From: Semisulcospira habei
Lineage: Eukaryota; Mollusca; Gastropoda; Semisulcospiridae
NCBI GenBank assembly: GCA_036245525.1
Contig: BTPG01000004.1
Location: 160,398,230-160,462,229 of the forward strand
Direction: 5' to 3'
Length of the DNA: 64,000 nucleotides
Every line of letters begins with the position of its first letter. Positions within the stretch are counted from its first letter, which is position 1. A program made the position numbers and the translations under genes. This document shows, piece by piece, positions 1 through 64,000 of this stretch. The notes under the pieces were generated by a model. It ran no database searches. It was not told the origin of the DNA and was given only the letters and a program-made list of their open reading frames with translations.

Positions 1-786
1 GTTAATTTTTTTTTTGTTTTACTTCTATTTTGTTGGACGTAGCAGGTGAAACCATCCCTAGAACTTCCACATCAGTGCCTCAGAAGCGACGTGCTTTTCG
101 TAATCTGTCACAAGCGAATATTTTAACCTTTAAAAGAAAGAAGGCGAAAGCCTGTTACATTTTTAAACATGAACGCCGTGCTTCTTGGAGATGTTTCGTC
201 TCATCTTTATCTTCTATGACTCCATCCCAGAAAGTCTGGGAGGTTGTTCGAAGAATTGGGGGCAGGGGTGGCTCGGCTTATGTCGGCCATAGATACCATC
301 TACTATCAGCTCCTAACGCATTTGCCTGAGAAGTCACTCCTCGTACTTCTCAAGGCCTTTAACTATATCTGGGTAACTGGCCATTTTCCGCCATCTTGGC
401 GTCAGGCTGTGGTTGTGCCAATCCCCAAGCCGGGTAAGGATCCTTCCGACCTGGCCAACTACCAGCCAATCGCTTTGACATCATGTTTATGTAAAACTAT
501 GGAATGCCTGGTCAACGCCCGCTTGGTGTGGCATCTTGAGTCACAGGGTCTCTTCACAGACCTCCAGTGTGGTTTCCGGCGCTTCCGTAGTACAACTGAC
601 CATCTAATTCGCTTTGAGTTGTTTATCCGAGATGCTTTTGTCAACAAGCAGCATGCCTATGCAATTTTCTTCGATCTTGAGAAGACATATGACTCTACTT
701 GGAAGTATGGTATAATGTCCGACTTGTTGGACATGGGTTTTAAAGGGCACCTGCCCATTTTTATTCACAATTTTTTGTCTAACTGG
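1..786 (+). pseudogene. I-like LINE fragment, reverse transcriptase part
   Basis: Remnant of a non-LTR retrotransposon related to the I/Jockey group. The frame at 244-846 shows the start of a reverse transcriptase: PIPKPGKDPS, an NYQPIALTS block, GFRRFRSTTDHL, and the palm motif A as FFDLEKTYDS. Motif C (usually FADD) is missing because LINE sequence stops near 786 and repeat G continues, so the last ~20 codons of the frame are not LINE. Bases 1-240 match 18056-19320 of the second LINE copy, minus the insertions found there, so this copy serves as an empty-site reference. The coding frame is degraded and cannot make a full protein. Confidence 0.75.
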
Positions 787-1328
787 TCGTTCAAACTTGG
801 CCCAAGAATACTTTGTGGCAAGACCTTTCTAAACATACCTGTTTGAGTGACTTCTCACAAGGTTCAAGGGTCACAAGAGCTCAGGAAATAGGTAAAAAAA
901 TAGCCATATTTGGACAAAAGATGGTTTTTCTCAAATACTATTCACAACTTTAAACCAAAACTTGGTACAGAGATACCTGATGGTAAGATCTATCGAATCT
1001 ATGCATACTAATTTGGATGACCCCTTCAAAAGGTCAAGGGTCACAAGTGCTCATGAAATAGGTAAAAAAAAAAAATAGCCATATTTTGACAAAAGATGTT
1101 TTTTTTCCCCAACCACTATTCACAACTTCAAACCCAAATTTGGCACATAGATACCTGATCGTAAGACCTATCAGTGCATACTAATTTGGATGACCCCTCA
1201 GAAGGGTCAAGGGCCACGAGGTTGGCAAATGTGTGTAAAAGGACAGTTTTTGATAGAATTTTCAACCATGTTTGGCATAAAGGTAGCTGATAAGACCCTC
1301 CTATGCATACTAATTTAGTAAACTCATC
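786..1328 (+). repeat. Repeat G (GGTCA-rich dispersed repeat), partial
   Basis: Copy of a repeat of about 1 kb that occurs at least ten times in this window. Hallmarks are AACTTGGCCCAAGAATAC, GACCTTTCTAAACATACC, repeated AAGGTCAAGGGTCAC, and GCATACTAATTTGGATGACC. It is non-coding. It enters mid-repeat at the LINE junction and is cut by the TTAA element that begins at 1329. Confidence 0.8.
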
Positions 1329-2315
1329 AATAACCTTTTAACTACCATACCCCCCGGTTCCGCCTGTGACATGTCACTCCATGTACGACCGTACCGCCCC
1401 GTTCCACCCATAATAACTACTTTCAATTTAAATTCCGGTTCATTTCGCACCCATTCCAACTTTTAACAGAGTCAATGCATTGTGGGATACGCCTACTTCC
1501 GGGTGCTTTTTTGAGTTTGTTTTTAATAAAAAAAATTAGGTGTTTTTCGAGACTGTTTCGCTTACAATGTGACTTGAGCATGGAGAGTGAATGCAACCCT
1601 GAATTTACAGCATTACTGGATGATATTTGTTCAAATTCTGTCAGAGAAGATGACTCTGAATCGGACATCAGCTTCAGTTCAGTGCACATTAAAGATCTTA
1701 CCAATTTTGAGTCCGATATCAACGATCATGACGAAGAGCTACCTGTACATACCTGTGTAAAGTGGAAGATGACTCTGACCTGTGTAGTACTGGCCATGTG
1801 ATGGTTTAGACCTATGTTGAGTTTCTTCGACATTTAAAAATATTTTTCTCATATTTTCTTCAGATGGAATTACGTCAAAAACTTAAAAATTGAATACAGT
1901 TCTGAAACCTTCCTGACTTGTTTGTCACCTGCGGGTATGTCATGAGATATATGTTCGTGATCAGAATGATGGAATGAGTAGAGTGACCTGTGGTGACTCC
2001 CTGACTGCTACTGGTATTTATCTAACCAGTTTTGTTATTTATTGGATTGAATTTCTGACAGAGGTATGGTTTAGCACCTTTTACTGAGATATACGACAGG
2101 TAAACAGAGACTGGCACACAAACACGTAAAATAACAAAAGTATGATATACTGTATGTATTTTCCAACATCATGTCAAAATTTGGTACATTTTGAAGCAGA
2201 ATTAATATCATACTTACAGTTTGAAGTATGTACCCCATTTTTAATTGGTTTGAATGAAAAAAGTTAGGGACACAGGGCAATTTGTAGGAAAATAAGTTGG
2301 TAGCTATGGGGTTAA
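1329..2315 (+). mobile_element. TTAA-flanked piggyBac-like non-autonomous element, copy 1
   Basis: The left end TAACCTTTTAACTACCATAC and a degraded right end (GGTAGCTATGGGGTTAA) match the better preserved copy at 11641-12807, and the interior aligns along its length except for a hairpin insertion present only in the other copy. TTAA target sites and short inverted ends fit the piggyBac superfamily. Only a short acidic frame remains, so it could move only with a transposase made elsewhere. Confidence 0.65.
1580..1801 (+). pseudogene. Acidic N-terminal fragment, possible piggyBac transposase relic
   Basis: A 73-codon frame starting MESECNPEF, rich in Asp, Glu and Ser (LLDDICS, REDDSESD, INDHDEELP). 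The same frame occurs in copy 2 at 11910-12203 with only a few substitutions. Acidic N-termini are common in piggyBac transposases, and the frame lies inside a TTAA-flanked element, so I infer a leftover N-terminus. No catalytic Asp region follows. The start was chosen at the Met shared by both copies. Confidence 0.4.
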
Positions 2316-3085
2316 GGGTCATGGGGTGGGGGTTGGGGGGGGGGGTGTGATGTGTGAAAAATGCTTACATTTTGAGAATACATGTCTTGTTATTTGGTTC
2401 CCGGGGATGCGGGCAACATGATCGCAGCGTCTGCTGCCAACGATGCCCGCAACGACCCTTTCCTTGATGTACTGACTGTAGTGATTTTAAACCTGTCATT
2501 AGTGCGTACATAGTCCTTGAGTGGCAGTCCGAGTGGGACAAAGAGGAAGCTAACAAGCTGCATGAAGCTCTTCCTACGGTGTCCAACAGACTATCTTATC
2601 GCTGCGGTTGCTGCCATGAGGAGATTTTCTTGCTTGGCTCCATGTCGGCCACTCGTATATTGCACACTCTTATTTACTAAAGCAGGAGTATCGTTGATTG
2701 TGTTATGCCTGTGATCAGCAGTTTTCTGTTGAAACACTTTTTGATGTCTTGTGCAGATCTAATTGACACGAGATTTAATCACTTCACAAACTCCTTAAAG
2801 ATTTTGTTCCGAGTTGTTCCCCCGGACAAAATCTTCAATTCTTTGAGAGAATCCAATATCTAAGATTTGAGCATTCATAGACTATGTGAATTTTATTTTT
2901 TTGACCTTTTTGAGAGTCTTTAGACTTTTCCTTTAAAGACTTGTGCGACATTTTAGGATGAATAATTTGAAGATATATTTACATCTTGTCTTAAGACCTT
3001 TTATTTAGTCTGGCTGGCCAGCTTTTTACCAATCCCACCGTTAGATGGCCTGAGATGTCTGCTCGACATTAAACCCAAATAACTA
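2316..3085 (+). pseudogene. I-like LINE 3' end with RNase H relic
   Basis: After a G-run near 2331-2346, a degraded frame from ~2388 reads as the end of an RNase H domain (VIWFPGDAGNMIAASAANDA, related to the usual W-P-G-H-x-G-x-x-G-N-E-x-A-D block). It continues into the LINE C-terminal tail (EWQSEWDKEEANKLHE). The 3' end is the AT-rich tail ending AAACCCAAATAACTAAC at 3085. An RNase H domain supports I-clade affinity. Stops and frameshifts are present. Confidence 0.6.
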
Positions 3086-3789
3086 ACATAAACACATATT
3101 GAAGGTTCTGGTTGATGCACAAGCCACTGTCAGCTACTGTGAAAGATTTCAGACCTTGCTCCATTTTGTCCACAAGAACTTGAAGAAAACATTTACATCG
3201 CACGACAGCAAGATGATGTCATATTCTTCATACTTTTTGTGTTGCCTCGTTCTTGGCATAACACTGTACTCCTTGAGAAGGCTCTTCATGGGAAGACAAA
3301 GAAAAATACTAAGTAATTCTGCACCACCCGTTAGCCTGCTTGGCGTTAAACCCAAATAACTAACTGCACCACCCATTAATACTTTTACCAAGACAAATCT
3401 GCATTGCAAATGCCATGGAAATCCAGGCTGGTGAGCTTGCATTGCATCTTCAGGACATGGGCTGCCCTTTTTCTGATTGCAAGACTCCCTAGATCTAGAA
3501 AAGAAGGTGGATGGGAGAGAAGGAATGACAGACCTAGCATTTTGAGCCTTTCACTGAAACGCCCATTGCAAAAAGCAATAGGGATTACCCCCAGGTGTCC
3601 CGTAGTCCACTTGACCATATCCAGGCCTACCCACTCTCAGGGAGGGTATGATTTTACGTGGAAGTCGGTAATATTTCAAGATACTTTAACATTCCAGTGA
3701 CCTTTCGGACAGGTCAGGTTTCTAGGTCAGAAAAATGTGAGCTGCTGTTATTGATCTCATAGTGTTTGTTTTTCTATTTGTCATTCTAG
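3086..3789. other. Intronic DNA, no gene recognised
   Basis: No domain or splice-supported exon is visible. A second copy of the LINE tail (GTTAAACCCAAATAACTAAC) ends at ~3361. The last bases are a pyrimidine-rich tract (TTTTTCTATTTGTCATTCTAG) that forms the acceptor for the exon starting at 3790. Confidence 0.5.
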
Positions 3790-3929
3790 TCAGAAGATGT
3801 AGACCTGAATGCAGACATCCATGGTAGCTGGATTGTGGACAATGCCAAAAGCCGCCTCCACCAGTTTCTCCAGCAGCATCGCATTCAGACAGACTACAAG
3901 TACTCTGTTGTAGGCCCAGATCATAACAG
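3790..3929 (+). CDS. DHX9: DHX9/maleless-like RNA helicase A, exon opening dsRBD2
   Basis: A 140-nt internal exon with acceptor TTCTAG and donor AG/GTAAAG. Translated from its first base it gives 46 codons plus two bases. It reads SEDVDLNADIHGSW, then NAKSRLHQFLQQHRIQ, then DYKYSVVGPDHNR. This is the linker and first half of the second double-stranded-RNA-binding domain of RNA helicase A, where human DHX9 has the same ...DLNAGLHGNW and YKYTQVGPDHNR pattern. DHX9 is a DExH-box nuclear helicase that unwinds RNA and RNA-DNA hybrids. The split final codon (AG) is completed by the exon at 41085. Preceding exons are outside the window. Confidence 0.9.
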
Positions 3930-4001
3930 GTAAAGTGGGATAAAGCAGTCTAGTATATAAAATATCATGAATTATGATTCTGATCTCCAAGCACTAAATT
4001 T

Positions 4002-4168
4002 GTTGGCCCCCCCACCTGGGTCTGCGCTTGGAGACTTGGGTGGGGTTAACTACTTGTTAGTTCCCAGGGTCACCCCTGTCTTTTTTTTTTTCACAAGCAG
4101 TGCCAGCACGTCCTGAGAAAGTCTTGTTGCTGTCGGGACGTTAAGCAATGTACAATCAGTCATTTGTT
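4002..4168 (+). repeat. SINE family A, internally deleted copy
   Basis: Begins GGCCCCCCCACCTGGGTCTG and ends CGGGACGTTAAGCAATGTAC, matching both ends of the ~390-bp family A repeat but lacking its middle (jump at ~4081). It lies between the DHX9 exon and a repeat G copy. No A/B box promoter can be seen in this family. Confidence 0.75.
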
Positions 4169-4169
4169 G

Positions 4170-4784
4170 GCTCATGTGCAATAGCAAAAGTGAGTATGTA
4201 ATGGCCCAGTGGTCGTCTCTCTGTCGTTTTGTGTCCTCGTCGAGTCTGTGGTAAACTTTAACATTTGCATTTTCTCAGAGACTATTTAAGCCACAGTCTT
4301 TAAACTTGGCCCAAGGATACTTTGTGGCAAGACCTTTCTAAACATACCAGTTTCATTGACCTCTCTCAAAGGTCAAGGTCACAGGTATCAGAAAATAGGT
4401 AAGAAAAACAATTTTTTTTTCTTCTCAAATACTATTCACAATTCCATACCCAAACTTGATACAAAGGTACCCCATAGGAAGACCTTCCTATACATGCTAA
4501 TTTAGATGATCCCTTGAAAAGGTCAGCAGTCTGTTTTTTTGTTTGTTTCTAAAATGTTGTTTTTAGTGGCAGTTTTGCAAAACTTTAAGCCAAATTTGTT
4601 AGAAAGGTAGCCGATGCTAAAACATTTCAATGTATAGTAATTTGGTTCTCACCTCGCAAGGTCAAGGGTCATGAGGGGGTTGACAAAAGTGTGAAAATTG
4701 CATAAATTTTGAGAAAACATGTTACAGATACAAGAGCCAACCATGTACTTTTATTAGAACACTGGAACACTTGTTTATATCAGT
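4170..4784 (+). repeat. Repeat G, first part, interrupted by a LINE
   Basis: Nearly complete copy starting GGCTCATGTGCAATAGCAAA. It is interrupted by the RTE-like LINE at 4785 and resumes at 6103-6210 (TGACCTGTCCAAAAGGTCAA to CATGAGCCTTAAGGGCATTG). The start and end share GGCTCATGTGCA in inverted orientation, which helps define the unit. Confidence 0.8.
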
Positions 4785-6089
4785 ACTTACTTACTTACGC
4801 CTGTCACCCCTACCCGGGTATAGGCCGTCGACGAGAGACCTCCAGCAACTCCTGTCCTGTGCTTCTCCTTCGATTCTACTCCAGGTGGTTCCCAGTCTCT
4901 TGATGTCTGCTTGGAGGTCTCGACGCCAGGAGTTTCTCGGCCTACCTCTTTTCCTCTTTCCCTGGGGGTTCCATGACAATGCCTGCCTAGTGATACTGGA
5001 AGCTGGCTTTCTCAGACTGTGGCCGATCCATCCCCATCTTCTTCGCCCAATTTCATTCTCTGCTGTTATCTGCTCTGTTCTCTCCCAGAGTCTGACGTTG
5101 CTGATCTTCTCTGGCCAGTGGATTTTCAAAATTCTTCTAAGGCAACTGTTCATGAAGGTCTGTACTCTGTTGACTGTGGTTTTTGTCAATCTCCATGTCT
5201 CTGCTCCATATAGGAGAACTGCTTTTACATTGGAGTTGAAAATCCGGACTTTGGTGTGTTGTGACAGCTCTCTGGAACTCCACACTTTTTTCAACTGGAG
5301 AAAGGCTGCTCTGGCTTTACCGATTCGTGCTCTGACATCTGCATCAGTGCCGCCTTTTTTGTCTATGATGCTCCCAAGATAGGTGAAGGACTCCACCTCC
5401 TCCAACGGGGTGCCAGCAAGCAAGACTGGTTCTTCCCTGGTTGCGTTCAGCCTCATTGTCTTTGTTTTCTGTTTGTGAATGGTGAGGCCCACTTGGGACG
5501 AGATGTCAGCAAGCCTCGTGGTCTTGTCCTGCATTTGTTGATGAGTGTGGGACAGTAATGCCAAGTCGTCTGCAAAATCGAGGTCGTCAAGCTGTGTCCA
5601 CAGTGTCCACTGTATTCCACTTTGTCTGTGCTCTGTGGTCATCTTCATGACCCAGTCTATGGCCAGTAGGAAGAGGAACGGAGACAGCAGACACCCCTGC
5701 CTGACACCAGTTCTGACCTGGAGCTCTCTGGTGAACTGCCCTTCGTGGATCACGCGACATGTCATGCCATCATAGCTGCTCTTGATCAGGCGGACGAGCT
5801 TTGTGGGTACACCGTAGTGTCGTAGGAGTTTCCACAGAGTCTCTCGGTCCACGCTGTCAAATGCTTTCTCATAATCCACAAAGTTGACGTACAGCGGGGA
5901 GCTCCACTCCAGAGACTGTTCCACGATGATGCGGAGAGTGGCGATCTGGTCTGTACATGATCGGTTCTTCCTGAATCCTGCTTGCTGGTTTCTCAGCTGG
6001 GGGTCAACGGAGCTCTTCATTCTCTCTAGGATGATCCTGTTGAAGACCTTTCCTGGTACTGACAGCAAGGTGATTCCTCTGTAGTTGGA
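4785..6089 (-). mobile_element. RTE-like LINE, 5'-truncated copy
   Basis: The minus strand carries one open frame of 425 codons (6068-4791) covering the RT palm and the C-terminal region. Visible motifs are NQQAGFRKNRSCTDQ, FVDYEKAFDSVD (motif A), TGVRQGCLLSPFLF (motif B) and LDFADDLALLSH (motif C). The 3' end is the TAAG-type tail, seen here as CTTACTTACTTACG. A perfect 13-bp duplication, TGTTTATATCAGT, flanks it at 4772-4784 and 6090-6102, as expected for target-primed reverse transcription with 5' truncation. Over 425 residues I count three differences from the full-length copy at 14.3-17.6 kb, so the insertion is young. Confidence 0.93.
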
Positions 6090-6102
6090 TGTTTATATCA
6101 GT

Positions 6103-6267
6103 GACCTGTCCAAAAGGTCAAGGTCACAAAGGTTAGATTAGTTGTGTGGATCTGTCATGCACATGAGCCTTAAGGGCATTGCCATTGTTCACATTTCTGG
6201 CTTGCATAACACGTCATGCAACACATGCCCATGTCACAACAAATACCTGTACAACCTGAAAAATTCT
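6103..6267 (+). repeat. Repeat G, second part
   Basis: Continuation of the copy split by the LINE: TGACCTGTCCAAAAGGTCAA followed by the typical end CATGAGCCTTAAGGGCATTG. Removing the LINE and one 13-bp duplication restores a continuous repeat. Confidence 0.7.
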
Positions 6268-6699
6268 TTAACCCATTTATACCAGAATTTTTTATTTTTG
6301 AATTTTTAGTTTATTCTTAGAGCAGATATCATTTTAGAAGCATTGATACTAGCTATTTGTCATATTTTTTTGTTTTTGGGAGACAGCTGGAAAAAGAAGC
6401 GTCCTCATATGAGGTCGCTAGGACTGAGAGGGTACAGGTTTTATGAACAACACAAAGTGAAAAATACCAGCAAGTTAACCAATTTGATCTGTCTTTTATT
6501 GACTCTGCACAAACTTTCCAGCTCAAAGAAGTGTAAAAATGATGTATTATGCACATTCTGTGTATATTGGAGCAATACTAACGCAAAAGTAGTTACTTGC
6601 AGTACATATGCTATGAAATGCCATAATTTAAATAAAGTTCATAACAAAAACAAGAAAGGATTAGTCTTTAAAGCTCACGTGCTGACTATCAATAAATAA

Positions 6700-8290
6700 T
6701 TGATCTGACCTTGTATGACCTTGACCTTTGTATGTAAACTAGGATGTTGGCATTTGTACCAACAAAATATATCGTCTATAAACGTTTGCATTTTTCACAC
6801 TTGTCAGCCTCCTGTGATCTTTGACCTTTTCAACAGTTTAACTCTTAATCACCTATAAGAACATACACTGTCTATTCTCCTGTACCTAGAAGATAGTAAG
6901 AAAATTACTGAGAAAATGGGTTACTTCACCAAAGCGTCTATAACTTTTTTGAATATACAGATATTTAGGTCTGTTTTTTTTTCTTAGCTGACATATGGAT
7001 GGATAGTATTTTATGTTGTGGTGGAGTGTAATTTGATACCTGTTTATATTATTTACTGTAATTAATTACAGGTAAATTAACTGAAAAAAATGCACCTTGA
7101 TTATTTTGATATGACAAACAAAAGACATAAAACTGAAAAATGTGTCGGTGGGCGAAAATATGAAAGTGTGTGATAGTGGAGTGAGATAATTTTACATTAG
7201 TGATCACTATTACCAGGCAATCCACTGATAATCCTTCAGGTAATCGAAGTGCACGTATCCCCGTCGGCGGATGTTCCTACAAATTGATCGCCAAGTTCGT
7301 CTGTTGGGCGAAAATTTCGAACATTTCAGCAGGGAAATACTCAAGTGGAGTTGCTGGGCCCACATATCGCGTGAAAGGCTGCAAAAAAGTCTGAAATTGG
7401 CCGCTGATGCGAGATAGCATCGCCGCCGCCATCTTGCAGTCATCACTTCGGTAAACACTGCTGAAATACTCCGGTATTTTCGTCATCCCAGTCCGACAGA
7501 TCGCTAGTATGTACACTAGATGTACACTAGACACACTTATGTCACTTCCCTCTGGCTCTGAAACTGGATAATTGCCAATTTACTCCGAAATAGCAGTAAA
7601 CTCTGGGTCACTGTCGTGTATGTCGCCATGTTTTCAAACACGTGCGTTAGCGAGCAGCCAGGTGCACGCTAAAACTCTCCCAATTCGACACACGCAGTGG
7701 CTTAGAGCGCATGCCCGGTGTCTAAAGTTAGTTTGACCTTGCCCCCTACGGTATACAATCTCACCTTCTTCACAGAAGAACCCACCAACGTATCACATGA
7801 CTTCTAAATTTAGTACCGAGGACAGGCGTCTATGGGCGCTTTAGGTAAAGACCCGGAGGGCGTTTACGGGCGTTATAGGTGATTAAGAGTTAACCAAATT
7901 AGTATGCATAGAAAGGTCTTATCCTCGGCTACCAATATACCAAATTTGACTGAAAACTTGTTAAAAATCTATCAAAAACAGGCACTCTTCACATATTTGC
8001 TGACCTGATATGACCCTTGACTTTCCAAAGGATCATCAAAATTGTTATGTGTAAGAAGGTTCTACCATCAGGTATCTGTGTACCGTGTCTGGGTGTGAAG
8101 TTGAAAATGGTATAGAATTTTTTAAGGGTCAAATTGAAATATGACTAATATGTCAAATATGGCTATATCTTTTACCTATGTCTTGACCCCTGTGACCTTT
8201 ATCTTTGAGAGAGGTCGCTCGTGTTAGTATGTTTAGAAAGGCCTTGCTGCAAAGTATCCTTGGGCCATATTTGAACACTGTGGCTTGCAT
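6700..8290 (-). repeat. Repeat G on the minus strand, interrupted by a TTAA element
   Basis: Reverse-complement copy recognisable by TGACCTTGACCTTTG, AAATTAGTATGCATAGAAAG and GCAAAGTATCCTTGGGCC. It is interrupted at 6838-7893 and resumes with ACCAAATTAGTATGCATAG. Non-coding. Confidence 0.75.
6838..7893. mobile_element. TTAA-flanked element with 20-bp inverted ends
   Basis: The left end TTAACTCTTAATCACCTATA is repeated in perfect inverted form at the right end (7873-7893). TTAA lies at both boundaries, as for piggyBac-type cut-and-paste elements. It is about 1,056 bp and has no convincing transposase frame. It sits inside a repeat G copy, whose sequence continues directly on the other side. 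Confidence 0.8.
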
Positions 8291-8899
8291 AATATCCACG
8301 AAATTCCAACATTAAAGTTTACCATGGAGGACAATGGACGGAAGACGGCTGGCCCCATACATAGACTCACTTTTGCTATCATATGTAAGCTAACAAAAAC
8401 AAATAGTGAAGTTCATAGATACGCTCATTTTATTTCAGTGAGCACACCTCTGAGCAGATTACAACGCATGCTCTTTATTTTGTAGGCAAAATTGAACTGT
8501 GAAGCCATAGCGACCTATCCATGTATATGGTTCTAAATAAGCTCTGTTTTCACAGAGTATGATCCCATAGGTCCAGTGGGATGTTTTCAGCAGCTAGGGT
8601 TACCCGATATAAGTGCAAGGATTGTTGGACACATAGGTCAATGCAGAAGGACAGACAACGACCACAGCTTCGACCTGATAGCCACTATGTATTTATCCAC
8701 ACTGTGATCCACTCTGTCTTCTCTTATTGTGGTCTTGTTACTGTGTGAGATTATGGATGGATGGCCGGGGATCTCAATCCTCTTGTGTGCAGCTTTAACC
8801 AATCAGTAGCAGTTTGCTCTTCTTCTGTGGCTTTTCCAACTGTCATTCACCCATCAATATAATGCTTACAGACATGTTGCCACGTTGAGACGCGTTCTG

Positions 8900-9109
8900 T
8901 CATCCATTCAGATTGAAGATTTCTCCTGGCCCATCCTCCTCCTCACCACTGTCCTCATCAGAGTCCACGGGTGGTGATTCCATGAAGATATCTACTTTTT
9001 GAGAAATGTTGTTATCATATGGGAGGTCTAAAGATGTGATTTTCGGTGAACCGTCTGAAATAAAAGCAAGAAAACACACATTGAGAGAATGTACAAAACC
9101 TGTACCCAT
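8900..9109 (-). pseudogene. Possible N-terminal fragment of a piggyBac-type transposase
   Basis: A short minus-strand frame with the acidic stretch MESPPVDSDEDSGEEEDGPG followed by EIFNLNG. This resembles the acidic N-terminal leader of piggyBac-derived (PGBD-type) transposases, and it lies near the right end of the candidate TTAA element. The frame stops soon after and no catalytic DDD region follows. The upstream Met at 9109 is not supported by any motif. Confidence 0.4.
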
Positions 9110-9490
9110 TCATGCCCCCATACGAGGACACTACTTCAACACACGCACTGCTCAAAGTAAACATTACTTATAATGCTCAAAACACATTTAAGGGAAAGTT
9201 TTTAGCTTCGGCTTTCATTCAATAGTGTTATTTAAAATGTTTATAGGAAAAATATTTTCACTTTTTTTAACGATCCATTTTGCCCTCTGCGACCTTTAAG
9301 AAATTTGCAGAAATGGTCGCACCCTGGATATTTCTTTTAAAACAGATAACTGTAGATGCTCATTTATATTTGAAAAATATCTCCCATTAACTGCTGTGTA
9401 GAGATTTGTCTCCTTTAGTCATTGGTTTTAGAACAGATTGCCCAAAACAACAGTGTCCTCATATGCAGACACTAGGCTTATAAGGGTTAA

Positions 9491-11084
9491 ACAAGATGCT
9501 GATTTCATCCCAAAGTCTACCATATTGTTTGGAGCTCAGATGTGTTTATCTTTAGGAACATTCAGTTGTTCATATTTTTAGGCTTATAATGCCATTTCCC
9601 TCCTCTCTAAGCCAACCTCTTATCAACACGCACGTCAGCACACAAAGACGGACACACAGCGCTTCCCGCCATTAGTACGCTCGTGTAGCGACGACAGGAA
9701 TCCATCGCCTTCTACTCTAACCCACCCTCTGATCCACACACACTGGCACACATAAATAAAGACGGACACGTGGCGATTCCCGCCATTCGTAAGCTCTGTG
9801 GTCTGGCATAGCATAGCTATTTTGAAAAAGAATAATAGCATGAGCAGCGAAATGACGCCACTTCAAGCTTTATGTCATGGCATCATTAGTCCCACGACGC
9901 CGTGTTCATAGTGATGGCTTGATGTTATATGTCGCTCATCGCAGTACTAACATTTGATTATCAGAGGATCAACTTTGCAATTTTCTTGTTGATTTTCACA
10001 CCTAGAGCTTGCAGGTCTCAATTTGACCTAATCATACCCCAGGGCTGGGACAAATAACTGGCTTATGCAAACACTGTTTCTGGACTGTGATCTAACTCAC
10101 TATACTCCACTGTGGTGATAATATAAATAAGAGAAGGTCCAGTACCAGAGCTTTTAAAAAAAAGAGGATCGGCCTACCTGACATGTCTTAAAGCCAGCAA
10201 AGCATTCTGTTATTCCGCAAGAGCCTCGAGGCTCATCTGTTCTTTAATTATCCATATACAATTTAACCTCTATTATACACAAATTACGCTCATCTCCCAT
10301 CTTCCACTCTCTTGTTCCTGACGCCTTTTTGACATGCGCCACAAGAATGAATGTTGCACGTATTACAATGATGATGATGATGCTTATGACAAAATGGTTA
10401 AACCACTGTTTTCATAATCAGTTGCATCTGCCAGAATGGCCCTTTGACACCTTTTTCAGGCAATGCAAAATTGCCAACTTTCAGTTCAAGAACTTTGTGA
10501 CTGTATATGTTGCGTGTATTGCATGTGCGTGCATATGTGTTTTTGTGTGTGTGGGGTGGGGGGGGGGGGGGGCCTGATGCCTGATTGTGTGTGTGTGTGT
10601 TAGGACTGTTGTGTGAGGAACGGCTTCAGACTTGATGGCTCTTATTAGAATTGTGAGTTTAGCCATCATAGTGCTATGTTGAGGCACTGGTGCTTTGCTC
10701 AGAAACTTGAACAGTGTTACACTGTGTAATAAACTGTCAGCTTTTTAGAACAGTGCAATATGGCGCTGTGAGCTTGACGAGATAACATTGCTATGTAAGC
10801 GGAGCCAGTCCTCTTGCTGAGCAATGGGTGTTGCCTTTTGAAGACTTGTTTTGGAAACACTCCTCTGCTTGGTGTTTTTATACAAGGACATTGCAGTGTT
10901 TGTGAAAAATCACTGACAGAGCAATGGTAGAGAGTGAGTGAAGAGCATGGCTGCCAGTGTCTCTGACAATGAAGCTGTTTCTTCATACAGCAGGTTGTGG
11001 GGATTGTGAAAGCACATCACACCTGATCGAAAGATACACCAGATGAGGTGAGTTATCCATCTCTATCTCTATACACTTTATTTT
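9491..11084. other. Intronic DNA without recognised gene
   Basis: No protein domain or splice-supported exon is seen. It holds a partly duplicated segment at ~9600-9790 (ACACACNNNGACGGACAC and CCCGCCATT repeated, ~115 bp apart), a run of about 17 G at 10556-10572 and a short TG repeat after it. The open frames on either strand here are short and compositionally driven. Confidence 0.5.
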
Positions 11085-11575
11085 TGGCTCACATGCAAAG
11101 CAACAGCAAGTCTTATGTTCTGGGCCAGTAGTGGTCTATTGGCCATGGTAAACTTTGATGTTGGCATTTTCTATTCAAGACAGTCTTTGTGGCAAACCTT
11201 TTTTAACATGTCAATTTCATTGACCTCTCTCAAAGGTCAAAGTCACAGGTGATCAGGAAATAGCTAAAATAGCCATATTTTGACAAAATTTGATGTTTAG
11301 CTTGCGTGCGATAGCAAAAGCGTGTCGATGTAATGGGCCATCCGTCATCTGTTTGGCATCCAGTGTCTGTCGTCCGTGGGAAACTTTAACATTGGCATTT
11401 TTTTGGAGTCTATTCAAACCTCAGGCTTCAGACTTGACCCAATGGTACTTTGTGGTAAAACCTTTCTAAACATACCAATTTCAGTGACCTCACACATAGG
11501 TCAAGATGGTGGTCCAGAAAGGAGTCAAAACTAGCTATATTTTGACACAAATTGTATCTCCTCAAATACTGTTTT
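11085..11575 (+). repeat. Repeat G, two partial copies in tandem
   Basis: A truncated copy (11085-11290, TTGGCTCACATGCAAAGCAA start) is followed by a fresh start at ~11300 (GCTTGCGTGCGATAGCAAAA). The second is cut at 11576 by a hAT-like element and resumes at 12893. Confidence 0.75.
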
Positions 11576-11909
11576 CAGGCATGGGAATTGTCCGCCTAAA
11601 GGCAAATTTCCGCCGAAATGATATTGCTCATCCGCCGATTTTAACCTTTTAACTACCATACCGCCCGGTTCCGTCCGTGACATATCACTCCATGTACGAC
11701 CGTACCACCCCATTTCGCCCGTACATACCTACTTTCAGTTTCCACTCAGTTCCGGTTCATTTCGCACCCATTCCAACTTTTAACAGAATCAATGCATTGT
11801 GGGATATGCCTACTTCCGTTTCCGCTACATGTGGGATGCCTTTCGAGTTTGTTTTGAATCAAAAGTTAGGTGTTTTTCGAGACTGTTTCGCTTACAACGT
11901 GACTTGAGC

Positions 11910-12203
11910 ATGGAGAGTGAATGCGACCCTGAATTTACAGCATTACTGGATGATATTTGTTCACATTCTGTCAGAGAAGATGACTCTGAATCGGACTTCA
12001 GCTTCAGTTCAGTGCACATTGAAGATCTTACCAATTTTGAGTCCGATATCAACGATCATGACGAAGAGCTACCTGTACATACCTGTGTAAAGCGGAAGAT
12101 GACTCTGACCTGTGTAGTACTGGCCACGTGCCGGTTTAGACCTATGTTGAGTTTCTTTGACATTCAAAACTATTTTTATCATATTTTCTTCAGATGGAAT
12201 TAG
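11910..12203 (+). pseudogene. Acidic N-terminal frame inside TTAA element copy 2
   Basis: About 97 codons starting MESECDPEFTALLDDICS, with RSVREDD-like acidic clusters and INDHDEELP. It is nearly the same as the frame in copy 1, so it descends from the parent element. I infer the N-terminus of its transposase from the acidic composition and TTAA context. The end of the frame runs into non-conserved sequence. Confidence 0.4.
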
Positions 12204-12277
12204 TCAAAATCGTTAAAACTGAATACAGTTCTGAAACCTACGTGACTTGTCACCTGTGGGTATGTCATGAGATATAT

Positions 12278-12430
12278 AGTACTCAAACCAAGGGGAATCA
12301 CAGCGCTGGACAGACAACAGTTAGATTAGGGCAGGGGATCTAACTGTTGTCTGTCCAGCGCTGTGATTCCCCTTGGTTTGAGTACTGACAATTCTGCCAG
12401 CGCTAGCCTCACCTATCTGGTTTGTGAGTA
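12278..12430. mobile_element. 153-bp insertion headed by a perfect 49-bp hairpin
   Basis: Bases 12278-12326 are the exact reverse complement of 12338-12386, with an 11-nt loop (TAGGGCAGGGG). A 44-bp tail follows. The whole is flanked by a perfect 13-bp direct repeat, TCATGAGATATAT, at 12265-12277 and 12431-12443. The homologous element at 1329-2315 has one uninterrupted version of this site. So this is a real insertion whose left boundary coincides with the hairpin. No other copy is visible in the window. Confidence 0.85.
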
Positions 12431-12892
12431 TCATGAGATATATGTACGTGATCAGTATCATGGAATGAGTAGAGTGGTTACCTGTGGGGACTTCCTGACT
12501 GCCACTGGTATGTTTCTAACCAGTCGTTTTCTGGATTGAATTTCTGACAGAGGTATGGTTTAGCACCTTTTACTGAGATATATGACAGGTAAACAAAGAC
12601 TGTGGCACACAGACACTTAAAATGACAAAATTATGATATACTGTAAGTATTTTCCAACATCATGTCAAAATTTGGTACATTTTGAAGCAGAATTAACATC
12701 ATACTTACTGTTTGAATTATGTACCCCTTTTCTACTTGGTTTGAATGAAAAAAAGTTAGGGACACAGGGCAATTTGTAGAAAAATAAGTTGGTAGTTAAA
12801 AGGTTAATCTAGATTTTAAAATTTCCCAGGGGGGCATGCCCCCGGGCCCCCCTAATTTCAGACTTTTTTCACTTTTATAATTCCCATGCCTG

Positions 12893-13570
12893 TGTTTTTA
12901 ACTTCAACCCCAAACTTGGTACAGAGATACCTGATGGCAAGACCTTTCTGTGCATACTAATTTGGATGACCCCTCAGAAAGTTCAAGGGTCACAGTCGGC
13001 AAATGTGTGAAAAATGACAGTTTTTGATAGAATTGTACTTTTCATCAAAGATTTTGCCAACATTTGAGTGGGTTTTAGCACAAAGGTTGCTGATGATAAG
13101 ACCTTTCTATGCATACTAAGTTAGTGGTCCCCTTGCAAAGGTCAGGGGTCATGGGGGGTCCAGAAATAGGTGAAAAAGAGCCATATTTTAACAAACTGTT
13201 TTCTCTAATACTATTTTCAACTTCAAACACAAACTTGGTATTGAGATAAGGCCATTCTATGCATGCTAATTTGGATGACCCCTCGGAAAGGTCAGTGGTC
13301 GCAGGAGGTCAGCAAGTGTATGAAAAATGTTAGTTTTTGATAGAATTGTAGTTTTTATCAAAGTTGTTTGCAAACTTTTCAGTCAAACTTGGTATAAATG
13401 TAGCTGATGATAACACCTTTTTATGAATGCTAATTTAGTCGCCCCTTCACAAAGGTCAAGGGTCACAGGATTGACATGTTTGAAAAATGCATACATTTTG
13501 AAAACAGTCAGATTTCACTGGTACAAAAGCCAACCCTTTTCTTATGTTTAGACACTTGAACACATGCTCA
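12893..13570 (+). repeat. Repeat G, continuation
   Basis: Resumes the copy cut at 11576. It shows CCCAAACTTGGTACAGAGAT, CTATGCATACTAAGTTAG and several AAGGTCA motifs. It ends where the I-like LINE begins, near CATTTCAGTGACACGTGTGG. Confidence 0.75.
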
Positions 13571-14295
13571 TTTCAGTGACACGTGTGGAGAATGGGCTGT
13601 CCTTTGTGGATGCAAAAAAACTGGTTGAAGGCCCCAGTGCAGCTGAGGCTGCTTCAAACACTGGTAACACCTCTGTGTTTACATTCAGTCCTGCTGTGGC
13701 AAGCAAGCGCCCCACCAAAGATTTCTAATGATTTTTCGGATCCTCTTGCCCCTGGAGTGGTGATAAGGAACCAGGGAGTGCTGTTAGTCTGCCAACGGCA
13801 AAGGCTTCTGGATCTGGTCAGTCTTCTAAGGCTGCTAATTCTAGCGGCAGGTACACTGCCTAGCGCATGGGCCCAGAATGAGGACATTGAGGTCTTCCTT
13901 CAAAAATAAATTTGCTGCACTAGAGGAGCAGATGGAGGGAGTGGAAATTGTCATAGCTGGTGCAGCGGCAACTCCACTCCCCTCATCTCCAAAGAATAAA
14001 GGAGGCCTGGGAGCCGGCCACCCTCTGTTTCTTCGTCTCCTTCTAAAACTAGGGAAAAGGCGGAAAGTCACTCTTCTCTCCCACGTAAAACCTACTCATC
14101 ATGTACTCTCTGCCTCAGTGGAATTGTCATGGTTTTCACGCCAACTTTGAGGAATTACATCTTTTAGTTAAGTCTTATAACCCCTCCGTAATATTTCTTC
14201 AGGAGACTTACCTGAAGACTTCTGACCCTTTGTCTGTTAATGGTTTTAATGCTATCCATACAGGCTCTGATTTGGAGAGGCGCTTGGGTGGAGTG
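13571..14295 (+). pseudogene. I-like LINE: ORF1 relic and start of endonuclease
   Basis: A broken ORF1 (VENGLSFVDAKKLVEGPSAA) is followed by the endonuclease opening from ~14101: PQWNCHGFHANFEELHLLVK and FLQETYLKTSD, including the conserved N and E metal-site residues of AP-type endonucleases. The coding sequence is broken in the middle of the endonuclease by the RTE-like LINE at 14296 and resumes at 17607. This LINE spans 13.6-22 kb in four pieces. Confidence 0.7.
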
Positions 14296-17200
14296 CCTCG
14301 CGCTGGGACCATACGGCGTTGAGGCGCGTCCCCTGGGTGGTGGATAGGGGGTCCCTCGTGAGAGGGGTGCACCGAATGAAATAAGGTGCCGTGAACCAAC
14401 ATGGTCTAAGGGAAGGTGACCCCGACAGAAAACCCCTGGTCCTCCTAGTAAGGGGGTTGGGCGTGGGGGTAGCTTCCCCACCCTGCAAAAAAGGAAATAG
14501 CTACAAAAACGCCGACGAAAAGACTAACAGTAATTCCTTTCCTGGAGGAGGAAGGTTCTTCTACTAGAAGACTTATGACGTCCTGTGGTGAAAGCCGGAA
14601 GTCTTCGGAAGCCACAGGACCGAGCCGCCTCTCTCTATCCAGGGATACAACCATGGGCACATGGAACGTCAAGACCATGTACCAGAGCGGCAAGGCCGCC
14701 CAGATAGCAGCGGAAATGCAAAAGTACAACCTTTCCCTGATAGGCATCAGTGAAGCCAGATGGACGCAGTCTGGCCAGAAAAGGCTGTTAAGTGGGGAGA
14801 TGATTCTGTATTCAGGTCATGAAGAGGAGAATGCCCCCCATACAGAAGGAGTAGCACTCATGCTGTCACCAGTGGCACAGAGAGCGCTGATGGGATGGGA
14901 ACCTCTTGGGCCAAGAATTATAACAGCAGCCTTTAGAACCAAGAAAAAGCTCAAGCTGAACGTCATCCAGTGTTATGCGCCCACCAATGACAGTGACGAG
15001 GAAGAGAAACAAGAGTTCTACGACCGACTCCAGAGTGCCGTGGACAAATGTGCGGAGCGAGACATCACCATCGTCATGGGCGATTTTAATGCCAAAATAG
15101 GGGAGGACAACACCGGATACGAAGAGGTGATGGGGAGACAGGGACTAGGCTCAGAGATGAGTGAGAACGGGGAGAGGTGTGCAGACTTTTGTGCTCTAAA
15201 CCGACTTGTCATTGGAGGCAGCATCTTCCCACACAGAAGAATACACAAAGCAACTTGGGTCTCACCTGACCATACAACAGAGAACCAAATAGACCATATC
15301 TGCATTAGCAAGAAATTTAGAAGATCCCTTCAAGATGTTCGAGTGAGGAGGGGAGCAGATGTCGCCTCCGACCACCATCTGCTTACCTTAAGAATGAAGC
15401 TCAAGCTAAAGAAAAGCCGCACAGAGACAACAAGAAGACAGCGCTATAATGTAGGCCTCCTGAGAGAAACTGGAGTTAGAGAAGAGTTCAAACTGGTGCT
15501 GTCCAACCGGTTTCAAGCGCTACAGGAGCTAGTAAATGAAGAGGAGGCGGTCACCACAGAGCAGCAGTGGAAGGCAGTTAGAGAGGCGCTGAACTCAACC
15601 TGCAAAGACACTGTAGGGTTCAGGAAACACCACCACAAGGACTGGCTGTCGGCACAGACCTTGAAGAAGATAGAAGCGAGGAAGCAGAAGAAAGCAGCGG
15701 TCAACAACAGTCGCACGAGAGCAGCCAAAGTAAGGGCACAGGGGGAATACTCGGAAGCCAACCGCGAGGTGAAGAGGAGTATCAGGGCAGACAAGAGGGC
15801 CTACACAGACAGCCTGGCAGCAGAGGCAGAAAAGGCAGCAGGCAGCGGCAACATGAAACAGCTCTACGACATTACCAGAAGATTGTCGGGTAAGTATGGC
15901 CATACAGAAAGACCAGTAAAAGACAAAGAAGGCAAGCCTATTGCAGACAGAGCAGACCAACTCGACAGATGGGCCGAGTATTTTGAAGAGTTACTGAACA
16001 GACCTAGCCCACCCGACCCCCCCGACATCCAGCCGGCAGAGACCGACCTACCCATCAGCTGTGACAGACCCAGCCGGGAAGAGATCAGAAAAGCAGTGGC
16101 ATTTTTGAAGAATGGCAAAGCAGCAGGGCCAGATGGCATCCCAGCGGAGTCTCTGAAAGCAGACCTAGAGACAACAGTTGAGATGCTGTACCCACTGTTT
16201 GGAAAGATCTGGGAAGAGGAGGTGATGCCAGCTGACTGGAAGGAGGGGTACCTAATCAAGCTTCCCAAGAAAGGCGACCTCAGCAAGTGTTCCAACTACA
16301 GAGGAATCACCTTGCTGTCAGTACCAGGAAAGGTCTTCAACAGGATCATCCTAGAGAGAATGAAGAGCTCCGTTGACCCCCAGCTGAGAGACCAGCAAGC
16401 AGGATTCAGGAAGAACCGATCATGTACAGACCAGATCGCCACTCTCCGCATCATCGTGGAACAGTCTCTGGAGTGGAGCTCCCCGCTGTACGTCAACTTT
16501 GTGGATTATGAGAAAGCATTTGACAGCGTGGACCGAGAGACTCTGTGGAAACTCCTACGACACTACGGTGTACCCACAAAGCTCGTCCGCCTGATCAAGA
16601 GCAGCTATGATGGCATGACATGTCGCGTGATCCATGAAGGGCAGTTCACCAGAGAGCTCCAGGTCAGAACTGGTGTCAGGCAGGGGTGTCTGCTGTCTCC
16701 GTTCCTCTTCCTACTGGCCATAGACTGGGTCATGAAGATGACCACAGAGCACAGACGAAGTGGAATACAGTGGACACTGTGGACACAGCTTGACGACCTC
16801 GATTTTGCAGACGACTTGGCATTACTGTCCCACACTCATCAACAAATGCAGGACAAGACCACGAGGCTTGCTGACATCTCGTCCCAAGTGGGCCTCACCA
16901 TTCACAAACAGAAAACAAAGACAATGAGGCTGAACGCAACCAGGGAAGAACCAGTCTTGCTTGCTGGCACCCCGCTGGAGGAGGTGGAGTCCTTCACCTA
17001 TCTCGGGAGCATCATAGACAAAAAAGGCGGCACTGATGCAGATGTCAGAGCACGAATCGGTAAAGCCAGAGCAGCCTTTCTCCAGTTGAAAAAAGTGTGG
17101 CGTTCCAGAGAGCTGTCACAACACACCAAAGTCCGGATTTTCAACTCCAATGTAAAAGCAGTTCTCCTATATGGAGCAGAGACATGGAGATTGACAAAAA

Positions 17201-17594
17201 CCACAGTCAACAGAGTACAGACCTTCATGAACAGTTGCCTTAGAAGAATTTTGAAAATCCACTGGCCAGAGAAGATCAGCAACGTCAGACTCTGGGAGAG
17301 AACAGAGCAGATAACAGCAGAGAATGAAATTGGGCGAAGAAGATGGGGATGGATCGGTCACAGTCTGAGAAAGCCAGCTTCCAGTATCACTAGGCAGGCA
17401 TTGTCATGGAACCCCCAGGGAAAGAGGAAAAGAGGTAGGCCGAGAAACTCCTGGCGTCGAGACCTCCAAGCAGACATCAAGAGACTGGGAACCACCTGGA
17501 GTAGAATCGAAGGAGAAGCACAGGACAGGAGTTGCTGGAGGTCTCTCGTCGACGGCCTATACCCGGGTAGGGGTGACAGGCGTAAGTAAGTAAG
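14296..17594 (+). mobile_element. Full-length RTE-like LINE
   Basis: Complete element of ~3.3 kb with a ~280-bp 5' leader, one long ORF and a TAAG-repeat tail. A perfect 12-bp duplication, TTGGGTGGAGTG, flanks it (14284-14295 and 17595-17606). Shortened relatives in the window (4785-6089 and 39148-39392) share its ends. It lies inside the endonuclease of an older I-like LINE. Confidence 0.93.
14575..17589 (+). CDS. LINE endonuclease-reverse transcriptase, intact
   Basis: A single uninterrupted frame of 1004 codons. The AP endonuclease covers residues ~27-265: MGTWNVKTM, GISEARW, a QCYAPTND block, VMGDFNAKIG and ASDHHLL at its end. A basic linker follows at ~270-440. The reverse transcriptase covers ~500-800: AAGPDGIPAE, NYRGITLLS, FVDYEKAFDSVD, TGVRQGCLLSPF and LDFADDLALL with both catalytic aspartates. 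The C-terminus holds RRWGWIGHSLRK and ends GDRRK. It nicks target DNA and copies its own RNA there. Met27 (14653), directly before the endonuclease, is an alternative start. The intact frame and a near-identical second copy suggest recent activity. Confidence 0.93.
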   Translation: MTSCGESRKSSEATGPSRLSLSRDTTMGTWNVKTMYQSGKAAQIAAEMQKYNLSLIGISEARWTQSGQKRLLSGEMILYSGHEEENAPHTEGVALMLSPVAQRALMGWEPLGPRIITAAFRTKKKLKLNVIQCYAPTNDSDEEEKQEFYDRLQSAVDKCAERDITIVMGDFNAKIGEDNTGYEEVMGRQGLGSEMSENGERCADFCALNRLVIGGSIFPHRRIHKATWVSPDHTTENQIDHICISKKFRRSLQDVRVRRGADVASDHHLLTLRMKLKLKKSRTETTRRQRYNVGLLRETGVREEFKLVLSNRFQALQELVNEEEAVTTEQQWKAVREALNSTCKDTVGFRKHHHKDWLSAQTLKKIEARKQKKAAVNNSRTRAAKVRAQGEYSEANREVKRSIRADKRAYTDSLAAEAEKAAGSGNMKQLYDITRRLSGKYGHTERPVKDKEGKPIADRADQLDRWAEYFEELLNRPSPPDPPDIQPAETDLPISCDRPSREEIRKAVAFLKNGKAAGPDGIPAESLKADLETTVEMLYPLFGKIWEEEVMPADWKEGYLIKLPKKGDLSKCSNYRGITLLSVPGKVFNRIILERMKSSVDPQLRDQQAGFRKNRSCTDQIATLRIIVEQSLEWSSPLYVNFVDYEKAFDSVDRETLWKLLRHYGVPTKLVRLIKSSYDGMTCRVIHEGQFTRELQVRTGVRQGCLLSPFLFLLAIDWVMKMTTEHRRSGIQWTLWTQLDDLDFADDLALLSHTHQQMQDKTTRLADISSQVGLTIHKQKTKTMRLNATREEPVLLAGTPLEEVESFTYLGSIIDKKGGTDADVRARIGKARAAFLQLKKVWRSRELSQHTKVRIFNSNVKAVLLYGAETWRLTKTTVNRVQTFMNSCLRRILKIHWPEKISNVRLWERTEQITAENEIGRRRWGWIGHSLRKPASSITRQALSWNPQGKRKRGRPRNSWRRDLQADIKRLGTTWSRIEGEAQDRSCWRSLVDGLYPGRGDRRK

Positions 17595-17606
17595 TTGGGT
17601 GGAGTG

Positions 17607-18122
17607 GCTCTTTTCATTAGTATCCAAATTTTATGTAGCCCCGTTAAGGTCGACACCTGTCTTCAGGCTGTCACTGCTTGGGTTACTTTAAAGAAGACCA
17701 TAACCATATGTGCAGTGTTAACCTGCCACCTTCTTTGCGGGTCTGTAGTAATATTTTTAACCTAGTAGATCAGCTGCCCCGTTCCCTTTATCCTCATGGG
17801 GGAATTTAAAAAATCACGCTTACCTATCGGGTAGTGACCATTATGATGGCAGAGGTCAGATGTTAGAAGACGTTTTTTTCTCAACTTACATGTCTTTAAC
17901 AATGGCTCACCTACCTACTGTGTAACCCATATACAAGATCTCTAGTTCTGTTCTAGACCTCACTGTGTGATCCTTCTCTCATGCTGGATTTTGCAAGGTT
18001 CACAACAACCTGTTGACAACAACCTGTGTAGTAGTGACCACTTCCCTTGTATTACAGAGGACGCGACGTGATCATGTCAGCTGAAGAACCTGTTTCTTGT
18101 TTTACTTCTGTTTTGCTTGATG
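17607..18122 (+). pseudogene. I-like LINE, endonuclease continued
   Basis: Picks up after the RTE-like insertion with VALFIS, then VDTCLQAVTAWVTLKKTITIC, the middle of an I/Jockey-type endonuclease. The frame breaks soon after ~17760. At ~18095 it matches the opening of the window (GTTTTACTTCT). It is cut by a TA-flanked element at 18125. Confidence 0.6.
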
Positions 18123-18321
18123 TATAGGCCGTTTGACATCGGAGCGCACAATGTTTTTGCCAGATATCTTTTTTATACCACTTTAAAAACAAATGTCATT
18201 AAAAACAAATATCATTTAGTGCCAATTGACCTAATATGGAATATTTTTTACTGAACTCCTATGATTTGTCGATTTTGCCGTACAGTCGTAAAAATTTGGC
18301 TAAAAGACAAGAACATGCCAT

Positions 18322-18385
18322 TTTCAATACCCTGATTCAATACCCTGATTCAATACCCTGATTCAATACCCTGATTCAATACCCG
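18322..18385 (+). repeat. Short tandem repeat, 13-bp unit
   Basis: About five units of ATTCAATACCCTG with the last variant ending CCCG. It lies in the TA-flanked element and served as the insertion site for a LINE end. It has no spacers and is not a CRISPR array. Confidence 0.85.
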
Positions 18386-18717
18386 AATATGTACGGAGCA
18401 TCGTCACTTCCCTGGTGGGCCCACATGAACCCCTTCTGGCAACCGTGAAACGGCGCAAGCTTGCTTGGTTTGGCCACGTGACCCGACACAACACCTTGTC
18501 CAAGACTATCCTCCAAGGCACTCTCGAAGGAAGTCGTCGGCGAGGTCGTCAGAGAAAGAGTTGGGTCGCAAACATAAAAGAATGGACCGAACTCGAGATG
18601 CCAGACTTGCTTGCCACCGCCCAAAATAGAACTCAGTGGAGAGCACTGTCTGTTGCTGCTGCCTTTCAGTCCCCCCAACGCCCAGTTCGGGCAAGGGACT
18701 GATGATGATGATGATGA
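18386..18717 (+). pseudogene. LINE 3' end (RTE-like C-terminus) with GAT tail
   Basis: The frame at 18415-18702 reads RRKLAWFGHVTRHNTLSKTI and SRRRGRQRKSWVANIKEW, the C-terminal block typical of RTE-like reverse transcriptases, from a family different from the 1004-codon LINE. The tail is (GAT)n. A perfect 14-bp duplication, TGATTCAATACCCG, flanks it at 18372-18385 and 18718-18731. It is 5'-truncated to ~330 bp, so only the C-terminal ~90 residues remain. Confidence 0.85.
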
Positions 18718-19060
18718 TGATTCAATACCCGGCAGATTTCAATATCAAGGTCAAGCATGCAGACTTCTATGCCTGTGCTGTTTTAGGTTTGAAAACCATG
18801 CCAATTTATGTGAAATGGATTTTTCTCATATGGGCTTAATATATCTGGGGCACATTTAAGCATGTAAAATCAGTCATTTTATGAAAAAAAAAATCTGAAT
18901 TTTTATGACTGCTCAACAAAACCAACACTTTGTTCAAGTTTTTAAAAAGTAAACCGTATTAGGTCAACTGTCGCTGAATGATATTGGTTCTAAGATTGGT
19001 ATAAAAGGGGTTCTTTGCAGAGATATTTGCGAAAATGTGCGCGATGGCAAACGACCTATA

Positions 19061-19656
19061 GCAGGTGAAACCATCCCTAAAACTTCCACATCAGTCCCTT
19101 GGAAGCAGAGAGTACCATGGTTTAACGAAGAGTGCTGCAAGTCTAAAAAAAAAAAAAAGCAAATCTGCTCAGCGACGTGCTTTTCGTAATCCGTCAAAAG
19201 CGAATATTTTAACCTTTAAAAGACATGGTGAAACCCGTTACATTTTAAAACGTATACACTATGCTTCTTCTCATCTTTATCTTCTAGGACTCCGTCCCAG
19301 AAAGTCTGGTAGGCTGTTTGAAGAATTAGTGGCAGGGGTGGCTCAGCTTCTGTTGGCCATCTTAGAGATGTTGCCAGTTTGGTCACAGATAAAAAGGCTG
19401 TGGCCAGTTTGCTTACCTCCACATAATTCTTCAACAGAGCACAATTCACCCTTATTTCAGAGAGAGGAGGTGAAGCGAGAATATTGTATTTGTGATTTTA
19501 AATCGGATAACTCTGAAGACTGCAATACCCCTTTCTCATTGTCAGAATTGCAGTAAGCCCTGCGGAAATGTAATGACTATGCTGCTGGACTGGATACCAT
19601 TCATTATCAGCTATTGAAGCATCTGCCAGATGTCACTCTGCGTATTTCTCAAGGCC
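19061..19656 (+). pseudogene. I-like LINE, region between endonuclease and RT
   Basis: Resumes after the TA element. It shows PWFNEECCKSKKK-like sequence and AQRRAFRNPSKANILTFKR, then GLDTIHYQLLKHLPDVTLRI, the run-up to the reverse transcriptase. It matches 46-350 at the start of the window. It is cut at 19657 within CAAGGCC/TTAA. Confidence 0.7.
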
Positions 19657-21225
19657 TTAACCCTTTCATTACTGAATTTTCTGGTTCGTGAATACCACTG
19701 AGTACTGCTTTTATAAAGTTCTGTATTACCCCTGCATACTGAGTTTAGAGACCAGAAAAATACCCAAATATAGTAGTGTACGGGAAAGGCTGATAGCGGA
19801 GTACCCATCCACTGCAGATACCCCTAACCCTATATTCCTGTGACGGGCTTTGGAAAGGCTACACATTGACGTCATGTGTGAGTGTGGTTGATTTGGTGAC
19901 ACACAGGTGCAGATATGTGACAAAATGACAGTACATTAACAACACACACCTATGAAGCAAGCAAACATGCATGAAAACGGGTCTAAAAGTGTTTGCGTGC
20001 TCTTACCATGATAATGATGTGTTGGAAGCTCATAATTCAAACTTGTGACTGTGTCATTGTCTGTTTATTGCTGTCGCATAGCAGTGTCCGCAATGCACAC
20101 ACAGGTGTCAAAAATAAAAAAAAAATAACTGTAAAAGATCCACTATTATATACACGGCCTTGATTATCCATGCTTACGCATACACTATGTACAGTTACTG
20201 GGAGTCTGAAGATGAAATTACTACACTGTCATACACTGTCACACACTGTCACCCTGTATTTACAGTTGTACCTGTGTGTGGTACCAAAAAAAAAAAAACC
20301 AGTTGTCATTACAAACAAAGGTACACGTCACATTTCCGGCACATAATAAAAGATTTGCGCCTCTTGTACGGGTTGTTCGCATAGCTAACCATTGGGTTTG
20401 CGTCAATAGTAGCGGGTGTGTCACTTGTAGCATAGATGGTCACGGCCCTCCCCTTTGACAGGTAAGTGGTCAACTCGGTCAAGGTGAGTCTCGTTGGCTG
20501 GTGGCAGAGCTACATTCGCGTTTGTGTACATTGTAATCGTTTCGAACACACTCTCAGAGTAGAAGAGGCCAAAGTACCCGGATGCACTGACAGATGTGTC
20601 AATTACACGTGTTGGACCGGCTACCCTTCGGGTGAATGTCACCCGCTCAGGTGCAATATATGGGGTCCTACTGTCCTCTCAAATTGTGGCATGACTTCGG
20701 AACCACACTCTGAGTGGCACATTGTCATCGTCAAGTACATCCCCACTTTCGTCGGCATCGCGACCATGATGTCGTTAGTATCTTGTCGCACAATATCGGC
20801 CCTTTCCTCTTCTGTCAACTGAACTAAATCCAGTCCCCAAAATCGCCTCTATCCCAAAACTCGTCATCACGAAATTTGTCGCTGTCACGGTCACCTTTTC
20901 CTCTTCGCCATTTTTGCAAGCACAGCTAAAGTTCTGGAAGGAATTTTTTATATAAACTCCGCATCCTGTTTCCCAGGCCCCGAGCCGGCTATAACATAAA
21001 CACTGCGCACCTCGCGGTACCATTCCAGGGCTGTCAAGGTCGCTGCTAATCCAGTAGCCACTCGCAGCAGGTAGCGCGGATTTCGAACGCTGCTAGCACA
21101 AACCGCTTTAGCGGGCAGCCGTACACAGGGGAGTAGAAGCTGCAGCCCCGCTGTACTGGGAGGCCGTAAGCAGAGGAGGTGTTTCCCATGCCCGCTATAG
21201 CGGGCGTCGGTAATGAAAGGGTTAA
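19657..21225. mobile_element. TTAA-flanked element with 16-bp inverted ends
   Basis: TTAACCCTTTCATTAC at the left is perfectly inverted at 21210-21225. A third copy of the end (GTAATGAAAGGGTTAA) lies at 21464-21479, immediately before the host LINE resumes, so the full insertion in the LINE is 19657-21479. The window-start LINE copy has the empty site CCTTTAACTATATC. piggyBac-like by TTAA target. No transposase frame was recognised. The ends CCCTTTCATTAC are AT-poor and distinct from the other TTAA families here. Confidence 0.8.
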
Positions 21226-21463
21226 GACAAGATGTAAATCTTAAAATGTCTTGTTAAAATGTCTGCGATCCTGTTGCCCTCGATGCCCACATGCCCTGGG
21301 ATCCAAATAAAAATGATGTCATAATATTTCTTCATAAGTCTGTGTAAAGCTCTCTAATCTGCACCAGCAAGGGGTGGTCTGTTCCTGCTCCCTGAAGGGC
21401 AGAACGAGAGTCAGACATAATCAGGAAGTTCCTTTCCCTAGACTGATAAGCATGCCTGAGTCG
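21226..21463 (-). pseudogene. LINE RNase H fragment, inverted
   Basis: Read on the minus strand, the segment gives MSDSRSALQGAGTDHPLL and IFIWIPGHVGIEGNRIAD, a clear RNase H core with its Asp and the HVGIEGN block. It sits between two right-hand ends of the TTAA element, in the orientation opposite to the surrounding I-like LINE. It may derive from that LINE family, carried in or inverted by a rearrangement. Confidence 0.65.
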
Positions 21464-21479
21464 GTAATGAAAGGGTTAA

Positions 21480-22000
21480 ACCATATCTGGATAACTGGTT
21501 ATTTCCCGCCATCATGGCACCAGGCTGAGGTTGTGCCGATCCGCAAGCCAGGTAATGATCCTTCCAACCCGGGCAACTACCGGCCAATCGCTTAGACATC
21601 ATGTTTATGTAAAACTATGGAACGCTCACCTGGTGTGGCATCTTTAAGTCACAAGGTCTCGTTTCAGACCTCCAGTGCAGTTTCTGGCAATTCCGTAGTA
21701 CAACTGACCATCTAGTCCGCTTTGAGTTGTCAACAGCAGCAGTTTTCTTTGATCTTGAGAAATATGGTATAGTCTGACTTGTTGGACATGGGTTTTAAAA
21801 GGCACCTGCCTGTTTCTATTCAAATTTTTTTGTCTAACCGGTCGTTTATGTCTGTGTGGGCTCCACCTTCTCCAAATCCTTTTGACATGAGATGGGTGTC
21901 CCTCAGGGCAGCATTCTATCACCTGTTTTATTTAGTATCAAAATCAATAACATTGTAAAGTCTGTCAAAGATGACTCTCAGACACACGCACGTTTATACA
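21480..22000 (+). pseudogene. I-like LINE, reverse transcriptase part
   Basis: Continues after the TTAA insertion with HIWITGYFPPSW, then PIRKPGNDPSNPGNYRPIA. A degraded stretch follows, then MGVPQGSILSPVLFSIKINN (RT motif B region). Motif A is damaged and the frame has several shifts. It ends ~50 bp before the SINE half at 22052. Confidence 0.65.
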
Positions 22001-22051
22001 CTACTTTAAACCACCCCATCTCTTCCCAACACCTTACATTCACTTCCTCTA

Positions 22052-22222
22052 GGATAATAATAATAAGCACATTAAATAGGCGCTTTATCCCAATTGAAAA
22101 TCGGCTCAAAGCGCCGCCACGAACTGAACCCAACAAGCACGCTCACGTGAATCACGCGCATTCACCCACACACAGTACATAAACACAGAACATTCACGTG
22201 GTGCTAAGGGCAAGCTCAAGCG
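22052..22222 (-). repeat. SINE family B, tail half (split by the Polinton)
   Basis: Matches the distal half of the family B SINE at 43320-43520: AATAATAATAAG, AGGCGCTTTATCCCAATTG and CTCAAAGCGCCG. The other half, with its tRNA-like head, is at 38390-38641. The last six bases, CAAGCG (22217-22222), are the Polinton target duplication. Confidence 0.88.
22217..22222. other. Polinton target duplication, left
   Basis: CAAGCG directly before the left AG terminus. It is identical to 38390-38395 after the right terminus, and was part of the SINE at the target site. Confidence 0.93.
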
Positions 22223-22362
22223 AGAGATATAAGGATGGAGAATACAACAGATTTTTTGACGACGGCAATTTTTCATTGTTTTTGATCACAAATCGCTCAT
22301 CTAATGACACACCCCGTTTTTTTAGGTTTCTCCTTATTTTTTTCAGTAAAATAAAGGTTTCC
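22223..22362 (+). repeat. Polinton left terminal inverted repeat
   Basis: Pairs with 38250-38389. The best-conserved core includes GGAGAATACAACAGATTTTT, TTGTTTTTGATCACAAATCG and CACACCCCGTTTTT. Matching fades near TAGG and an A/T-rich segment. Such repeats are recognised by the integrase, and in protein-primed systems they also act as replication origins. Confidence 0.92.
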
Positions 22363-22402
22363 AAAATCAATGACATTTAAAATTAATATTTTTTATTATA
22401 AA

Positions 22403-22930
22403 ATGAATCAAGACGAATTACTTCTTCTAAATGATATCAACGCTGTAGAAAACAAAGATTTAGACTCTAAGAAACAGCGTCTTTTGTCTGTGATTGTCTC
22501 AGGCAAGTCAAAGGCTTATCTCGGAAAACAATACATGACAGAGGATATTGAATCTCTCACCGCTGACGAACTATTAAAACTTCATTCAAAATATGAAAAC
22601 CACATTGCCTCACTAATGACTCGTGATTTGAGTCGATCTCTTGTATGCCTATACACAAAAGCAGTGAGTCACTTTCTACCTGTGGATAGTGACAGTCTTT
22701 CACACGACCTTGAAAGCAATCCTATTGTTTCAAGTTCAATTGGCAAATTAGCATGTGTCATGTTTTACAAGTTTGGAAATTACCTTGCACCTGTCGTAAC
22801 ATTGCTTGTTACCGGGAGCCATATTGATTTCTCAAAAATAAATTTTACTGCAGAAGAAAATGGACGAGAACAAGATGACTACACAACAGAACCCCGACCC
22901 TGTTTTGACACAGGTTCAAACTGTGACTAA
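22403..22930 (+). CDS. Conserved Polinton protein of unknown function, 175 aa
   Basis: First gene after the left repeat. The start MNQDELLLLND was preferred over an in-frame Met 11 codons upstream because it follows the AAA-ATG context used by the other genes. The protein has an SKAYLGKQY motif and the segments SLVCLYTKAVSHFLPV, DLESNPIV and FYKFGNYLAPVVTLL. I recognise this type from other invertebrate Polintons but know no function for it. There is one moderately hydrophobic stretch near the C-terminus (~133-150). Its end overlaps the next gene by 71 bp in another frame, and that last stretch (TTEPRPCFDTGSNCD) may be shaped by the overlap. Confidence 0.75.
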   Translation: MNQDELLLLNDINAVENKDLDSKKQRLLSVIVSGKSKAYLGKQYMTEDIESLTADELLKLHSKYENHIASLMTRDLSRSLVCLYTKAVSHFLPVDSDSLSHDLESNPIVSSSIGKLACVMFYKFGNYLAPVVTLLVTGSHIDFSKINFTAEENGREQDDYTTEPRPCFDTGSNCD

Positions 22931-23300
22931 GGCTAAAAGTCCAGGGAGGGTTGAGGCTGGAAAGAGAGTAGCTGCATTGAACAAACAAAGAAAGTTAGAA
23001 CTACTGCAAAAGGTACATGTAACTGACCCACAGTCAATATCACCATTGGTGTCACTACCGTCAGGACCATCACACCCTCATCAAAGTGAGAGACAAACAA
23101 CTAAGTCTGACCCTGAAACAACAAAATATATAGTTGCCGGATTTGTTGTCGGATTTGGTTACGTAGGTTACCAATTATACAAAAAATACAAACCACAGAC
23201 TCGTATAGTGACCAAAAAATCAGACACTCCAAAAACAAAACCAGAAGTCGCCACATTACCAGTAACACCCAAAGCCGTTGACCCATTTTATATGCAGTAA
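22860..23300 (+). CDS. Small membrane protein of the Polinton, 146 aa
   Basis: Starts MDENKMTTQQ, overlapping the end of the preceding gene. It has a basic N-terminal half (KAKSPGRVEAGKRVAALNKQ), then a single predicted membrane segment IVAGFVVGFGYVGYQLY (~89-105), and a Lys/Thr/Pro-rich tail. The basic part could contact DNA and the hydrophobic part a membrane. This is inference only. It is followed by TAAATAAAA, a stop codon merged with a polyadenylation-like signal. Confidence 0.7.
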   Translation: MDENKMTTQQNPDPVLTQVQTVTKAKSPGRVEAGKRVAALNKQRKLELLQKVHVTDPQSISPLVSLPSGPSHPHQSERQTTKSDPETTKYIVAGFVVGFGYVGYQLYKKYKPQTRIVTKKSDTPKTKPEVATLPVTPKAVDPFYMQ

Positions 23301-23336
23301 ATAAAAATATTATTTTAATTTTTCTTGCCTTAGAAA

Positions 23337-23567
23337 ATGAATGACTCAAAAAATTTAATGAACCTTGTGTATCACTCTGCAGTAATCAGTGGATTAGCAG
23401 TAGCTTATTCTATGCTGGGGAAAAGTCTACTCAAAATGAAATCAGCAGACTTGAGTAGATTAGACTTTGAAGACAGTGCTAAGCTAATTGTAGTTGTAAC
23501 AGCGTCGATTGCAACAAAAGATTTTCTTGTCAAGCAGGGAATTATTCCAGAAAATGTTTCTATGTAA
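23337..23567 (+). CDS. Small hydrophobic protein of the Polinton, 76 aa
   Basis: MNDSKNLMNLVYHSAVISGL followed by AVAYSMLGKSLLK and a second hydrophobic stretch LIVVVTASIATKDFLV. It is probably a two-segment membrane protein of unknown role. It is compactly placed, 36 bp after the previous stop and 11 bp before the next start. No homologue with a known function is recognised. Confidence 0.65.
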   Translation: MNDSKNLMNLVYHSAVISGLAVAYSMLGKSLLKMKSADLSRLDFEDSAKLIVVVTASIATKDFLVKQGIIPENVSM

Positions 23568-23578
23568 ATAAAATAAAT

Positions 23579-24013
23579 ATGGCGACGATAGCTATTATGA
23601 TTGGGGGAGCGATGGTTAACGCATTGGCTTTCAGTGGCTCAAACTATCTCTTTTCAAAAATGGGTAGAGAAGAATCAGCAGAAGAAATGAAACGTCACAA
23701 TGAGGCAACAGAAAAACTTGCTCAAGCCCAGCAGGAATATGAAAAGAATAGAATTGAGAAACTTGATTTCATCAATGAAAAACTCAGGCTTGAAGGCCAC
23801 GCACAACATACGTTTTCAAATACAGACGAAGCAATCAGGGAATATTTTCTTGTCACAGGTGAAGACATGTCTATCCCTAAACCGAAACTAAGTGACTATT
23901 ACAAACCAAGCACACAACAAAGAAATGGGGAGATAATCTTTGTTCTAGTGGGAATGACATTTGTTTATTTTACTGGAGTTTTTATTGCTAGAAAAAATGG
24001 CAGCCGAAAATAA
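23579..24013 (+). CDS. Conserved Polinton membrane/coiled-coil protein, 144 aa
   Basis: N-terminal hydrophobic segment (IAIMIGGAMVNALAFSGSNY), a charged helix rich in Glu/Lys/Gln at ~28-65 (HNEATEKLAQAQQEYEKNRI, likely coiled coil), HTFSNTDEAIREYF, and a C-terminal membrane segment EIIFVLVGMTFVYFTGVFIA (~117-136). This two-anchor layout recurs in animal Polintons next to the integrase. I know no assigned function; a role in the particle or membrane is inference. It overlaps the integrase start by 17 bp. Confidence 0.75.
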   Translation: MATIAIMIGGAMVNALAFSGSNYLFSKMGREESAEEMKRHNEATEKLAQAQQEYEKNRIEKLDFINEKLRLEGHAQHTFSNTDEAIREYFLVTGEDMSIPKPKLSDYYKPSTQQRNGEIIFVLVGMTFVYFTGVFIARKNGSRK

Positions 24014-24971
24014 ACTATCAAAAATATATTACTCACCATCAGGCTATTGGAAAGGAGCAACCGCTATTGAAAAATTACATGCCGCTGTGGGCGGAGATAT
24101 AACACTCAATCAGGTCAAGCAATGGTTACAGAGACAGGCAATTTGGCAGATATATTTACCTGCTCCAAGAAAAATAACGAGACCTCATTTTGAGAACACT
24201 ACCCCAAATGACACACATCAAATGGACCTCCTGTTTTTACCACATGACACAATAAGAAAGAAACGATACAAGTATGCATTAACTGTTGTAGACATTGCTT
24301 CAAGGTATAAAGACGCTGAACCCATATCTGACAAAACAGCTAGTACAGTTGCTACAGCATTATCAAAGATATATAGTCGAGGCCCTTTAAGATACCCCAG
24401 ACTAGTGCAAGTTGATGATGGATCAGAATTCAAAGGTGCTGTTAATCAGTTATTTGCTAAGCATGGCGTACTGGTCAGACGAGGCATTCCAGGTGTGCAC
24501 AGATCGCAGGCAATTGTTGAAAACTTTAACAAACAGTTATCAGAAAGACTTTTCAGTTACCAGTATTCTAAGGAACTCATGCATGACACACGTAACACTG
24601 AATGGGTACAAAGGTTACCACATGTGATAAAAGCAATGAACAATGAAGGACACCCAAAACCTGCTGATGCTATTAAATTGAAAACAATTACAGAGCCAAA
24701 AACAATGTCAACCCAGGCACCGCTTGCACCAGACACAAGTTTATTTACTAAACAGGTAAGATATTTATATCAACCCGGAGAGGCCGAGAACGACGACAGA
24801 CGCAGGGCAACAGACCCCATCTGGTCAACGTCTGTACACAATATAAAAAAAATAATTCCCGGTCCTGACGCAACAATATATTACCTGTACGACCCTGCGC
24901 CCCAGAGGGCATTTGTCAGAGAAGAATTACAGATTATTCCCCCAGACACCGTTACTCATTTCAGTAACTAA
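23997..24971 (+). CDS. Polinton integrase (retroviral type, rve)
   Basis: DDE-type integrase that inserts the linear element and makes the 6-bp duplication. The start is MAAENKLSKI (an upstream in-frame Met lies 12 codons earlier). The N-terminal region contains the family's YSPSGYWKGATAIEKL. The catalytic core has D77 in HQMDLLFLP, D140 in QVDDGSEF and E175 in IVENFNKQLSERL, so all three acidic residues are present with ~34-residue spacing. The C-terminal ~260-310 (RYLYQPGEAEND, YYLYDPAP, FVREELQII) resembles the small DNA- or chromatin-binding tail found in these integrases. There are no stops or shifts. Its 3' end overlaps the convergent PolB gene by 45 bp. Confidence 0.95.
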   Translation: MAAENKLSKIYYSPSGYWKGATAIEKLHAAVGGDITLNQVKQWLQRQAIWQIYLPAPRKITRPHFENTTPNDTHQMDLLFLPHDTIRKKRYKYALTVVDIASRYKDAEPISDKTASTVATALSKIYSRGPLRYPRLVQVDDGSEFKGAVNQLFAKHGVLVRRGIPGVHRSQAIVENFNKQLSERLFSYQYSKELMHDTRNTEWVQRLPHVIKAMNNEGHPKPADAIKLKTITEPKTMSTQAPLAPDTSLFTKQVRYLYQPGEAENDDRRRATDPIWSTSVHNIKKIIPGPDATIYYLYDPAPQRAFVREELQIIPPDTVTHFSN

Positions 24972-27900
24972 GTCGTCAATTAATTCATCAACCAGTTCAT
25001 CACAAATGTCTTCAGATAACTTGAGCCTGTAATGACCTGGTGCATAAGCTTTTTCCTTACTGTGAAAAACACGTTTCGTGTCTCCAACTGCAAGTGACTT
25101 CTTATGTGTTTGAATTATTTCAAGATTATGTTTGTTTGATCTCAGTGACTTGTTTGGATAGTCAGGCATCAATGCACCATCTAACACTTCTTTGTAATGT
25201 TCATGACGTATGTCTTTATTTTTTATTGCTGTTTTCTTGATACCTTTGGCTTTCGACTGACTACCCTTCTGGTGCAGTATAGAATACATTTTTGATCTCA
25301 GTCCAACGTACTCAACTATAGGCACACCATTCAGTTCATCTTTAAACTTACCAGGCACTTTCTTGTTTTGTGTGCTAAACAGCGGGTGATCTTTAGGGTA
25401 GTCAGACGTGTCATACATGTGTAACTCTGTTTTCATGTCTTCGTAAAAGTCTTCAGTAGGCACGTCTATGATCATAGAGTCAGTGTCAGTGTATAGCAGA
25501 CGACACTCAGGATATTTTGGTTTGAAGTAATCATAATAAAATTCAAGCATCAACAGTTTTGACAACTCAAGAATTGCCATACCAATGAATACTGGCTTGT
25601 CCAGTTTAACAATCTTTTTTTTGAGTGACACTGCATACAATGATGAATGAAATTCTTTATACCCTGTGTACTGTGGCTTGCCTGTAAGTTTAATTGCGCC
25701 CGATTCAGTTGTGACTAGTCTCACATCTTTTCTGTGATGAGGATTTTCCATTGTCTTGCCAAAACAGGCATTGTTCATAAGCTTAAAGAAGTCTTTGTCA
25801 AATGCAGTGTTGCCGTCTCTGGCACGAAGGGTTGTGTTCTTCATTATGTAATCTTTCATGAAAGCACTCTGATCAAATTGAATTCCTCTGTGAACTTTCT
25901 TTAGTACTAACCCGTGTCTGATGTAAAACTGCAACAAGCGGTAGTGACAAACGTAATTGAATTTGTCATTTAGATTCGGTACAAGTTTAGTGTCTTCTTT
26001 TTTCCCCGTCATACTCATTTTCTCAACAGCCAACGGATAATCATTATGGTAATCGTGTAGATGGTGTGGGTACTCCAGGTCTACTTCAAAGATCCAACAC
26101 TTCGCGTCGTTTCGGTCATGATTCATAATATTGTTTGTTATGTCTGTTATATCATACTGTGACAAATCATACAGACAAAAGTTTTTCAAGGGCAATAATT
26201 CACACATCGCGAACCCATACAAATTGTTAGCGTCAAGGTACGTAATGAATGACCTTGACCCAGGGTTTGAGGGGTCAAGGTCCGGACTGTCCAAATATTT
26301 GTTGTTGGCTCTGGCGTAATTGTTCGCTGCAATACTAATCCCTCCCCTCAATCCACGTTCCACCATTTCACCCATCGTACGATCAGACAACAGGTCTATA
26401 AATATCTTACTGGATTTCAAAAATGCATCCCATGTCATGCCAGGACTAGTGATGTAACAAGCAGGGTCAAGTCTGTAGTGTAACAAACCCTTCTCACGGT
26501 AACTTTCAAATACATCTGCTAGCAAGCAAACGTCAGCTTTCAAATACTGGTCGTGATAGTCACCAATTGTCTGACACCCCAACTTCCCCCACGCATCAAG
26601 AGCATGCTGATATTCAGAGTCAGAAATACCTTTTCCAGTTAGTGTAGAATAAAATTTCTCTTTTGGTGGCAGTCTTGTTTCTTCAAACACAACCCAGTGA
26701 TCAATGTACTCATACGGATACACACCTTTCTTAATCAAGTCTGGCTCAAAATATTTACTCGTTATTGGATACTCAGTCAGTCCTTCTGCCAGACTAGCCA
26801 ATCCTAAAGACAAATGTTGCATGGAGTCATAAAATGCTAATTTATCTAACCTAAAAGTTAAGTATTTCTCAGTTGTCTGGGCAATACAACTTATGTTTTT
26901 GTACGACTCATCCACAGCCTGCATGATGATGTGTGAATCATATCCTTTGAGATTGTGAAAAAAGATTGGTAACTTGTATGTCTTAGGATCTATTTTTAAT
27001 TTCAAGTTACAATCACCATGTGCAGCACCTCTGTAATGCCCAGTTATGTGATCGTGGTCACGAACTTTATCACCCCCTAAAGGTTGTTCACAAATCCAAC
27101 ACGTCTCAGCTGTATCAAATTTCAGTTTGTCTTCTTCTGTCATCACCAAAGGCATCTGACATGTTGTGAGATACTGTACTACCTGACTATACAGATGTCT
27201 CATTTCTGTTAAAAACAAACATGCTGCATTTTCTCCCCTGTAGATAACAGGCTCTGAATGCTGTCCGTCTGACCTAACAAGAATGTATCCAAAAGAACAC
27301 ACCACTTGGTCACTCAGTTTTATAGTCTTTGGTAATGACTCTGGAACAGGACCCTCATATGGTACAACCAATGATTCAAAATCTGCATACACTACAAATG
27401 GCAACTTTTGCTGATTCCCATAGTTCTTAAAATAAACCTTGCTGCCAGGATCTGGATACTTAAGTACAGTTTGTATGTCATCAGCTGATCTGCAGTGTAA
27501 AACATGTTTGTGCGCTACGTTTATGGAGGAGAATCTTTGTAAACATCTCTTACACACTTCCTGTTTACCATTATGTTTTGATACATGATTATGAATTAGT
27601 CGTGACATACTCCTGATAATTGTGTAGTGGAAGTTATCACCAGAGCTTATTAATAACATGTCAACATGTTTATCTTCTGACTGCCCATAGGTTGGGGCAA
27701 TTGGGGACACTCTAATTGGCTGTAACTTATCAACCGACTCATTATCCCACACATACACATTTACAGATATACCAGGATTTAGTTTTTCAAACAAATCTAT
27801 GTCCTCTATTTTGACAGGGAACTCAATGCCACTAAAAACGAGTTCGTTTACAAATTTGGTGTAGTTAGATGCACGTTCAGGCTTTGATTTTACAAAGTGT

Positions 27901-28397
27901 AGTTTAGCAAGCACACACCACATGAAACAATAGTTGTCATTGTTCTGTATATTAACAACAGCCTTTTTGTTTGCAACCTCTGTTGGCAGTGGTATCCATG
28001 CTTTACCTAATATAGGATGATACCTAGACTGCTTTAATTGCAGTTCATGTACATGTCCTTCGTGCCAGCCAGACCCCTTCATTTTTGCACTGTCAATTGC
28101 CTGTAGAAAGTCTGGTAATAGTCTGTCTCTAAACACGTTTTCTAATTCTTTTCTTGTGTTAACTGTGTGTTGTCTTGTTGATATATACGATACAATCACC
28201 TCACCGTCTACTCTAGTAAATTCGATTTTCGCAACAATCTGAATCTTCACACTGCCTGTAAGAAGATTATCTTGTATGACAGAAAAAGAGTTTTCTATTG
28301 ATTCGTAAACATTATTAGTATTGGATATGGGTAAGTTTGTTGTGTGAAACACGTTTCTTAAACTAGATGAGCCAGGGCTTTGAGCATTGTCCGTCAT
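24927..28397 (-). CDS. Polinton protein-primed DNA polymerase B
   Basis: Family B polymerase of 1156 aa, the usual size for Polintons, with an open frame. A long N-terminal domain includes NYCFMWCVLAKLH and a C-x2-C...H-x4-C finger at ~282-302. The 3'-5' exonuclease has Exo I YADFES (337-342), Exo II HNLKGYDSH (481-489) and Exo III YLKADV (618-623). Between them, residues 433-465 form an endonuclease VII/HNH-like Cys/His patch (CWICEQPL, DHDHITGHYRG, CNLKL). In the polymerase domain motif A is LDANNLYG (721-728), motif B FFKLMNNACFGKT and motif C YTDTDS (969-974). It copies the element from a terminal protein primer at the inverted repeats. The start at 28397 follows AAATAAAA. Confidence 0.96.
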   Translation of the reverse strand: MTDNAQSPGSSSLRNVFHTTNLPISNTNNVYESIENSFSVIQDNLLTGSVKIQIVAKIEFTRVDGEVIVSYISTRQHTVNTRKELENVFRDRLLPDFLQAIDSAKMKGSGWHEGHVHELQLKQSRYHPILGKAWIPLPTEVANKKAVVNIQNNDNYCFMWCVLAKLHFVKSKPERASNYTKFVNELVFSGIEFPVKIEDIDLFEKLNPGISVNVYVWDNESVDKLQPIRVSPIAPTYGQSEDKHVDMLLISSGDNFHYTIIRSMSRLIHNHVSKHNGKQEVCKRCLQRFSSINVAHKHVLHCRSADDIQTVLKYPDPGSKVYFKNYGNQQKLPFVVYADFESLVVPYEGPVPESLPKTIKLSDQVVCSFGYILVRSDGQHSEPVIYRGENAACLFLTEMRHLYSQVVQYLTTCQMPLVMTEEDKLKFDTAETCWICEQPLGGDKVRDHDHITGHYRGAAHGDCNLKLKIDPKTYKLPIFFHNLKGYDSHIIMQAVDESYKNISCIAQTTEKYLTFRLDKLAFYDSMQHLSLGLASLAEGLTEYPITSKYFEPDLIKKGVYPYEYIDHWVVFEETRLPPKEKFYSTLTGKGISDSEYQHALDAWGKLGCQTIGDYHDQYLKADVCLLADVFESYREKGLLHYRLDPACYITSPGMTWDAFLKSSKIFIDLLSDRTMGEMVERGLRGGISIAANNYARANNKYLDSPDLDPSNPGSRSFITYLDANNLYGFAMCELLPLKNFCLYDLSQYDITDITNNIMNHDRNDAKCWIFEVDLEYPHHLHDYHNDYPLAVEKMSMTGKKEDTKLVPNLNDKFNYVCHYRLLQFYIRHGLVLKKVHRGIQFDQSAFMKDYIMKNTTLRARDGNTAFDKDFFKLMNNACFGKTMENPHHRKDVRLVTTESGAIKLTGKPQYTGYKEFHSSLYAVSLKKKIVKLDKPVFIGMAILELSKLLMLEFYYDYFKPKYPECRLLYTDTDSMIIDVPTEDFYEDMKTELHMYDTSDYPKDHPLFSTQNKKVPGKFKDELNGVPIVEYVGLRSKMYSILHQKGSQSKAKGIKKTAIKNKDIRHEHYKEVLDGALMPDYPNKSLRSNKHNLEIIQTHKKSLAVGDTKRVFHSKEKAYAPGHYRLKLSEDICDELVDELIDDLVTEMSNGVWGNNL

Positions 28398-28433
28398 TTT
28401 TATTTGACCGACAAAATAATAAATGAAAAAATA

Positions 28434-28778
28434 TTACCGCTGGCTCACCTTGTGTAATACCACTTTATTAACTGTAACACTGTCAATATAAACATTTAGT
28501 TTGCGTAGTTGTTTAAATATGCTATAACAAACTTCCCCTAACCAGCCATAGTTGGTATCATCAACTTTAAAAGTAGGTGTCTTTAAATCAACTGTCATGT
28601 GCTCCACATTTGGATGCTCATCGACATAATCCAAAGTCACACTGTATGTAACATATATTTCTGATGGTGCTGAAAGGCTTATGTAAGTCTGTTTGGGTGA
28701 TATTAAGTCAGTAAAGTGCATAACATCTTTGAAAAGGTGTGTGAGATCAAGCACTTGTATGATTTGTCCGTCTGTCAT
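28434..28778 (-). CDS. Hypothetical Polinton protein, 114 aa
   Basis: Lies between PolB and the ATPase on the same strand. It starts MTDGQIIQVL after CCAATAAAA, the same leader arrangement as PolB. It has no membrane segment or catalytic motif. Alternating hydrophobic residues (EIYVTYSVTLDYVDEH, VYIDSVTVNKVVL) suggest a beta-rich small domain. I do not recognise it. It lacks the His and Cys pattern expected of the missing protease. Confidence 0.6.
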   Translation of the reverse strand: MTDGQIIQVLDLTHLFKDVMHFTDLISPKQTYISLSAPSEIYVTYSVTLDYVDEHPNVEHMTVDLKTPTFKVDDTNYGWLGEVCYSIFKQLRKLNVYIDSVTVNKVVLHKVSQR

Positions 28779-28814
28779 TTTTATTGGACAAACAAAAGAA
28801 TAAATTAATTTACA

Positions 28815-29826
28815 TCAATTTACTAACCCATACCCTGTGGGCTGATCTGTCTTTAAAATGAGCTTTAGATGCTTAGTTGATTTCAGTTTATTTTTTACAT
28901 CATCACGTTCATGCTTATTTGGGATGACATCATTCTCTCTGAGACAGTCTTCAAAGCTGTCACGATCCTTACAGTAAAACAAACAGATAAACTTTAACTG
29001 TTCTCGAAAATCTTTCAGTACAGCATTATATTTTTGAGTGAGAATCCATACACTGACATTTGCGTGTCTGCCACTGAAGGCAAGTTCTGCTAGAGTGTTT
29101 CTCTTCTTGACAATGTCTACCCCACCCGGGTCTGCCCTGGGGGACTTGGGTGGGGTTAGGTATTTTTTAGTTCCCAGGGTCACCCTGGTCAGCCCCACAG
29201 GGTGGGTTTTTCTCTCTATTCTGGGGAATGTGTTTCTGTCTACCCTTTGTCCATTCACCTGTATTTGCCTTTTTAAAACTCTCCCTACTGTCTGCACTGC
29301 CTGTAGCTCTTGATATTGGATGTGTGTTGCTAAATGGTCTTAGCTTTATTTAGGCCCATGTGTTAGGTTTATTTAACGTATTTGACCGGCTGGCGACATA
29401 CATTCAATGTTCTGTTTCTTTTTTATTTTTTCACAAGCAGTGCAGGCACGTCCTGAGAAAGCCTTGTTGCTGTCGGGACGTTAAGCAATGTACAATCAAT
29501 CAATCATTGACAATGTCTTTCTCTGCAGAACAGTCATCAACAATAAACAATGTTGACTGTCCTTCAAATTGTTTGTAAAAATACAGCAGGTAGTCATTCA
29601 GTTTTTTCTCAGGGTCAACTAAGTATATGTTGCTGTCAGTCCAAATAAATAAACGGTTGTGATAAGCTTTGTTGTGTTTGATTGTAGGACAAAATATTAC
29701 AATGTTTTCAAAGTGGTGTATGTATCTTGTTTGCAAGAGGTTAAGTACAAATTCAGTTTTACCACACCCTGTGGCACCACAAAACAATCCACAGTGTGGA
29801 TCGAGTGTCATTAAGCTCCGGTTCAT
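28815..29826 (-). pseudogene. Polinton packaging ATPase (A32/FtsK-HerA type), interrupted by a SINE
   Basis: DNA-packaging ATPase split into two exon-like halves by an insertion. The upstream half (29826-29507) has Walker A GATGCGKT at residues 17-24 and Walker B TLFIVDD at ~92-98. The downstream half (29118-28815) carries the Q-loop-like WILTQKYN and the rest of the fold, ending PTGYGLVN. Between them lies a family A SINE at 29119-29506 with a 12-bp duplication at each side. Read without the SINE and one duplicate, the frame is continuous, so the disruption is recent and single. A Met 12 codons upstream is also possible. Such ATPases pump element DNA into capsids, so this copy has probably lost that step. 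Confidence 0.9.
29119..29506 (+). repeat. SINE family A inserted in the Polinton ATPase
   Basis: Full-length copy from CCCCACCCGGGTCTGCCCTG to the tail CAATCAATCAATCA, flanked by TTGACAATGTCT at 29107-29118 and 29507-29518. It has the same beginning, central GACCGGCTGGCGACATAC and 3' core CGGGACGTTAAGCAATGTAC as copies at 52.1, 55.1 and 55.6 kb. The (AATC) tail and 12-14-bp duplications indicate mobilisation by LINE machinery. Confidence 0.95.
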
Positions 29827-29845
29827 TTTAATACACAATATAATT

Positions 29846-31121
29846 TTAATATATGTGTCCACTCAGTCTGCTTTCTGCAATATTGAGTTGTGCGTCATAT
29901 ATCAGGTACAAATATATGTTTATGGCTGCAGCAGTTTCAACCTTCTTTTGTATCTGAATTGTTATTCCGTCACTACCGTTCTCGACAGTTCGTCCTGACC
30001 CATGAAGGTAGTCGTCATCTGTACTACGAAGATCTAGCCACAGTGCATACTTGTTTGTAAGGTATTGTCCGATCCTAACGTCATACAGATGTAGATCTTT
30101 GCACGCAATGTTTGCTGGTTTATCTCTAATCCTTCCACCCGCAAAATACTTTGTGGTTTCGTCATAGTGTTGATAAGGTAACATTCCTGAAGCGTACACT
30201 TGATTAGGGCGGCCTTCGATTGTGCAGGACAAATGTGTAATCTTAGGATTGTAGAATTTTTCTGAATCTCTTTTGTATGGACTCACTGGTTCAACAAACA
30301 ACATAAGAATACCTGGCAGGCGTGTTCAAGTTTATGTTCCACATTGGGTCACTTTTGTCTTTGGGTATTAAACTATGCCTAATCACACGGTCATAATAAA
30401 TTGGAAGTCTTGACTGATACTGATTTTGAATGAGTCTGGCTAGTTCAGTGTGTGTAACAATTTCATATTCCAAGGAAATGTTAGAGATCTTATATGTTGC
30501 ATCTGTGGCAGATGATTTAATAACTTTGGAGTAGTCATTGAAAGTTAGTTCAAAACTTAGACGGTCATTCAGTGCTCCTTGATAATAAGGCAAATGAGCT
30601 GTGAGGATTTCAAACTCAAGTGGAATGTAAAATCTGGTTCCATATGTTTCAGCTATAATAACTTCCTTTGGTACCCCAGTAGTTGTTTTGTCTCCGGCAT
30701 TGATTCGAAGTTTACCAACGTTATCAGACTGTATGCCTTGGTAAACACGGTCTTCTCGTTCTTCTCTTGTGAGCCAAAGATCTTTGTAACAGTAGAACAC
30801 ATCTGAGTCGTCAAGACTAAACACTTCCTGTCCTTCAAGTTTTACTTTAATAGTTCTAACAATTGCTCTGCCAAGATTGTCAACCAGTGTTCTGTTTACA
30901 TCTGCGTCTGATGATAGTTCGATATTAAATGCTAGGCGTGCAGTGCCAGGAACGATAACGTCACTGGGACCTAGGTTTGGAAACTTGACTGTAAGTGTTT
31001 GGTTCTGGTCTATGGTACTTGGATTGTTCGTGATGACGATTGATTGTCTTATGCCCTTAACACCCAGGGGCTCACGTAGTTTTCTGTATGGGTCTAACTT
31101 TGATCCGTAAGACTGTGTCAT
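29846..31121 (-). pseudogene. Polinton major capsid protein (double jelly-roll), frameshifted
   Basis: The gene encodes the main capsid shell protein typical of Polintons. The upstream frame (31121-30291) begins MTQSYGSKLDPYRKLREPLG and contains ILTAHLPYYQGALNDRLSFE and LEYEIVTHTELARLI. The downstream frame (30304-29846) holds YKRDSEKFYNPKI, GRPNQVYA, YLTNKYALWLDLRS and ends LSGHIY. The two overlap by a few codons in frames offset by one base near 30300-30310, so one indel separates them. Together they cover the expected length of ~420 aa. The start follows ATAATAAAA. An assembly error cannot be excluded from sequence alone. The 5'-proximal gene of the ATPase-MCP block is transcribed with the ATPase. 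Confidence 0.9.
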
Positions 31122-31161
31122 TTTTATTATGCACAATAAAAAATAATAAATTAATAAAACA

Positions 31162-32415
31162 ATGGCCGCAGGAGGATTTAATCATGAAGATTTTGAAATG
31201 GATGACACGTATGATTTTGGTAATACAACAGATATGGCAGATATGGCAGATATGACTGGTACAAGAAATATTTACAGTTTACGTCACAAACTTTTAGAAA
31301 CCAAAGTGAACTCATTTTATGATCATGTTCGTGGCCGCCCAGACAACATAGACCCTAACCAGTTTGAACTTGATGGCAAGGGTCATTTATATTTAAATAC
31401 TGTTGACAAAGGAAAAGTACTATTGACTAACAAAAAAGACCCTAGTAGGTTTAGGGCTTTAAGTACAATAAAAAATGAAGGTGGTGTTGGTGCCTTGCGT
31501 CAACTTGGTATTGGTGGGTCTCCTGTCACGCCAAGACTGGCTAGTGTGCTTCACGACACGCAAACAAAGTTGCCAACAGGGCAAGAGATTGAAATGGCAC
31601 CAGTAACAAACCTACCAGAAATAGCAAACACAGTGATACAAGAAACCTCGTTTACTAAAGGGCAAATAAATGATGCTATGAAAACAATAGATGATCCACC
31701 TTTGTCAATGAGAGAGATTATGGGTTTGGATAAATCATTGCAGACAATAAAAGGTGAGATGGTTAATAATGTTGCCAAACTGGGAGAGCTTGATAAACAC
31801 ATAGAACGTGAAAAAGAGAAACTGGCTACAGCAGACAATGGAAATCTTGACACAGAAATGAAAGAAAGAATACAACACAGATTAAATGATTTGCAGATAG
31901 AAAGATCAGGACGGTTAGAAACAATTAGTATTGGGAGACAAAAACTGAAATCACAGGTCAACAGAATTAGAGAAACTATTCAGAAAATACTTCACGAAGA
32001 CACTACTCTGGCTGAGAGACTTAAAACACTTTTCAGAGAACAGGGTATCACAATTGCTAGTTTAATTACAGCTCTGGGATTTATTATCAGTACTGTTGTC
32101 TTAGCTGTCTCCGGCAGTGGTGGTGGTGGTCCAGCCCCAGCACCGGCACCGCCACCCCCGGGCCCACCGGCTCCCACAGATCCAAAAGATTTACAGTCAT
32201 GGGTAAAGAAACAACTGTCTCACATTTCAGACTTGCTTAAGAAATTGGCTCTGAAAGCAGTGGACGCTTTGCCTGGCATAATTGGCACTGTTGTCAGTTG
32301 GATGATTACTACTACAGCAAAGGCAGTAGGGTTTATGGCAGAGCATGTGTGGGTCTTTTTGGTTACAGTAGGAGGGTTGATGGTGGGTTATTTAATGAAA
32401 CAGATAAAGAAGTAA
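31162..32415 (+). CDS. Conserved Polinton membrane protein with coiled coil, 417 aa
   Basis: Order of parts: an acidic N-terminus with a DMADMADM repeat, a polar region, a highly charged helical region ~190-290 (ELDKHIEREKEKLA, probable coiled coil), then TLAERLKTLFREQGITIASL leading into a hydrophobic segment 294-317. A Gly/Pro-rich linker follows (~318-340), then a mildly hydrophobic PGIIGTVVSWMITTTAKAVG segment and a final membrane segment ~394-411. This architecture is found in Polintons of cnidarians and other invertebrates, but I know no tested function. A membrane-associated virion role, comparable to spike or membrane-penetration proteins, is inference. It is divergent from the MCP (41-bp gap) and overlaps the next convergent gene by 24 bp. 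Confidence 0.8.
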   Translation: MAAGGFNHEDFEMDDTYDFGNTTDMADMADMTGTRNIYSLRHKLLETKVNSFYDHVRGRPDNIDPNQFELDGKGHLYLNTVDKGKVLLTNKKDPSRFRALSTIKNEGGVGALRQLGIGGSPVTPRLASVLHDTQTKLPTGQEIEMAPVTNLPEIANTVIQETSFTKGQINDAMKTIDDPPLSMREIMGLDKSLQTIKGEMVNNVAKLGELDKHIEREKEKLATADNGNLDTEMKERIQHRLNDLQIERSGRLETISIGRQKLKSQVNRIRETIQKILHEDTTLAERLKTLFREQGITIASLITALGFIISTVVLAVSGSGGGGPAPAPAPPPPGPPAPTDPKDLQSWVKKQLSHISDLLKKLALKAVDALPGIIGTVVSWMITTTAKAVGFMAEHVWVFLVTVGGLMVGYLMKQIKK

Positions 32416-33645
32416 AACCCCTAATCCTGTTAGACCTATTACCAATGCAGTTCTTTCCGACTCATGTGTGTCAGGGGTTGGTGTTAGATCCGGGGTTGAT
32501 TGTATGAGTGCCGGTGTTGGGCCCGGGGCCGGGGCCGGGGGTGTTACCGTCTGTAATGTTTTTAATAACTGTACATGTGTGGTTGTGGCCCCCAAGTTTA
32601 CAGATTGATTGAGACCGAGTTTTTGACCAACACCTGCAACAACTATTTCATTATTATAATTTGTTATTGTTCCCATTTGGAGTTGAAGGTCAGATGGTAA
32701 CATGTATAACCCGATGCCAACTACAAAGTCAACTTTTGATCTGGCATATCTGAGTACGTCTTGATAGCGTTGTATGCTAGATGGGAGATCTACTGTTGAG
32801 TTGATTGAATCTTCAAGATTAGCAAGAAACTGTTTTTGTGCTTCAAACTTTCCACTTCCATTCAAAATGTTTGATTTTGTTAGTGATTGTGCTCCTAGTA
32901 TACACCAGACATATGTTCTGATAGACTCATTGACGCGCTCAACTCCTGCTTGAGTAAACCCGTCAGATTTATCTAAGACAAATGTGGTCCAGGCGTTAGA
33001 CTGTTTCTGCTCTATTGATCCTAACCAGACTTCAGATTTAGATGAGAATGAAGTGTAACCAGGGTAATAATCTTGAGGGTATTGTCTGTGACTCAAAGCG
33101 TAATACAATGTACCCATGCCTTTGTGATCATCAAGTTTTTGTGTGAAGTCATACTTAGTGCTTATGTTAAATTCATTACAAATGCGTTCAAACGCTTTCA
33201 TATCCATGGGGTTGTTATACCTGTTGAAACTGGATTCAGTTGGCAGTGGGGTATGAAGTTCTGACAGTATACGTCTAAGCTGGTAATAAACATGGAAATG
33301 ATACACAGACCTAATCAGTTTGTTTGAGTGATTCAAGCGGTCTGTAAATGAAACACCACAGCCTGTAGTTGAGCATAGTATTGCAAAGTTGAGTTGGTTT
33401 TGAAACATCTGTAGTGGACTTGAAGACCACTTTCTTGCAGTAGAGTCATCTGTTATTGGAGGGTTTAGGTAATGATCAAACGGATTTGGTACTTTCACTT
33501 GGAATAGGTCTTGTTCTGATACAGCTATGTCGAGTTGATTTAGTTGAATTATTTTCTGTTCATAAGTAGGTGCAACATTATATTTGGCATTCACATTAAA
33601 TTGAAATGCGTTTGTAGTGGTAATGGTTGGTGATTTAAATTCCAT
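32392..33645 (-). CDS. Conserved Polinton protein with C-terminal anchor, 417 aa
   Basis: Starts MEFKSPTITTTNAFQFNVNA and includes PNPFDHYLNPPI, SPLQMFQNQLNFAI, STTGCGVS, RSVYHFHVYYQLRRIL and FERICNEFNIS. The conserved core continues with AWTTFVLDKSDGFTQAGVER and YARSKVDFVVGIGLYM. After a Pro/Thr-rich linker (~365-395) comes one hydrophobic C-terminal segment (TALVIGLTGLGVLLLYLF). I recognise it as a recurring Polinton protein, without an assigned function. The tail anchor suggests membrane or virion association. The start at 33645 is preceded by TATAAAAAAGG. Confidence 0.8.
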   Translation of the reverse strand: MEFKSPTITTTNAFQFNVNAKYNVAPTYEQKIIQLNQLDIAVSEQDLFQVKVPNPFDHYLNPPITDDSTARKWSSSPLQMFQNQLNFAILCSTTGCGVSFTDRLNHSNKLIRSVYHFHVYYQLRRILSELHTPLPTESSFNRYNNPMDMKAFERICNEFNISTKYDFTQKLDDHKGMGTLYYALSHRQYPQDYYPGYTSFSSKSEVWLGSIEQKQSNAWTTFVLDKSDGFTQAGVERVNESIRTYVWCILGAQSLTKSNILNGSGKFEAQKQFLANLEDSINSTVDLPSSIQRYQDVLRYARSKVDFVVGIGLYMLPSDLQLQMGTITNYNNEIVVAGVGQKLGLNQSVNLGATTTHVQLLKTLQTVTPPAPAPGPTPALIQSTPDLTPTPDTHESERTALVIGLTGLGVLLLYLFH

Positions 33646-33669
33646 CCTTTTTTATATGAGATAATAAAA

Positions 33670-34380
33670 ATGTTTATTACCTTAACAAATCTTGACACAA
33701 GCAAACCAGTGTGGTTAACTAATGGGATTGATAATCGTGATGGTAGCAAGGCTGCAGCTATCCATGAATTGTTCTACACAGTAAAATGGTTTAATATTGA
33801 AGATAATATATATAATAAAGTAATTTTTGATGGTAAGACTGAAGCTTTACCACCCGGGTATTATGACTTTTGTACTATAGCTGAATGGTTTCAAAGTAAT
33901 TTTAAAATTAAAGCAACTTTAAATCCAGCTAACCTACTTGTTACATTAGAATCTCCGACACAAGATTGGCTAAAGATCTCAGATAGATTTGCATATTTAC
34001 TTGGATTTTATATTGACGAAGATTGGTATAGATCAGATGATTTAGATGAAGCTATGTCTGGTATTATAACAATGAAGACCAAAAAACTTAAAATAACTGG
34101 AAAACGCCCTGTCAATTTGTCAGTACACAGAGTGCTAAATGTTTATTTGAAAGAACTAAACACATCTGAGAATGTTCACAATGGAAAGCCTTCAACTTTG
34201 TTGAGATGCTTACCTACTGGAACTGCTCCGTATTGTGAAAGTGTAGTTGTTAGATTTCCTAATTTGCAGTTTAAGAAATTAGGTTCTAGTTTCTTTGAGT
34301 CACTGAGTATATCTGTAACTAATCAGGATGACAAACCAGTTCTTATGCATGATTTTAGTGTTGTGTTGGAAATTAAATAA
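33670..34380 (+). CDS. Polinton minor capsid (penton-like) protein
   Basis: A 236-aa protein with the profile of the single-jelly-roll minor capsid protein of Polintons, which forms the vertices. Features are ALPPGYYDFCTIAEWFQSNF, LKISDRFAYLLGF, a RPVNLSVHRVLNVYLKELNT segment, the KPSTLLRCLPTG block, and the closing strand pattern FFESLSISVTNQDDKP. There are no breaks. It starts at ATG immediately after GATAATAAAA and shares the 24-bp intergene space with the divergent 417-aa gene, so both promoters must lie within or near that gap. Confidence 0.85.
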   Translation: MFITLTNLDTSKPVWLTNGIDNRDGSKAAAIHELFYTVKWFNIEDNIYNKVIFDGKTEALPPGYYDFCTIAEWFQSNFKIKATLNPANLLVTLESPTQDWLKISDRFAYLLGFYIDEDWYRSDDLDEAMSGIITMKTKKLKITGKRPVNLSVHRVLNVYLKELNTSENVHNGKPSTLLRCLPTGTAPYCESVVVRFPNLQFKKLGSSFFESLSISVTNQDDKPVLMHDFSVVLEIK

Positions 34381-34400
34381 TTTTATTTTTGTTTATAAAA

Positions 34401-35276
34401 ATGAGTGGTGGTCCAAAGTCGAGAATCATACCATTTGCATGTCCAGTAACAGAATTGAAAGATTTGGCAGACGTACAGGATTTTGAGAAGGAAGGGGAAA
34501 TTGGAGAAATATATGGTTTTGAACTTGATTCAAATGGCATGTACAAGAGGAAAGTAATTGTTGACATGAAAGACGGTGAAAAACAGATTCCTAAACTTGG
34601 TCAGCTGCGTGATGTTACTGTACCTACTCCACCTGTAAATAATGCGCCTTACAACTTAATACATGTGGGTAGTAAGTGGGTGGTTTCACCTGTACCTGTT
34701 CCACCACCCACAATTGACTGGGACATAAAGTTGGAATTTATTAGTCCTTATGTATACACTGATGATGAAGGTGCCTTAGTGTTTAGGAAGGTTGTTAATT
34801 CTGGGCCGCTTATTGTAAGTCTTGTTCCAAGCTTTGCCCCAGACAACAATAGCAGAGAAAAACTGAAAGTTGAAAATTATGAGAGACGGCGGTATCTTCT
34901 TACAACTAGAAAGGGTAGATCAGATACTTCTGTTGTGTTTATGCCAGCAAGCTTAGTCGTGGCTAGAGAAGCGGCAATAGTATTTGAAATTATCATGAAA
35001 TCAGTAACTACTGCTAAAGAGGCTCAAATTGCACAGGGAATTAAACTTACATGGGACGAAACAGTAACAGAATCATCAAAGGTCTTTATTGCTATTACAA
35101 AAAATGTTGATGTTATTAATGTTTCGAGCAGTGTTCCAGCTGTCAAGGTGGTGGTCGACAAAACAACTTTTGTTCGTCTAACTTACATAAACCTTGAACA
35201 CATTGATCTTGTTGCATTTTATTATGCCAGCAAATTGTATACTTTTGAAGAGTTGCAAAATGTAATTGCTGATTAA
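34401..35276 (+). CDS. Hypothetical Polinton protein, 291 aa
   Basis: The start MSGGPKSRIIPFACPV follows TTTATAAAA; a Met four codons upstream is less likely because it lies inside that leader. The protein is soluble-looking and beta-rich, with no membrane segment. Visible segments are IGEIYGFELDSNGMYKR, a Pro-rich linker SPVPVPPPTIDWDIKLEF, and RRRYLLTTRKGRSDTSVV. The C-terminus has LTYINLEHIDLVAFYYASKL. I do not recognise it. Its position between two structural genes suggests a virion component. It ends TAAATAAAA. Confidence 0.7.
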   Translation: MSGGPKSRIIPFACPVTELKDLADVQDFEKEGEIGEIYGFELDSNGMYKRKVIVDMKDGEKQIPKLGQLRDVTVPTPPVNNAPYNLIHVGSKWVVSPVPVPPPTIDWDIKLEFISPYVYTDDEGALVFRKVVNSGPLIVSLVPSFAPDNNSREKLKVENYERRRYLLTTRKGRSDTSVVFMPASLVVAREAAIVFEIIMKSVTTAKEAQIAQGIKLTWDETVTESSKVFIAITKNVDVINVSSSVPAVKVVVDKTTFVRLTYINLEHIDLVAFYYASKLYTFEELQNVIAD

Positions 35277-35306
35277 ATAAAAAAAAAATATTTGTGAATA
35301 AAAAAA

Positions 35307-35993
35307 ATGGTAAACTTCTATCCACAACTACCAACGCTTGAGCCGACTGAAACAAATGTGATGACTAAAACAACACTTGCGCCTGATCCACATATGCCAA
35401 TTGCTTCAGATAAAACATTACAGGCAGATGCATTCAGATTAAATAATATTACAGAAGCTTTGAAATATTTGGAGAGTGAGGAGGCTAAGTACTCACGGTG
35501 CAAAAGGAGGTATAAGTCAGTATTTAATTCTGTTCAAAACACTTCTATGGCTATTGGTGCAGTTTCAGCTTCATGTTCTGTAGGGGGTATCGTTCTGTTC
35601 GCCACAGGAATTGGGAGTTTGGCTGGAATAGCAGTTGAGGCTGTTAGCGTTGCTACATGCCTGGCTTGCTTTGGTTTGGAAGCCTTGAACAAGAGGTTTC
35701 ACACGAAATTACAGAAACATGAAGCATTGAGTACGCTTGCTGGTGCAAAGCTGGGCAGTATGAAACTTATTATCAGTAAGGCATTGAACGATAATTTTAT
35801 TGATGACGAAGAATTTAAGCGTGTCCAGGATGATTTGAATAATTACAAAAAACAAAAATCTGAAATACAGAATAAGATGCGTAGTCAATCTCCTGTGAAT
35901 GTTGAAGAACTGAAGGCTAGTTTTTTAGAGATGGGGAAACAGATCGGTGTTCAGGAAACCACAGAAAAACTACACAATCTTTTAAACAAATAA
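35307..35993 (+). CDS. Conserved Polinton membrane protein, 228 aa
   Basis: N-terminal polar part, then a helix with ALKYLESEEAKYSRCKRRYK. A long hydrophobic hairpin follows at ~80-122 (AVSASCSVGGIVLFATGIGS, then AVSVATCLACFGL), then a charged C-terminal helical region (KALNDNFIDDEEFKRVQDDL, YKKQKSEIQNKMR). Similar proteins occur in cnidarian and mollusc Polintons, with no assigned function. It is the last gene before the right-hand non-coding block and ends AAATAAAAATC. Confidence 0.72.
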   Translation: MVNFYPQLPTLEPTETNVMTKTTLAPDPHMPIASDKTLQADAFRLNNITEALKYLESEEAKYSRCKRRYKSVFNSVQNTSMAIGAVSASCSVGGIVLFATGIGSLAGIAVEAVSVATCLACFGLEALNKRFHTKLQKHEALSTLAGAKLGSMKLIISKALNDNFIDDEEFKRVQDDLNNYKKQKSEIQNKMRSQSPVNVEELKASFLEMGKQIGVQETTEKLHNLLNK

Positions 35994-36149
35994 AAATCAG
36001 ATTTGGTAATCGTTTATTAATGACATACACTTCACAGAAAAATGACATGCCACCTAACTATTTAACCCCATCAGCACCACCAGCACCACCTGACTATTAC
36101 TAAAAAAAGTTTTTTCATTGTCCTTGTATCTTGACAAATCTGTCCGAGT

Positions 36150-36290
36150 AAGTTGTGACTTAAGTTGTGACTTGAGTCAAGAACTTACATTTTGTTAGTT
36201 TAAGTTCTTATAAGTTCTTGACTAAGTCACTTAATAACTAATTATAGGTTCTTAAAAGGTTACCTGTAAAGTTATCTGTCAGTTATAAGT
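36150..36290. repeat. Cluster of AAGTTNNTGACTT motifs with a palindrome
   Basis: Two tandem 12-mers AAGTTGTGACTT (36150-36173) lead into TGAGTCAAGAACTTAC, forming an imperfect palindrome with arms AAGTT..TGACT and AGTCA..AACTT. Variants follow (TAAGTTCTTATAAGTTCTTG, ACTAAGTCACTT, AGTTATAAGTGACTT). Repeats of this spacing could be protein-binding sites, which is inference. Confidence 0.55.
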
Positions 36291-36483
36291 GACTTTGGAA
36301 AATTTGTTAACAAGTATCTGCAGGTAACTTAAATAATTTGTTATCAAGTGCATATAGCAATGTTTTTTTTTTTGTGTGTGTGTGTGTGTGGTTATTATTT
36401 AAATAACTGTTTTGGGGGGGGGGGGGGGTATTGGCACAGAGGCAATGAAAAAATAATGTTTTTGGAATCTTATATTTTATATC

Positions 36484-36952
36484 TCTAACACACATATATA
36501 CACGCACACAAACAAACACACACGCACGCAAACACGGACGCACATACACATATAAACACATGCACACACGCACGCAAACACACATACATACATACACGCA
36601 CACATGCACTCACACAGGCACACACACACATACACGTACGCACTCACACGCATACATACATACGCACACACAAACACATACGCACACACTCACACGCATA
36701 CATACATACGCACACACATACAGACACGCACGCATATACACACTCACACATACAGACACGCATGCATATACACACTCACACAAACACACACACACACACG
36801 CACGCACACACATACAGACACGCACGCATATATACACTCACACATACATGCACTCACCGGCACAAACGCACACGCATACACACTCACACGCACATACACA
36901 CATACATACACGCACACTTACACACGCACACTCACTCACAGACAGACAGACA
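36484..36952. repeat. CA/CACG-type microsatellite
   Basis: About 470 bp of ACACAC with interspersed ACGCAC, ATACATAC and CAGACACG. It produces long spurious Thr/His and Val/Cys frames in several phases, none of which is a gene. Followed by CAGACAGACAGAC. Confidence 0.92.
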
Positions 36953-37109
36953 CAAAATCTTTATTCAGCATGCATGAATATTGAAGACTCCAGTCCGTCC
37001 ACAGAACACCACCAGGCTTTAGTCGTATGTCACGCGATACACAACAACTGTGTACACAAATTGGCACTGTGCACTTAGACTCGTTACTAAGATCCTATTC
37101 GACGTCGTG

Positions 37110-37198
37110 TTCTATCGTACTACGTCATTTATTTACACTGTTACTAAGACCCTATGACGTAGTACGATAGAAACGGCGCTCATGGCATGAGCGCCGTT
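37110..37198. repeat. Two adjacent inverted repeats
   Basis: TTCTATCGTACTACGTCAT (37110-37128) is inverted at 37154-37172, leaving a 25-nt loop. Directly after lies a second palindrome, AACGGCGCTCATG/CATGAGCGCCGTT, around one central base (37172-37198). Just outside, GTTACTAAGAYCCTAT occurs as a direct repeat (~37083 and ~37139). Confidence 0.75.
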
Positions 37199-38249
37199 GC
37201 CATGGTCAGTCCTTTGTTTACCACACAGCCAACATAAGGCCCTTAAACAGAGTCATTTAACTCTGTGTTCTGTCTTCAAATTTCTTAGTTGTCCATGGCA
37301 AGAAAGTGATAGCAATGACTCTGTTTGAGAAAGCTCAATATTCTGTTAACGCCGTGCGGTTCAACGCTGTTGATTACACAGCTTTCTACAGCCTTCACAT
37401 AACGGCGAAACAAAATCGATATGCCTATTTTCCGCGACACAGCATAGTTACCTGTAATAGCGTGTGGTTGGCCACTGGTTTAAGATAGCTCAATGGTGGT
37501 GTAAACAATTTACATTAGGCTGCACTAACTTCGTAATAACACGCTGACACTGAGTGACTCTACAAAATTGAAGGCTTGTCAGAACCGGGTTTCTATGCAG
37601 TTGTTTTTAAAAGGTCTAACGCTACATTGCCTAGCTAAATTAAACAACTGGCAAAAATAACCGGAGGCTGTCATATTGAATAGAGTCCGCCATGCCTTTT
37701 CGTACGGTACCACCAAGAAACTGTAAAACATCGGTCTTTTTACTCACAGTTGTGTTTAAAGTAGAACGCAATACCGCTAAAGCCGGTCGTACTCACTCGG
37801 CTAGCTACGATTTGTCAGTACTGAAGTTTTTCTTTCAGTCTCGGCGCACTGCAGCAACCGAAATATAATAAATTTAACAGACAAACTATCAATCTTACCG
37901 TAGTATATATTCAGCAAGATTTAGCAATAACGCACTGAATAACAAGTCTGGGATAGTCCGTCAGTAAAAACACACCCGTCTAACACACACACACAGCGTA
38001 ATTGATAAAGGCCGGTTGAATGTTTGACAGAAGTCACATGTCTGTTGTCACGGGTGTTGACAACAGCCGGCGGCGCGTGTGCGCAGTAGCGTGTTAGCGG
38101 TCTGCGGCTGTTCAATAGCAGCGGGGCGGCGGGCGAACCTGGGGCGCTGTTTTAATACAAACGTTTCTGGAAATATGGGCGGCGTTAAGGTGAGGTAGTT
38201 TGTGGTCAAAACAATGGAAATTTGGGGGTGTATATAAATTGTCCAAATT

Positions 38250-38389
38250 CTTATTATTTATTTTTCAAATAAAAATTAAGAAAATCCTAGAAAAACGGGG
38301 TGTGTTATTTGATTAGCGATTTGTGATCAAAAACAATGGAAAATTGACGTCGTCAAAAAATCTGTTGTATTCTCCATCTTCCTATCTCT
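38250..38389 (-). repeat. Polinton right terminal inverted repeat
   Basis: Reverse complement of the left repeat, with a few mismatches and small gaps (for example GGAAGATGG against AAGGATGG near the tip). It ends TATCTCT at 38389. The close match of the two arms fits a fairly young insertion. Confidence 0.92.
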
Positions 38390-38641
38390 CAAGCGAGCTA
38401 CTGTAGTTTTTGGAAATTCAAAATCGTTTGTATTTGAAATTTGATTAAGTGGGCTGAAACTGATACCAAAGTCGTGGGGGAGGAAGAGCCGGAGTACCCG
38501 GAGAAAGAACCCCCGACGGTCCGCCCGAATTAACGGTGACACTTACTAGAGGAGAAAAATCCGACGCCGGAACCCGTAATCGAACCTTTCACCTTTAGCA
38601 TTGGTGGCAGGCGCCTTAACCACTGCGCCACGGACCGCCCA
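38390..38641 (-). repeat. SINE family B, tRNA-like head half (split by the Polinton)
   Basis: Minus-strand tRNA-derived SINE head. Read on the minus strand it has box A TGGCGCAGTGG (38620-38630) and box B GGTTCGATTAC (38576-38586), the internal RNA polymerase III promoter. It matches 43530-43738 closely. It begins with the duplicated CAAGCG, and its other half ends at 22222, so the SINE was the Polinton's target. Confidence 0.9.
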
Positions 38642-38676
38642 GAATTAAAGGCAGTCAACAGTTAGCTAAAGATGAG

Positions 38677-39587
38677 CTAAGTGTTAAATGCCCAACAGAA
38701 AAGAAAAGTCTTTAAGTGAGCTTTGAACTGTGACAATGTGAGCAGATTCTGGATTTCAGTTGGCAGAGAGTTCCACACACTTTGGGCTAAAAAGGTGAAA
38801 GAACTAAGGCGAGACTGAGAGCCAACAGGCATGACTTCGGTTTTGTTGGTGTTAAGCTTAAGTTTGTTGCTTGTCATCCAGGACAGGACCTCGTCTATAT
38901 AACACTGTACGCTCATCTTAGCGGAGCTGAAATGGCTACTTCTTGACAATTCAGTATCGTCAGCATACTTGTGAAAATCACACTCATGGGCGGCAATTAC
39001 ATCAGACAGAGGTTGTGAATATAGAGTGAACAAAACAGGCCCTAATACGGAGCCCTGAGGGACTCCACACAACAAAAGACTAGAAGCAGATAGCTGGCCA
39101 TTAACAATAACAGCCTGAGAATGATCCTTAACGTATGAAGTGAACCAGGCTGGGACCATATGGCGTTGAGGCGTGTGGGGGTAGCTTACCCACCCTGCAA
39201 AAAAGGAAATAGCTACAAAAACGCCGACGAAAAGACTAACAGTAATTCCTTTCTTGGAGGAAGCAGACGTCGAGAGACTGGAAACCACCTGGAGTAGAAT
39301 CGAGGGAGAAGCACAGGACAGGAGTTGCTGGAGGTCTCTCGTCGACGGCCTATACCCGGGTAGGGGTGACAGGCGTAAGTAAGTAAGTAAGGCAGGGCAG
39401 TACCACGGATGCCAAAGGTCACCTCTAACCTCTTCATCAAAACAGAATGATCGAGCGTGTCAAATGCTGCACTGAGGTCCAGCGGAGCAATGAGAGAGAC
39501 AAGTCTCTTGTCTGCCTTCACTAGCAGACCATCCAGGACGCTCAGGACAGCAGTCTCCGTGCTGTGATCCTTTCTGCAGTTGTACAA
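38677..39587 (-). pseudogene. CR1/L2-like LINE fragment, interrupted
   Basis: The minus strand reads CRKDHSTETAVLSVLDGLLV and LDLSAAFDTLDH (motif A), then, after an insertion, AWFTSYVKDHSQ, CGVPQGSVLGPVLFTLY (motif B), YADDTELS (motif C) and a C-terminal WNSLPTEIQNLLTLSQFK. These are CR1/L2-group RT motifs. An RTE-like derivative is inserted at 39148-39392 between motifs A and B. Part of the RT after motif C is missing, so the copy is dead. Confidence 0.8.
39148..39392 (+). mobile_element. Internally deleted RTE-like LINE (both ends, no ORF)
   Basis: About 245 bp. It starts like the 5' leader of the full-length LINE (CTGGGACCATATGGCGTTGA, then GAAATAGCTACAAAAACGCC) and jumps at ~39262 to the last ~120 bp (GAGACTGGAAACCACCTGG to GGTGACAGGCGTAAGTAAGT). 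It is thus a leader-plus-tail derivative carried by the parent LINE's proteins. The flanking duplication is unclear. Confidence 0.8.
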
Positions 39588-39689
39588 TGAGCTTGGAGCT
39601 TCAGGATCTCATTTTAATCTAAAATGTAGGAGAGAAAAGAGGATATTGAAATTGGAGTTCCCATTGAAGAGGCAAGGTTGCTGTGGTGA

Positions 39690-40665
39690 AAGTCTTTTGA
39701 CCTAAAACCTAAGGCCACTGTCTGGCGTCGTCGGTCGTCTGTGGTAAACTTTTAATGTTTGCATTTTCTCGGAGACTATTTAAGCCACATTTTTTCAAAC
39801 TTGGCCCAAGGATACTTTGTGGCAAGGCCTTTCTAAACATACCAATTTCATTGACCTCTCTCAAAGGTCAAAGTCACAGGGGATCAGGAAATAGGCTGGA
39901 AATAGCCATATTTTGACAAAATTTTTCTCTCAAAGACTGTTCACAACTTCAAACACAAACTTGTGAGCCATAAGGGCGTTGCCTTTCTTGTTCTCAAATA
40001 CTATTCACAACTTCAAACCCAAACTTGATACAAAGATACCTGATGGTAAGACCTTTCTATGCATACTAATTTGGATGAACTTTGGAAAGGTCAAGGGTCA
40101 CAAACGATCAGGAAATAGGTAAAAAAAAAAAAAGCCATCTTTTGACGAATGTTTTTTTCCTCAAATTATGTTCATAACTTTAGACCCAAACTTGGAACAG
40201 AAATACATGATGGTGAGACCTTCCTATGCATGCTAATTTGGATGACCCCTCAAAAAGGTCAAGGGTCACAAGATATGAGGAAATAGGTCTAATGGCTATT
40301 TTCCTGACAATTTTTTTTTCTTGAATATACCTTTGTATGCATGCTAATTTGGACGACCCCGCAGAAAGGTCAAGGGTCACAAGAGATTGGCAAAATGATG
40401 GGGGGAAAAAAGTAAATTGTTTGCTTTTATCAGCACTTTTGCAAAACTTTTCAATAAAACTTGGAAGATATTAAGGTAGCTGATAAGACCTTTCAATGCA
40501 TTTTATTTTGGTTCACTACTTGCAAAGGTCAAGGGTTATGGGATATTGCCTAAAGCGTGAAAAGTGCATAAACTTGAGAAAACATGGATTTCGCAGGTAC
40601 AAAAGCCAATCCCTTACTTTAGCACCGAGCCTTAAGGGCTTTGCCATTCTTGTTATATTGTAGTA
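39690..40665 (+). repeat. Repeat G, near-complete copy
   Basis: Runs from TGGCGTCGTCGGTCGTCTGT through AAACTTGGCCCAAGGATACT and several GACCCCTCAAAAAGGTCAAG modules to GAGCCTTAAGGGCTTTGCCA. It is the clearest example of the internal modular structure, with GCATRCTAATTTGGATGA and AAGGTCAAGGGTCACA repeated about every 150-190 bp. Confidence 0.85.
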
Positions 40666-41084
40666 GTTCAGGTCAGCCTATCAGTCCTAAGGCTGGATAA
40701 TACAATCAAGCACATGCAACACACTCGCGCAGAGATCATTTACATTGTATTCGTGACGCTTTCTGCAGTTGAAATTGGCAAATAATGACATTTTCTGGCA
40801 GTTCCTTTTCTGGCAAAACTGCGTAATCAACTGCTGAAGTTTGCATGTTTGATATCCAAGTAGCAAGTCAAATTTTTTATTATTTACAAATGAAAAATAC
40901 ATAAGAAAATCACTATGAATTTCAAATAGGTGTGCTTCTTGTCTTGCACAATATTTGTTTGCCTCTCCTGAAAAATTCACTTTGGCAGTTTATCTGTGTG
41001 GATGATATACTGCGTGTCCCACCAATAATAACTAGGATGTTGGAGTTGTATAACATTTGACTCTTTCTTTTCTTTGTCTCACAG
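40666..41084. other. Intron end upstream of the DHX9 exon
   Basis: No gene or repeat recognised. It ends with the pyrimidine tract TTTCTTTTCTTTGTCTCACAG, a strong splice acceptor for the exon at 41085. Confidence 0.6.
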
Positions 41085-41131
41085 GAGCTTTGTCGCTGAA
41101 ATGGGATTTTTTTTGAAGAAGACTAATCAGC
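41085..41131 (+). CDS. DHX9: DHX9/maleless-like RNA helicase A, dsRBD2 exon
   Basis: A 47-nt exon with acceptor CTCACAG and donor GC/GTGAGT. Its first base completes the Arg codon left open at 3929. It then reads SFVAEMGFFLKKTNQ and leaves one base (C) of the next codon, which is Arg in vertebrate DHX9. It aligns without gaps to the DHX9 stretch SFIAEMTIYIKQLGR. With the previous exon this gives a continuous dsRBD2. The next exon, expected to encode an FAREHGSNKK-like block, was not found before 64000, so the following intron is at least 22.8 kb long. Confidence 0.88.
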
Positions 41132-41754
41132 GTGAGTACATAGTTTACCAGTTTGATATCAGTGTAATGGTTTCTAGCAGTGAACTCTTGCATGCCTTGC
41201 TTTACAGACTTGCTGTAGGAGTGGATGGTTGGAAACAAGTAGAATGTAATTTTAGTTGAAAATGACCTTACAAAAAGAGAAAAAATACACATGCCAAACA
41301 ACGAAGCTTCAAGGCATAGTTCAAAACAATATGCACTCAAGAGTTGCTTTTAAGAAGACAGCATCTAATTTCAACAATATTTTCTGTCGAAATGCGCGGA
41401 TGAAAATAGAGCAGGTCTTCCCTGGGTCCAGAATAGCGCACTAAGGTCAGTATCACACAGTTGTTGCTTGAATGCAGAATATTAAATTCTCTAATATTTT
41501 TTTAGTGAACAGCAATTGGAAAAACACGTACTCACTGTTAAATCGTTTTACTCGGACAGTATGTAAATCGTGCAGCTTGAAAAGCGCTTTTCAAAAGTCA
41601 AACTGAAATTGACAAGCTGCCAGCAACAGAGATGTTTGCGCATAACCGTGACCCCTTGCAACTGCAGCGGCTCGCTCAGCAGAAGCCACAGATGTTCAAT
41701 GTTTGATCAAGTGGACTACTTTTACAAATATAGTCAAGGAATGAAAACAAACAT
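41132..41754. other. Intronic DNA, nothing recognised
   Basis: No repeat family, domain or exon is identified. Short frames on the + strand (41256-41444 and 41570-41797) have no motif or codon signature. Confidence 0.5.
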
Positions 41755-41912
41755 GTTATTGGTAGCAGGGGTTTTCTACTCTTGTAGAATCTTGTAGGCC
41801 TGAGGGAGGTCAAAGTAACCATTATGCCCCTCAGGCCTTTAGGGTACAATGATTACTTTGATCTCCCTCTGGCCTACATGGGTCTGTGTAGTGAACCCCT
41901 GTTACCAATAAC
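41755..41912. mobile_element. Foldback element, ~158 bp
   Basis: Nearly the whole element folds on itself. GTTATTGGTAGCAGGGGTTT at the left is inverted at the right as GTGAACCCCTGTTACCAATAAC, with inner arms GTAGGCCTGAGGGAGGTCAA and TTGATCTCCCTCTGGCCTAC. It looks like a foldback-type MITE. The RNA would form a long imperfect hairpin, so a small-RNA source is possible but unproven. Confidence 0.75.
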
Positions 41913-42357
41913 TTATAAATACAGGGATAAAATCTTTTAGGCTAGGTGCCGGGAATGTGTCTTTTTTATGCCTCGAGCCCGAAAATCTGGTTTTTGACCT
42001 ATTTAACCTGTTTCTGTTGCTTATTTAGTCATCTGATACTAATGTTAACACTCTCCTCAACCAGAGGCGCAAAATGTTAGCATGCCATCCACTTGACATG
42101 CATTCGAGTCTTGTTTCAAGGAGAAAAATTCTCTGGCAATTTATGAAAATGCTCTTTGTTACTTATATTGAAAATTACAAGAAGTTGGTGCAGACTTAAA
42201 GAAACAAGAGATGGGACTGTTTGTTGCTGACCGAAGAAGCTGAAGGAAAGGAGTTTCACATTTTGTAGTAAACTTGATTGGCTTGGAACTTGATTGGCTG
42301 GCTTGTCGGGAGTTACATTAGATTGCTTCAAGTGAATCAGGTGTGGTGCCTCTGGGT
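41913..42357. other. Intronic DNA, nothing recognised
   Basis: No gene or repeat identified. The minus-strand frame at 42379-42116 has no recognisable motif. Confidence 0.45.
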
Positions 42358-42553
42358 TTTGGCTCATGTGCAATAGCAAAAGTGAGTGTTATTTAATGGG
42401 CCATTGATTGTCTGTCCATCATCTGTCAGCTGTCCGCCATCATCCACAGTAAACTTTTAACGTTGGCATTTTCTCAGAGGCTTTTTGAGCCACAGTTTGC
42501 AAACTTAGCCCAAGGACGCTTTGTGAAAAGACATTTTTAACCACTCCAAATTT
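42358..42553 (+). repeat. Repeat G, 5' part, interrupted by a LINE
   Basis: Begins TTGGCTCATGTGCAATAGC and reaches AACTTAGCCCAAGGACGCTT. It continues at 46490 after a ~3.9-kb LINE. Both sides of the LINE have CCAAATTT or CCAAAATTT, a possible short duplication. Confidence 0.75.
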
Positions 42554-42582
42554 GTCATGGCTTGGCTTCGCGAACGAAGATT

Positions 42583-43319
42583 CTATAGGGCTTGCCCACG
42601 TCGTCTGCAGGCATTTTCGTGACTGCGGAGGCTAATCCGGGACAGGCAGGTTCGACTGCAGTGGCTGCAGGTGAAGGTCTGGTCAGGGTTCTGAGTTACG
42701 ACAACTCTGTTTTTTCTTCTGAGCCGCTTGTCCTTGAGGTTAGCTCTGCGAGAGTCCTCAAAGGAGACGGCTGCCTTGTGAATGGTGGAGCGCCAGGTGT
42801 CACGGTCCGCAGCAAGCGAAGACCACTGGCGGTGGTCGATTTGGCAGGCACTAAGTGACTTCTTGAGACCGTCTTTGTATCTCTTCTTTGGTGCCTCTCT
42901 GTCTCGGTGTCCTGTGGCGAGCTCGCCGAACAGAGTGATCTTGGGTAGGCGATGATCCTCCATCCTGGAGACGTGCCCCGCCCAGCGAAGCTGTGTCCGC
43001 AGCAGCAAAGCCTCGATGCTCAAAGTTTCCGCCTGTTCAAGGACCTCGACGTTGGTGACATAGTCACTCCAGTGAATGCTGAGGATGGTATGCAGGCAGC
43101 GTTGGTGAAAGCGTTCGAGGAGTCGTAGTTGGCTGCGGTAGAGGGCCCAGGACTCGGAACCGTACAGCAGGGTGGTGAGGACGACGGCTCTGTACACACT
43201 GATCTTGGTGCCTTTTTTCAGCTGTTGATTGTGCCACACCCGCTTGAATAGTCGCCCGAAAGCACTGTTCGCTTTTGCCAGCCTGTTGTCCAGCTCCTTG
43301 TCCAGCTTGGCGTCTGACG
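42583..43319 (-). pseudogene. LINE C-terminal region with C2H2 finger
   Basis: After the SINE the frame continues with a WHNQQLKKGTKISVYRAVVL segment, LLYGSESWAL and LRWAGHVSRMED, the usual post-RT block. It ends with a single zinc finger FTCSHCSRTCLSRISLRSHENAC-like unit (C-x2-C, H-x3-5-C spacing), found at the C-terminus of many RTE-like LINEs. Confidence 0.8.
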
Positions 43320-43738
43320 TGATGATAATAATAATAATACCGTTATTATATAGGCGCTTTTTCTCAATTTTGGGGAAATCGACTCAAAGCGCCGCGCCTG
43401 AAACCCAACACACACACTCACGAAACAGACACGGATTTACGCCATTTAAGACAAACACAGTACAAGACAAACGAAGGGCCAGTCAGCTACTGAAGTTACA
43501 GAGATTTTTGATCACTTGTATTTGAAATTTGTAAAGTGGCCTGAGACCGGTACCAAAGTGGGGGGGGGGGGGGTGGGGTGGAAGAACCGGAGTACCCGGA
43601 GAAAGAACCCCCGACGGTCCGCCCGAATTAACGGTGACACTTACCAGAGGAGAAAAGTCCAACGCCGGAACCCGGTATCGAACCGCGCACCTTTGGCATT
43701 GGTGGCAGGCGCCTTAACCACTGCGCCACAGACCGCCC
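43320..43738 (-). repeat. SINE family B, complete copy
   Basis: tRNA-derived SINE on the minus strand. The head carries box A TGGCGCAGTGG and box B GGTTCGATACC (a perfect consensus). The body includes CTTTGGTACCGGTCTCAGGC, and the tail ends in ATTATTATTATT. It interrupts the RT thumb of the LINE. It is the uninterrupted reference for the SINE split by the Polinton. Confidence 0.92.
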
Positions 43739-43744
43739 CCGAGG

Positions 43745-44955
43745 TAGGTAAACTGGTGTACAGACTTCAGTTCGGACTCGCCGATGGTGATGTGGGGAGG
43801 GTGATGCTCTTCCTTGGGTGCTGGCTGATGAAGGACCTCTGTCTTTTTCGGACTGACCTCAAGTCCAAAGAGCTGGGCGGCATCTGCGAAGCAGGACGTA
43901 ATGCGCTGCAAGGCTCTCTCTGTGTGTGCAACGAGGGCAGCGTCATCAGCTAAGAGCAGCTCACGAATCAGTTGGTCTAGGGTTTTCGTGTGGGCTTGCA
44001 GTCGTCTGAGGTTGAACAGGCTGCCATCGAGACGATACCTGATGTACACTGCATCGTCATCATCGAGGTCCACTGTGGCCTGCTTCAACAACATGCTGAA
44101 GAAGATGGTGAAGAGGGTCGGTGCCAGCACGCAGCCTTGCTTCACGCCGTTGCGAATGGGGAATGGTTCTGAGAGGTCACTGTTTAGTCTGACCTGACCT
44201 TGCTGGTCCTCGTGGAGCTGGACGATCATGTTGAACTTTGGGGGACAGCCTAGTCGCTCCAGGATCTGCCACATACCTTGCCTGCTCACAGTGTCAAACG
44301 CTTTTGTTAGGTCGACAAACGTTACGTACAGCCCTTTGTTCTGCTCGCGAAACTTCTCCTGAAGCTGTCTCAGCACAAAGACCTTGTCGGTGGTACTCCT
44401 GTTGGCTCTGAAACCACACTGGCCCTCTGGGAGGTGGTCTTCAGCGATGGCAGGTACCAGCCGATTCAGGAGCAACCTTGCGAGAATTTTCCTGGCAATG
44501 GACAGCAGGGTAATTCCACGATAATTAGAGCAGGCAGACTTCTCTCCTTTGTTCTTGTACAGGGTGATGATGTCTGCATCACGGAGATCCTTTGGTAGTG
44601 TTCCTTTTTCCCAGCAGCAGAGAAAGTTCGTGGACTTGTTGTGCAGTGCTGGGCCTCCATGTTTCCATATCTCTGGCGGGATTCCGTCAATGCCTGCTTC
44701 TTTGCCACTCTTGAGCTGGTGGATGGCTGTGAGGGTCTCTTCGGCGGTGGGCGGTTCGTCCAATTCAACCTTTAGTGGAAGGTGTGGGATTTGGAGGATG
44801 ACTGTTTCTTGAACAGTGCGCTCAGCGTCGAAGAGGTCCTGAAAGTATTCCGACCAGCGGTTCAAGATGGAGGTATTATCTGTGAGGAGTGCCTGTCCAT
44901 CAGCGCTTCGCAGGGGACTTTGTACCAGGTGCCTAGGGCCATACACTGCTTTCAT
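43745..44955 (-). pseudogene. LINE reverse transcriptase part
   Basis: The frame holds SGKEAGIDGIPPEIWK, NYRGITLLSIARK, EGQCGFRANRSTTD, FVDLTKAFDTV (motif A), NGVKQGCVLAPTLF (motif B) and ELLLADDAALVAH (motif C, here LADD). It is open from motif 0 to the thumb (FTYLGG), then is cut by a family B SINE at 43738; the last few codons of the frame are SINE. Confidence 0.85.
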
Positions 44956-45512
44956 TGCTTCGTAGAAGCCCCTGTAGTCACCGTTGTCAGCGCAGAGCTG
45001 GGTCCTCTGTGCGAGTCTGGACCACCACTCGTTCTGGAGTTCTCTAAGCTTGAGCTGGAGACTGCTGCAGATGAGGCGGAAGGCAGACTTCTTGACAGGG
45101 CAGGAAGGCTGGGCTAGGTGGGCCTGGTGGGCGGCTCTTTTTTTGCTAGAAGTTCCTGGATCTCTACGTCGTTTTCGTCAAACCAGTCTTTGTTCCTCTT
45201 TCTAGCAAAGCCCAAGACTTCCACAGAGGATTTTACAATAGCAGTTTTCAGTTGTTCCCAGAGTGTTTCAGGGGAGGAGTCTGCTGGATCAACTGTGTCT
45301 TTGAGCATGCGCTGTAAATCGGCCTGAAGGGCAGCTTTCTTGTCGTCACGCTGAAGGCTGGCAACATCAAGCTTTTTCTTGGGGGGGGCCCCCTTTCTTG
45401 GGTTTCCGCTTGAGGCGGAGCCTGAGTTTGCAGCGAACAAGGCGGTCAGTGTGGCACTCTGCGCTGGGCATCACTCTGGTGAGGAGGACGTCACTGCGGT
45501 CCCTCTGACGCA

Positions 45513-46190
45513 CTAGGACATAGTCGATAAGGTGCCAGTGCTTGGAGCGAGGATGCATCCAGGTGGTCTTTTGACTGTCCTTTTGCTGGAAGTAGTGTTG
45601 GTGATGACAAGTTGCTGCTCTGCACAGAGCTCCAACAGTAGGCGACCATTGTCATTGCAGTTCCCAACGCCATGCTTGCCGAGGACTCCTTTCCAGGCTT
45701 CAGAGTCTTGGCCCACTCTGGCGTTGAAGTCGCCAAGGATGATGACTTTATCGTCTGCAGGGGTGCTCTGCAGGAGGCTGCGCAGGTCAGAGTAGAACTT
45801 GTCTTTTTCTGCAGGCTCTGCCAGGAGGGTTGGGGAGTACACACTGAGAAGGGTGACGTATTGCTGGTGTCTCAGTGGGAGGCACATGGACATGATGCGG
45901 TCGGAGTGACCCGTTGGTAGGTTTTCCAACTTAGTCGCAATGGGGGTCTTCACCATGAAGCCCACGCCTGCAGGCCTGCCTGACCAGTAGAGGGTGTAGC
46001 CAGCGCCAAGTTCTTGGAGGCTGCCTTCCTCCGGGAGGCGTACTTCGCTGAGCGCGGTGATGTCGATGTTTAACCTCCGCAATTCATGGGCAATGAGGGC
46101 AGAGCGACGCTCAGGGCGTCCGCTGTCTGCTGTGTCGAGCATGGTTCTGATGTTCCAGCATGCTACGTTGAGTCCGGTCGTGGTCGTCAT
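45513..46190 (-). pseudogene. LINE endonuclease part
   Basis: The frame begins MTTTTGLNVACWNIRTML, an AP endonuclease start, followed by ALSEVRLPEEGS (metal-binding Glu), LLSVYSPTLL and ILGDFNARVGQD (catalytic D and N). It loses frame near CILAPSTGT. The next frame (45558-45367) resumes with HWHLIDYVLVRQRDRSD and the end of the domain, so one shift separates them. The final SDH motif appears as TDRLVRCKL, altered from the usual SDH. Confidence 0.75.
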
Positions 46191-46489
46191 GAGAGTGGAT
46201 CCGTTGTTTTTTCTTGTTTTCTGACCGCATGAGAAGATGCCCGTTGACTGCGGCTAGCCAACTGGGGTTACGAGGGGATGAGCTTTGGTTAGGCCACCTT
46301 TTCTAGGCCCCTCTCCGTGTGGAGCAAGCAGTGCTGTCCCTAGAGAAGGCTGCTTGGTCGTTCAGGGTGTGCCGAGTGACGTTGTCATCCCCAGGTCAAC
46401 ATCAGGCGACCAATATCCTGAACCGCCTGCATGCAGGTTTGAGACTGCGGCTTCCAGTGACATCTTTCACCTGCCGTTTTGCCCAAAAT

Positions 46490-47075
46490 TTAGTGACCTT
46501 TTTAAAAGGTCAACATCAGAAGGGGTCCGGGAATAGTTTAAAAAAATAGCCATATTTTGACAAAAATTGTCTTTTTTCAAATTTTATTTTCAAATTGAGG
46601 CCCAAACTTCTTACAGAGACACGTGATGGAAAGACAGTTCTATGCGTACTAAGTTGGATGACATGGTGGAAAGATCAAGGGTCACAGGAGGCCATGAAAT
46701 AGGCAGAATATAGCCACAGTTTCAGACAAATTGTTCTTTTTTTCAAATTTTCTTTAGAACTTCAAACTCAAACTTGGTACAGAGATACCTGATGGTAAGA
46801 CCTGTCTATACATACTAATTTGGATTACCCCTTGGAAAGGTTGTCTGGGGGATTGGAGGCTTGACAAATGTATGAAAATGGCTATTTTTGATGGAATTTT
46901 AATTTTCATCAAAGTTCTACAATCAGATTTGGCTTAACAATAGCTGCTGTCAAAACCTTTCTTTGCATACTAATTTAGTTGATCCCACGCGAAGGTCAAG
47001 GGTAACAGAGGGTTGTCAAATGTGTGAAAAATCTTAGATTTCACTGGTGCAAAAGTCAACCCATTACTTACTTAC
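46490..47075 (+). repeat. Repeat G, 3' part
   Basis: Resumes at AATTTAGTGACCTTTTTAAAAG and carries the standard modules. It ends at a short CTTACTTACTTACG piece (~47065-47080), the same tail motif as the RTE-like LINE. Confidence 0.75.
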
Positions 47076-47079
47076 TTAC

Positions 47080-48280
47080 GCCCATTACTTAAGGTTGTAG
47101 GACACACCTGTTTCGCGCATCTTTTCTGCGCATTTAGATACCGCTATCTTGCGTCTGCCGTGACCTGAGACTAGAGGTCACCGAAAAAAACCGCCGTACG
47201 GCAAGTCGTATTGCAAACAAGCTCAATTTATCGATAATTGACAAAAGATATATACTGTCTGAAATAGGTGTGTACGCTGACTGTTTCTATGCGTAAAATG
47301 TTTTGTTTCCTCAGAAATAAGATACTTTTGCATAAGTTGCGACAAGTCATCGAGCGTAAGGCATAACCTGCGTAATAGCGCCAAGCAACACGCAATTTCG
47401 GGTATCTGAAATTTAAAAAAAAAAAAGAACGGGCCAACCAAAGACGGGAAGCAGTCTACGTGGCAGCCAGGAAAACAACAAAATCTCTTCAGACACGAAA
47501 AGGTAAACTTAATTAGAAAAAAGGGTGGTGGTGTTTGCTAAGCGATTAGAACTGAACACGAGGTACTAGCAGAAGCAAACTGTCGTAATATAAGTGGCAT
47601 ATCTCACTGGTTCAGCGTCCAACCCTTTTATGCACCGCCGTGAGATATCACCTGCACGGCGTAAAACCCTCATAGCTAACTGTCCGTGTATGCATGGAAA
47701 TTTAAGTCCCCACAGTACTAGTGCCGTCGTCACTGCCTACCTGCAATGAAGAAGACTACATTTTATTGTGGGTTGAGAAGGGGGGGGGGGGGGGGGGGGC
47801 ATTCCGGCCATGTCAGTCACCACCTAGAAGTAGAACATTTCCATACATTTTCGGAGAGCCTTTATTAATAAGTGGAGGGTATGTAGTCGACATTGTAGTT
47901 ATATTAAACCAGTGCCAGTGCTTATTATCTAGGAAAACGTACTGTGTGTAGAAAAAAGTCCTGCTAAGGGAGAATTTGGCATTATGAACCTCTAACTCAG
48001 TAACTGCTTCCAGTACTTAGTAACTTAATTTGCTCATCCATTCCCTTGCTGTCTTATAAAGGCTATATTACAGATTAGGATATAAGTCCAGCATTTTTTT
48101 TTGTTTTGTTTTGTTCAAGGATGGTGCCAGAATAGCTTGGCGGATGAGACGCCGATCGATTTTGGCACCACTCTTGAACTATCATAGTCACATTTATGTC
48201 AAGCAGTGGGTGTATCAGGAGTAAAAGGGTTACCTAGTACTTTATAGGTATGTATGTATGTTAAATTAAACCTACGCTAC
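47080..48280. other. Intronic DNA with a long G-run
   Basis: No gene found. It begins CTTAAGGTTGTAGGACAC, which is matched in inverted form near 56550-56561 (TACAACCTTAAG), perhaps ends of an unrecognised element family. It has a run of ~20 G at 47780-47799 and a near-palindromic stretch at 48120-48175 (GGTGCCAGAATAGC ... GATTTTGGCACCA). Confidence 0.5.
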
Positions 48281-48690
48281 TTTGACTGAAACCCTAATAT
48301 TTGTTGACTACCATTTTGGATGACCTTGGAATGTGTGATATATGCTTATTTATTTTTTCATTGTATGATTGCGGTTTGTATCAAAGTTTTTGCAATTTCC
48401 CTATCAAATTTGGCACAAGGGTAGCTGATGATGAAATCTTCCTCATCCTATAGATACTAATTTGGTTGACTCCTTACACAGGTCAAGAGTCACAGAAGGT
48501 TGACAAACTTTAGAAAAATGCATAATTGTAATTTGTAGAGAAAATACAAATGTCACTAGTACAAAAGCAAGCCTTTATGTTGAGACTTGTGACACTTATG
48601 TCAGCTACCTCAGTTTTGAAAAGGTCACACAGTTTATACTTATAGCTATATGTGAATTAGTTATGCACATGAGGCGTACAGACTTTGCAA
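48281..48690 (+). repeat. Repeat G, partial
   Basis: Shows TTTGGCACAAGGGTAGCTGA, GATACTAATTTGGTTGACTC and the end ATGCACATGAGGCGTACAGA. Confidence 0.7.
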
Positions 48691-49080
48691 TTCTTGTTTG
48701 TTCTTTGCGGTGTACACAGTTTGTTTATTTATTTTGAAAGTAATAATCTGCTCCTGCATATAGTTCACACAAAGTGAAATTATCATGCTGCCGAACAACA
48801 CAGTAATACTAATAATCGTGTATTTCATTTCAGGCCAATACTGCTGTTGACCTCTCACTGTGGAGTCTCAGTACTCTCACCCAGAGGACTTACTTGCAAA
48901 CAAGCGCATAAGTATGACACCTACACCAAGGCCACAGCTCAAGTGAAGTGAAGGAAGGCGACACGTATTCTCCTGGACTCAAGGTAGATCATACCGGTAG
49001 ATCTGTGACTAGAATCAGGTGCAGAACAAAACACAACTATGGTGTGATTGTGAATGAACACATCATACTGTAATGCTTTC
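48691..49080 (+). repeat. Duplicated exon-like segment, first copy
   Basis: Homologous to 49470-50020. It keeps an acceptor-like CATTTCAG at ~48835 and a donor-like CAAG/GTAGAT at ~48982, but the frame between (NTAVDLSLWSLSTLTQRT) meets a stop after ~26 codons. It is interpreted as a decayed duplicate. Confidence 0.55.
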
Positions 49081-49084
49081 TGTC

Positions 49085-49475
49085 ATTGGCTCATGTGTGC
49101 AGCAAGTGTGAGGCTATGTTCTGGGCCATTCGTCGTCCATGGTAAACAGTAATGTTGGCATTTTCTTGGAGACTATTCAAACCACAGTCTTCAACGTGGC
49201 CCAAGGATACTTTGTGGCAAGACCTGTCTTAGCATACCAGTTTGAGTTAAGACCAAAGGTCATGAGAAATCAAGAAATAGGTAAAAAATAGCCATATTTT
49301 GACAATAGATATTTTTTCTCAAATATTATGCACAAGTACAAAAGCCAGCCCTTTTCTGATGCGTAGACTCATGGCACTTAAATTTCAGTCACCTTTTGGA
49401 AAGGTCACACAGTTCAGATTATGTAAATGATCAGTTTTAAATGCACATGAGCGATCCAGGCTTCACCATTGTTGT
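49085..49475 (+). repeat. Repeat G, partial
   Basis: Begins TTGGCTCATGTGTGCAGCAA and contains GGCCCAAGGATACTTTGTGG. It is shortened internally and lies between the two exon-like duplicates. Confidence 0.7.
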
Positions 49476-49723
49476 TTGTGGTGTTTACAGTTTATTTCAC
49501 ATGAGTTTGAAGGTAGTAATGTGTAAACTAAATGTAGGGGCATATTGGGCAGGGGTGGGGGGGGGGGGGAGCCCTGCCCTCCCGCCCTGGCCCCGAATTG
49601 TTTATAATGCTATAACAAAGTCCCTTTTTGGGGAGTTTGGAACCAACCCACCCTGAAATAAGATCAGACGTAAAATTGGCATGCTGCTAAACAACACGTT
49701 AATAAACATGTATTTCATTTCAG

Positions 49724-49923
49724 GTCAATGCTGCTGTTGACGTCGCACTGCAGAGTCGCACCCAGAGGGTATACTTTCAAAACAAGCACAGAACACAGAA
49801 GTATGACGCCTACACCAAGAAGAGGCAGGAGCTAGTCAGGTCATGTTTGCTCAAAAGGAGAAGGTCACAGCTGAAAGCAGGCAATGCCAGTTCCAGTAGA
49901 TCAACTATTCTCCTGGACTCGAG
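49724..49923 (+). CDS. Possible exon of unknown gene (66 codons)
   Basis: Acceptor-like TATTTCATTTCAG and donor-like GACTCGAG/GTAAAT enclose 200 nt that stay open in phase 0: VNAAVDVALQSRTQRVYFQN, then KYDAYTKKRQELVRSCLLKR and further basic residues. I do not recognise the protein, and it is not DHX9. The duplicate at 48.8 kb has lost the frame. It could be a real exon, a fossil, or chance. A possible downstream piece starts after TTTTGCAG at ~51108. Confidence 0.3.
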
Positions 49924-50204
49924 GTAAATCATACCGGTTGATTTGTGAATAGAATCAGGTTCATAACAAAACACAACTGGTGTGAATAAACACATCATAC
50001 TGTAATGCTTTCTTTCATTTTGAAGATGGTGTAGTACAGTACCAGCATTCTCTACAACACCGAATGCTAAAATCACTTGCTGTCAACAAGTGGCACCATA
50101 TTGCATTTGATTTGGAAACTAGAGGCTTGTGCAAGTCTGCAAATACTGTCATTTTCTTTAATAAGCACTTAGTGCACACAGAATGATAAGAAAACACTGA
50201 ATAC

Positions 50205-50486
50205 CAGCTTTTAATAATAAATAATAATAATACCGTTATTATATAGGCGCTTTTTCTCAATTTTGGGGAAATCGACTCAAAGCGCCGCGCCTGAAACCCA
50301 ACACACACATTCACGAAACAGACACGGATTTACGCCATTTAAGACAAACACAGTACAAACACAGTACAAGACAGACAAAGGGCCAGTTCAGCTACTGAAG
50401 TTACTGAGATTTTTGATCGCTTGTATTTGAAATTTGTAAAGTGGCCTGAGACCGGTACCAAAGTGTGGGGGTGGTGGGGTGGGTTT
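50205..50486 (-). repeat. SINE family B, head missing
   Basis: Contains AATAATAATACCGTTATTAT, AGGCGCTTTTTCTCAATTTT and CCTGAGACCGGTACCAAAGT, but stops before the tRNA-like head. In the middle it has a small duplication (ACAAACACAGTAC twice). It cannot be transcribed from its own promoter. Confidence 0.88.
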
Positions 50487-50624
50487 TTGGTCCAGTGTGT
50501 ACTGTTGCTAAACAGCAATATGTTAAACGTGTCCTGTATGAAACATTTTCTGCAAGTTACACTGTGATGCTGATTCTAGATATATTTATACACCCATTGT
50601 GGTCATTTAAAGCTCAGTTGCGTC

Positions 50625-50975
50625 TCATATGTGGCTAACGTGTGATAGCAAAACTAAGTGTTTGTAATGGGTCATCCGTCGACTGTCTGTTATCTGTGGG
50701 CAACTGTAACATTGGTATTTCCTCAGAGACTATTTAAGCCTCAGACATCCAACTTGGCACCAGGGTACTTTGTGGTACAATCTTTCTAAACATACCAACT
50801 GCTGTGACCTTTCAAAGGTCAGGGTCACGGGGAGAGGGGGGGGGTCCAGAAAGGGGTAAAAAATGGTCAGATTTTGACACAAATTGTTTCTCCTCACGCA
50901 AGGTCACACAGGTTGGACGTATTATGTGGATTGGTCATACACGTAAACCATAAGGACATTCATTGTCTTTCTTGT
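50625..50975 (+). repeat. Repeat G, internally deleted
   Basis: From ATATGTGGCTAACGTGTGAT to ATACACGTAAACCATAAGGA, with the middle modules missing. It includes a GGGGAGAGGGGGGGGG stretch at ~50830. Confidence 0.7.
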
Positions 50976-52063
50976 TCTTGCTCTGAATACTGTCATAATT
51001 ATTATGCATGTATGTACTTTGTAAAAATACTTGCAAACACATATATATGCACGCATAATGTGCATTTCAAAACTTTTTTTTTGATTCTAAATTATCTTTT
51101 GCAGGTTGCAATAGCCACATTGAAGAAGAGTTCAGCGGGTATGTCTCTCCGGGATGGCCAACCGACAGGAAGGCAAAGGAAGTGAACTGATTGTCCTGTG
51201 GGCAAACGTCCTGTTATTTTGCTGTCCATCCACAATGCTGGCCACAATGCCAAGGTTTTGGACAGTCACATCCTTCGCAATGCAGCAAACGCCTTTGCCT
51301 TACTGCACTCTCCTGTCATGTCACGATTTGGAAACGCAGCTTAATTTGTATTTTTGATTATCCAGGGAAAAAAACCCTTTACTGCCAATGTGTTCATTTT
51401 TCGAAGACATTTCAGCATATAAACAGGTCTTTTTTGTGACAAGTTCCGAAATACTGGCATACATCAGTCATTCAAAATATGTACTCCACAGCTGACTATT
51501 AATATTATGGGTTAGGAAACAGTGGTACAGATAGATTTTTTTTTTTTTGCAGCGTCGGTGTGAAACAAGGAGAAAACTTATCACTGCTCCGCTTTGCATG
51601 ATTATAAATGATATACATTCTGAAAATGGTCACTGGCCTCAGAGTATAACACCCATGGGTCCTTTCTGAAGAGGGGGTGTGCCAAAATATAGAAATGCAG
51701 CCAGGGGGGGGGGGGGGTGCGGGGAAGGGGGGGTAGGTATGTAGTATATATATACATATGTCATTAAACCCTCTGCTCAAAATATACCAAATGTGGACTT
51801 GCTCAATGAAAATCGCAATACTTCTAAAGAGTGAGTTGACCATGTAGTTCTTGCATTGCCCTCCATCTGTCACAGCAGTTTTCATTGGTTGGGTGATAAC
51901 TGATCATAGGCATATGATATGTACTGTACTTTGTTTGTTTGTTTTATTATTTTTTCTTCCTGTCAATCGTTGACTTTCAGCTGTGTAGCTTTACTTATCG
52001 TATCAGAATTGCTAATCACATGGTTCATTTCACACGTTTTCCAGACGTACTGTACATGACACA
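50976..52063. other. Intronic DNA, no firm gene
   Basis: A possible acceptor (ATCTTTTGCAG at ~51103) precedes a short open stretch, without homology. A G-run lies at 51705-51718 and the minus-strand frame over it is Pro-rich by composition. Short TA repeat at ~51745. Confidence 0.45.
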
Positions 52064-52441
52064 CCCCCACCCGGGTCTGCCCTGGGGGACTTGGGTGGGG
52101 TTAGGTATTTTTTAGTTCCCAGGGTCACCCTGGTCAGTCCCACAGGGTGGGTTTTTCTCTCTATTCTGGGGCATGCGTTTCTGTCTACCCTTTGTCCATT
52201 CACCTGTATTTGCCTTTTTAAAACTCTCCCTACTGTCTGCAGTGCCTGTAGCTCTTGATATTGGATGTGTGTTGCTAAATGGTCTTAGCTTTATTTATGC
52301 CCCATGTTGTAGGTTTATTTAATGTATTTGACCGGCTGGCGACATACATTCAATTTTCTGTTTAGTTTTTTTTCACAAGCAGTGCAGGCACGTCCTGAGA
52401 AAGCCTTGTTGCTGTCGGGACGTTAAGCAATGTACAATCAA
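52064..52441 (+). repeat. SINE family A, full-length
   Basis: CCCCCACCCGGGTCTGCCCT to GCAATGTACAATCAA, flanked by TGTACATGACACA at 52051-52063 and 52442-52454 (perfect 13 bp). It lacks the long AATC tail of other copies. Confidence 0.93.
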
Positions 52442-53439
52442 TGTACATGACACATACCAGCAAACAGAATGACCTAACTATGATCTGTGTCCATACAAGT
52501 CATTTGTGCTGTCTAAGGAACATGTGTACATGTGTAGTTAATTTTTGAGCGCAATCATGTAAGTTCTTTTGTGATTTTTCTCATGCCCCCAGCAGGTCCA
52601 AAATTAAATAAACAAAGTAAAACTGAAGCCAACATTGTGCACAGTACCAGGTTGTGTGTGGTAGCTGCTATGCAATGTGCAATCAGTTGTGACACGATAG
52701 CCTGCACCATGTTGAGTTTTTGAAGAGTATTGCTTATATTAATGGCCGGCATGGTGCAGACTGTAGTAGTGTGAGGACAAAATAGGCCGTGAGGCCTTTG
52801 CAAATGTCCTTTCTTTCTGAAGTTACTTTATGAGTCTGCTATTCATGAAATTTTCCTATAAATCATTCATCATATGAATAGAAAAACTCTTTAAATTTTG
52901 GTAATTCGTCCATCTGGTTTGTAAAGAATTTATGTTAGGTGCTTTTTTTAATGAAACTAGTAACTCATTCCAAACAATGGCAACTCTTTTAGAAAAACAA
53001 AACTTTCGCAGGTTAGTGTTGCAGTGCCTTACAAAGAATTTACCTTCAGCGTTTCGGGTTGTATTGCAGGCACTCTGCCAGGGTAGCACTGATGTATTTT
53101 GCAGTGTTGTGATATGGTCGACTGCACGTCATGTATCAAGAGCAGTAAAAGTATTGTTTGGTGTGCATGCCTATATTATGCAGACTAGGTGACACAGTGC
53201 ATTTTACCCTTGTTATGCAGTTGTTACGGTATTTTATGTTGACATCAGCATTGTGCAGTATATGTTATGGGGCGTGAGACTGCATTTCACTTAGTTGTGC
53301 TGCAATGGGACAGAGTGTGGTACTGGTAACAGTATTGTTTGATTTTGTGTTATGTGTGTAGTGTAGTGGTGGCTGGACACTGAATTTCACTGTTATAACG
53401 TAGTGGGATGTGCAATGTTGAGTTATATCAGGACTTCAG
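52442..53439. other. Intronic DNA with a LINE C-terminal relic
   Basis: Mostly unassigned. The minus-strand frame at 53089-52856 (KFFVRHCNTNLRKFCFSKRV, then VWNELLVSLKKAPNINSLQT) resembles the extreme C-terminus of CR1/Jockey-type LINEs and is the only recognisable piece. Confidence 0.45.
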
Positions 53440-53637
<198 letters not shown>

Positions 53638-53715
53638 TTAAGCATTCCGTTTCATCAGTGAAATTTTAATACAGAATAAGATGGCCGTCAGCCGGGAACG
53701 CAAAAACTCTTCGTG
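53638..53715 (-). mobile_element. Fragment of a pogo/Tigger-like element
   Basis: ATCAGTGAAATTTTAATACA and GGCCGTCAGCCGGGAACGCA are the reverse complement of the last 55 bases of the window, where a pogo-like end is seen. The AACACGAA-repeat end is truncated here. Confidence 0.6.
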
Positions 53716-54005
53716 TTATATATATATGAGGGAAATAATATATGTAGTGGAAGGCTCTAAATGATAAGTCTGTCATTCCTTCTCTCCTATCCCCCTTCTT
53801 TTATATACTGTGTAGTTGGCTCCCAAATAAATACCTCATGAGCAAGTGGTTGCCGGTGTCAGTCTCGGTTGGCATGCACACAACTGAAAATGACTTCAGC
53901 TCCACTGTTCTCCACCCACTAGCTTGTATAAAGTCAGCACTTTGTCAATGTAAATGTGAATAATGTAGTGGAAATATGTTGTTCCACAGTAAAGCTGTAT
54001 TTTGT

Positions 54006-54170
54006 GGGGGAGCTGGGTAGCTCGGTGGTAGTGTGTTTGACTCTCATCCCAAAGGTCCTGGCTTCGAATACAGCTTGGGTCAAAATTTGTTCAGACCCTA
54101 TTTCTGTGACCCATCTTTGAAATCACCTTATGGACAAAAGATGTTAAGCCCTAAACATTTAACATTTTGT
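54006..54170 (+). repeat. tRNA-derived SINE, third family
   Basis: Head with box A-like TAGCTCGGTGGTAG and box B-like GGCTTCGAATAC, about 35 bases apart, as in a tRNA. The body includes CCATCTTTGAAATCACC and the end GATGTTAAGCCCTAAAC. It is not a functional tRNA because the acceptor stem and anticodon arm do not pair. Confidence 0.65.
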
Positions 54171-54944
54171 ATTTGAGGTAGTTACTTTTGTATGGGTGCC
54201 TATGTGCATTGTAGCCTAATATGCTTTCAACATACTTGACTGTACATGTATACTTTAAATGAATGTCTGCAAATACAGCGTTTCTTTTGAAAATAAACAA
54301 AGATATTATTCTTTACTCACAATGATCATGTGCAAACATAACGGGGCATATTGAAACATGTGACATTTGTTTTGTTTCCTTATAATTTGTAACCAAAAAC
54401 TGCTGGGAAACTGAGATTCAGCTGGAGACACAGGTACATCCACTACCAATCTGTTGACAAACATCTTTCAACCAGAGATGTTCACCGACCTGCTTTCACG
54501 GATACACCAAAGGAGCATGTAGCATTGCTTGCAGCAGGTATATTAAAACAAATTCACATTATTCATTAATTAATGTTTGTAGATGATGCCAGAAAAATAA
54601 AAATAAAAACACTCTGTGACAACACTCTTTGGTGTGCTTTTTCATCAGTGAATCTGTGAATGATTGAATGAATGTAAACATGCTCACAATGCCTGGCTGA
54701 AAAAAAATAAATAAACAAATGTACCGAGGTAACCAGTATGCATTTTTATCCAAGACTGAAAGTGGTTTGTTGGTTGGTTCATGGTTTAACATCCACATTA
54801 CAACGATGATGATAATGGCATATTTTACATTAAAAAAAAGAACATATATATATATATATATATATTGTGTGTGTGCGTTTGTTTCGTTTAGCGAAGTAGC
54901 AACTGTATTGGTTTCAAATTTTTGAGCAGGGAAAAAATATCCAT
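54171..54944. other. Intronic DNA, nothing firm
   Basis: One stretch (54389-54538) is open for 47 codons and ends at GCAGCAG/GTATAT, but no acceptor or homology supports an exon. Short TA repeat at 54844-54865. Confidence 0.4.
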
Positions 54945-55017
54945 CTACGGGGATTGAACCCTGGTTACCTTGCGTGGCAAAATGAGTAGTTTTACCACTG
55001 CACTAACTCAACTACTA
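54945..55017 (-). repeat. tRNA-like sequence (SINE head or tRNA fossil)
   Basis: On the minus strand GTTAGTGCAGTGGTAAAAC (box A) and GGGTTCAATCCCC (box B) are correctly ordered ~35 bases apart. The acceptor ends do not pair well, so a working tRNA gene is unlikely. Confidence 0.45.
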
Positions 55018-55114
55018 AGTGATAACTGGTGCATTTAATTACTTATAGATAAACCTTCTCATCCCGTATCTCCCGTTGTTGTTTGTTCCAGTTTACTTTC
55101 TCAATGTCACTAAT

Positions 55115-55507
55115 CCCCCACCCGGGTCTGCCCTGGGGGACTTGGGTGGGGTTAGGTATTTTTTAGTTCCCAGGGTCACCCTGGTCAGCCCCACAGGGTG
55201 GGTTTTTCTCTCTATTCTGGGGCATGTGTTTCTGTCTACCCTTTGTCCATTCACCTGTATTTGCCTTTTTAAAACTCTCCCTACTGTGTGCACTGCCTGT
55301 AGCTGTTGATATTGGATGTGTGTTGCTAAATGGTCTTAGCTTTATTTAGGCCCCATGTGTTAGGTTTATTTAATGTATTTGACCGGCTGGCGACATACAT
55401 TCAATGAAATTCTGTTTATTTGTTTTTTTTCACAAGCAGTGCAGGCACGTCCTGAGAAAGCCTTGTTGCTGTCGGGACGTTAAGCAATGTACAATCAATC
55501 AATCAAT
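55115..55507 (+). repeat. SINE family A, full-length
   Basis: Flanked by CAATGTCACTAAT at 55102-55114 and 55508-55520 (perfect 13 bp). Tail (AATC)n. The open frame across it also appears antisense and is carried by all family copies, so it is not a gene. Confidence 0.95.
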
Positions 55508-55605
55508 CAATGTCACTAATAGTGATCGAAGACTAGTAGTTTGCAACAGTTTGGGCGTAGGTTATACTTGTTGGTTTGGTAGTTGATTTCCTCTTTTCTC
55601 ATGCG

Positions 55606-55965
55606 AGTTCCCAGGGTCACCCTGGTCAGCCCCACAGGGTGGGTTTTTCTCTCTATTCTGGGGCATGTGTTTCTGTCTACCCTTTGTCCATTCACCTGTA
55701 TTTGCCTTTTTAAAACTCTCCCTACTGTCTGCACTGCCTGTAGCTCTTGATATTGGATGTGTGTTGCTAAATGGTCTTAGCTTTATTTAGGCCCCATGTG
55801 TTAGGTTTATTTAACGTATTTGACCGGCTGGCGACATACATTCAATGTTCTGGGTTTTTTTTTTTTTTTTTTTTTTTTTCCCACAAGCAGTGCAGGCACG
55901 TCCTGAGAAAGCCTTGTTGCTGTCGGGACGTTAAGCAATGTACAATCAATCAATCAATCAATCAA
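55606..55965 (+). repeat. SINE family A, 5'-truncated
   Basis: Begins at AGTTCCCAGGGTCACC, lacking the first ~55 bp. It has a long T-run at 55855-55880 and an (AATC)n tail. Flanks TCTTTTCTCATGCG at 55592-55605 and 55966-55979 are identical (14 bp). 5' truncation with a target duplication supports LINE-type insertion. Confidence 0.95.
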
Positions 55966-55979
55966 TCTTTTCTCATGCG

Positions 55980-56559
55980 GGCTTGGGACGGCTACGGCGG
56001 AGATATGATCTGCCGGAAGTCAGACATCGCTTGTATCCCTTTTTGAAAACGCACTCGCAAACGACCCAAAGTGCCAATTTTTGCGCGGGACCCCCCCATT
56101 TTTTCATAAATAATGTGTGTGATATGATCTAAAGTACGATTTTATCGAATAAAAAGGGCCTGCGCAATTGCCCAACATTGCAAACACTTAAAATGTTATT
56201 GATAACATCCGGGCAATCTGCGAATTTACAACATAAACTTTTCTCGATTACAGTTAGAATTCCAATTATCAGAACACACTTTTTTTACGAGAAAATACTA
56301 ACATACTTTATGAAGTGACCAAAATGTTTCTTTATCATTTTAACACACTATTCGATAAATTTTTGTTGTGTTCTGAAATCAGCTATTTTGCGTGTTTTTG
56401 CTGATGGGGTAGGTCACGCAGAAGGCTCAAACTTACAAATATGCCCGGGACCATGGGTCTTTCAGGGTGGCAATAGTCTCCAGACTCAATAAGGCTCTCA
56501 AAAAACCCTATAAGCGGCAGTTTTCAATTTAAAAATGTAGGTATAGTATACAACCTTAA
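55980..56559. other. Intronic DNA, no gene
   Basis: No domain recognised. It ends near TATACAACCTTAAG, the inverted counterpart of the sequence at 47088, hinting at an element end. Confidence 0.45.
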
Positions 56560-57072
56560 GACACTGAAACTTTTTAGTGACCTATCAGAAAGTTCAAGGT
56601 CATAAAGTTAGTTATTTGGGTTTAACGCTGAGCAGGCAACTAAGGCCATCTTACGGCAGATCAAGGTCATAAAGGCCAGACTTGTTATGTGATTTGGTTA
56701 TACACGTGAGATATAAATAAGGGCTTTGCGATTCTTGTTCATTTTTTCTCTGTGCTTCTCAGTGCTTGCCTTGAGAATATATACAAAGTCATTATATGTG
56801 CAGCTGATCGCTTTGGAAAAACAGCAGACAAGAAATTGTTTTAAAATTGTGTCCATGCTTGCAAGTTTCATTTTTGTACTTCGCCTTGACCTGGTAGAGA
56901 TTAAAGCACTAATTGTAATTGAGTTATTTTTTGGATCACGTGCAAAGCAAAAGTGAGTATGTTCTGGGCCAGCGGTCGTCCATCCATCATCTGTCGTCCG
57001 TCCGCTGTCATCCCTAAGCAAGAACATGCTAGATAGCTCTTGCTAAATAGCGGCATATTAGGTGTTTTGTTC
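56560..57072 (+). repeat. Repeat G fragments and a LINE tail
   Basis: Repeat G pieces at 56570-56740 (AGTGACCTATCAGAAAGTTC, TACACGTGAG) and 56935-57010 (TGCAAAGCAAAAGTGAGTAT). Between ~56605 and 56650 lies a minus-strand LINE/SINE tail GTTATTTGGGTTTAACGCTG, the same as at ~3361. Confidence 0.6.
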
Positions 57073-59218
57073 TCTTTTGAAGAGGTTTGCCACATCTGAA
57101 ATGGACAAACCAGCCTGGACAAACCAGCCTGCATTTGACTGATAGCTTGGTTTTGCACATATTCAGTGAGGCTTGTCATAACACCAGGACTCAAAATAGA
57201 CAGATTATCCATCTGTTTCCTTTCGCCCCTTTCAATTGTGCACCAAATTTGCCATTTTGGAGTTGAAAAAACGTTTGCAACTGAGCACTGTTGCAGAAAA
57301 ATGTCAAAAGCGCACTTGCCGCAAGAAAACGATGATAGTGTTGCAATTGATGGATTTTCTTCATTCAGATATGACAGACATAAAGATTCTGGGAAAAAGA
57401 AGGGGGGTGGACTTTGTGTGTATGTAAACAAGAAGTGGTGTAATCCGAACAACATGTCGCTGACGTACACATTCTGTTCGCCAGACGTTGAAATCATGAC
57501 AGTGAGCGCACGCCCCTACTACCTTCCGCGGGAATTTTCACATGTTTTAGTAACGAATGTGTACGTACCACCATCAGCGAACGAGAAAGGAGCCGCCGAT
57601 ATCATCGCTAACCATCTGCACGATTTTGACACTCGCGCGCCCGATGCGTTCAAGTGTGTCACGGGTGACGTCAATCACTGTAATTTGAAGAGAGTTCTGC
57701 CAGGGTTCCACCAACAAGTGACGTGTACAACACGAGGGGACCGAACTCTTGACGTGTTTTGGTGTAATGTCAGAGATTCGTACGTCGCTGTTCCGATGCC
57801 GCCTCTAGGACGATCTGATCATAACTTGGTTAAACTCGTGCCACGGTATACACCACGCGTACAACGCAAGCCGCCGCTTACCAGGCCAGTACAGAAGTGG
57901 TCCACAGCAGCTAAAGAGGCTCTGAAAGGTTGCTTTGACTGCACCGAGTGGAATGTTTTTACTGACACTACAAGCGACGTTGCCGAGCTGGCTGACACAG
58001 TTTGCAGCTAAATAAATTTCTGCGTAGCCAGTGTTGTGCCTAAAACAACTGTTAAAATCTATTCCAACAACAAACCTTGGGTCACGAAGCACATCAAGGA
58101 GGTCTTAAACAGATAGAAGAAAACTTTTGAAGACGAGAACAAAGAACAGTTACGGACAGTACAAAAGGAACTGAAAAGGGAGCTTAGGAAGGGGAAGGAA
58201 GAATATCGAAAAAAGATAGTAAAACTGGTAGACAGGTAACATGAAACGTGTGTGGGAGGGTATGAATCTGATGAGTGGGAACAAGAAGCAAAAAGCTGTT
58301 CCGGTTTTGAGCAAACTATGGACCATGCCAACGACTTAAATCAGTTCTGTGCAAGATTTGATTGTCATGATTTTGAGCATGAGAGGGAACAGGTCAAGGA
58401 AATGCTAGTTAGTGGACCTAAACACATGCAAAGTGAAGTGATTGTGGTGACTGAGGAGGAGGTGCTTAGCGTACTTAAACATACCAACCCAAACAAAGCG
58501 GCTGGGCCAGATGGTGTTAGATCAAATGTGTTAAAATTATGCGCTGAACAACTGTACTGAATTCTTTTAATATATTTTTAACATGTCAGTTACCCAGTGT
58601 GTCGTTCCCTGTTCGTGGAAGAGCTCTTGTATTGTCCCCGTGCCAAAAAAGCAAACTGTATCTGTGATGAATGATTTAAGACCAGTTGCTCTTACCTCGT
58701 GTGTCATGAAGGTTTTTGAGAGGGCTGTTCTTTCACATTTTAAAATACAGGTTTCAGATTTTATGGACCCCTTTCGGTTTGCTTACAGAAGGCAAAGAGG
58801 TGTTGATGATGCCATTTTGCATGTTGTCATGAAGGTTTTTGAGAGGGCTGTTCTTTCACATTTTAAAATACAGTTTTCAGATTTTATGGACCCCTTTCAG
58901 TTTGCTTACAGAAGGCAAAGAGGTGTTGATGATGCCATTTTGCATGTTGTAAACAACATCTACTTTCATTTAGAGAAACCAGGAGCCTCCATTCGACTGA
59001 TATTCTATGATTTTTCGTCTGCTTTTAACACCATTCAGCCACACATACTCGCCTCCAAACTAGTTCACATGAACATAAATGCCTCTACCATTCTTTGGGT
59101 TTTGGACTATCTCACTAACCGCCCACAGTACGTCAGAATTAGTTCGGATCTAATCTCAGATGTACTTTTTACTAACACCGGTGCACCACAGGGGACTGTC
59201 CTGTCGCCTTTTTTGTTT
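57073..59218 (+). pseudogene. Rex1-like LINE, first part (endonuclease and RT start)
   Basis: Non-LTR retrotransposon of the CR1/Jockey group, Rex1-like by motif style. The endonuclease frame (to 58011) contains HKDSGKKKGGGLCVYVNKKW, VLVTNVYVPPSANEKGA, CVTGDVNHCNL, DRTLDVFWCNVRDSYV and the catalytic GRSDHNLVKL. It breaks after KWSTAAKEALKGCFDCTEWN. The RT starts at ~58440 (NKAAGPDGVRSNVLKL) and resumes at 58583 (WKSSCIVPVPKKQ, DLRPVALTSCVMKVFERAVL, motif A FYDFSSAFNTIQP, motif B TGAPQGTVLSPFLF). A 123-bp tandem duplication lies at 58703-58948. It is split at 59218 by another LINE and continues at 60886. Confidence 0.85.
58703..58948 (+). repeat. In-frame 123-bp tandem duplication in the LINE RT
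   Basis: Units 58703-58825 and 58826-58948 differ at only a few bases. Both encode the same 41-residue stretch (VMKVFERAVLSHFKIQ, DFMDPF, FAYRRQRGVDDAILHV), with V/F and R/Q changes. Because 123 is a multiple of three the frame is kept. Confidence 0.95.
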
Positions 59219-60885
59219 TAATAATAATAAATAATAATTACGGTATTTATAATGCGCTTATCTTATAATAATTATAACTCTAAGCGCGCACTCACAACTC
59301 GCACACGCATGCGCACGCTTTAGACAATGACTCACGTAACACAAATAGTGAAGATACATTACGACGGTCAGCTTGGGCTGGGGAGTGTGGTGATATAGTG
59401 CTAGAACTGTTGAAAGAGATGAGTTTTGAGGGCAGACTGGAAGGAGGAGAGCGAGTGTTTCTGACGGAGAGAGAGTGGGAGAGTGTTCCAGGTGGTTAGA
59501 CCGTATACTGAGAAAGAGCGGGGGCCGAAAGTGCTGAGTTTGGTGCGGGGGATGAGGAGTCGGAGAGGGTCAGAGGCGGAGCGGAGGGAGCGGGGAGGAG
59601 TGTAGGGGTGAAGTAAGTTGGAGAGATACGCAGGAGCGTAGTTGTTCAGGGATTTGTAGCAGAGAGACAGCATCTTGTATTGGATGCGTTGGGGGATGGG
59701 GAGCCAGTGAAGGAGCTTGAGCAGGGGAGTGATGTGGTCGGATTTTTTCTTTCTGAGGACGAGGCGGGCAGCATTGTTCTGGACGCGCTGGAGAGTGAGA
59801 GTGGTGGAGTGAGGAAGGCCAGAAAGGAGAGAGTTGCAGTAGTCGATGCGAGATAAGATGAGAGAGACAGCGAGTTTGGTGGCAGCTTCGGTAGTGAGGT
59901 ATTTTCTGATCTGACTGATGCGGTGGAGGTGGAAATAACATGCCTGGGCCGTGGCGGAGACGAAGCTGGTCATGGAAAGAGAGGAATCGAGGATAACGCC
60001 AAGGTTCTTGACCGAGTCAGAGAGGGAGATGGGGGTGCTGTCGAGTTGAAGGTGGAGAGAGGGAGAGAGCTGGGAAAGTTTCTGGCGAGTGCCTACCAGC
60101 ATGGCTTCCGTTTTGTCGTCGTTCAGTTTGAGCTTGTTTGCTGTCATCCAGTTTTTCACGTCCTCATAGCAGTCAGCCGTGCGAGTCAGTAGTGTCTGAG
60201 TGTTGTCGAGTTTGTCTTTGTCTAGTAGTTGTGAGTCGTCAGCGTAGAGGTGGTGGTGTATGTGGTGAGACTGGATGATGTTGGACAGGGGGGAGATGTA
60301 GAGTGTAAAAAGGACCGGGCCCAGGACGGACCCCTGAGGAACACCGCAGGAGAGCCTGACTGGGTTGGAGGAGACGCCGTCGATGGTGACGGACTGCTGT
60401 CTGTCGGAGAGGTAGGAGAGAAACCAGGAGTGAGCAGAGTCAGTGATGCCAAAGGAGTGGTGGAGGCGGTGGAGGAGGATAGTGTGGTCTATGGTGTCGA
60501 AGGCGGCAGAGAGATCGAGTAGCGTAAGAAGGGAGATGTTGCCCGAGTCAGTGGAGAGAAGCAGGTCGTTTAGGATATGTAGAAGGGCAGTTTCAGTGCT
60601 GTGATGTTTGCGATAGGCAGACTGGAAGGGACTGAGGAGGTTGTTGTCGGCGAGGTGGAGGTTGAGTTGGTTGAGTACGACCTTCTCAAGAAGCTTGGAC
60701 AGGAAAGAGAGATTGGAGACTGGGCGGTAGTTCTTGAGTTCGTTTGGGTCGAGGTTGTGTTTTTTGAGGAGAGGACGGACGATGGCGGACTTGAAGATAT
60801 CGGGGACGGAGCCATTTTCTAGAGATGTGTTGATGATGTCGGTAATGAAGGGCAAAAGTTTTGGGAGGCCGTCCTGGTAGAGTTT
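59219..60885 (-). mobile_element. CR1/L2-like LINE, 5'-truncated, nested
   Basis: Minus-strand LINE inserted in the Rex1-like LINE between motif B and the YADD region. The open RT runs from ~60882 to 59401 (about 490 codons): LKNYRPVSNLSFLSKLLEKV, AYRKHHSTETALLHI, LDLSAAFDTIDH, CGVPQGSVLGPVLFTLY, HHLYADDSQLL, then a C-terminal WNTLPLSLRQKHSLSSFQS. The 3' UTR at 59221-59400 ends in a TTATTATTTATTATTATTAA tail. The endonuclease is lost by 5' truncation. The first ~40 codons of the long frame are antisense host sequence. Confidence 0.9.
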
Positions 60886-61885
60886 TCTTTGTACACAGCT
60901 GACTGTAGAGCTACTCATGACGACTGTGTCATGGACAAATACGCTGATGAAACGGCACTGACAGGTCTGATTACAGATGAGGACGACAGACACTATCAAC
61001 AAGAGATCGATGACTTTGTAGAGTGGTGCGATAGAAACTACCTTGAATTACATGTTGGCAAAACAAAAGAGATGGTCATAGATTTCAGGAATAACAAACA
61101 GCATCCCAGTCCTGTTGTTATCAAGGGAACAGAAGTTGAGCGTGTAGAGTCCTACAAGTATTTAGGTGTTCTTTTTGACAACGTGCTCAACTGGAAACAA
61201 AACACAGATGCTATTGTGAAAAAAACGCATACCCGTCTTTACTGTTTGAGAAAGCTCAGATCATTTCATGTAAGCACTCAGCTTTTACAGATGTTTTACT
61301 GCTCCAGTATTGTTAGCATTTTAGCTTTTGGACTGACGTGCTGGAGGAGAAATTTATGTAACAGAGACCAAGATCGCCTTAACAAAGTAATCCAAAAGGG
61401 GGCGGGGTGATTGGTAGGGCACAGGATAATTTGGACACACTGTACAACAGACGGATTACGAACAAATTGGCTGACATTCTTGATGACAAAACACACCCAC
61501 TTAGACATGAATTTGACAGCAGACGTATCGCACGAAGTGGCAGACTCCGAGTATCCAAAAGTCGTACATCACGTTATGCCAAATCTTTTGTCCCTCAGGC
61601 TGTTACCCTTTTCAACAGTAATATCAGTAGATAGTGTCGGTCAACATTCTTCCGTCCTTAGTACTAGCCCTCTTAGTATTATTATTATTATTTTTATTAT
61701 TATTATACAAAGGTAACAATACGTCTGTTACAGTTCATTTCTTTAATTGAGTGTTATGGGTTATTTAATGATATTTTTTGTTTGTTTGTTTTTTTTGTAA
61801 TGAGTGAATGATGATGCCATGTGTTGTATGGGCAGACAGTGAATTTCCCCGTGAGGGATTAATAAAGTATTATTGTATTGTATTG
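60886..61885 (+). pseudogene. Rex1-like LINE, second part (RT end and 3' UTR)
   Basis: Continues the split LINE: CVMDKYADETALTGLI (motif C as YADE, one catalytic Asp replaced by Glu), VEWCDRNYLELHVGKTKEMV, RVESYKYLGVLFDN, LYCLRKLRSFHVSTQLLQMF. The frame breaks near 61405, then the last residues (LFNSNISR) end at 61634. The 3' UTR ends in the ATTGTATTGTATTGTATT tail, after TTAATAAAGTATT. Confidence 0.85.
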
Positions 61886-62013
61886 TATTTAGCGTATTAG
61901 ACCGGCTGGCGACATACATTCAATATTCTGTTTAGGTTGTTTTTTTCACAAGCAGTGCAGGCACGTCCTGAGAAAGTCTTATTGCTGTCGGGACGTTAAG
62001 CAATGTACAACCA
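61886..62013 (+). repeat. SINE family A, 3' third
   Basis: From GCGTATTAGACCGGCTGGCG to CGGGACGTTAAGCAATGTAC. The 5' part is absent; the Rex1-like LINE tail joins directly. Confidence 0.85.
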
Positions 62014-62014
62014 A

Positions 62015-62475
62015 CGAACTGTTGGCTCACATACGATAGCAAAAGTGTCTTTTAGGTAATGGGCCATCTGGTGTCTGTGGTAAACTTTAATTTTGGCATT
62101 TTCTTGGAGACTATTCAAGCCTCAGACTTCAAACTTGGCCCAAGGATACTTTGTAGCGTAACCTTTCTAAACATACCAATTTCAGTGACCTCTCAAAGTC
62201 AAGGTCACAGGGGTCCAAAAAATTAGCCATATTTTGGCACAGATTGTTTCCCTCAAATACTATTTTCAACTTCAGACCCAAACTTGGTACAGATACCTGA
62301 TAGTAAGACCTTTCTATGCACACTAATTTGGATGACCCCTTGTAAAGTTAAAGGGTCACAGGAGGGCGGCAATTGTGTGAAAAATGCCAATTTTTGATAG
62401 AATTCTAGTTTTCATCAAAGTTTTTGCCACTTTTTCTGTCAAATTTTGCACAAAGGTAGCTGATGACGTACCCAC
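62015..62475 (+). repeat. Repeat G, partial
   Basis: Begins CTGTTGGCTCACATACGATAG and shows AACTTGGCCCAAGGATACTT, CACACTAATTTGGATGACCC and a few GGTCA modules, ending near AAAGGTAGCTGATGACG. Confidence 0.8.
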
Positions 62476-62519
62476 TTTACAGGTGCGACTTTTGGATTGA
62501 TATTGCACATCACATGATG

Positions 62520-62935
62520 TGAATGATTAAAGGCCCTGCTTTTGACATGATTCAGCCACACACACTCTACAAACTAGTTAACATGAACATAAATGCCTCC
62601 ATAAATGCCTCTATGATTCTTTGAGTTTTGGACTGTCTTGCTAACCACCCACAGTATGTCAGAATTAGTTTGGATCTAATCTCAGATGTGCTTTTTACCA
62701 ACACCAGTGCGCCACAGGGGGTCTGTCGTCTTTTTTGTTTTTTGTGTACACAGCAGACTGTGGAGTCACACGTGATGACTGTGTCACGGACAAATACGCT
62801 GAAGACACGACACTGACAGGAGAGATTACAGATGAGGACGACATAGTGACTATGTCGTCCTATGATAGTCATACACTGTTCATAACAGTGCTGCTAGTGC
62901 TAATTTTGAAGGACACGGACTACAGCTCTCGCTGA
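62520..62935 (+). pseudogene. Rex1-like LINE fragment, second copy
   Basis: Reads FDMIQPHTLYKLVNMNINAS, CLANHPQYVRISLDLISDVL and TADCGVTRDDCVTDKYAEDT, the same region as 59020-60960 but without the nested CR1/L2 LINE. It thus shows the empty site (TTTTTTGTTTTTTGTGTACA). Shortened and shifted. Confidence 0.8.
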
Positions 62936-62943
62936 TTTCGTCT

Positions 62944-63250
62944 GGGGGGGGGGGGGGGGGGGGGGGGGGAGGAAGAAATCAGTCTGCCGGTCTGTTGCTC
63001 CGTTGCGCAGTGGCTGGTGGTGTTGCCGGGGCGGGGCGGGTGGTGATGGTGGAGGAGGCGGGTGGTGTGGCCGGTGAACCGTTGCTTAGTGCCAGGCTGG
63101 GGGGGGGGGGGGGGGGGGGAGGGGTTTGGAGTGCCAGCCACTCTAAAAGGTGTTGTATGAGTGGTGGCGGGGATGGTGGTGGCTGGAGGAACCGTTACTG
63201 GCTGTAGGGTCTGGGTAGTTGGCGGGGAGGTGGTGGTGGTCAGTGGATTC
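62944..63250. repeat. G-rich low-complexity block
   Basis: Runs of ~26 G (62944-62969) and ~19 G (63101-63119) with GGTGGTGGT-type repeats between. It separates two fragments of the Rex1-like LINE copy. Pro- and Gly-rich frames over it are artefacts. Confidence 0.85.
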
Positions 63251-63255
63251 TAGGC

Positions 63256-63400
63256 TTGTTTGAGAAAACTCCAAAACTCCGATCATTTAATGTAAGCACT
63301 CAGCTTTTACAGATGTTTTACTGCTCCAGTATTGTTAGCGTTCTAACGTTTGGACTGATATGCTTCAGCACAGGGCATCGGCAGCAAGCAGCAACTTGTG
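63256..63400 (+). pseudogene. Rex1-like LINE fragment, continued
   Basis: KLRSFNVSTQLLQMFYCSSI and VSVLTFGLICF match 61250-61345 of the first copy. Confidence 0.8.
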
Positions 63401-63439
63401 CAGCATGCATCAGTCACCCGACACTTGCACAGACAGGAC

Positions 63440-63768
63440 AAATGATAAATAATAATAATAATAATTACGGTATTTATAATGCTCTTATCTTATAATAATT
63501 ATAACTCTAAGTGCGCACTCGCAACTCGCACACGCATGCGCACGCTTTAGACAATGACTCACGTAACACAAATAGTGAAGATACCTTACGATGGTCAGCT
63601 TGGGGTGGGGAGTGTGGTGATATAGTGCTAGAACTGTTGAAAGAGGTGAGTTTTGAGGGCGGACTGGAAGGAGGAGAGCGAGTGTTTCTGACGGAGAGAG
63701 AGTGGGAGAGTGTTCCAGGTGGATGGACCGTATACTGAGAAGGAGCGGGGGCCGAAACTGCTGAGTTT
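63440..63768 (-). mobile_element. CR1/L2-like LINE 3' end, second copy
   Basis: Minus-strand PKLSSFGPRSFSVYGPSTWN and LRQKHSLSSFQSALKTHLFQ, followed by the same 3' UTR and TTATTATTATTATTTATC-type tail as 59221-59400. Only the last ~330 bp remain, a severe 5' truncation. Confidence 0.9.
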
Positions 63769-63887
63769 GGGTGAAGAATACCATATATGGCAGGTCTTGC
63801 TTGACAACTGACAACAACAAAACTGGCAGAATTTTAGACACAAAGTACACATACGCCTCCCTGGACTTTTCATGATCATAATATATA

Positions 63888-64000
63888 CAGTGGAGTCCAG
63901 TTAACACGAACTCGCTTAACACGAATTTCCGGTTAACACGAACCGCTTTTGCATTCCCGGCTGACGGCCTTCTTATTATGTATTAAAATTTCACTGATAA
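63888..64000 (+). mobile_element. pogo/Tigger-like DNA transposon end, cut by window edge
   Basis: After a TA dinucleotide the sequence starts CAGTGGAGTCCAGTTAACAC and repeats TTAACACGAA three times, the style of pogo/Tigger termini. Followed by GGCTGACGGCCTTCTTATTA, shared with 53650-53700. The other end lies beyond the window. Confidence 0.65.

What the first reader, a model, noticed from the sequence alone, without database searches (positions are those of the whole stretch)
22217..38395. Complete Polinton/Maverick with exact boundaries
AG...CT ends, ~140-bp inverted repeats, CAAGCG target duplication and the full replication/integration/capsid gene set define a 16,167-bp virus-like transposon. 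Such precise boundaries are seldom annotated in invertebrate assemblies. Integrase, PolB and minor capsid frames are open, so the copy is young.
Basis: partly seen in the sequence, partly recalled or inferred. Interest (0 to 1): 0.92.

Follow-up and report, generated by a model that had tools for sequence, protein, structure and literature searches.

The report
Young but broken Polinton virus-transposon
A 16,167-base virus-like transposon of the Polinton/Maverick kind sits between exact 6-base duplications; its open frames suggest it likely inserted recently, its packaging ATPase and main capsid genes are broken, and most of its genes are preceded by a shared A/T-rich signal that could be a viral-type promoter.

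Summary
The element is 22223-38389 (16,167 bp), flanked by CAAGCG on both sides, with AG...CT ends and imperfect terminal repeats (116 of 133 nt identical). [quoted passage not shown] No maturation protease was recognised.

'Complete' needs correcting: the ATPase is split by a 388-nt SINE-like repeat, and the major capsid frame is shifted by a short deletion. 'Young' survives a better test: 11 open frames (10,944 nt) hold no stop, limiting neutral decay since insertion to about 0.65% (2% from PolB alone). The 14% divergence between the repeats therefore likely predates insertion.

One unexpected feature: ATAAA lies within 14 nt before 10 of 14 gene starts, against 18 of 579 other ATGs, and two divergent pairs have start codons only 24 and 40 nt apart. 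This resembles large-DNA-virus late promoters and may mean helper-virus transcription, as in virophages; that is untested, and most relatives fetched do not show it.

Verdict: a new member of a known kind, with a testable promoter puzzle. The host genome could not be searched.

The parts
22217..22222 (.). left target site duplication CAAGCG
   Evidence: sequence
22223..22355 (+). left terminal inverted repeat (133 nt)
   Evidence: 116 of 133 nt identical to the right one
22403..22930 (+). ORF A, 175 aa, unknown (first in-frame ATG is at 22370)
   Evidence: no Pfam match
22860..23300 (+). ORF B, 146 aa, unknown
23337..23567 (+). ORF C, 76 aa, unknown
23579..24013 (+). ORF D, 144 aa, unknown
23997..24971 (+). 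retroviral-type integrase, 324 aa; D77, D140, E175
   Evidence: rve PF00665 2.6e-11; retroviral integrases in PDB, best 1ex4 1.2e-6; residues
24927..28397 (-). Polinton-type DNA polymerase B, 1156 aa, with N-terminal vOTU-type Cys157/His257 and an endonuclease VII-like zinc motif
28434..28778 (-). ORF of 114 aa, unknown
28815..29106 (-). packaging ATPase gene, 3' part (the open frame runs on into the repeat)
   Evidence: Pox_A32 PF04665 1.4e-5
29107..29118 (.). 12-bp duplication TTGACAATGTCT, left copy
29119..29506 (+). SINE-like repeat interrupting the ATPase, with (AATC)n end
   Evidence: three long copies, 94.1-96.5% identical, at 55116-55514, 52065-52442, 55606-55974; sequence
29507..29518 (.). 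12-bp duplication TTGACAATGTCT, right copy
29519..29826 (-). packaging ATPase gene, 5' part with Walker A-type motif
   Evidence: Pox_A32 3.6e-7
29846..30325 (-). major capsid protein, C-terminal part in a shifted frame
   Evidence: relatives
30291..31121 (-). major capsid protein, N-terminal part; frame breaks near 30,310
   Evidence: 2,602 homologues, best 86%; relative P0002 predicted double jelly-roll
31162..32415 (+). ORF of 417 aa, unknown
   Evidence: no Pfam family above its cut-off
32392..33645 (-). ORF of 417 aa, unknown
   Evidence: no Pfam match
33670..34380 (+). predicted minor capsid (penton) protein, 236 aa
34401..35276 (+). ORF of 291 aa, unknown
35307..35993 (+). ORF of 228 aa; a relative lies next to an integrase in Polinton fragment L005
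   Evidence: 28% over 163 aa, 2.4e-7
31122..31161 (.). 40-nt divergent gene-start region (capsid / 417-aa ORF)
33646..33669 (.). 24-nt divergent gene-start region (417-aa ORF / penton)
35994..38256 (.). non-coding right arm with CA-rich array 36488-36954 and CpG-rich part 36955-38246
38257..38389 (-). right terminal inverted repeat
38390..38395 (.). right target site duplication CAAGCG

Best explanation
This is a Polinton/Maverick provirus whose integrase likely inserted it recently and which would have replicated by protein-primed DNA synthesis and packaged itself in a predicted double jelly-roll capsid, but its ATPase and major capsid genes are now broken. Shown: boundaries, duplication, repeats, gene content, catalytic motifs, the SINE-like insert in the ATPase and the frame break in the capsid gene. 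Predicted from models: the double jelly-roll fold (on an intact relative) and the penton fold. Inferred: integrase joins the AG/CT ends 6 bp apart; the N-terminal part of PolB primes DNA synthesis and the vOTU-type domain cuts it free; the A32-like ATPase pumps DNA into a capsid of jelly-roll proteins. This copy might still be moved if another copy supplied ATPase and capsid. The A/T-rich signal before most start codons likely acts as a short initiator-type promoter giving near-leaderless mRNAs.
For: Boundaries and 6-bp duplication. Vertebrate Mavericks have 6-bp duplications and the similar end-motifs (AG)3//(CT)3 (PMC8097293, passages). Integrase: rve 2.6e-11. PolB: 6,864 relatives of 7,992 scored; 0 of 79 columns invariant in 109 relatives are violated; vOTU Cys in 103 and His in 108 of 109. 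Capsid: 2,602 relatives of 3,181 candidates; relative P0002 modelled at pLDDT 87.6 matches PBCV-1 capsid proteins at 8.6e-17 and the mavirus capsid at 9.6e-13. Penton: 7 of 7 PDB matches at E<=0.001 are virophage chains, six of them the mavirus penton, the best at 6.5e-8. Youth: no stop in 10,944 nt of open frames, where 4.62 are expected per 1% of neutral change. Breaks.
Confidence: 0.93

Rival explanations
1. An old Polinton whose open frames persist by selection in the host (domestication), so that the 14% repeat divergence is its true age.
For: K2P 0.14 between repeats; a SINE-like insert and a capsid frame break suggest some time has passed.
Against: At 7% per arm, 32 stops would be expected in the 11 counted frames and none is seen; domestication would have to protect all of them, integrase included. 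PolB has 6 of 220 near-clade invariant columns changed against a mean of 4.0 (sd 2.9) in 18 relatives, so no clear sign of decay.
Confidence: 0.05
2. The element was copied to this place with the SINE-like repeat already inside, mobilised in trans by an intact sibling, instead of being hit after insertion.
For: Nothing in the sequence dates the repeat relative to the insertion; the 12-bp duplication is perfect and the copy is close to others in the window.
Against: A break in the ATPase would be expected to hinder packaging, so trans-mobilisation needs a helper copy; none could be looked for.
Confidence: 0.2
3. The capsid frame break or the junctions are assembly errors.
For: No reads could be examined.
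Against: The frame break is a deletion of several codons' worth at a conserved motif, not a homopolymer slip (against relatives); both junctions carry the same 6-mer next to matching repeat ends, which an assembly error would not be expected to produce.
Confidence: 0.04
4. An adintovirus, in the narrow sense, and not a generic Polinton.
For: PolB with N-terminal vOTU-type residues plus integrase; an adintovirus protein at rank 6 of the viral structure library for the capsid relative.
Against: The integrase shows only rve in Pfam up to E 10, no chromodomain; the folded capsid relative has 418 aa and is closest by fold in the PDB to Vp54-type proteins.
Confidence: 0.1
5. The A/T-rich signal before starts is not a promoter but a translation context, plain A/T-richness between genes, or the poly(A) signal of the gene before.
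For: A at -3 in 14 of 14 starts; both T (0.48 against 0.31) and A (0.40 against 0.30) are raised at -32 to -15, so the stretch is A/T-rich in general; most background ATGs lie inside genes; AATAAA lies in the stop-plus-60-nt stretch of 5 of 14 genes listed; 7 of the 11 loci with a testable start show no enrichment.
Against: Among A/T-rich contexts ATAAA still occurs at 7 of 82 other ATGs only (p 1.3e-6); five starts (A, capsid, both 417-aa ORFs, penton) have no same-strand gene just upstream yet carry ATAAA.
Confidence: 0.4

Closest known systems
Polintons/Mavericks (class Polintoviricetes)
   Same: Size, 6-bp duplication, AG/CT ends, inverted repeats, integrase, vOTU-type PolB, packaging ATPase, jelly-roll capsid proteins
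   Different: No recognised Ulp1/adenain-type protease; unequal terminal repeats in a copy that otherwise looks young; ATPase and capsid genes broken in this copy
PolB clade of unnamed contigs (P0121-P0133 and relatives)
   Same: PolB 55-59% identical over the region searched; clade of 15 including the window with support 0.997; four contig lengths recur in the PolB and capsid lists
   Different: Known here only from contigs without organism names; here the element sits among LINEs and SINE-like repeats
Adintoviruses
   Same: PolB with N-terminal OTU-type region, integrase
   Different: No chromodomain found in the integrase; hexon match untested by BLASTp
Mavirus-type virophages
   Same: PolB, integrase, jelly-roll capsid and penton; a motif repeated before most genes
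   Different: Motif differs from the TCTA motif of mavirus/CroV (PMC8547959, passages); no helper virus known here

Membership tests
Polinton/Maverick | 6-bp target site duplication | tested here: met
   CAAGCG twice
Polinton/Maverick | terminal inverted repeats with AG...CT ends | tested here: met
   116 of 133 nt identical; ends
Polinton/Maverick | protein-primed PolB | tested here: met
   by sequence: relatives, motifs; priming itself not testable here
Polinton/Maverick | retroviral-type (rve) integrase | tested here: met
   PF00665 2.6e-11
Polinton/Maverick | A32/FtsK-type packaging ATPase | tested here: met
   PF04665 on both pieces; gene interrupted
[quoted passage not shown]
   homology, predicted fold of an intact relative; this copy frame-broken
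[quoted passage not shown]
Polinton/Maverick | Ulp1/adenain-type protease (identifiable in 74% of 72 Polintons, PMC4028283) | tested here: inconclusive
   no motif match in six frames and best phmmer E 0.72; the pattern was modelled on the L005 protein, which itself scores only 0.064 in Pfam, so a divergent one could be missed
Adintovirus | PolB with N-terminal OTU-like domain | tested here: met
   Cys157/His257 conserved; fold not modelled
Adintovirus | integrase with C-terminal chromodomain | tested here: inconclusive
   only rve up to E 10
Adintovirus | hexon recognisable by BLASTp against adintovirus hexons | not tested
   no reference hexons were compared by sequence
Virophage-like (helper-transcribed) | gene-start motif shared with a helper's late promoter | tested here: inconclusive
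   motif enriched in the element and in some relatives; no helper identified

The most novel reading that the evidence does not exclude
This Polinton lineage is an animal counterpart of a virophage: its genes start from ultra-short, often bidirectional, near-leaderless promoters of the cytoplasmic large-DNA-virus late type (A/T-rich stretch, short spacer, ATAAAA abutting ATG), so it is expressed only when a co-infecting pox-, asfar- or iridovirus-like helper supplies the RNA polymerase.
Probability: 0.1. Interest if true: 0.85.

Novelty: new member of a known kind. Interest (0 to 1): 0.45.

Why it matters
Whether Polintons of animals behave as viruses is a long-standing question. A young copy with exact ends allows three direct tests: whether terminal repeats can differ at birth (which bears on how protein-primed ends are maintained), whether a protease-free capsid set exists, and whether the repeated start-codon signal is a viral-type promoter needing a helper. 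If the last is true and the host is an animal (likely from the LINE and SINE-like context, not shown), animal genomes carry virophage-like elements.

Tried and rejected
Scans of viral contigs with the window PolB, the capsid alignment and three unknown ORFs and of genome contigs with the capsid alignment gave no relatives; the PolB alignment gave 2 loci in viral contigs and 10 in genome contigs. Capsid relative P0002 had no match in phage records. PDB sequence searches were empty for PolB (E<=0.01) and for the capsid N part (E<=1); the capsid profile gave only a dUTPase at 0.32, taken as chance. PDB searches of three unknown ORFs gave nothing or weak matches, THO complex 0.16 and a chain named PROTEIN 2 at 0.34, ribosomal P1 0.012, taken as noise. 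Rfam (gathering threshold) and tRNA scans of the window were empty. PHROGs, given 7 of the 16 frames, added endonuclease VII within PolB and matches at E 0.0077 or weaker. Outside the element the window gave no match to the element's proteins (16 matches, none outside). In one search, and which reused the file, the 3' ATPase piece was translated out of frame, so its lack of hits says nothing. The host was not identified: Elysia crispata PolBs are 45-47% identical and two of 120 listed capsid relatives come from Thiodiazotropha bins; I recall AAGGTCAAGGGTCA-type repeats from molluscs, which is a lead only. The adintovirus and domestication readings were considered and set low (see rivals).

Counts on the start motif: the 14 starts use 22403 for ORF A, chosen before the motif was noticed; with its first ATG (22370) the count would be 9 of 14 (read). 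Of 12 fetched loci, enrichment against all other ATGs has p<0.05 in 4 (L002 8/10, L003 4/7, L005 3/6, L006 2/2), against A/T-matched ATGs in 3 (L002, L003, L006); it is not enriched in L001 (2/11), L004 0/2, L007 0/5, L008 0/2, L010 0/4, L011 0/2, L012 0/2, and L009 had no start to test. L010 has the integrase nearest to this one among the loci, so the motif is not shown to be conserved in the nearest kin. In the window's flanks 0 of 4 and 0 of 10 long-frame starts carry it, a weak control since those frames are mostly LINE fragments. On rereading I saw that A as well as T is raised upstream, so the stretch is A/T-rich in general; I therefore raised the rival 'context, not promoter' from 0.35 to 0.4 and lowered the novel case from 0.12 to 0.1.
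Full report
Boundaries. The left flank ends in CAAGCG (22217-22222), followed by AGAGATA; the right end reads TATCTCT followed by CAAGCG (38390-38395). The terminal repeats match at 116 of 133 positions (8 transitions, 9 transversions, K2P 0.14). A 6-bp duplication directly outside matching repeat ends is what an integrase would leave; vertebrate Mavericks have 6-bp duplications and the similar end-motifs (AG)3//(CT)3 (PMC8097293, passages).

Protease. No frame matched a protease family in Pfam. A motif search over six frames found none in the element, one in L005 and none in L001, L002, L003, L006, L007 and L010; the best phmmer match of the L005 protease in the element has E 0.72. The pattern was modelled on the L005 protein, so L005 is no independent control, and that protein itself scores only 0.064 in Pfam; absence is not proven. 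Krupovic and colleagues found the protease in 74% and the ATPase in 83% of 72 Polintons, with full-length capsid genes in 46 and split ones in 13 (PMC4028283, section 3 part 1), so a Polinton without a recognised protease and with a split capsid gene is not exceptional.

Damage. The ATPase gene is interrupted at 29119-29506 by a repeat ending in (AATC)n, flanked by the 12-bp duplication TTGACAATGTCT; three long copies in the window are 94.1-96.5% identical. The capsid frame breaks near 30,310, where relatives have a conserved stretch that is shortened here. Neither gene was mended or joined.

Age. Of 14 gene units 12 are open. Across 11 of these (ORF C left out; 10,944 nt) 4.62 stops are expected per 1% of neutral substitution and none is present. 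That bounds post-insertion change at about 0.65% (95%); PolB alone (nonsense fraction 0.0437,468 nt) bounds it at about 2%. The frames were chosen as open, which favours a low figure. PolB violates 0 of 79 columns invariant in 109 relatives, 3 of 193 columns conserved at 97% (mean of relatives 2.7), and 6 of 220 in 18 close relatives, against a mean of 4.0 (sd 2.9) for those relatives themselves (109 of 120 and 18 of 20 listed proteins, those longer than 1,000 aa). The capsid pieces violate 0 of 32 (first 266 residues) and 0 of 13 columns invariant in 58 of the 120 listed relatives. If the repeats had been identical at insertion, 7% change per arm would predict 32 stops. So the repeat divergence likely predates insertion, meaning that replication in this lineage does not keep the two ends identical. 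This is inference from one copy.

Relatives. Of 120 listed PolB relatives, 5 carry organism names (four Elysia crispata, one snake). Four contig lengths (13209, 13194, 7467, 12593) recur in the PolB and capsid lists, suggesting that both genes travel together; this was not verified on sequence. L001 and L002 (IMG/VR contigs, 36% PolB) and L010 (integrase 52%, PolB 45% in its best segment) are the nearest with context; in L001 and L010 PolB and integrase also lie tail to tail.

Gene starts. Within 14 nt upstream of the start codon, ATAAA occurs at 10 of 14 gene starts and 18 of 579 other ATGs of the element (p 8.5e-12); among A/T-rich contexts it is 7 of 82 (p 1.3e-6). ORF A is counted from 22403; from its first ATG the count is 9 of 14. 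The 18 nt from -32 to -15 are A/T-rich (T 0.48 against 0.31, p 1.3e-4; A 0.40 against 0.30); most background ATGs lie inside genes, so part of this is a gene-gap effect. PolB, the 114-aa ORF and one gene of L002 share a nearly identical block, TTATT[A/C]TTTTGT, before ATAAAA-ATG. Divergent starts are 24 and 40 nt apart here; in L002 a pair at 8230/8256 and in L005 a pair at 882/912 are similarly close. Poxvirus late promoters are described as a core of about 20 bp with T residues, a gap of 5-7 bp and TAAAT overlapping the start of transcription, without a 5' UTR, and iridoviruses have AAAAT near start codons (PMC5294985, passages). Mavirus-type elements carry the CroV late motif TCTA before their genes (PMC8547959, passages). 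The likeness is of architecture, not identity of motif. The motif is enriched in 4 of the 11 fetched loci with a testable start and not in the other 7, L010 among them. I found no description of such a signal in Polintons in the listings of searches (12 of 45 papers shown; 12 of 158), nor in term searches of PMC4642659 and PMC8097293; that is a limited search.

Verdict. A genuine, likely recent, now damaged Polinton: a new member of a known kind. The terminal-repeat inequality and the gene-start signal are the points worth following.

Noticed in passing
L005 912-2120: In a Polinton fragment inside a bacterial genome bin, the integrase frame carries an N-terminal phospholipase A2-like domain (PF08398, 8.3e-11; I recall it as parvovirus-type), beside an adenain-like protease.
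   Followed up: partly
window 4785-6089 and 16291-17595: Two copies of a LINE reverse transcriptase, 1,305 nt, 99% identical in opposite orientation; the second lies in an open 1,038-aa frame, so the LINE is likely recent.
   Followed up: no
window 36955-38246: Non-coding right arm of the element is CpG-rich (observed/expected 0.96-1.25 against 0.47-0.61 in the coding parts and flanks) and self-complementary around 37110-37206; origin unknown.
   Followed up: partly
window 58702-58950: A 123-nt unit duplicated in tandem at 98% inside a reverse transcriptase-like frame.
   Followed up: no
window 4010-4162, 52065-52442, 55116-55514, 55606-55974, 61886-62014: Further copies or pieces of the SINE-like repeat that interrupts the ATPase.
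   Followed up: partly
L001 4787-6556: IMG/VR Polinton-like contig encodes a protein with an endosialidase chaperone domain (PF13884, 8.6e-6).
   Followed up: no
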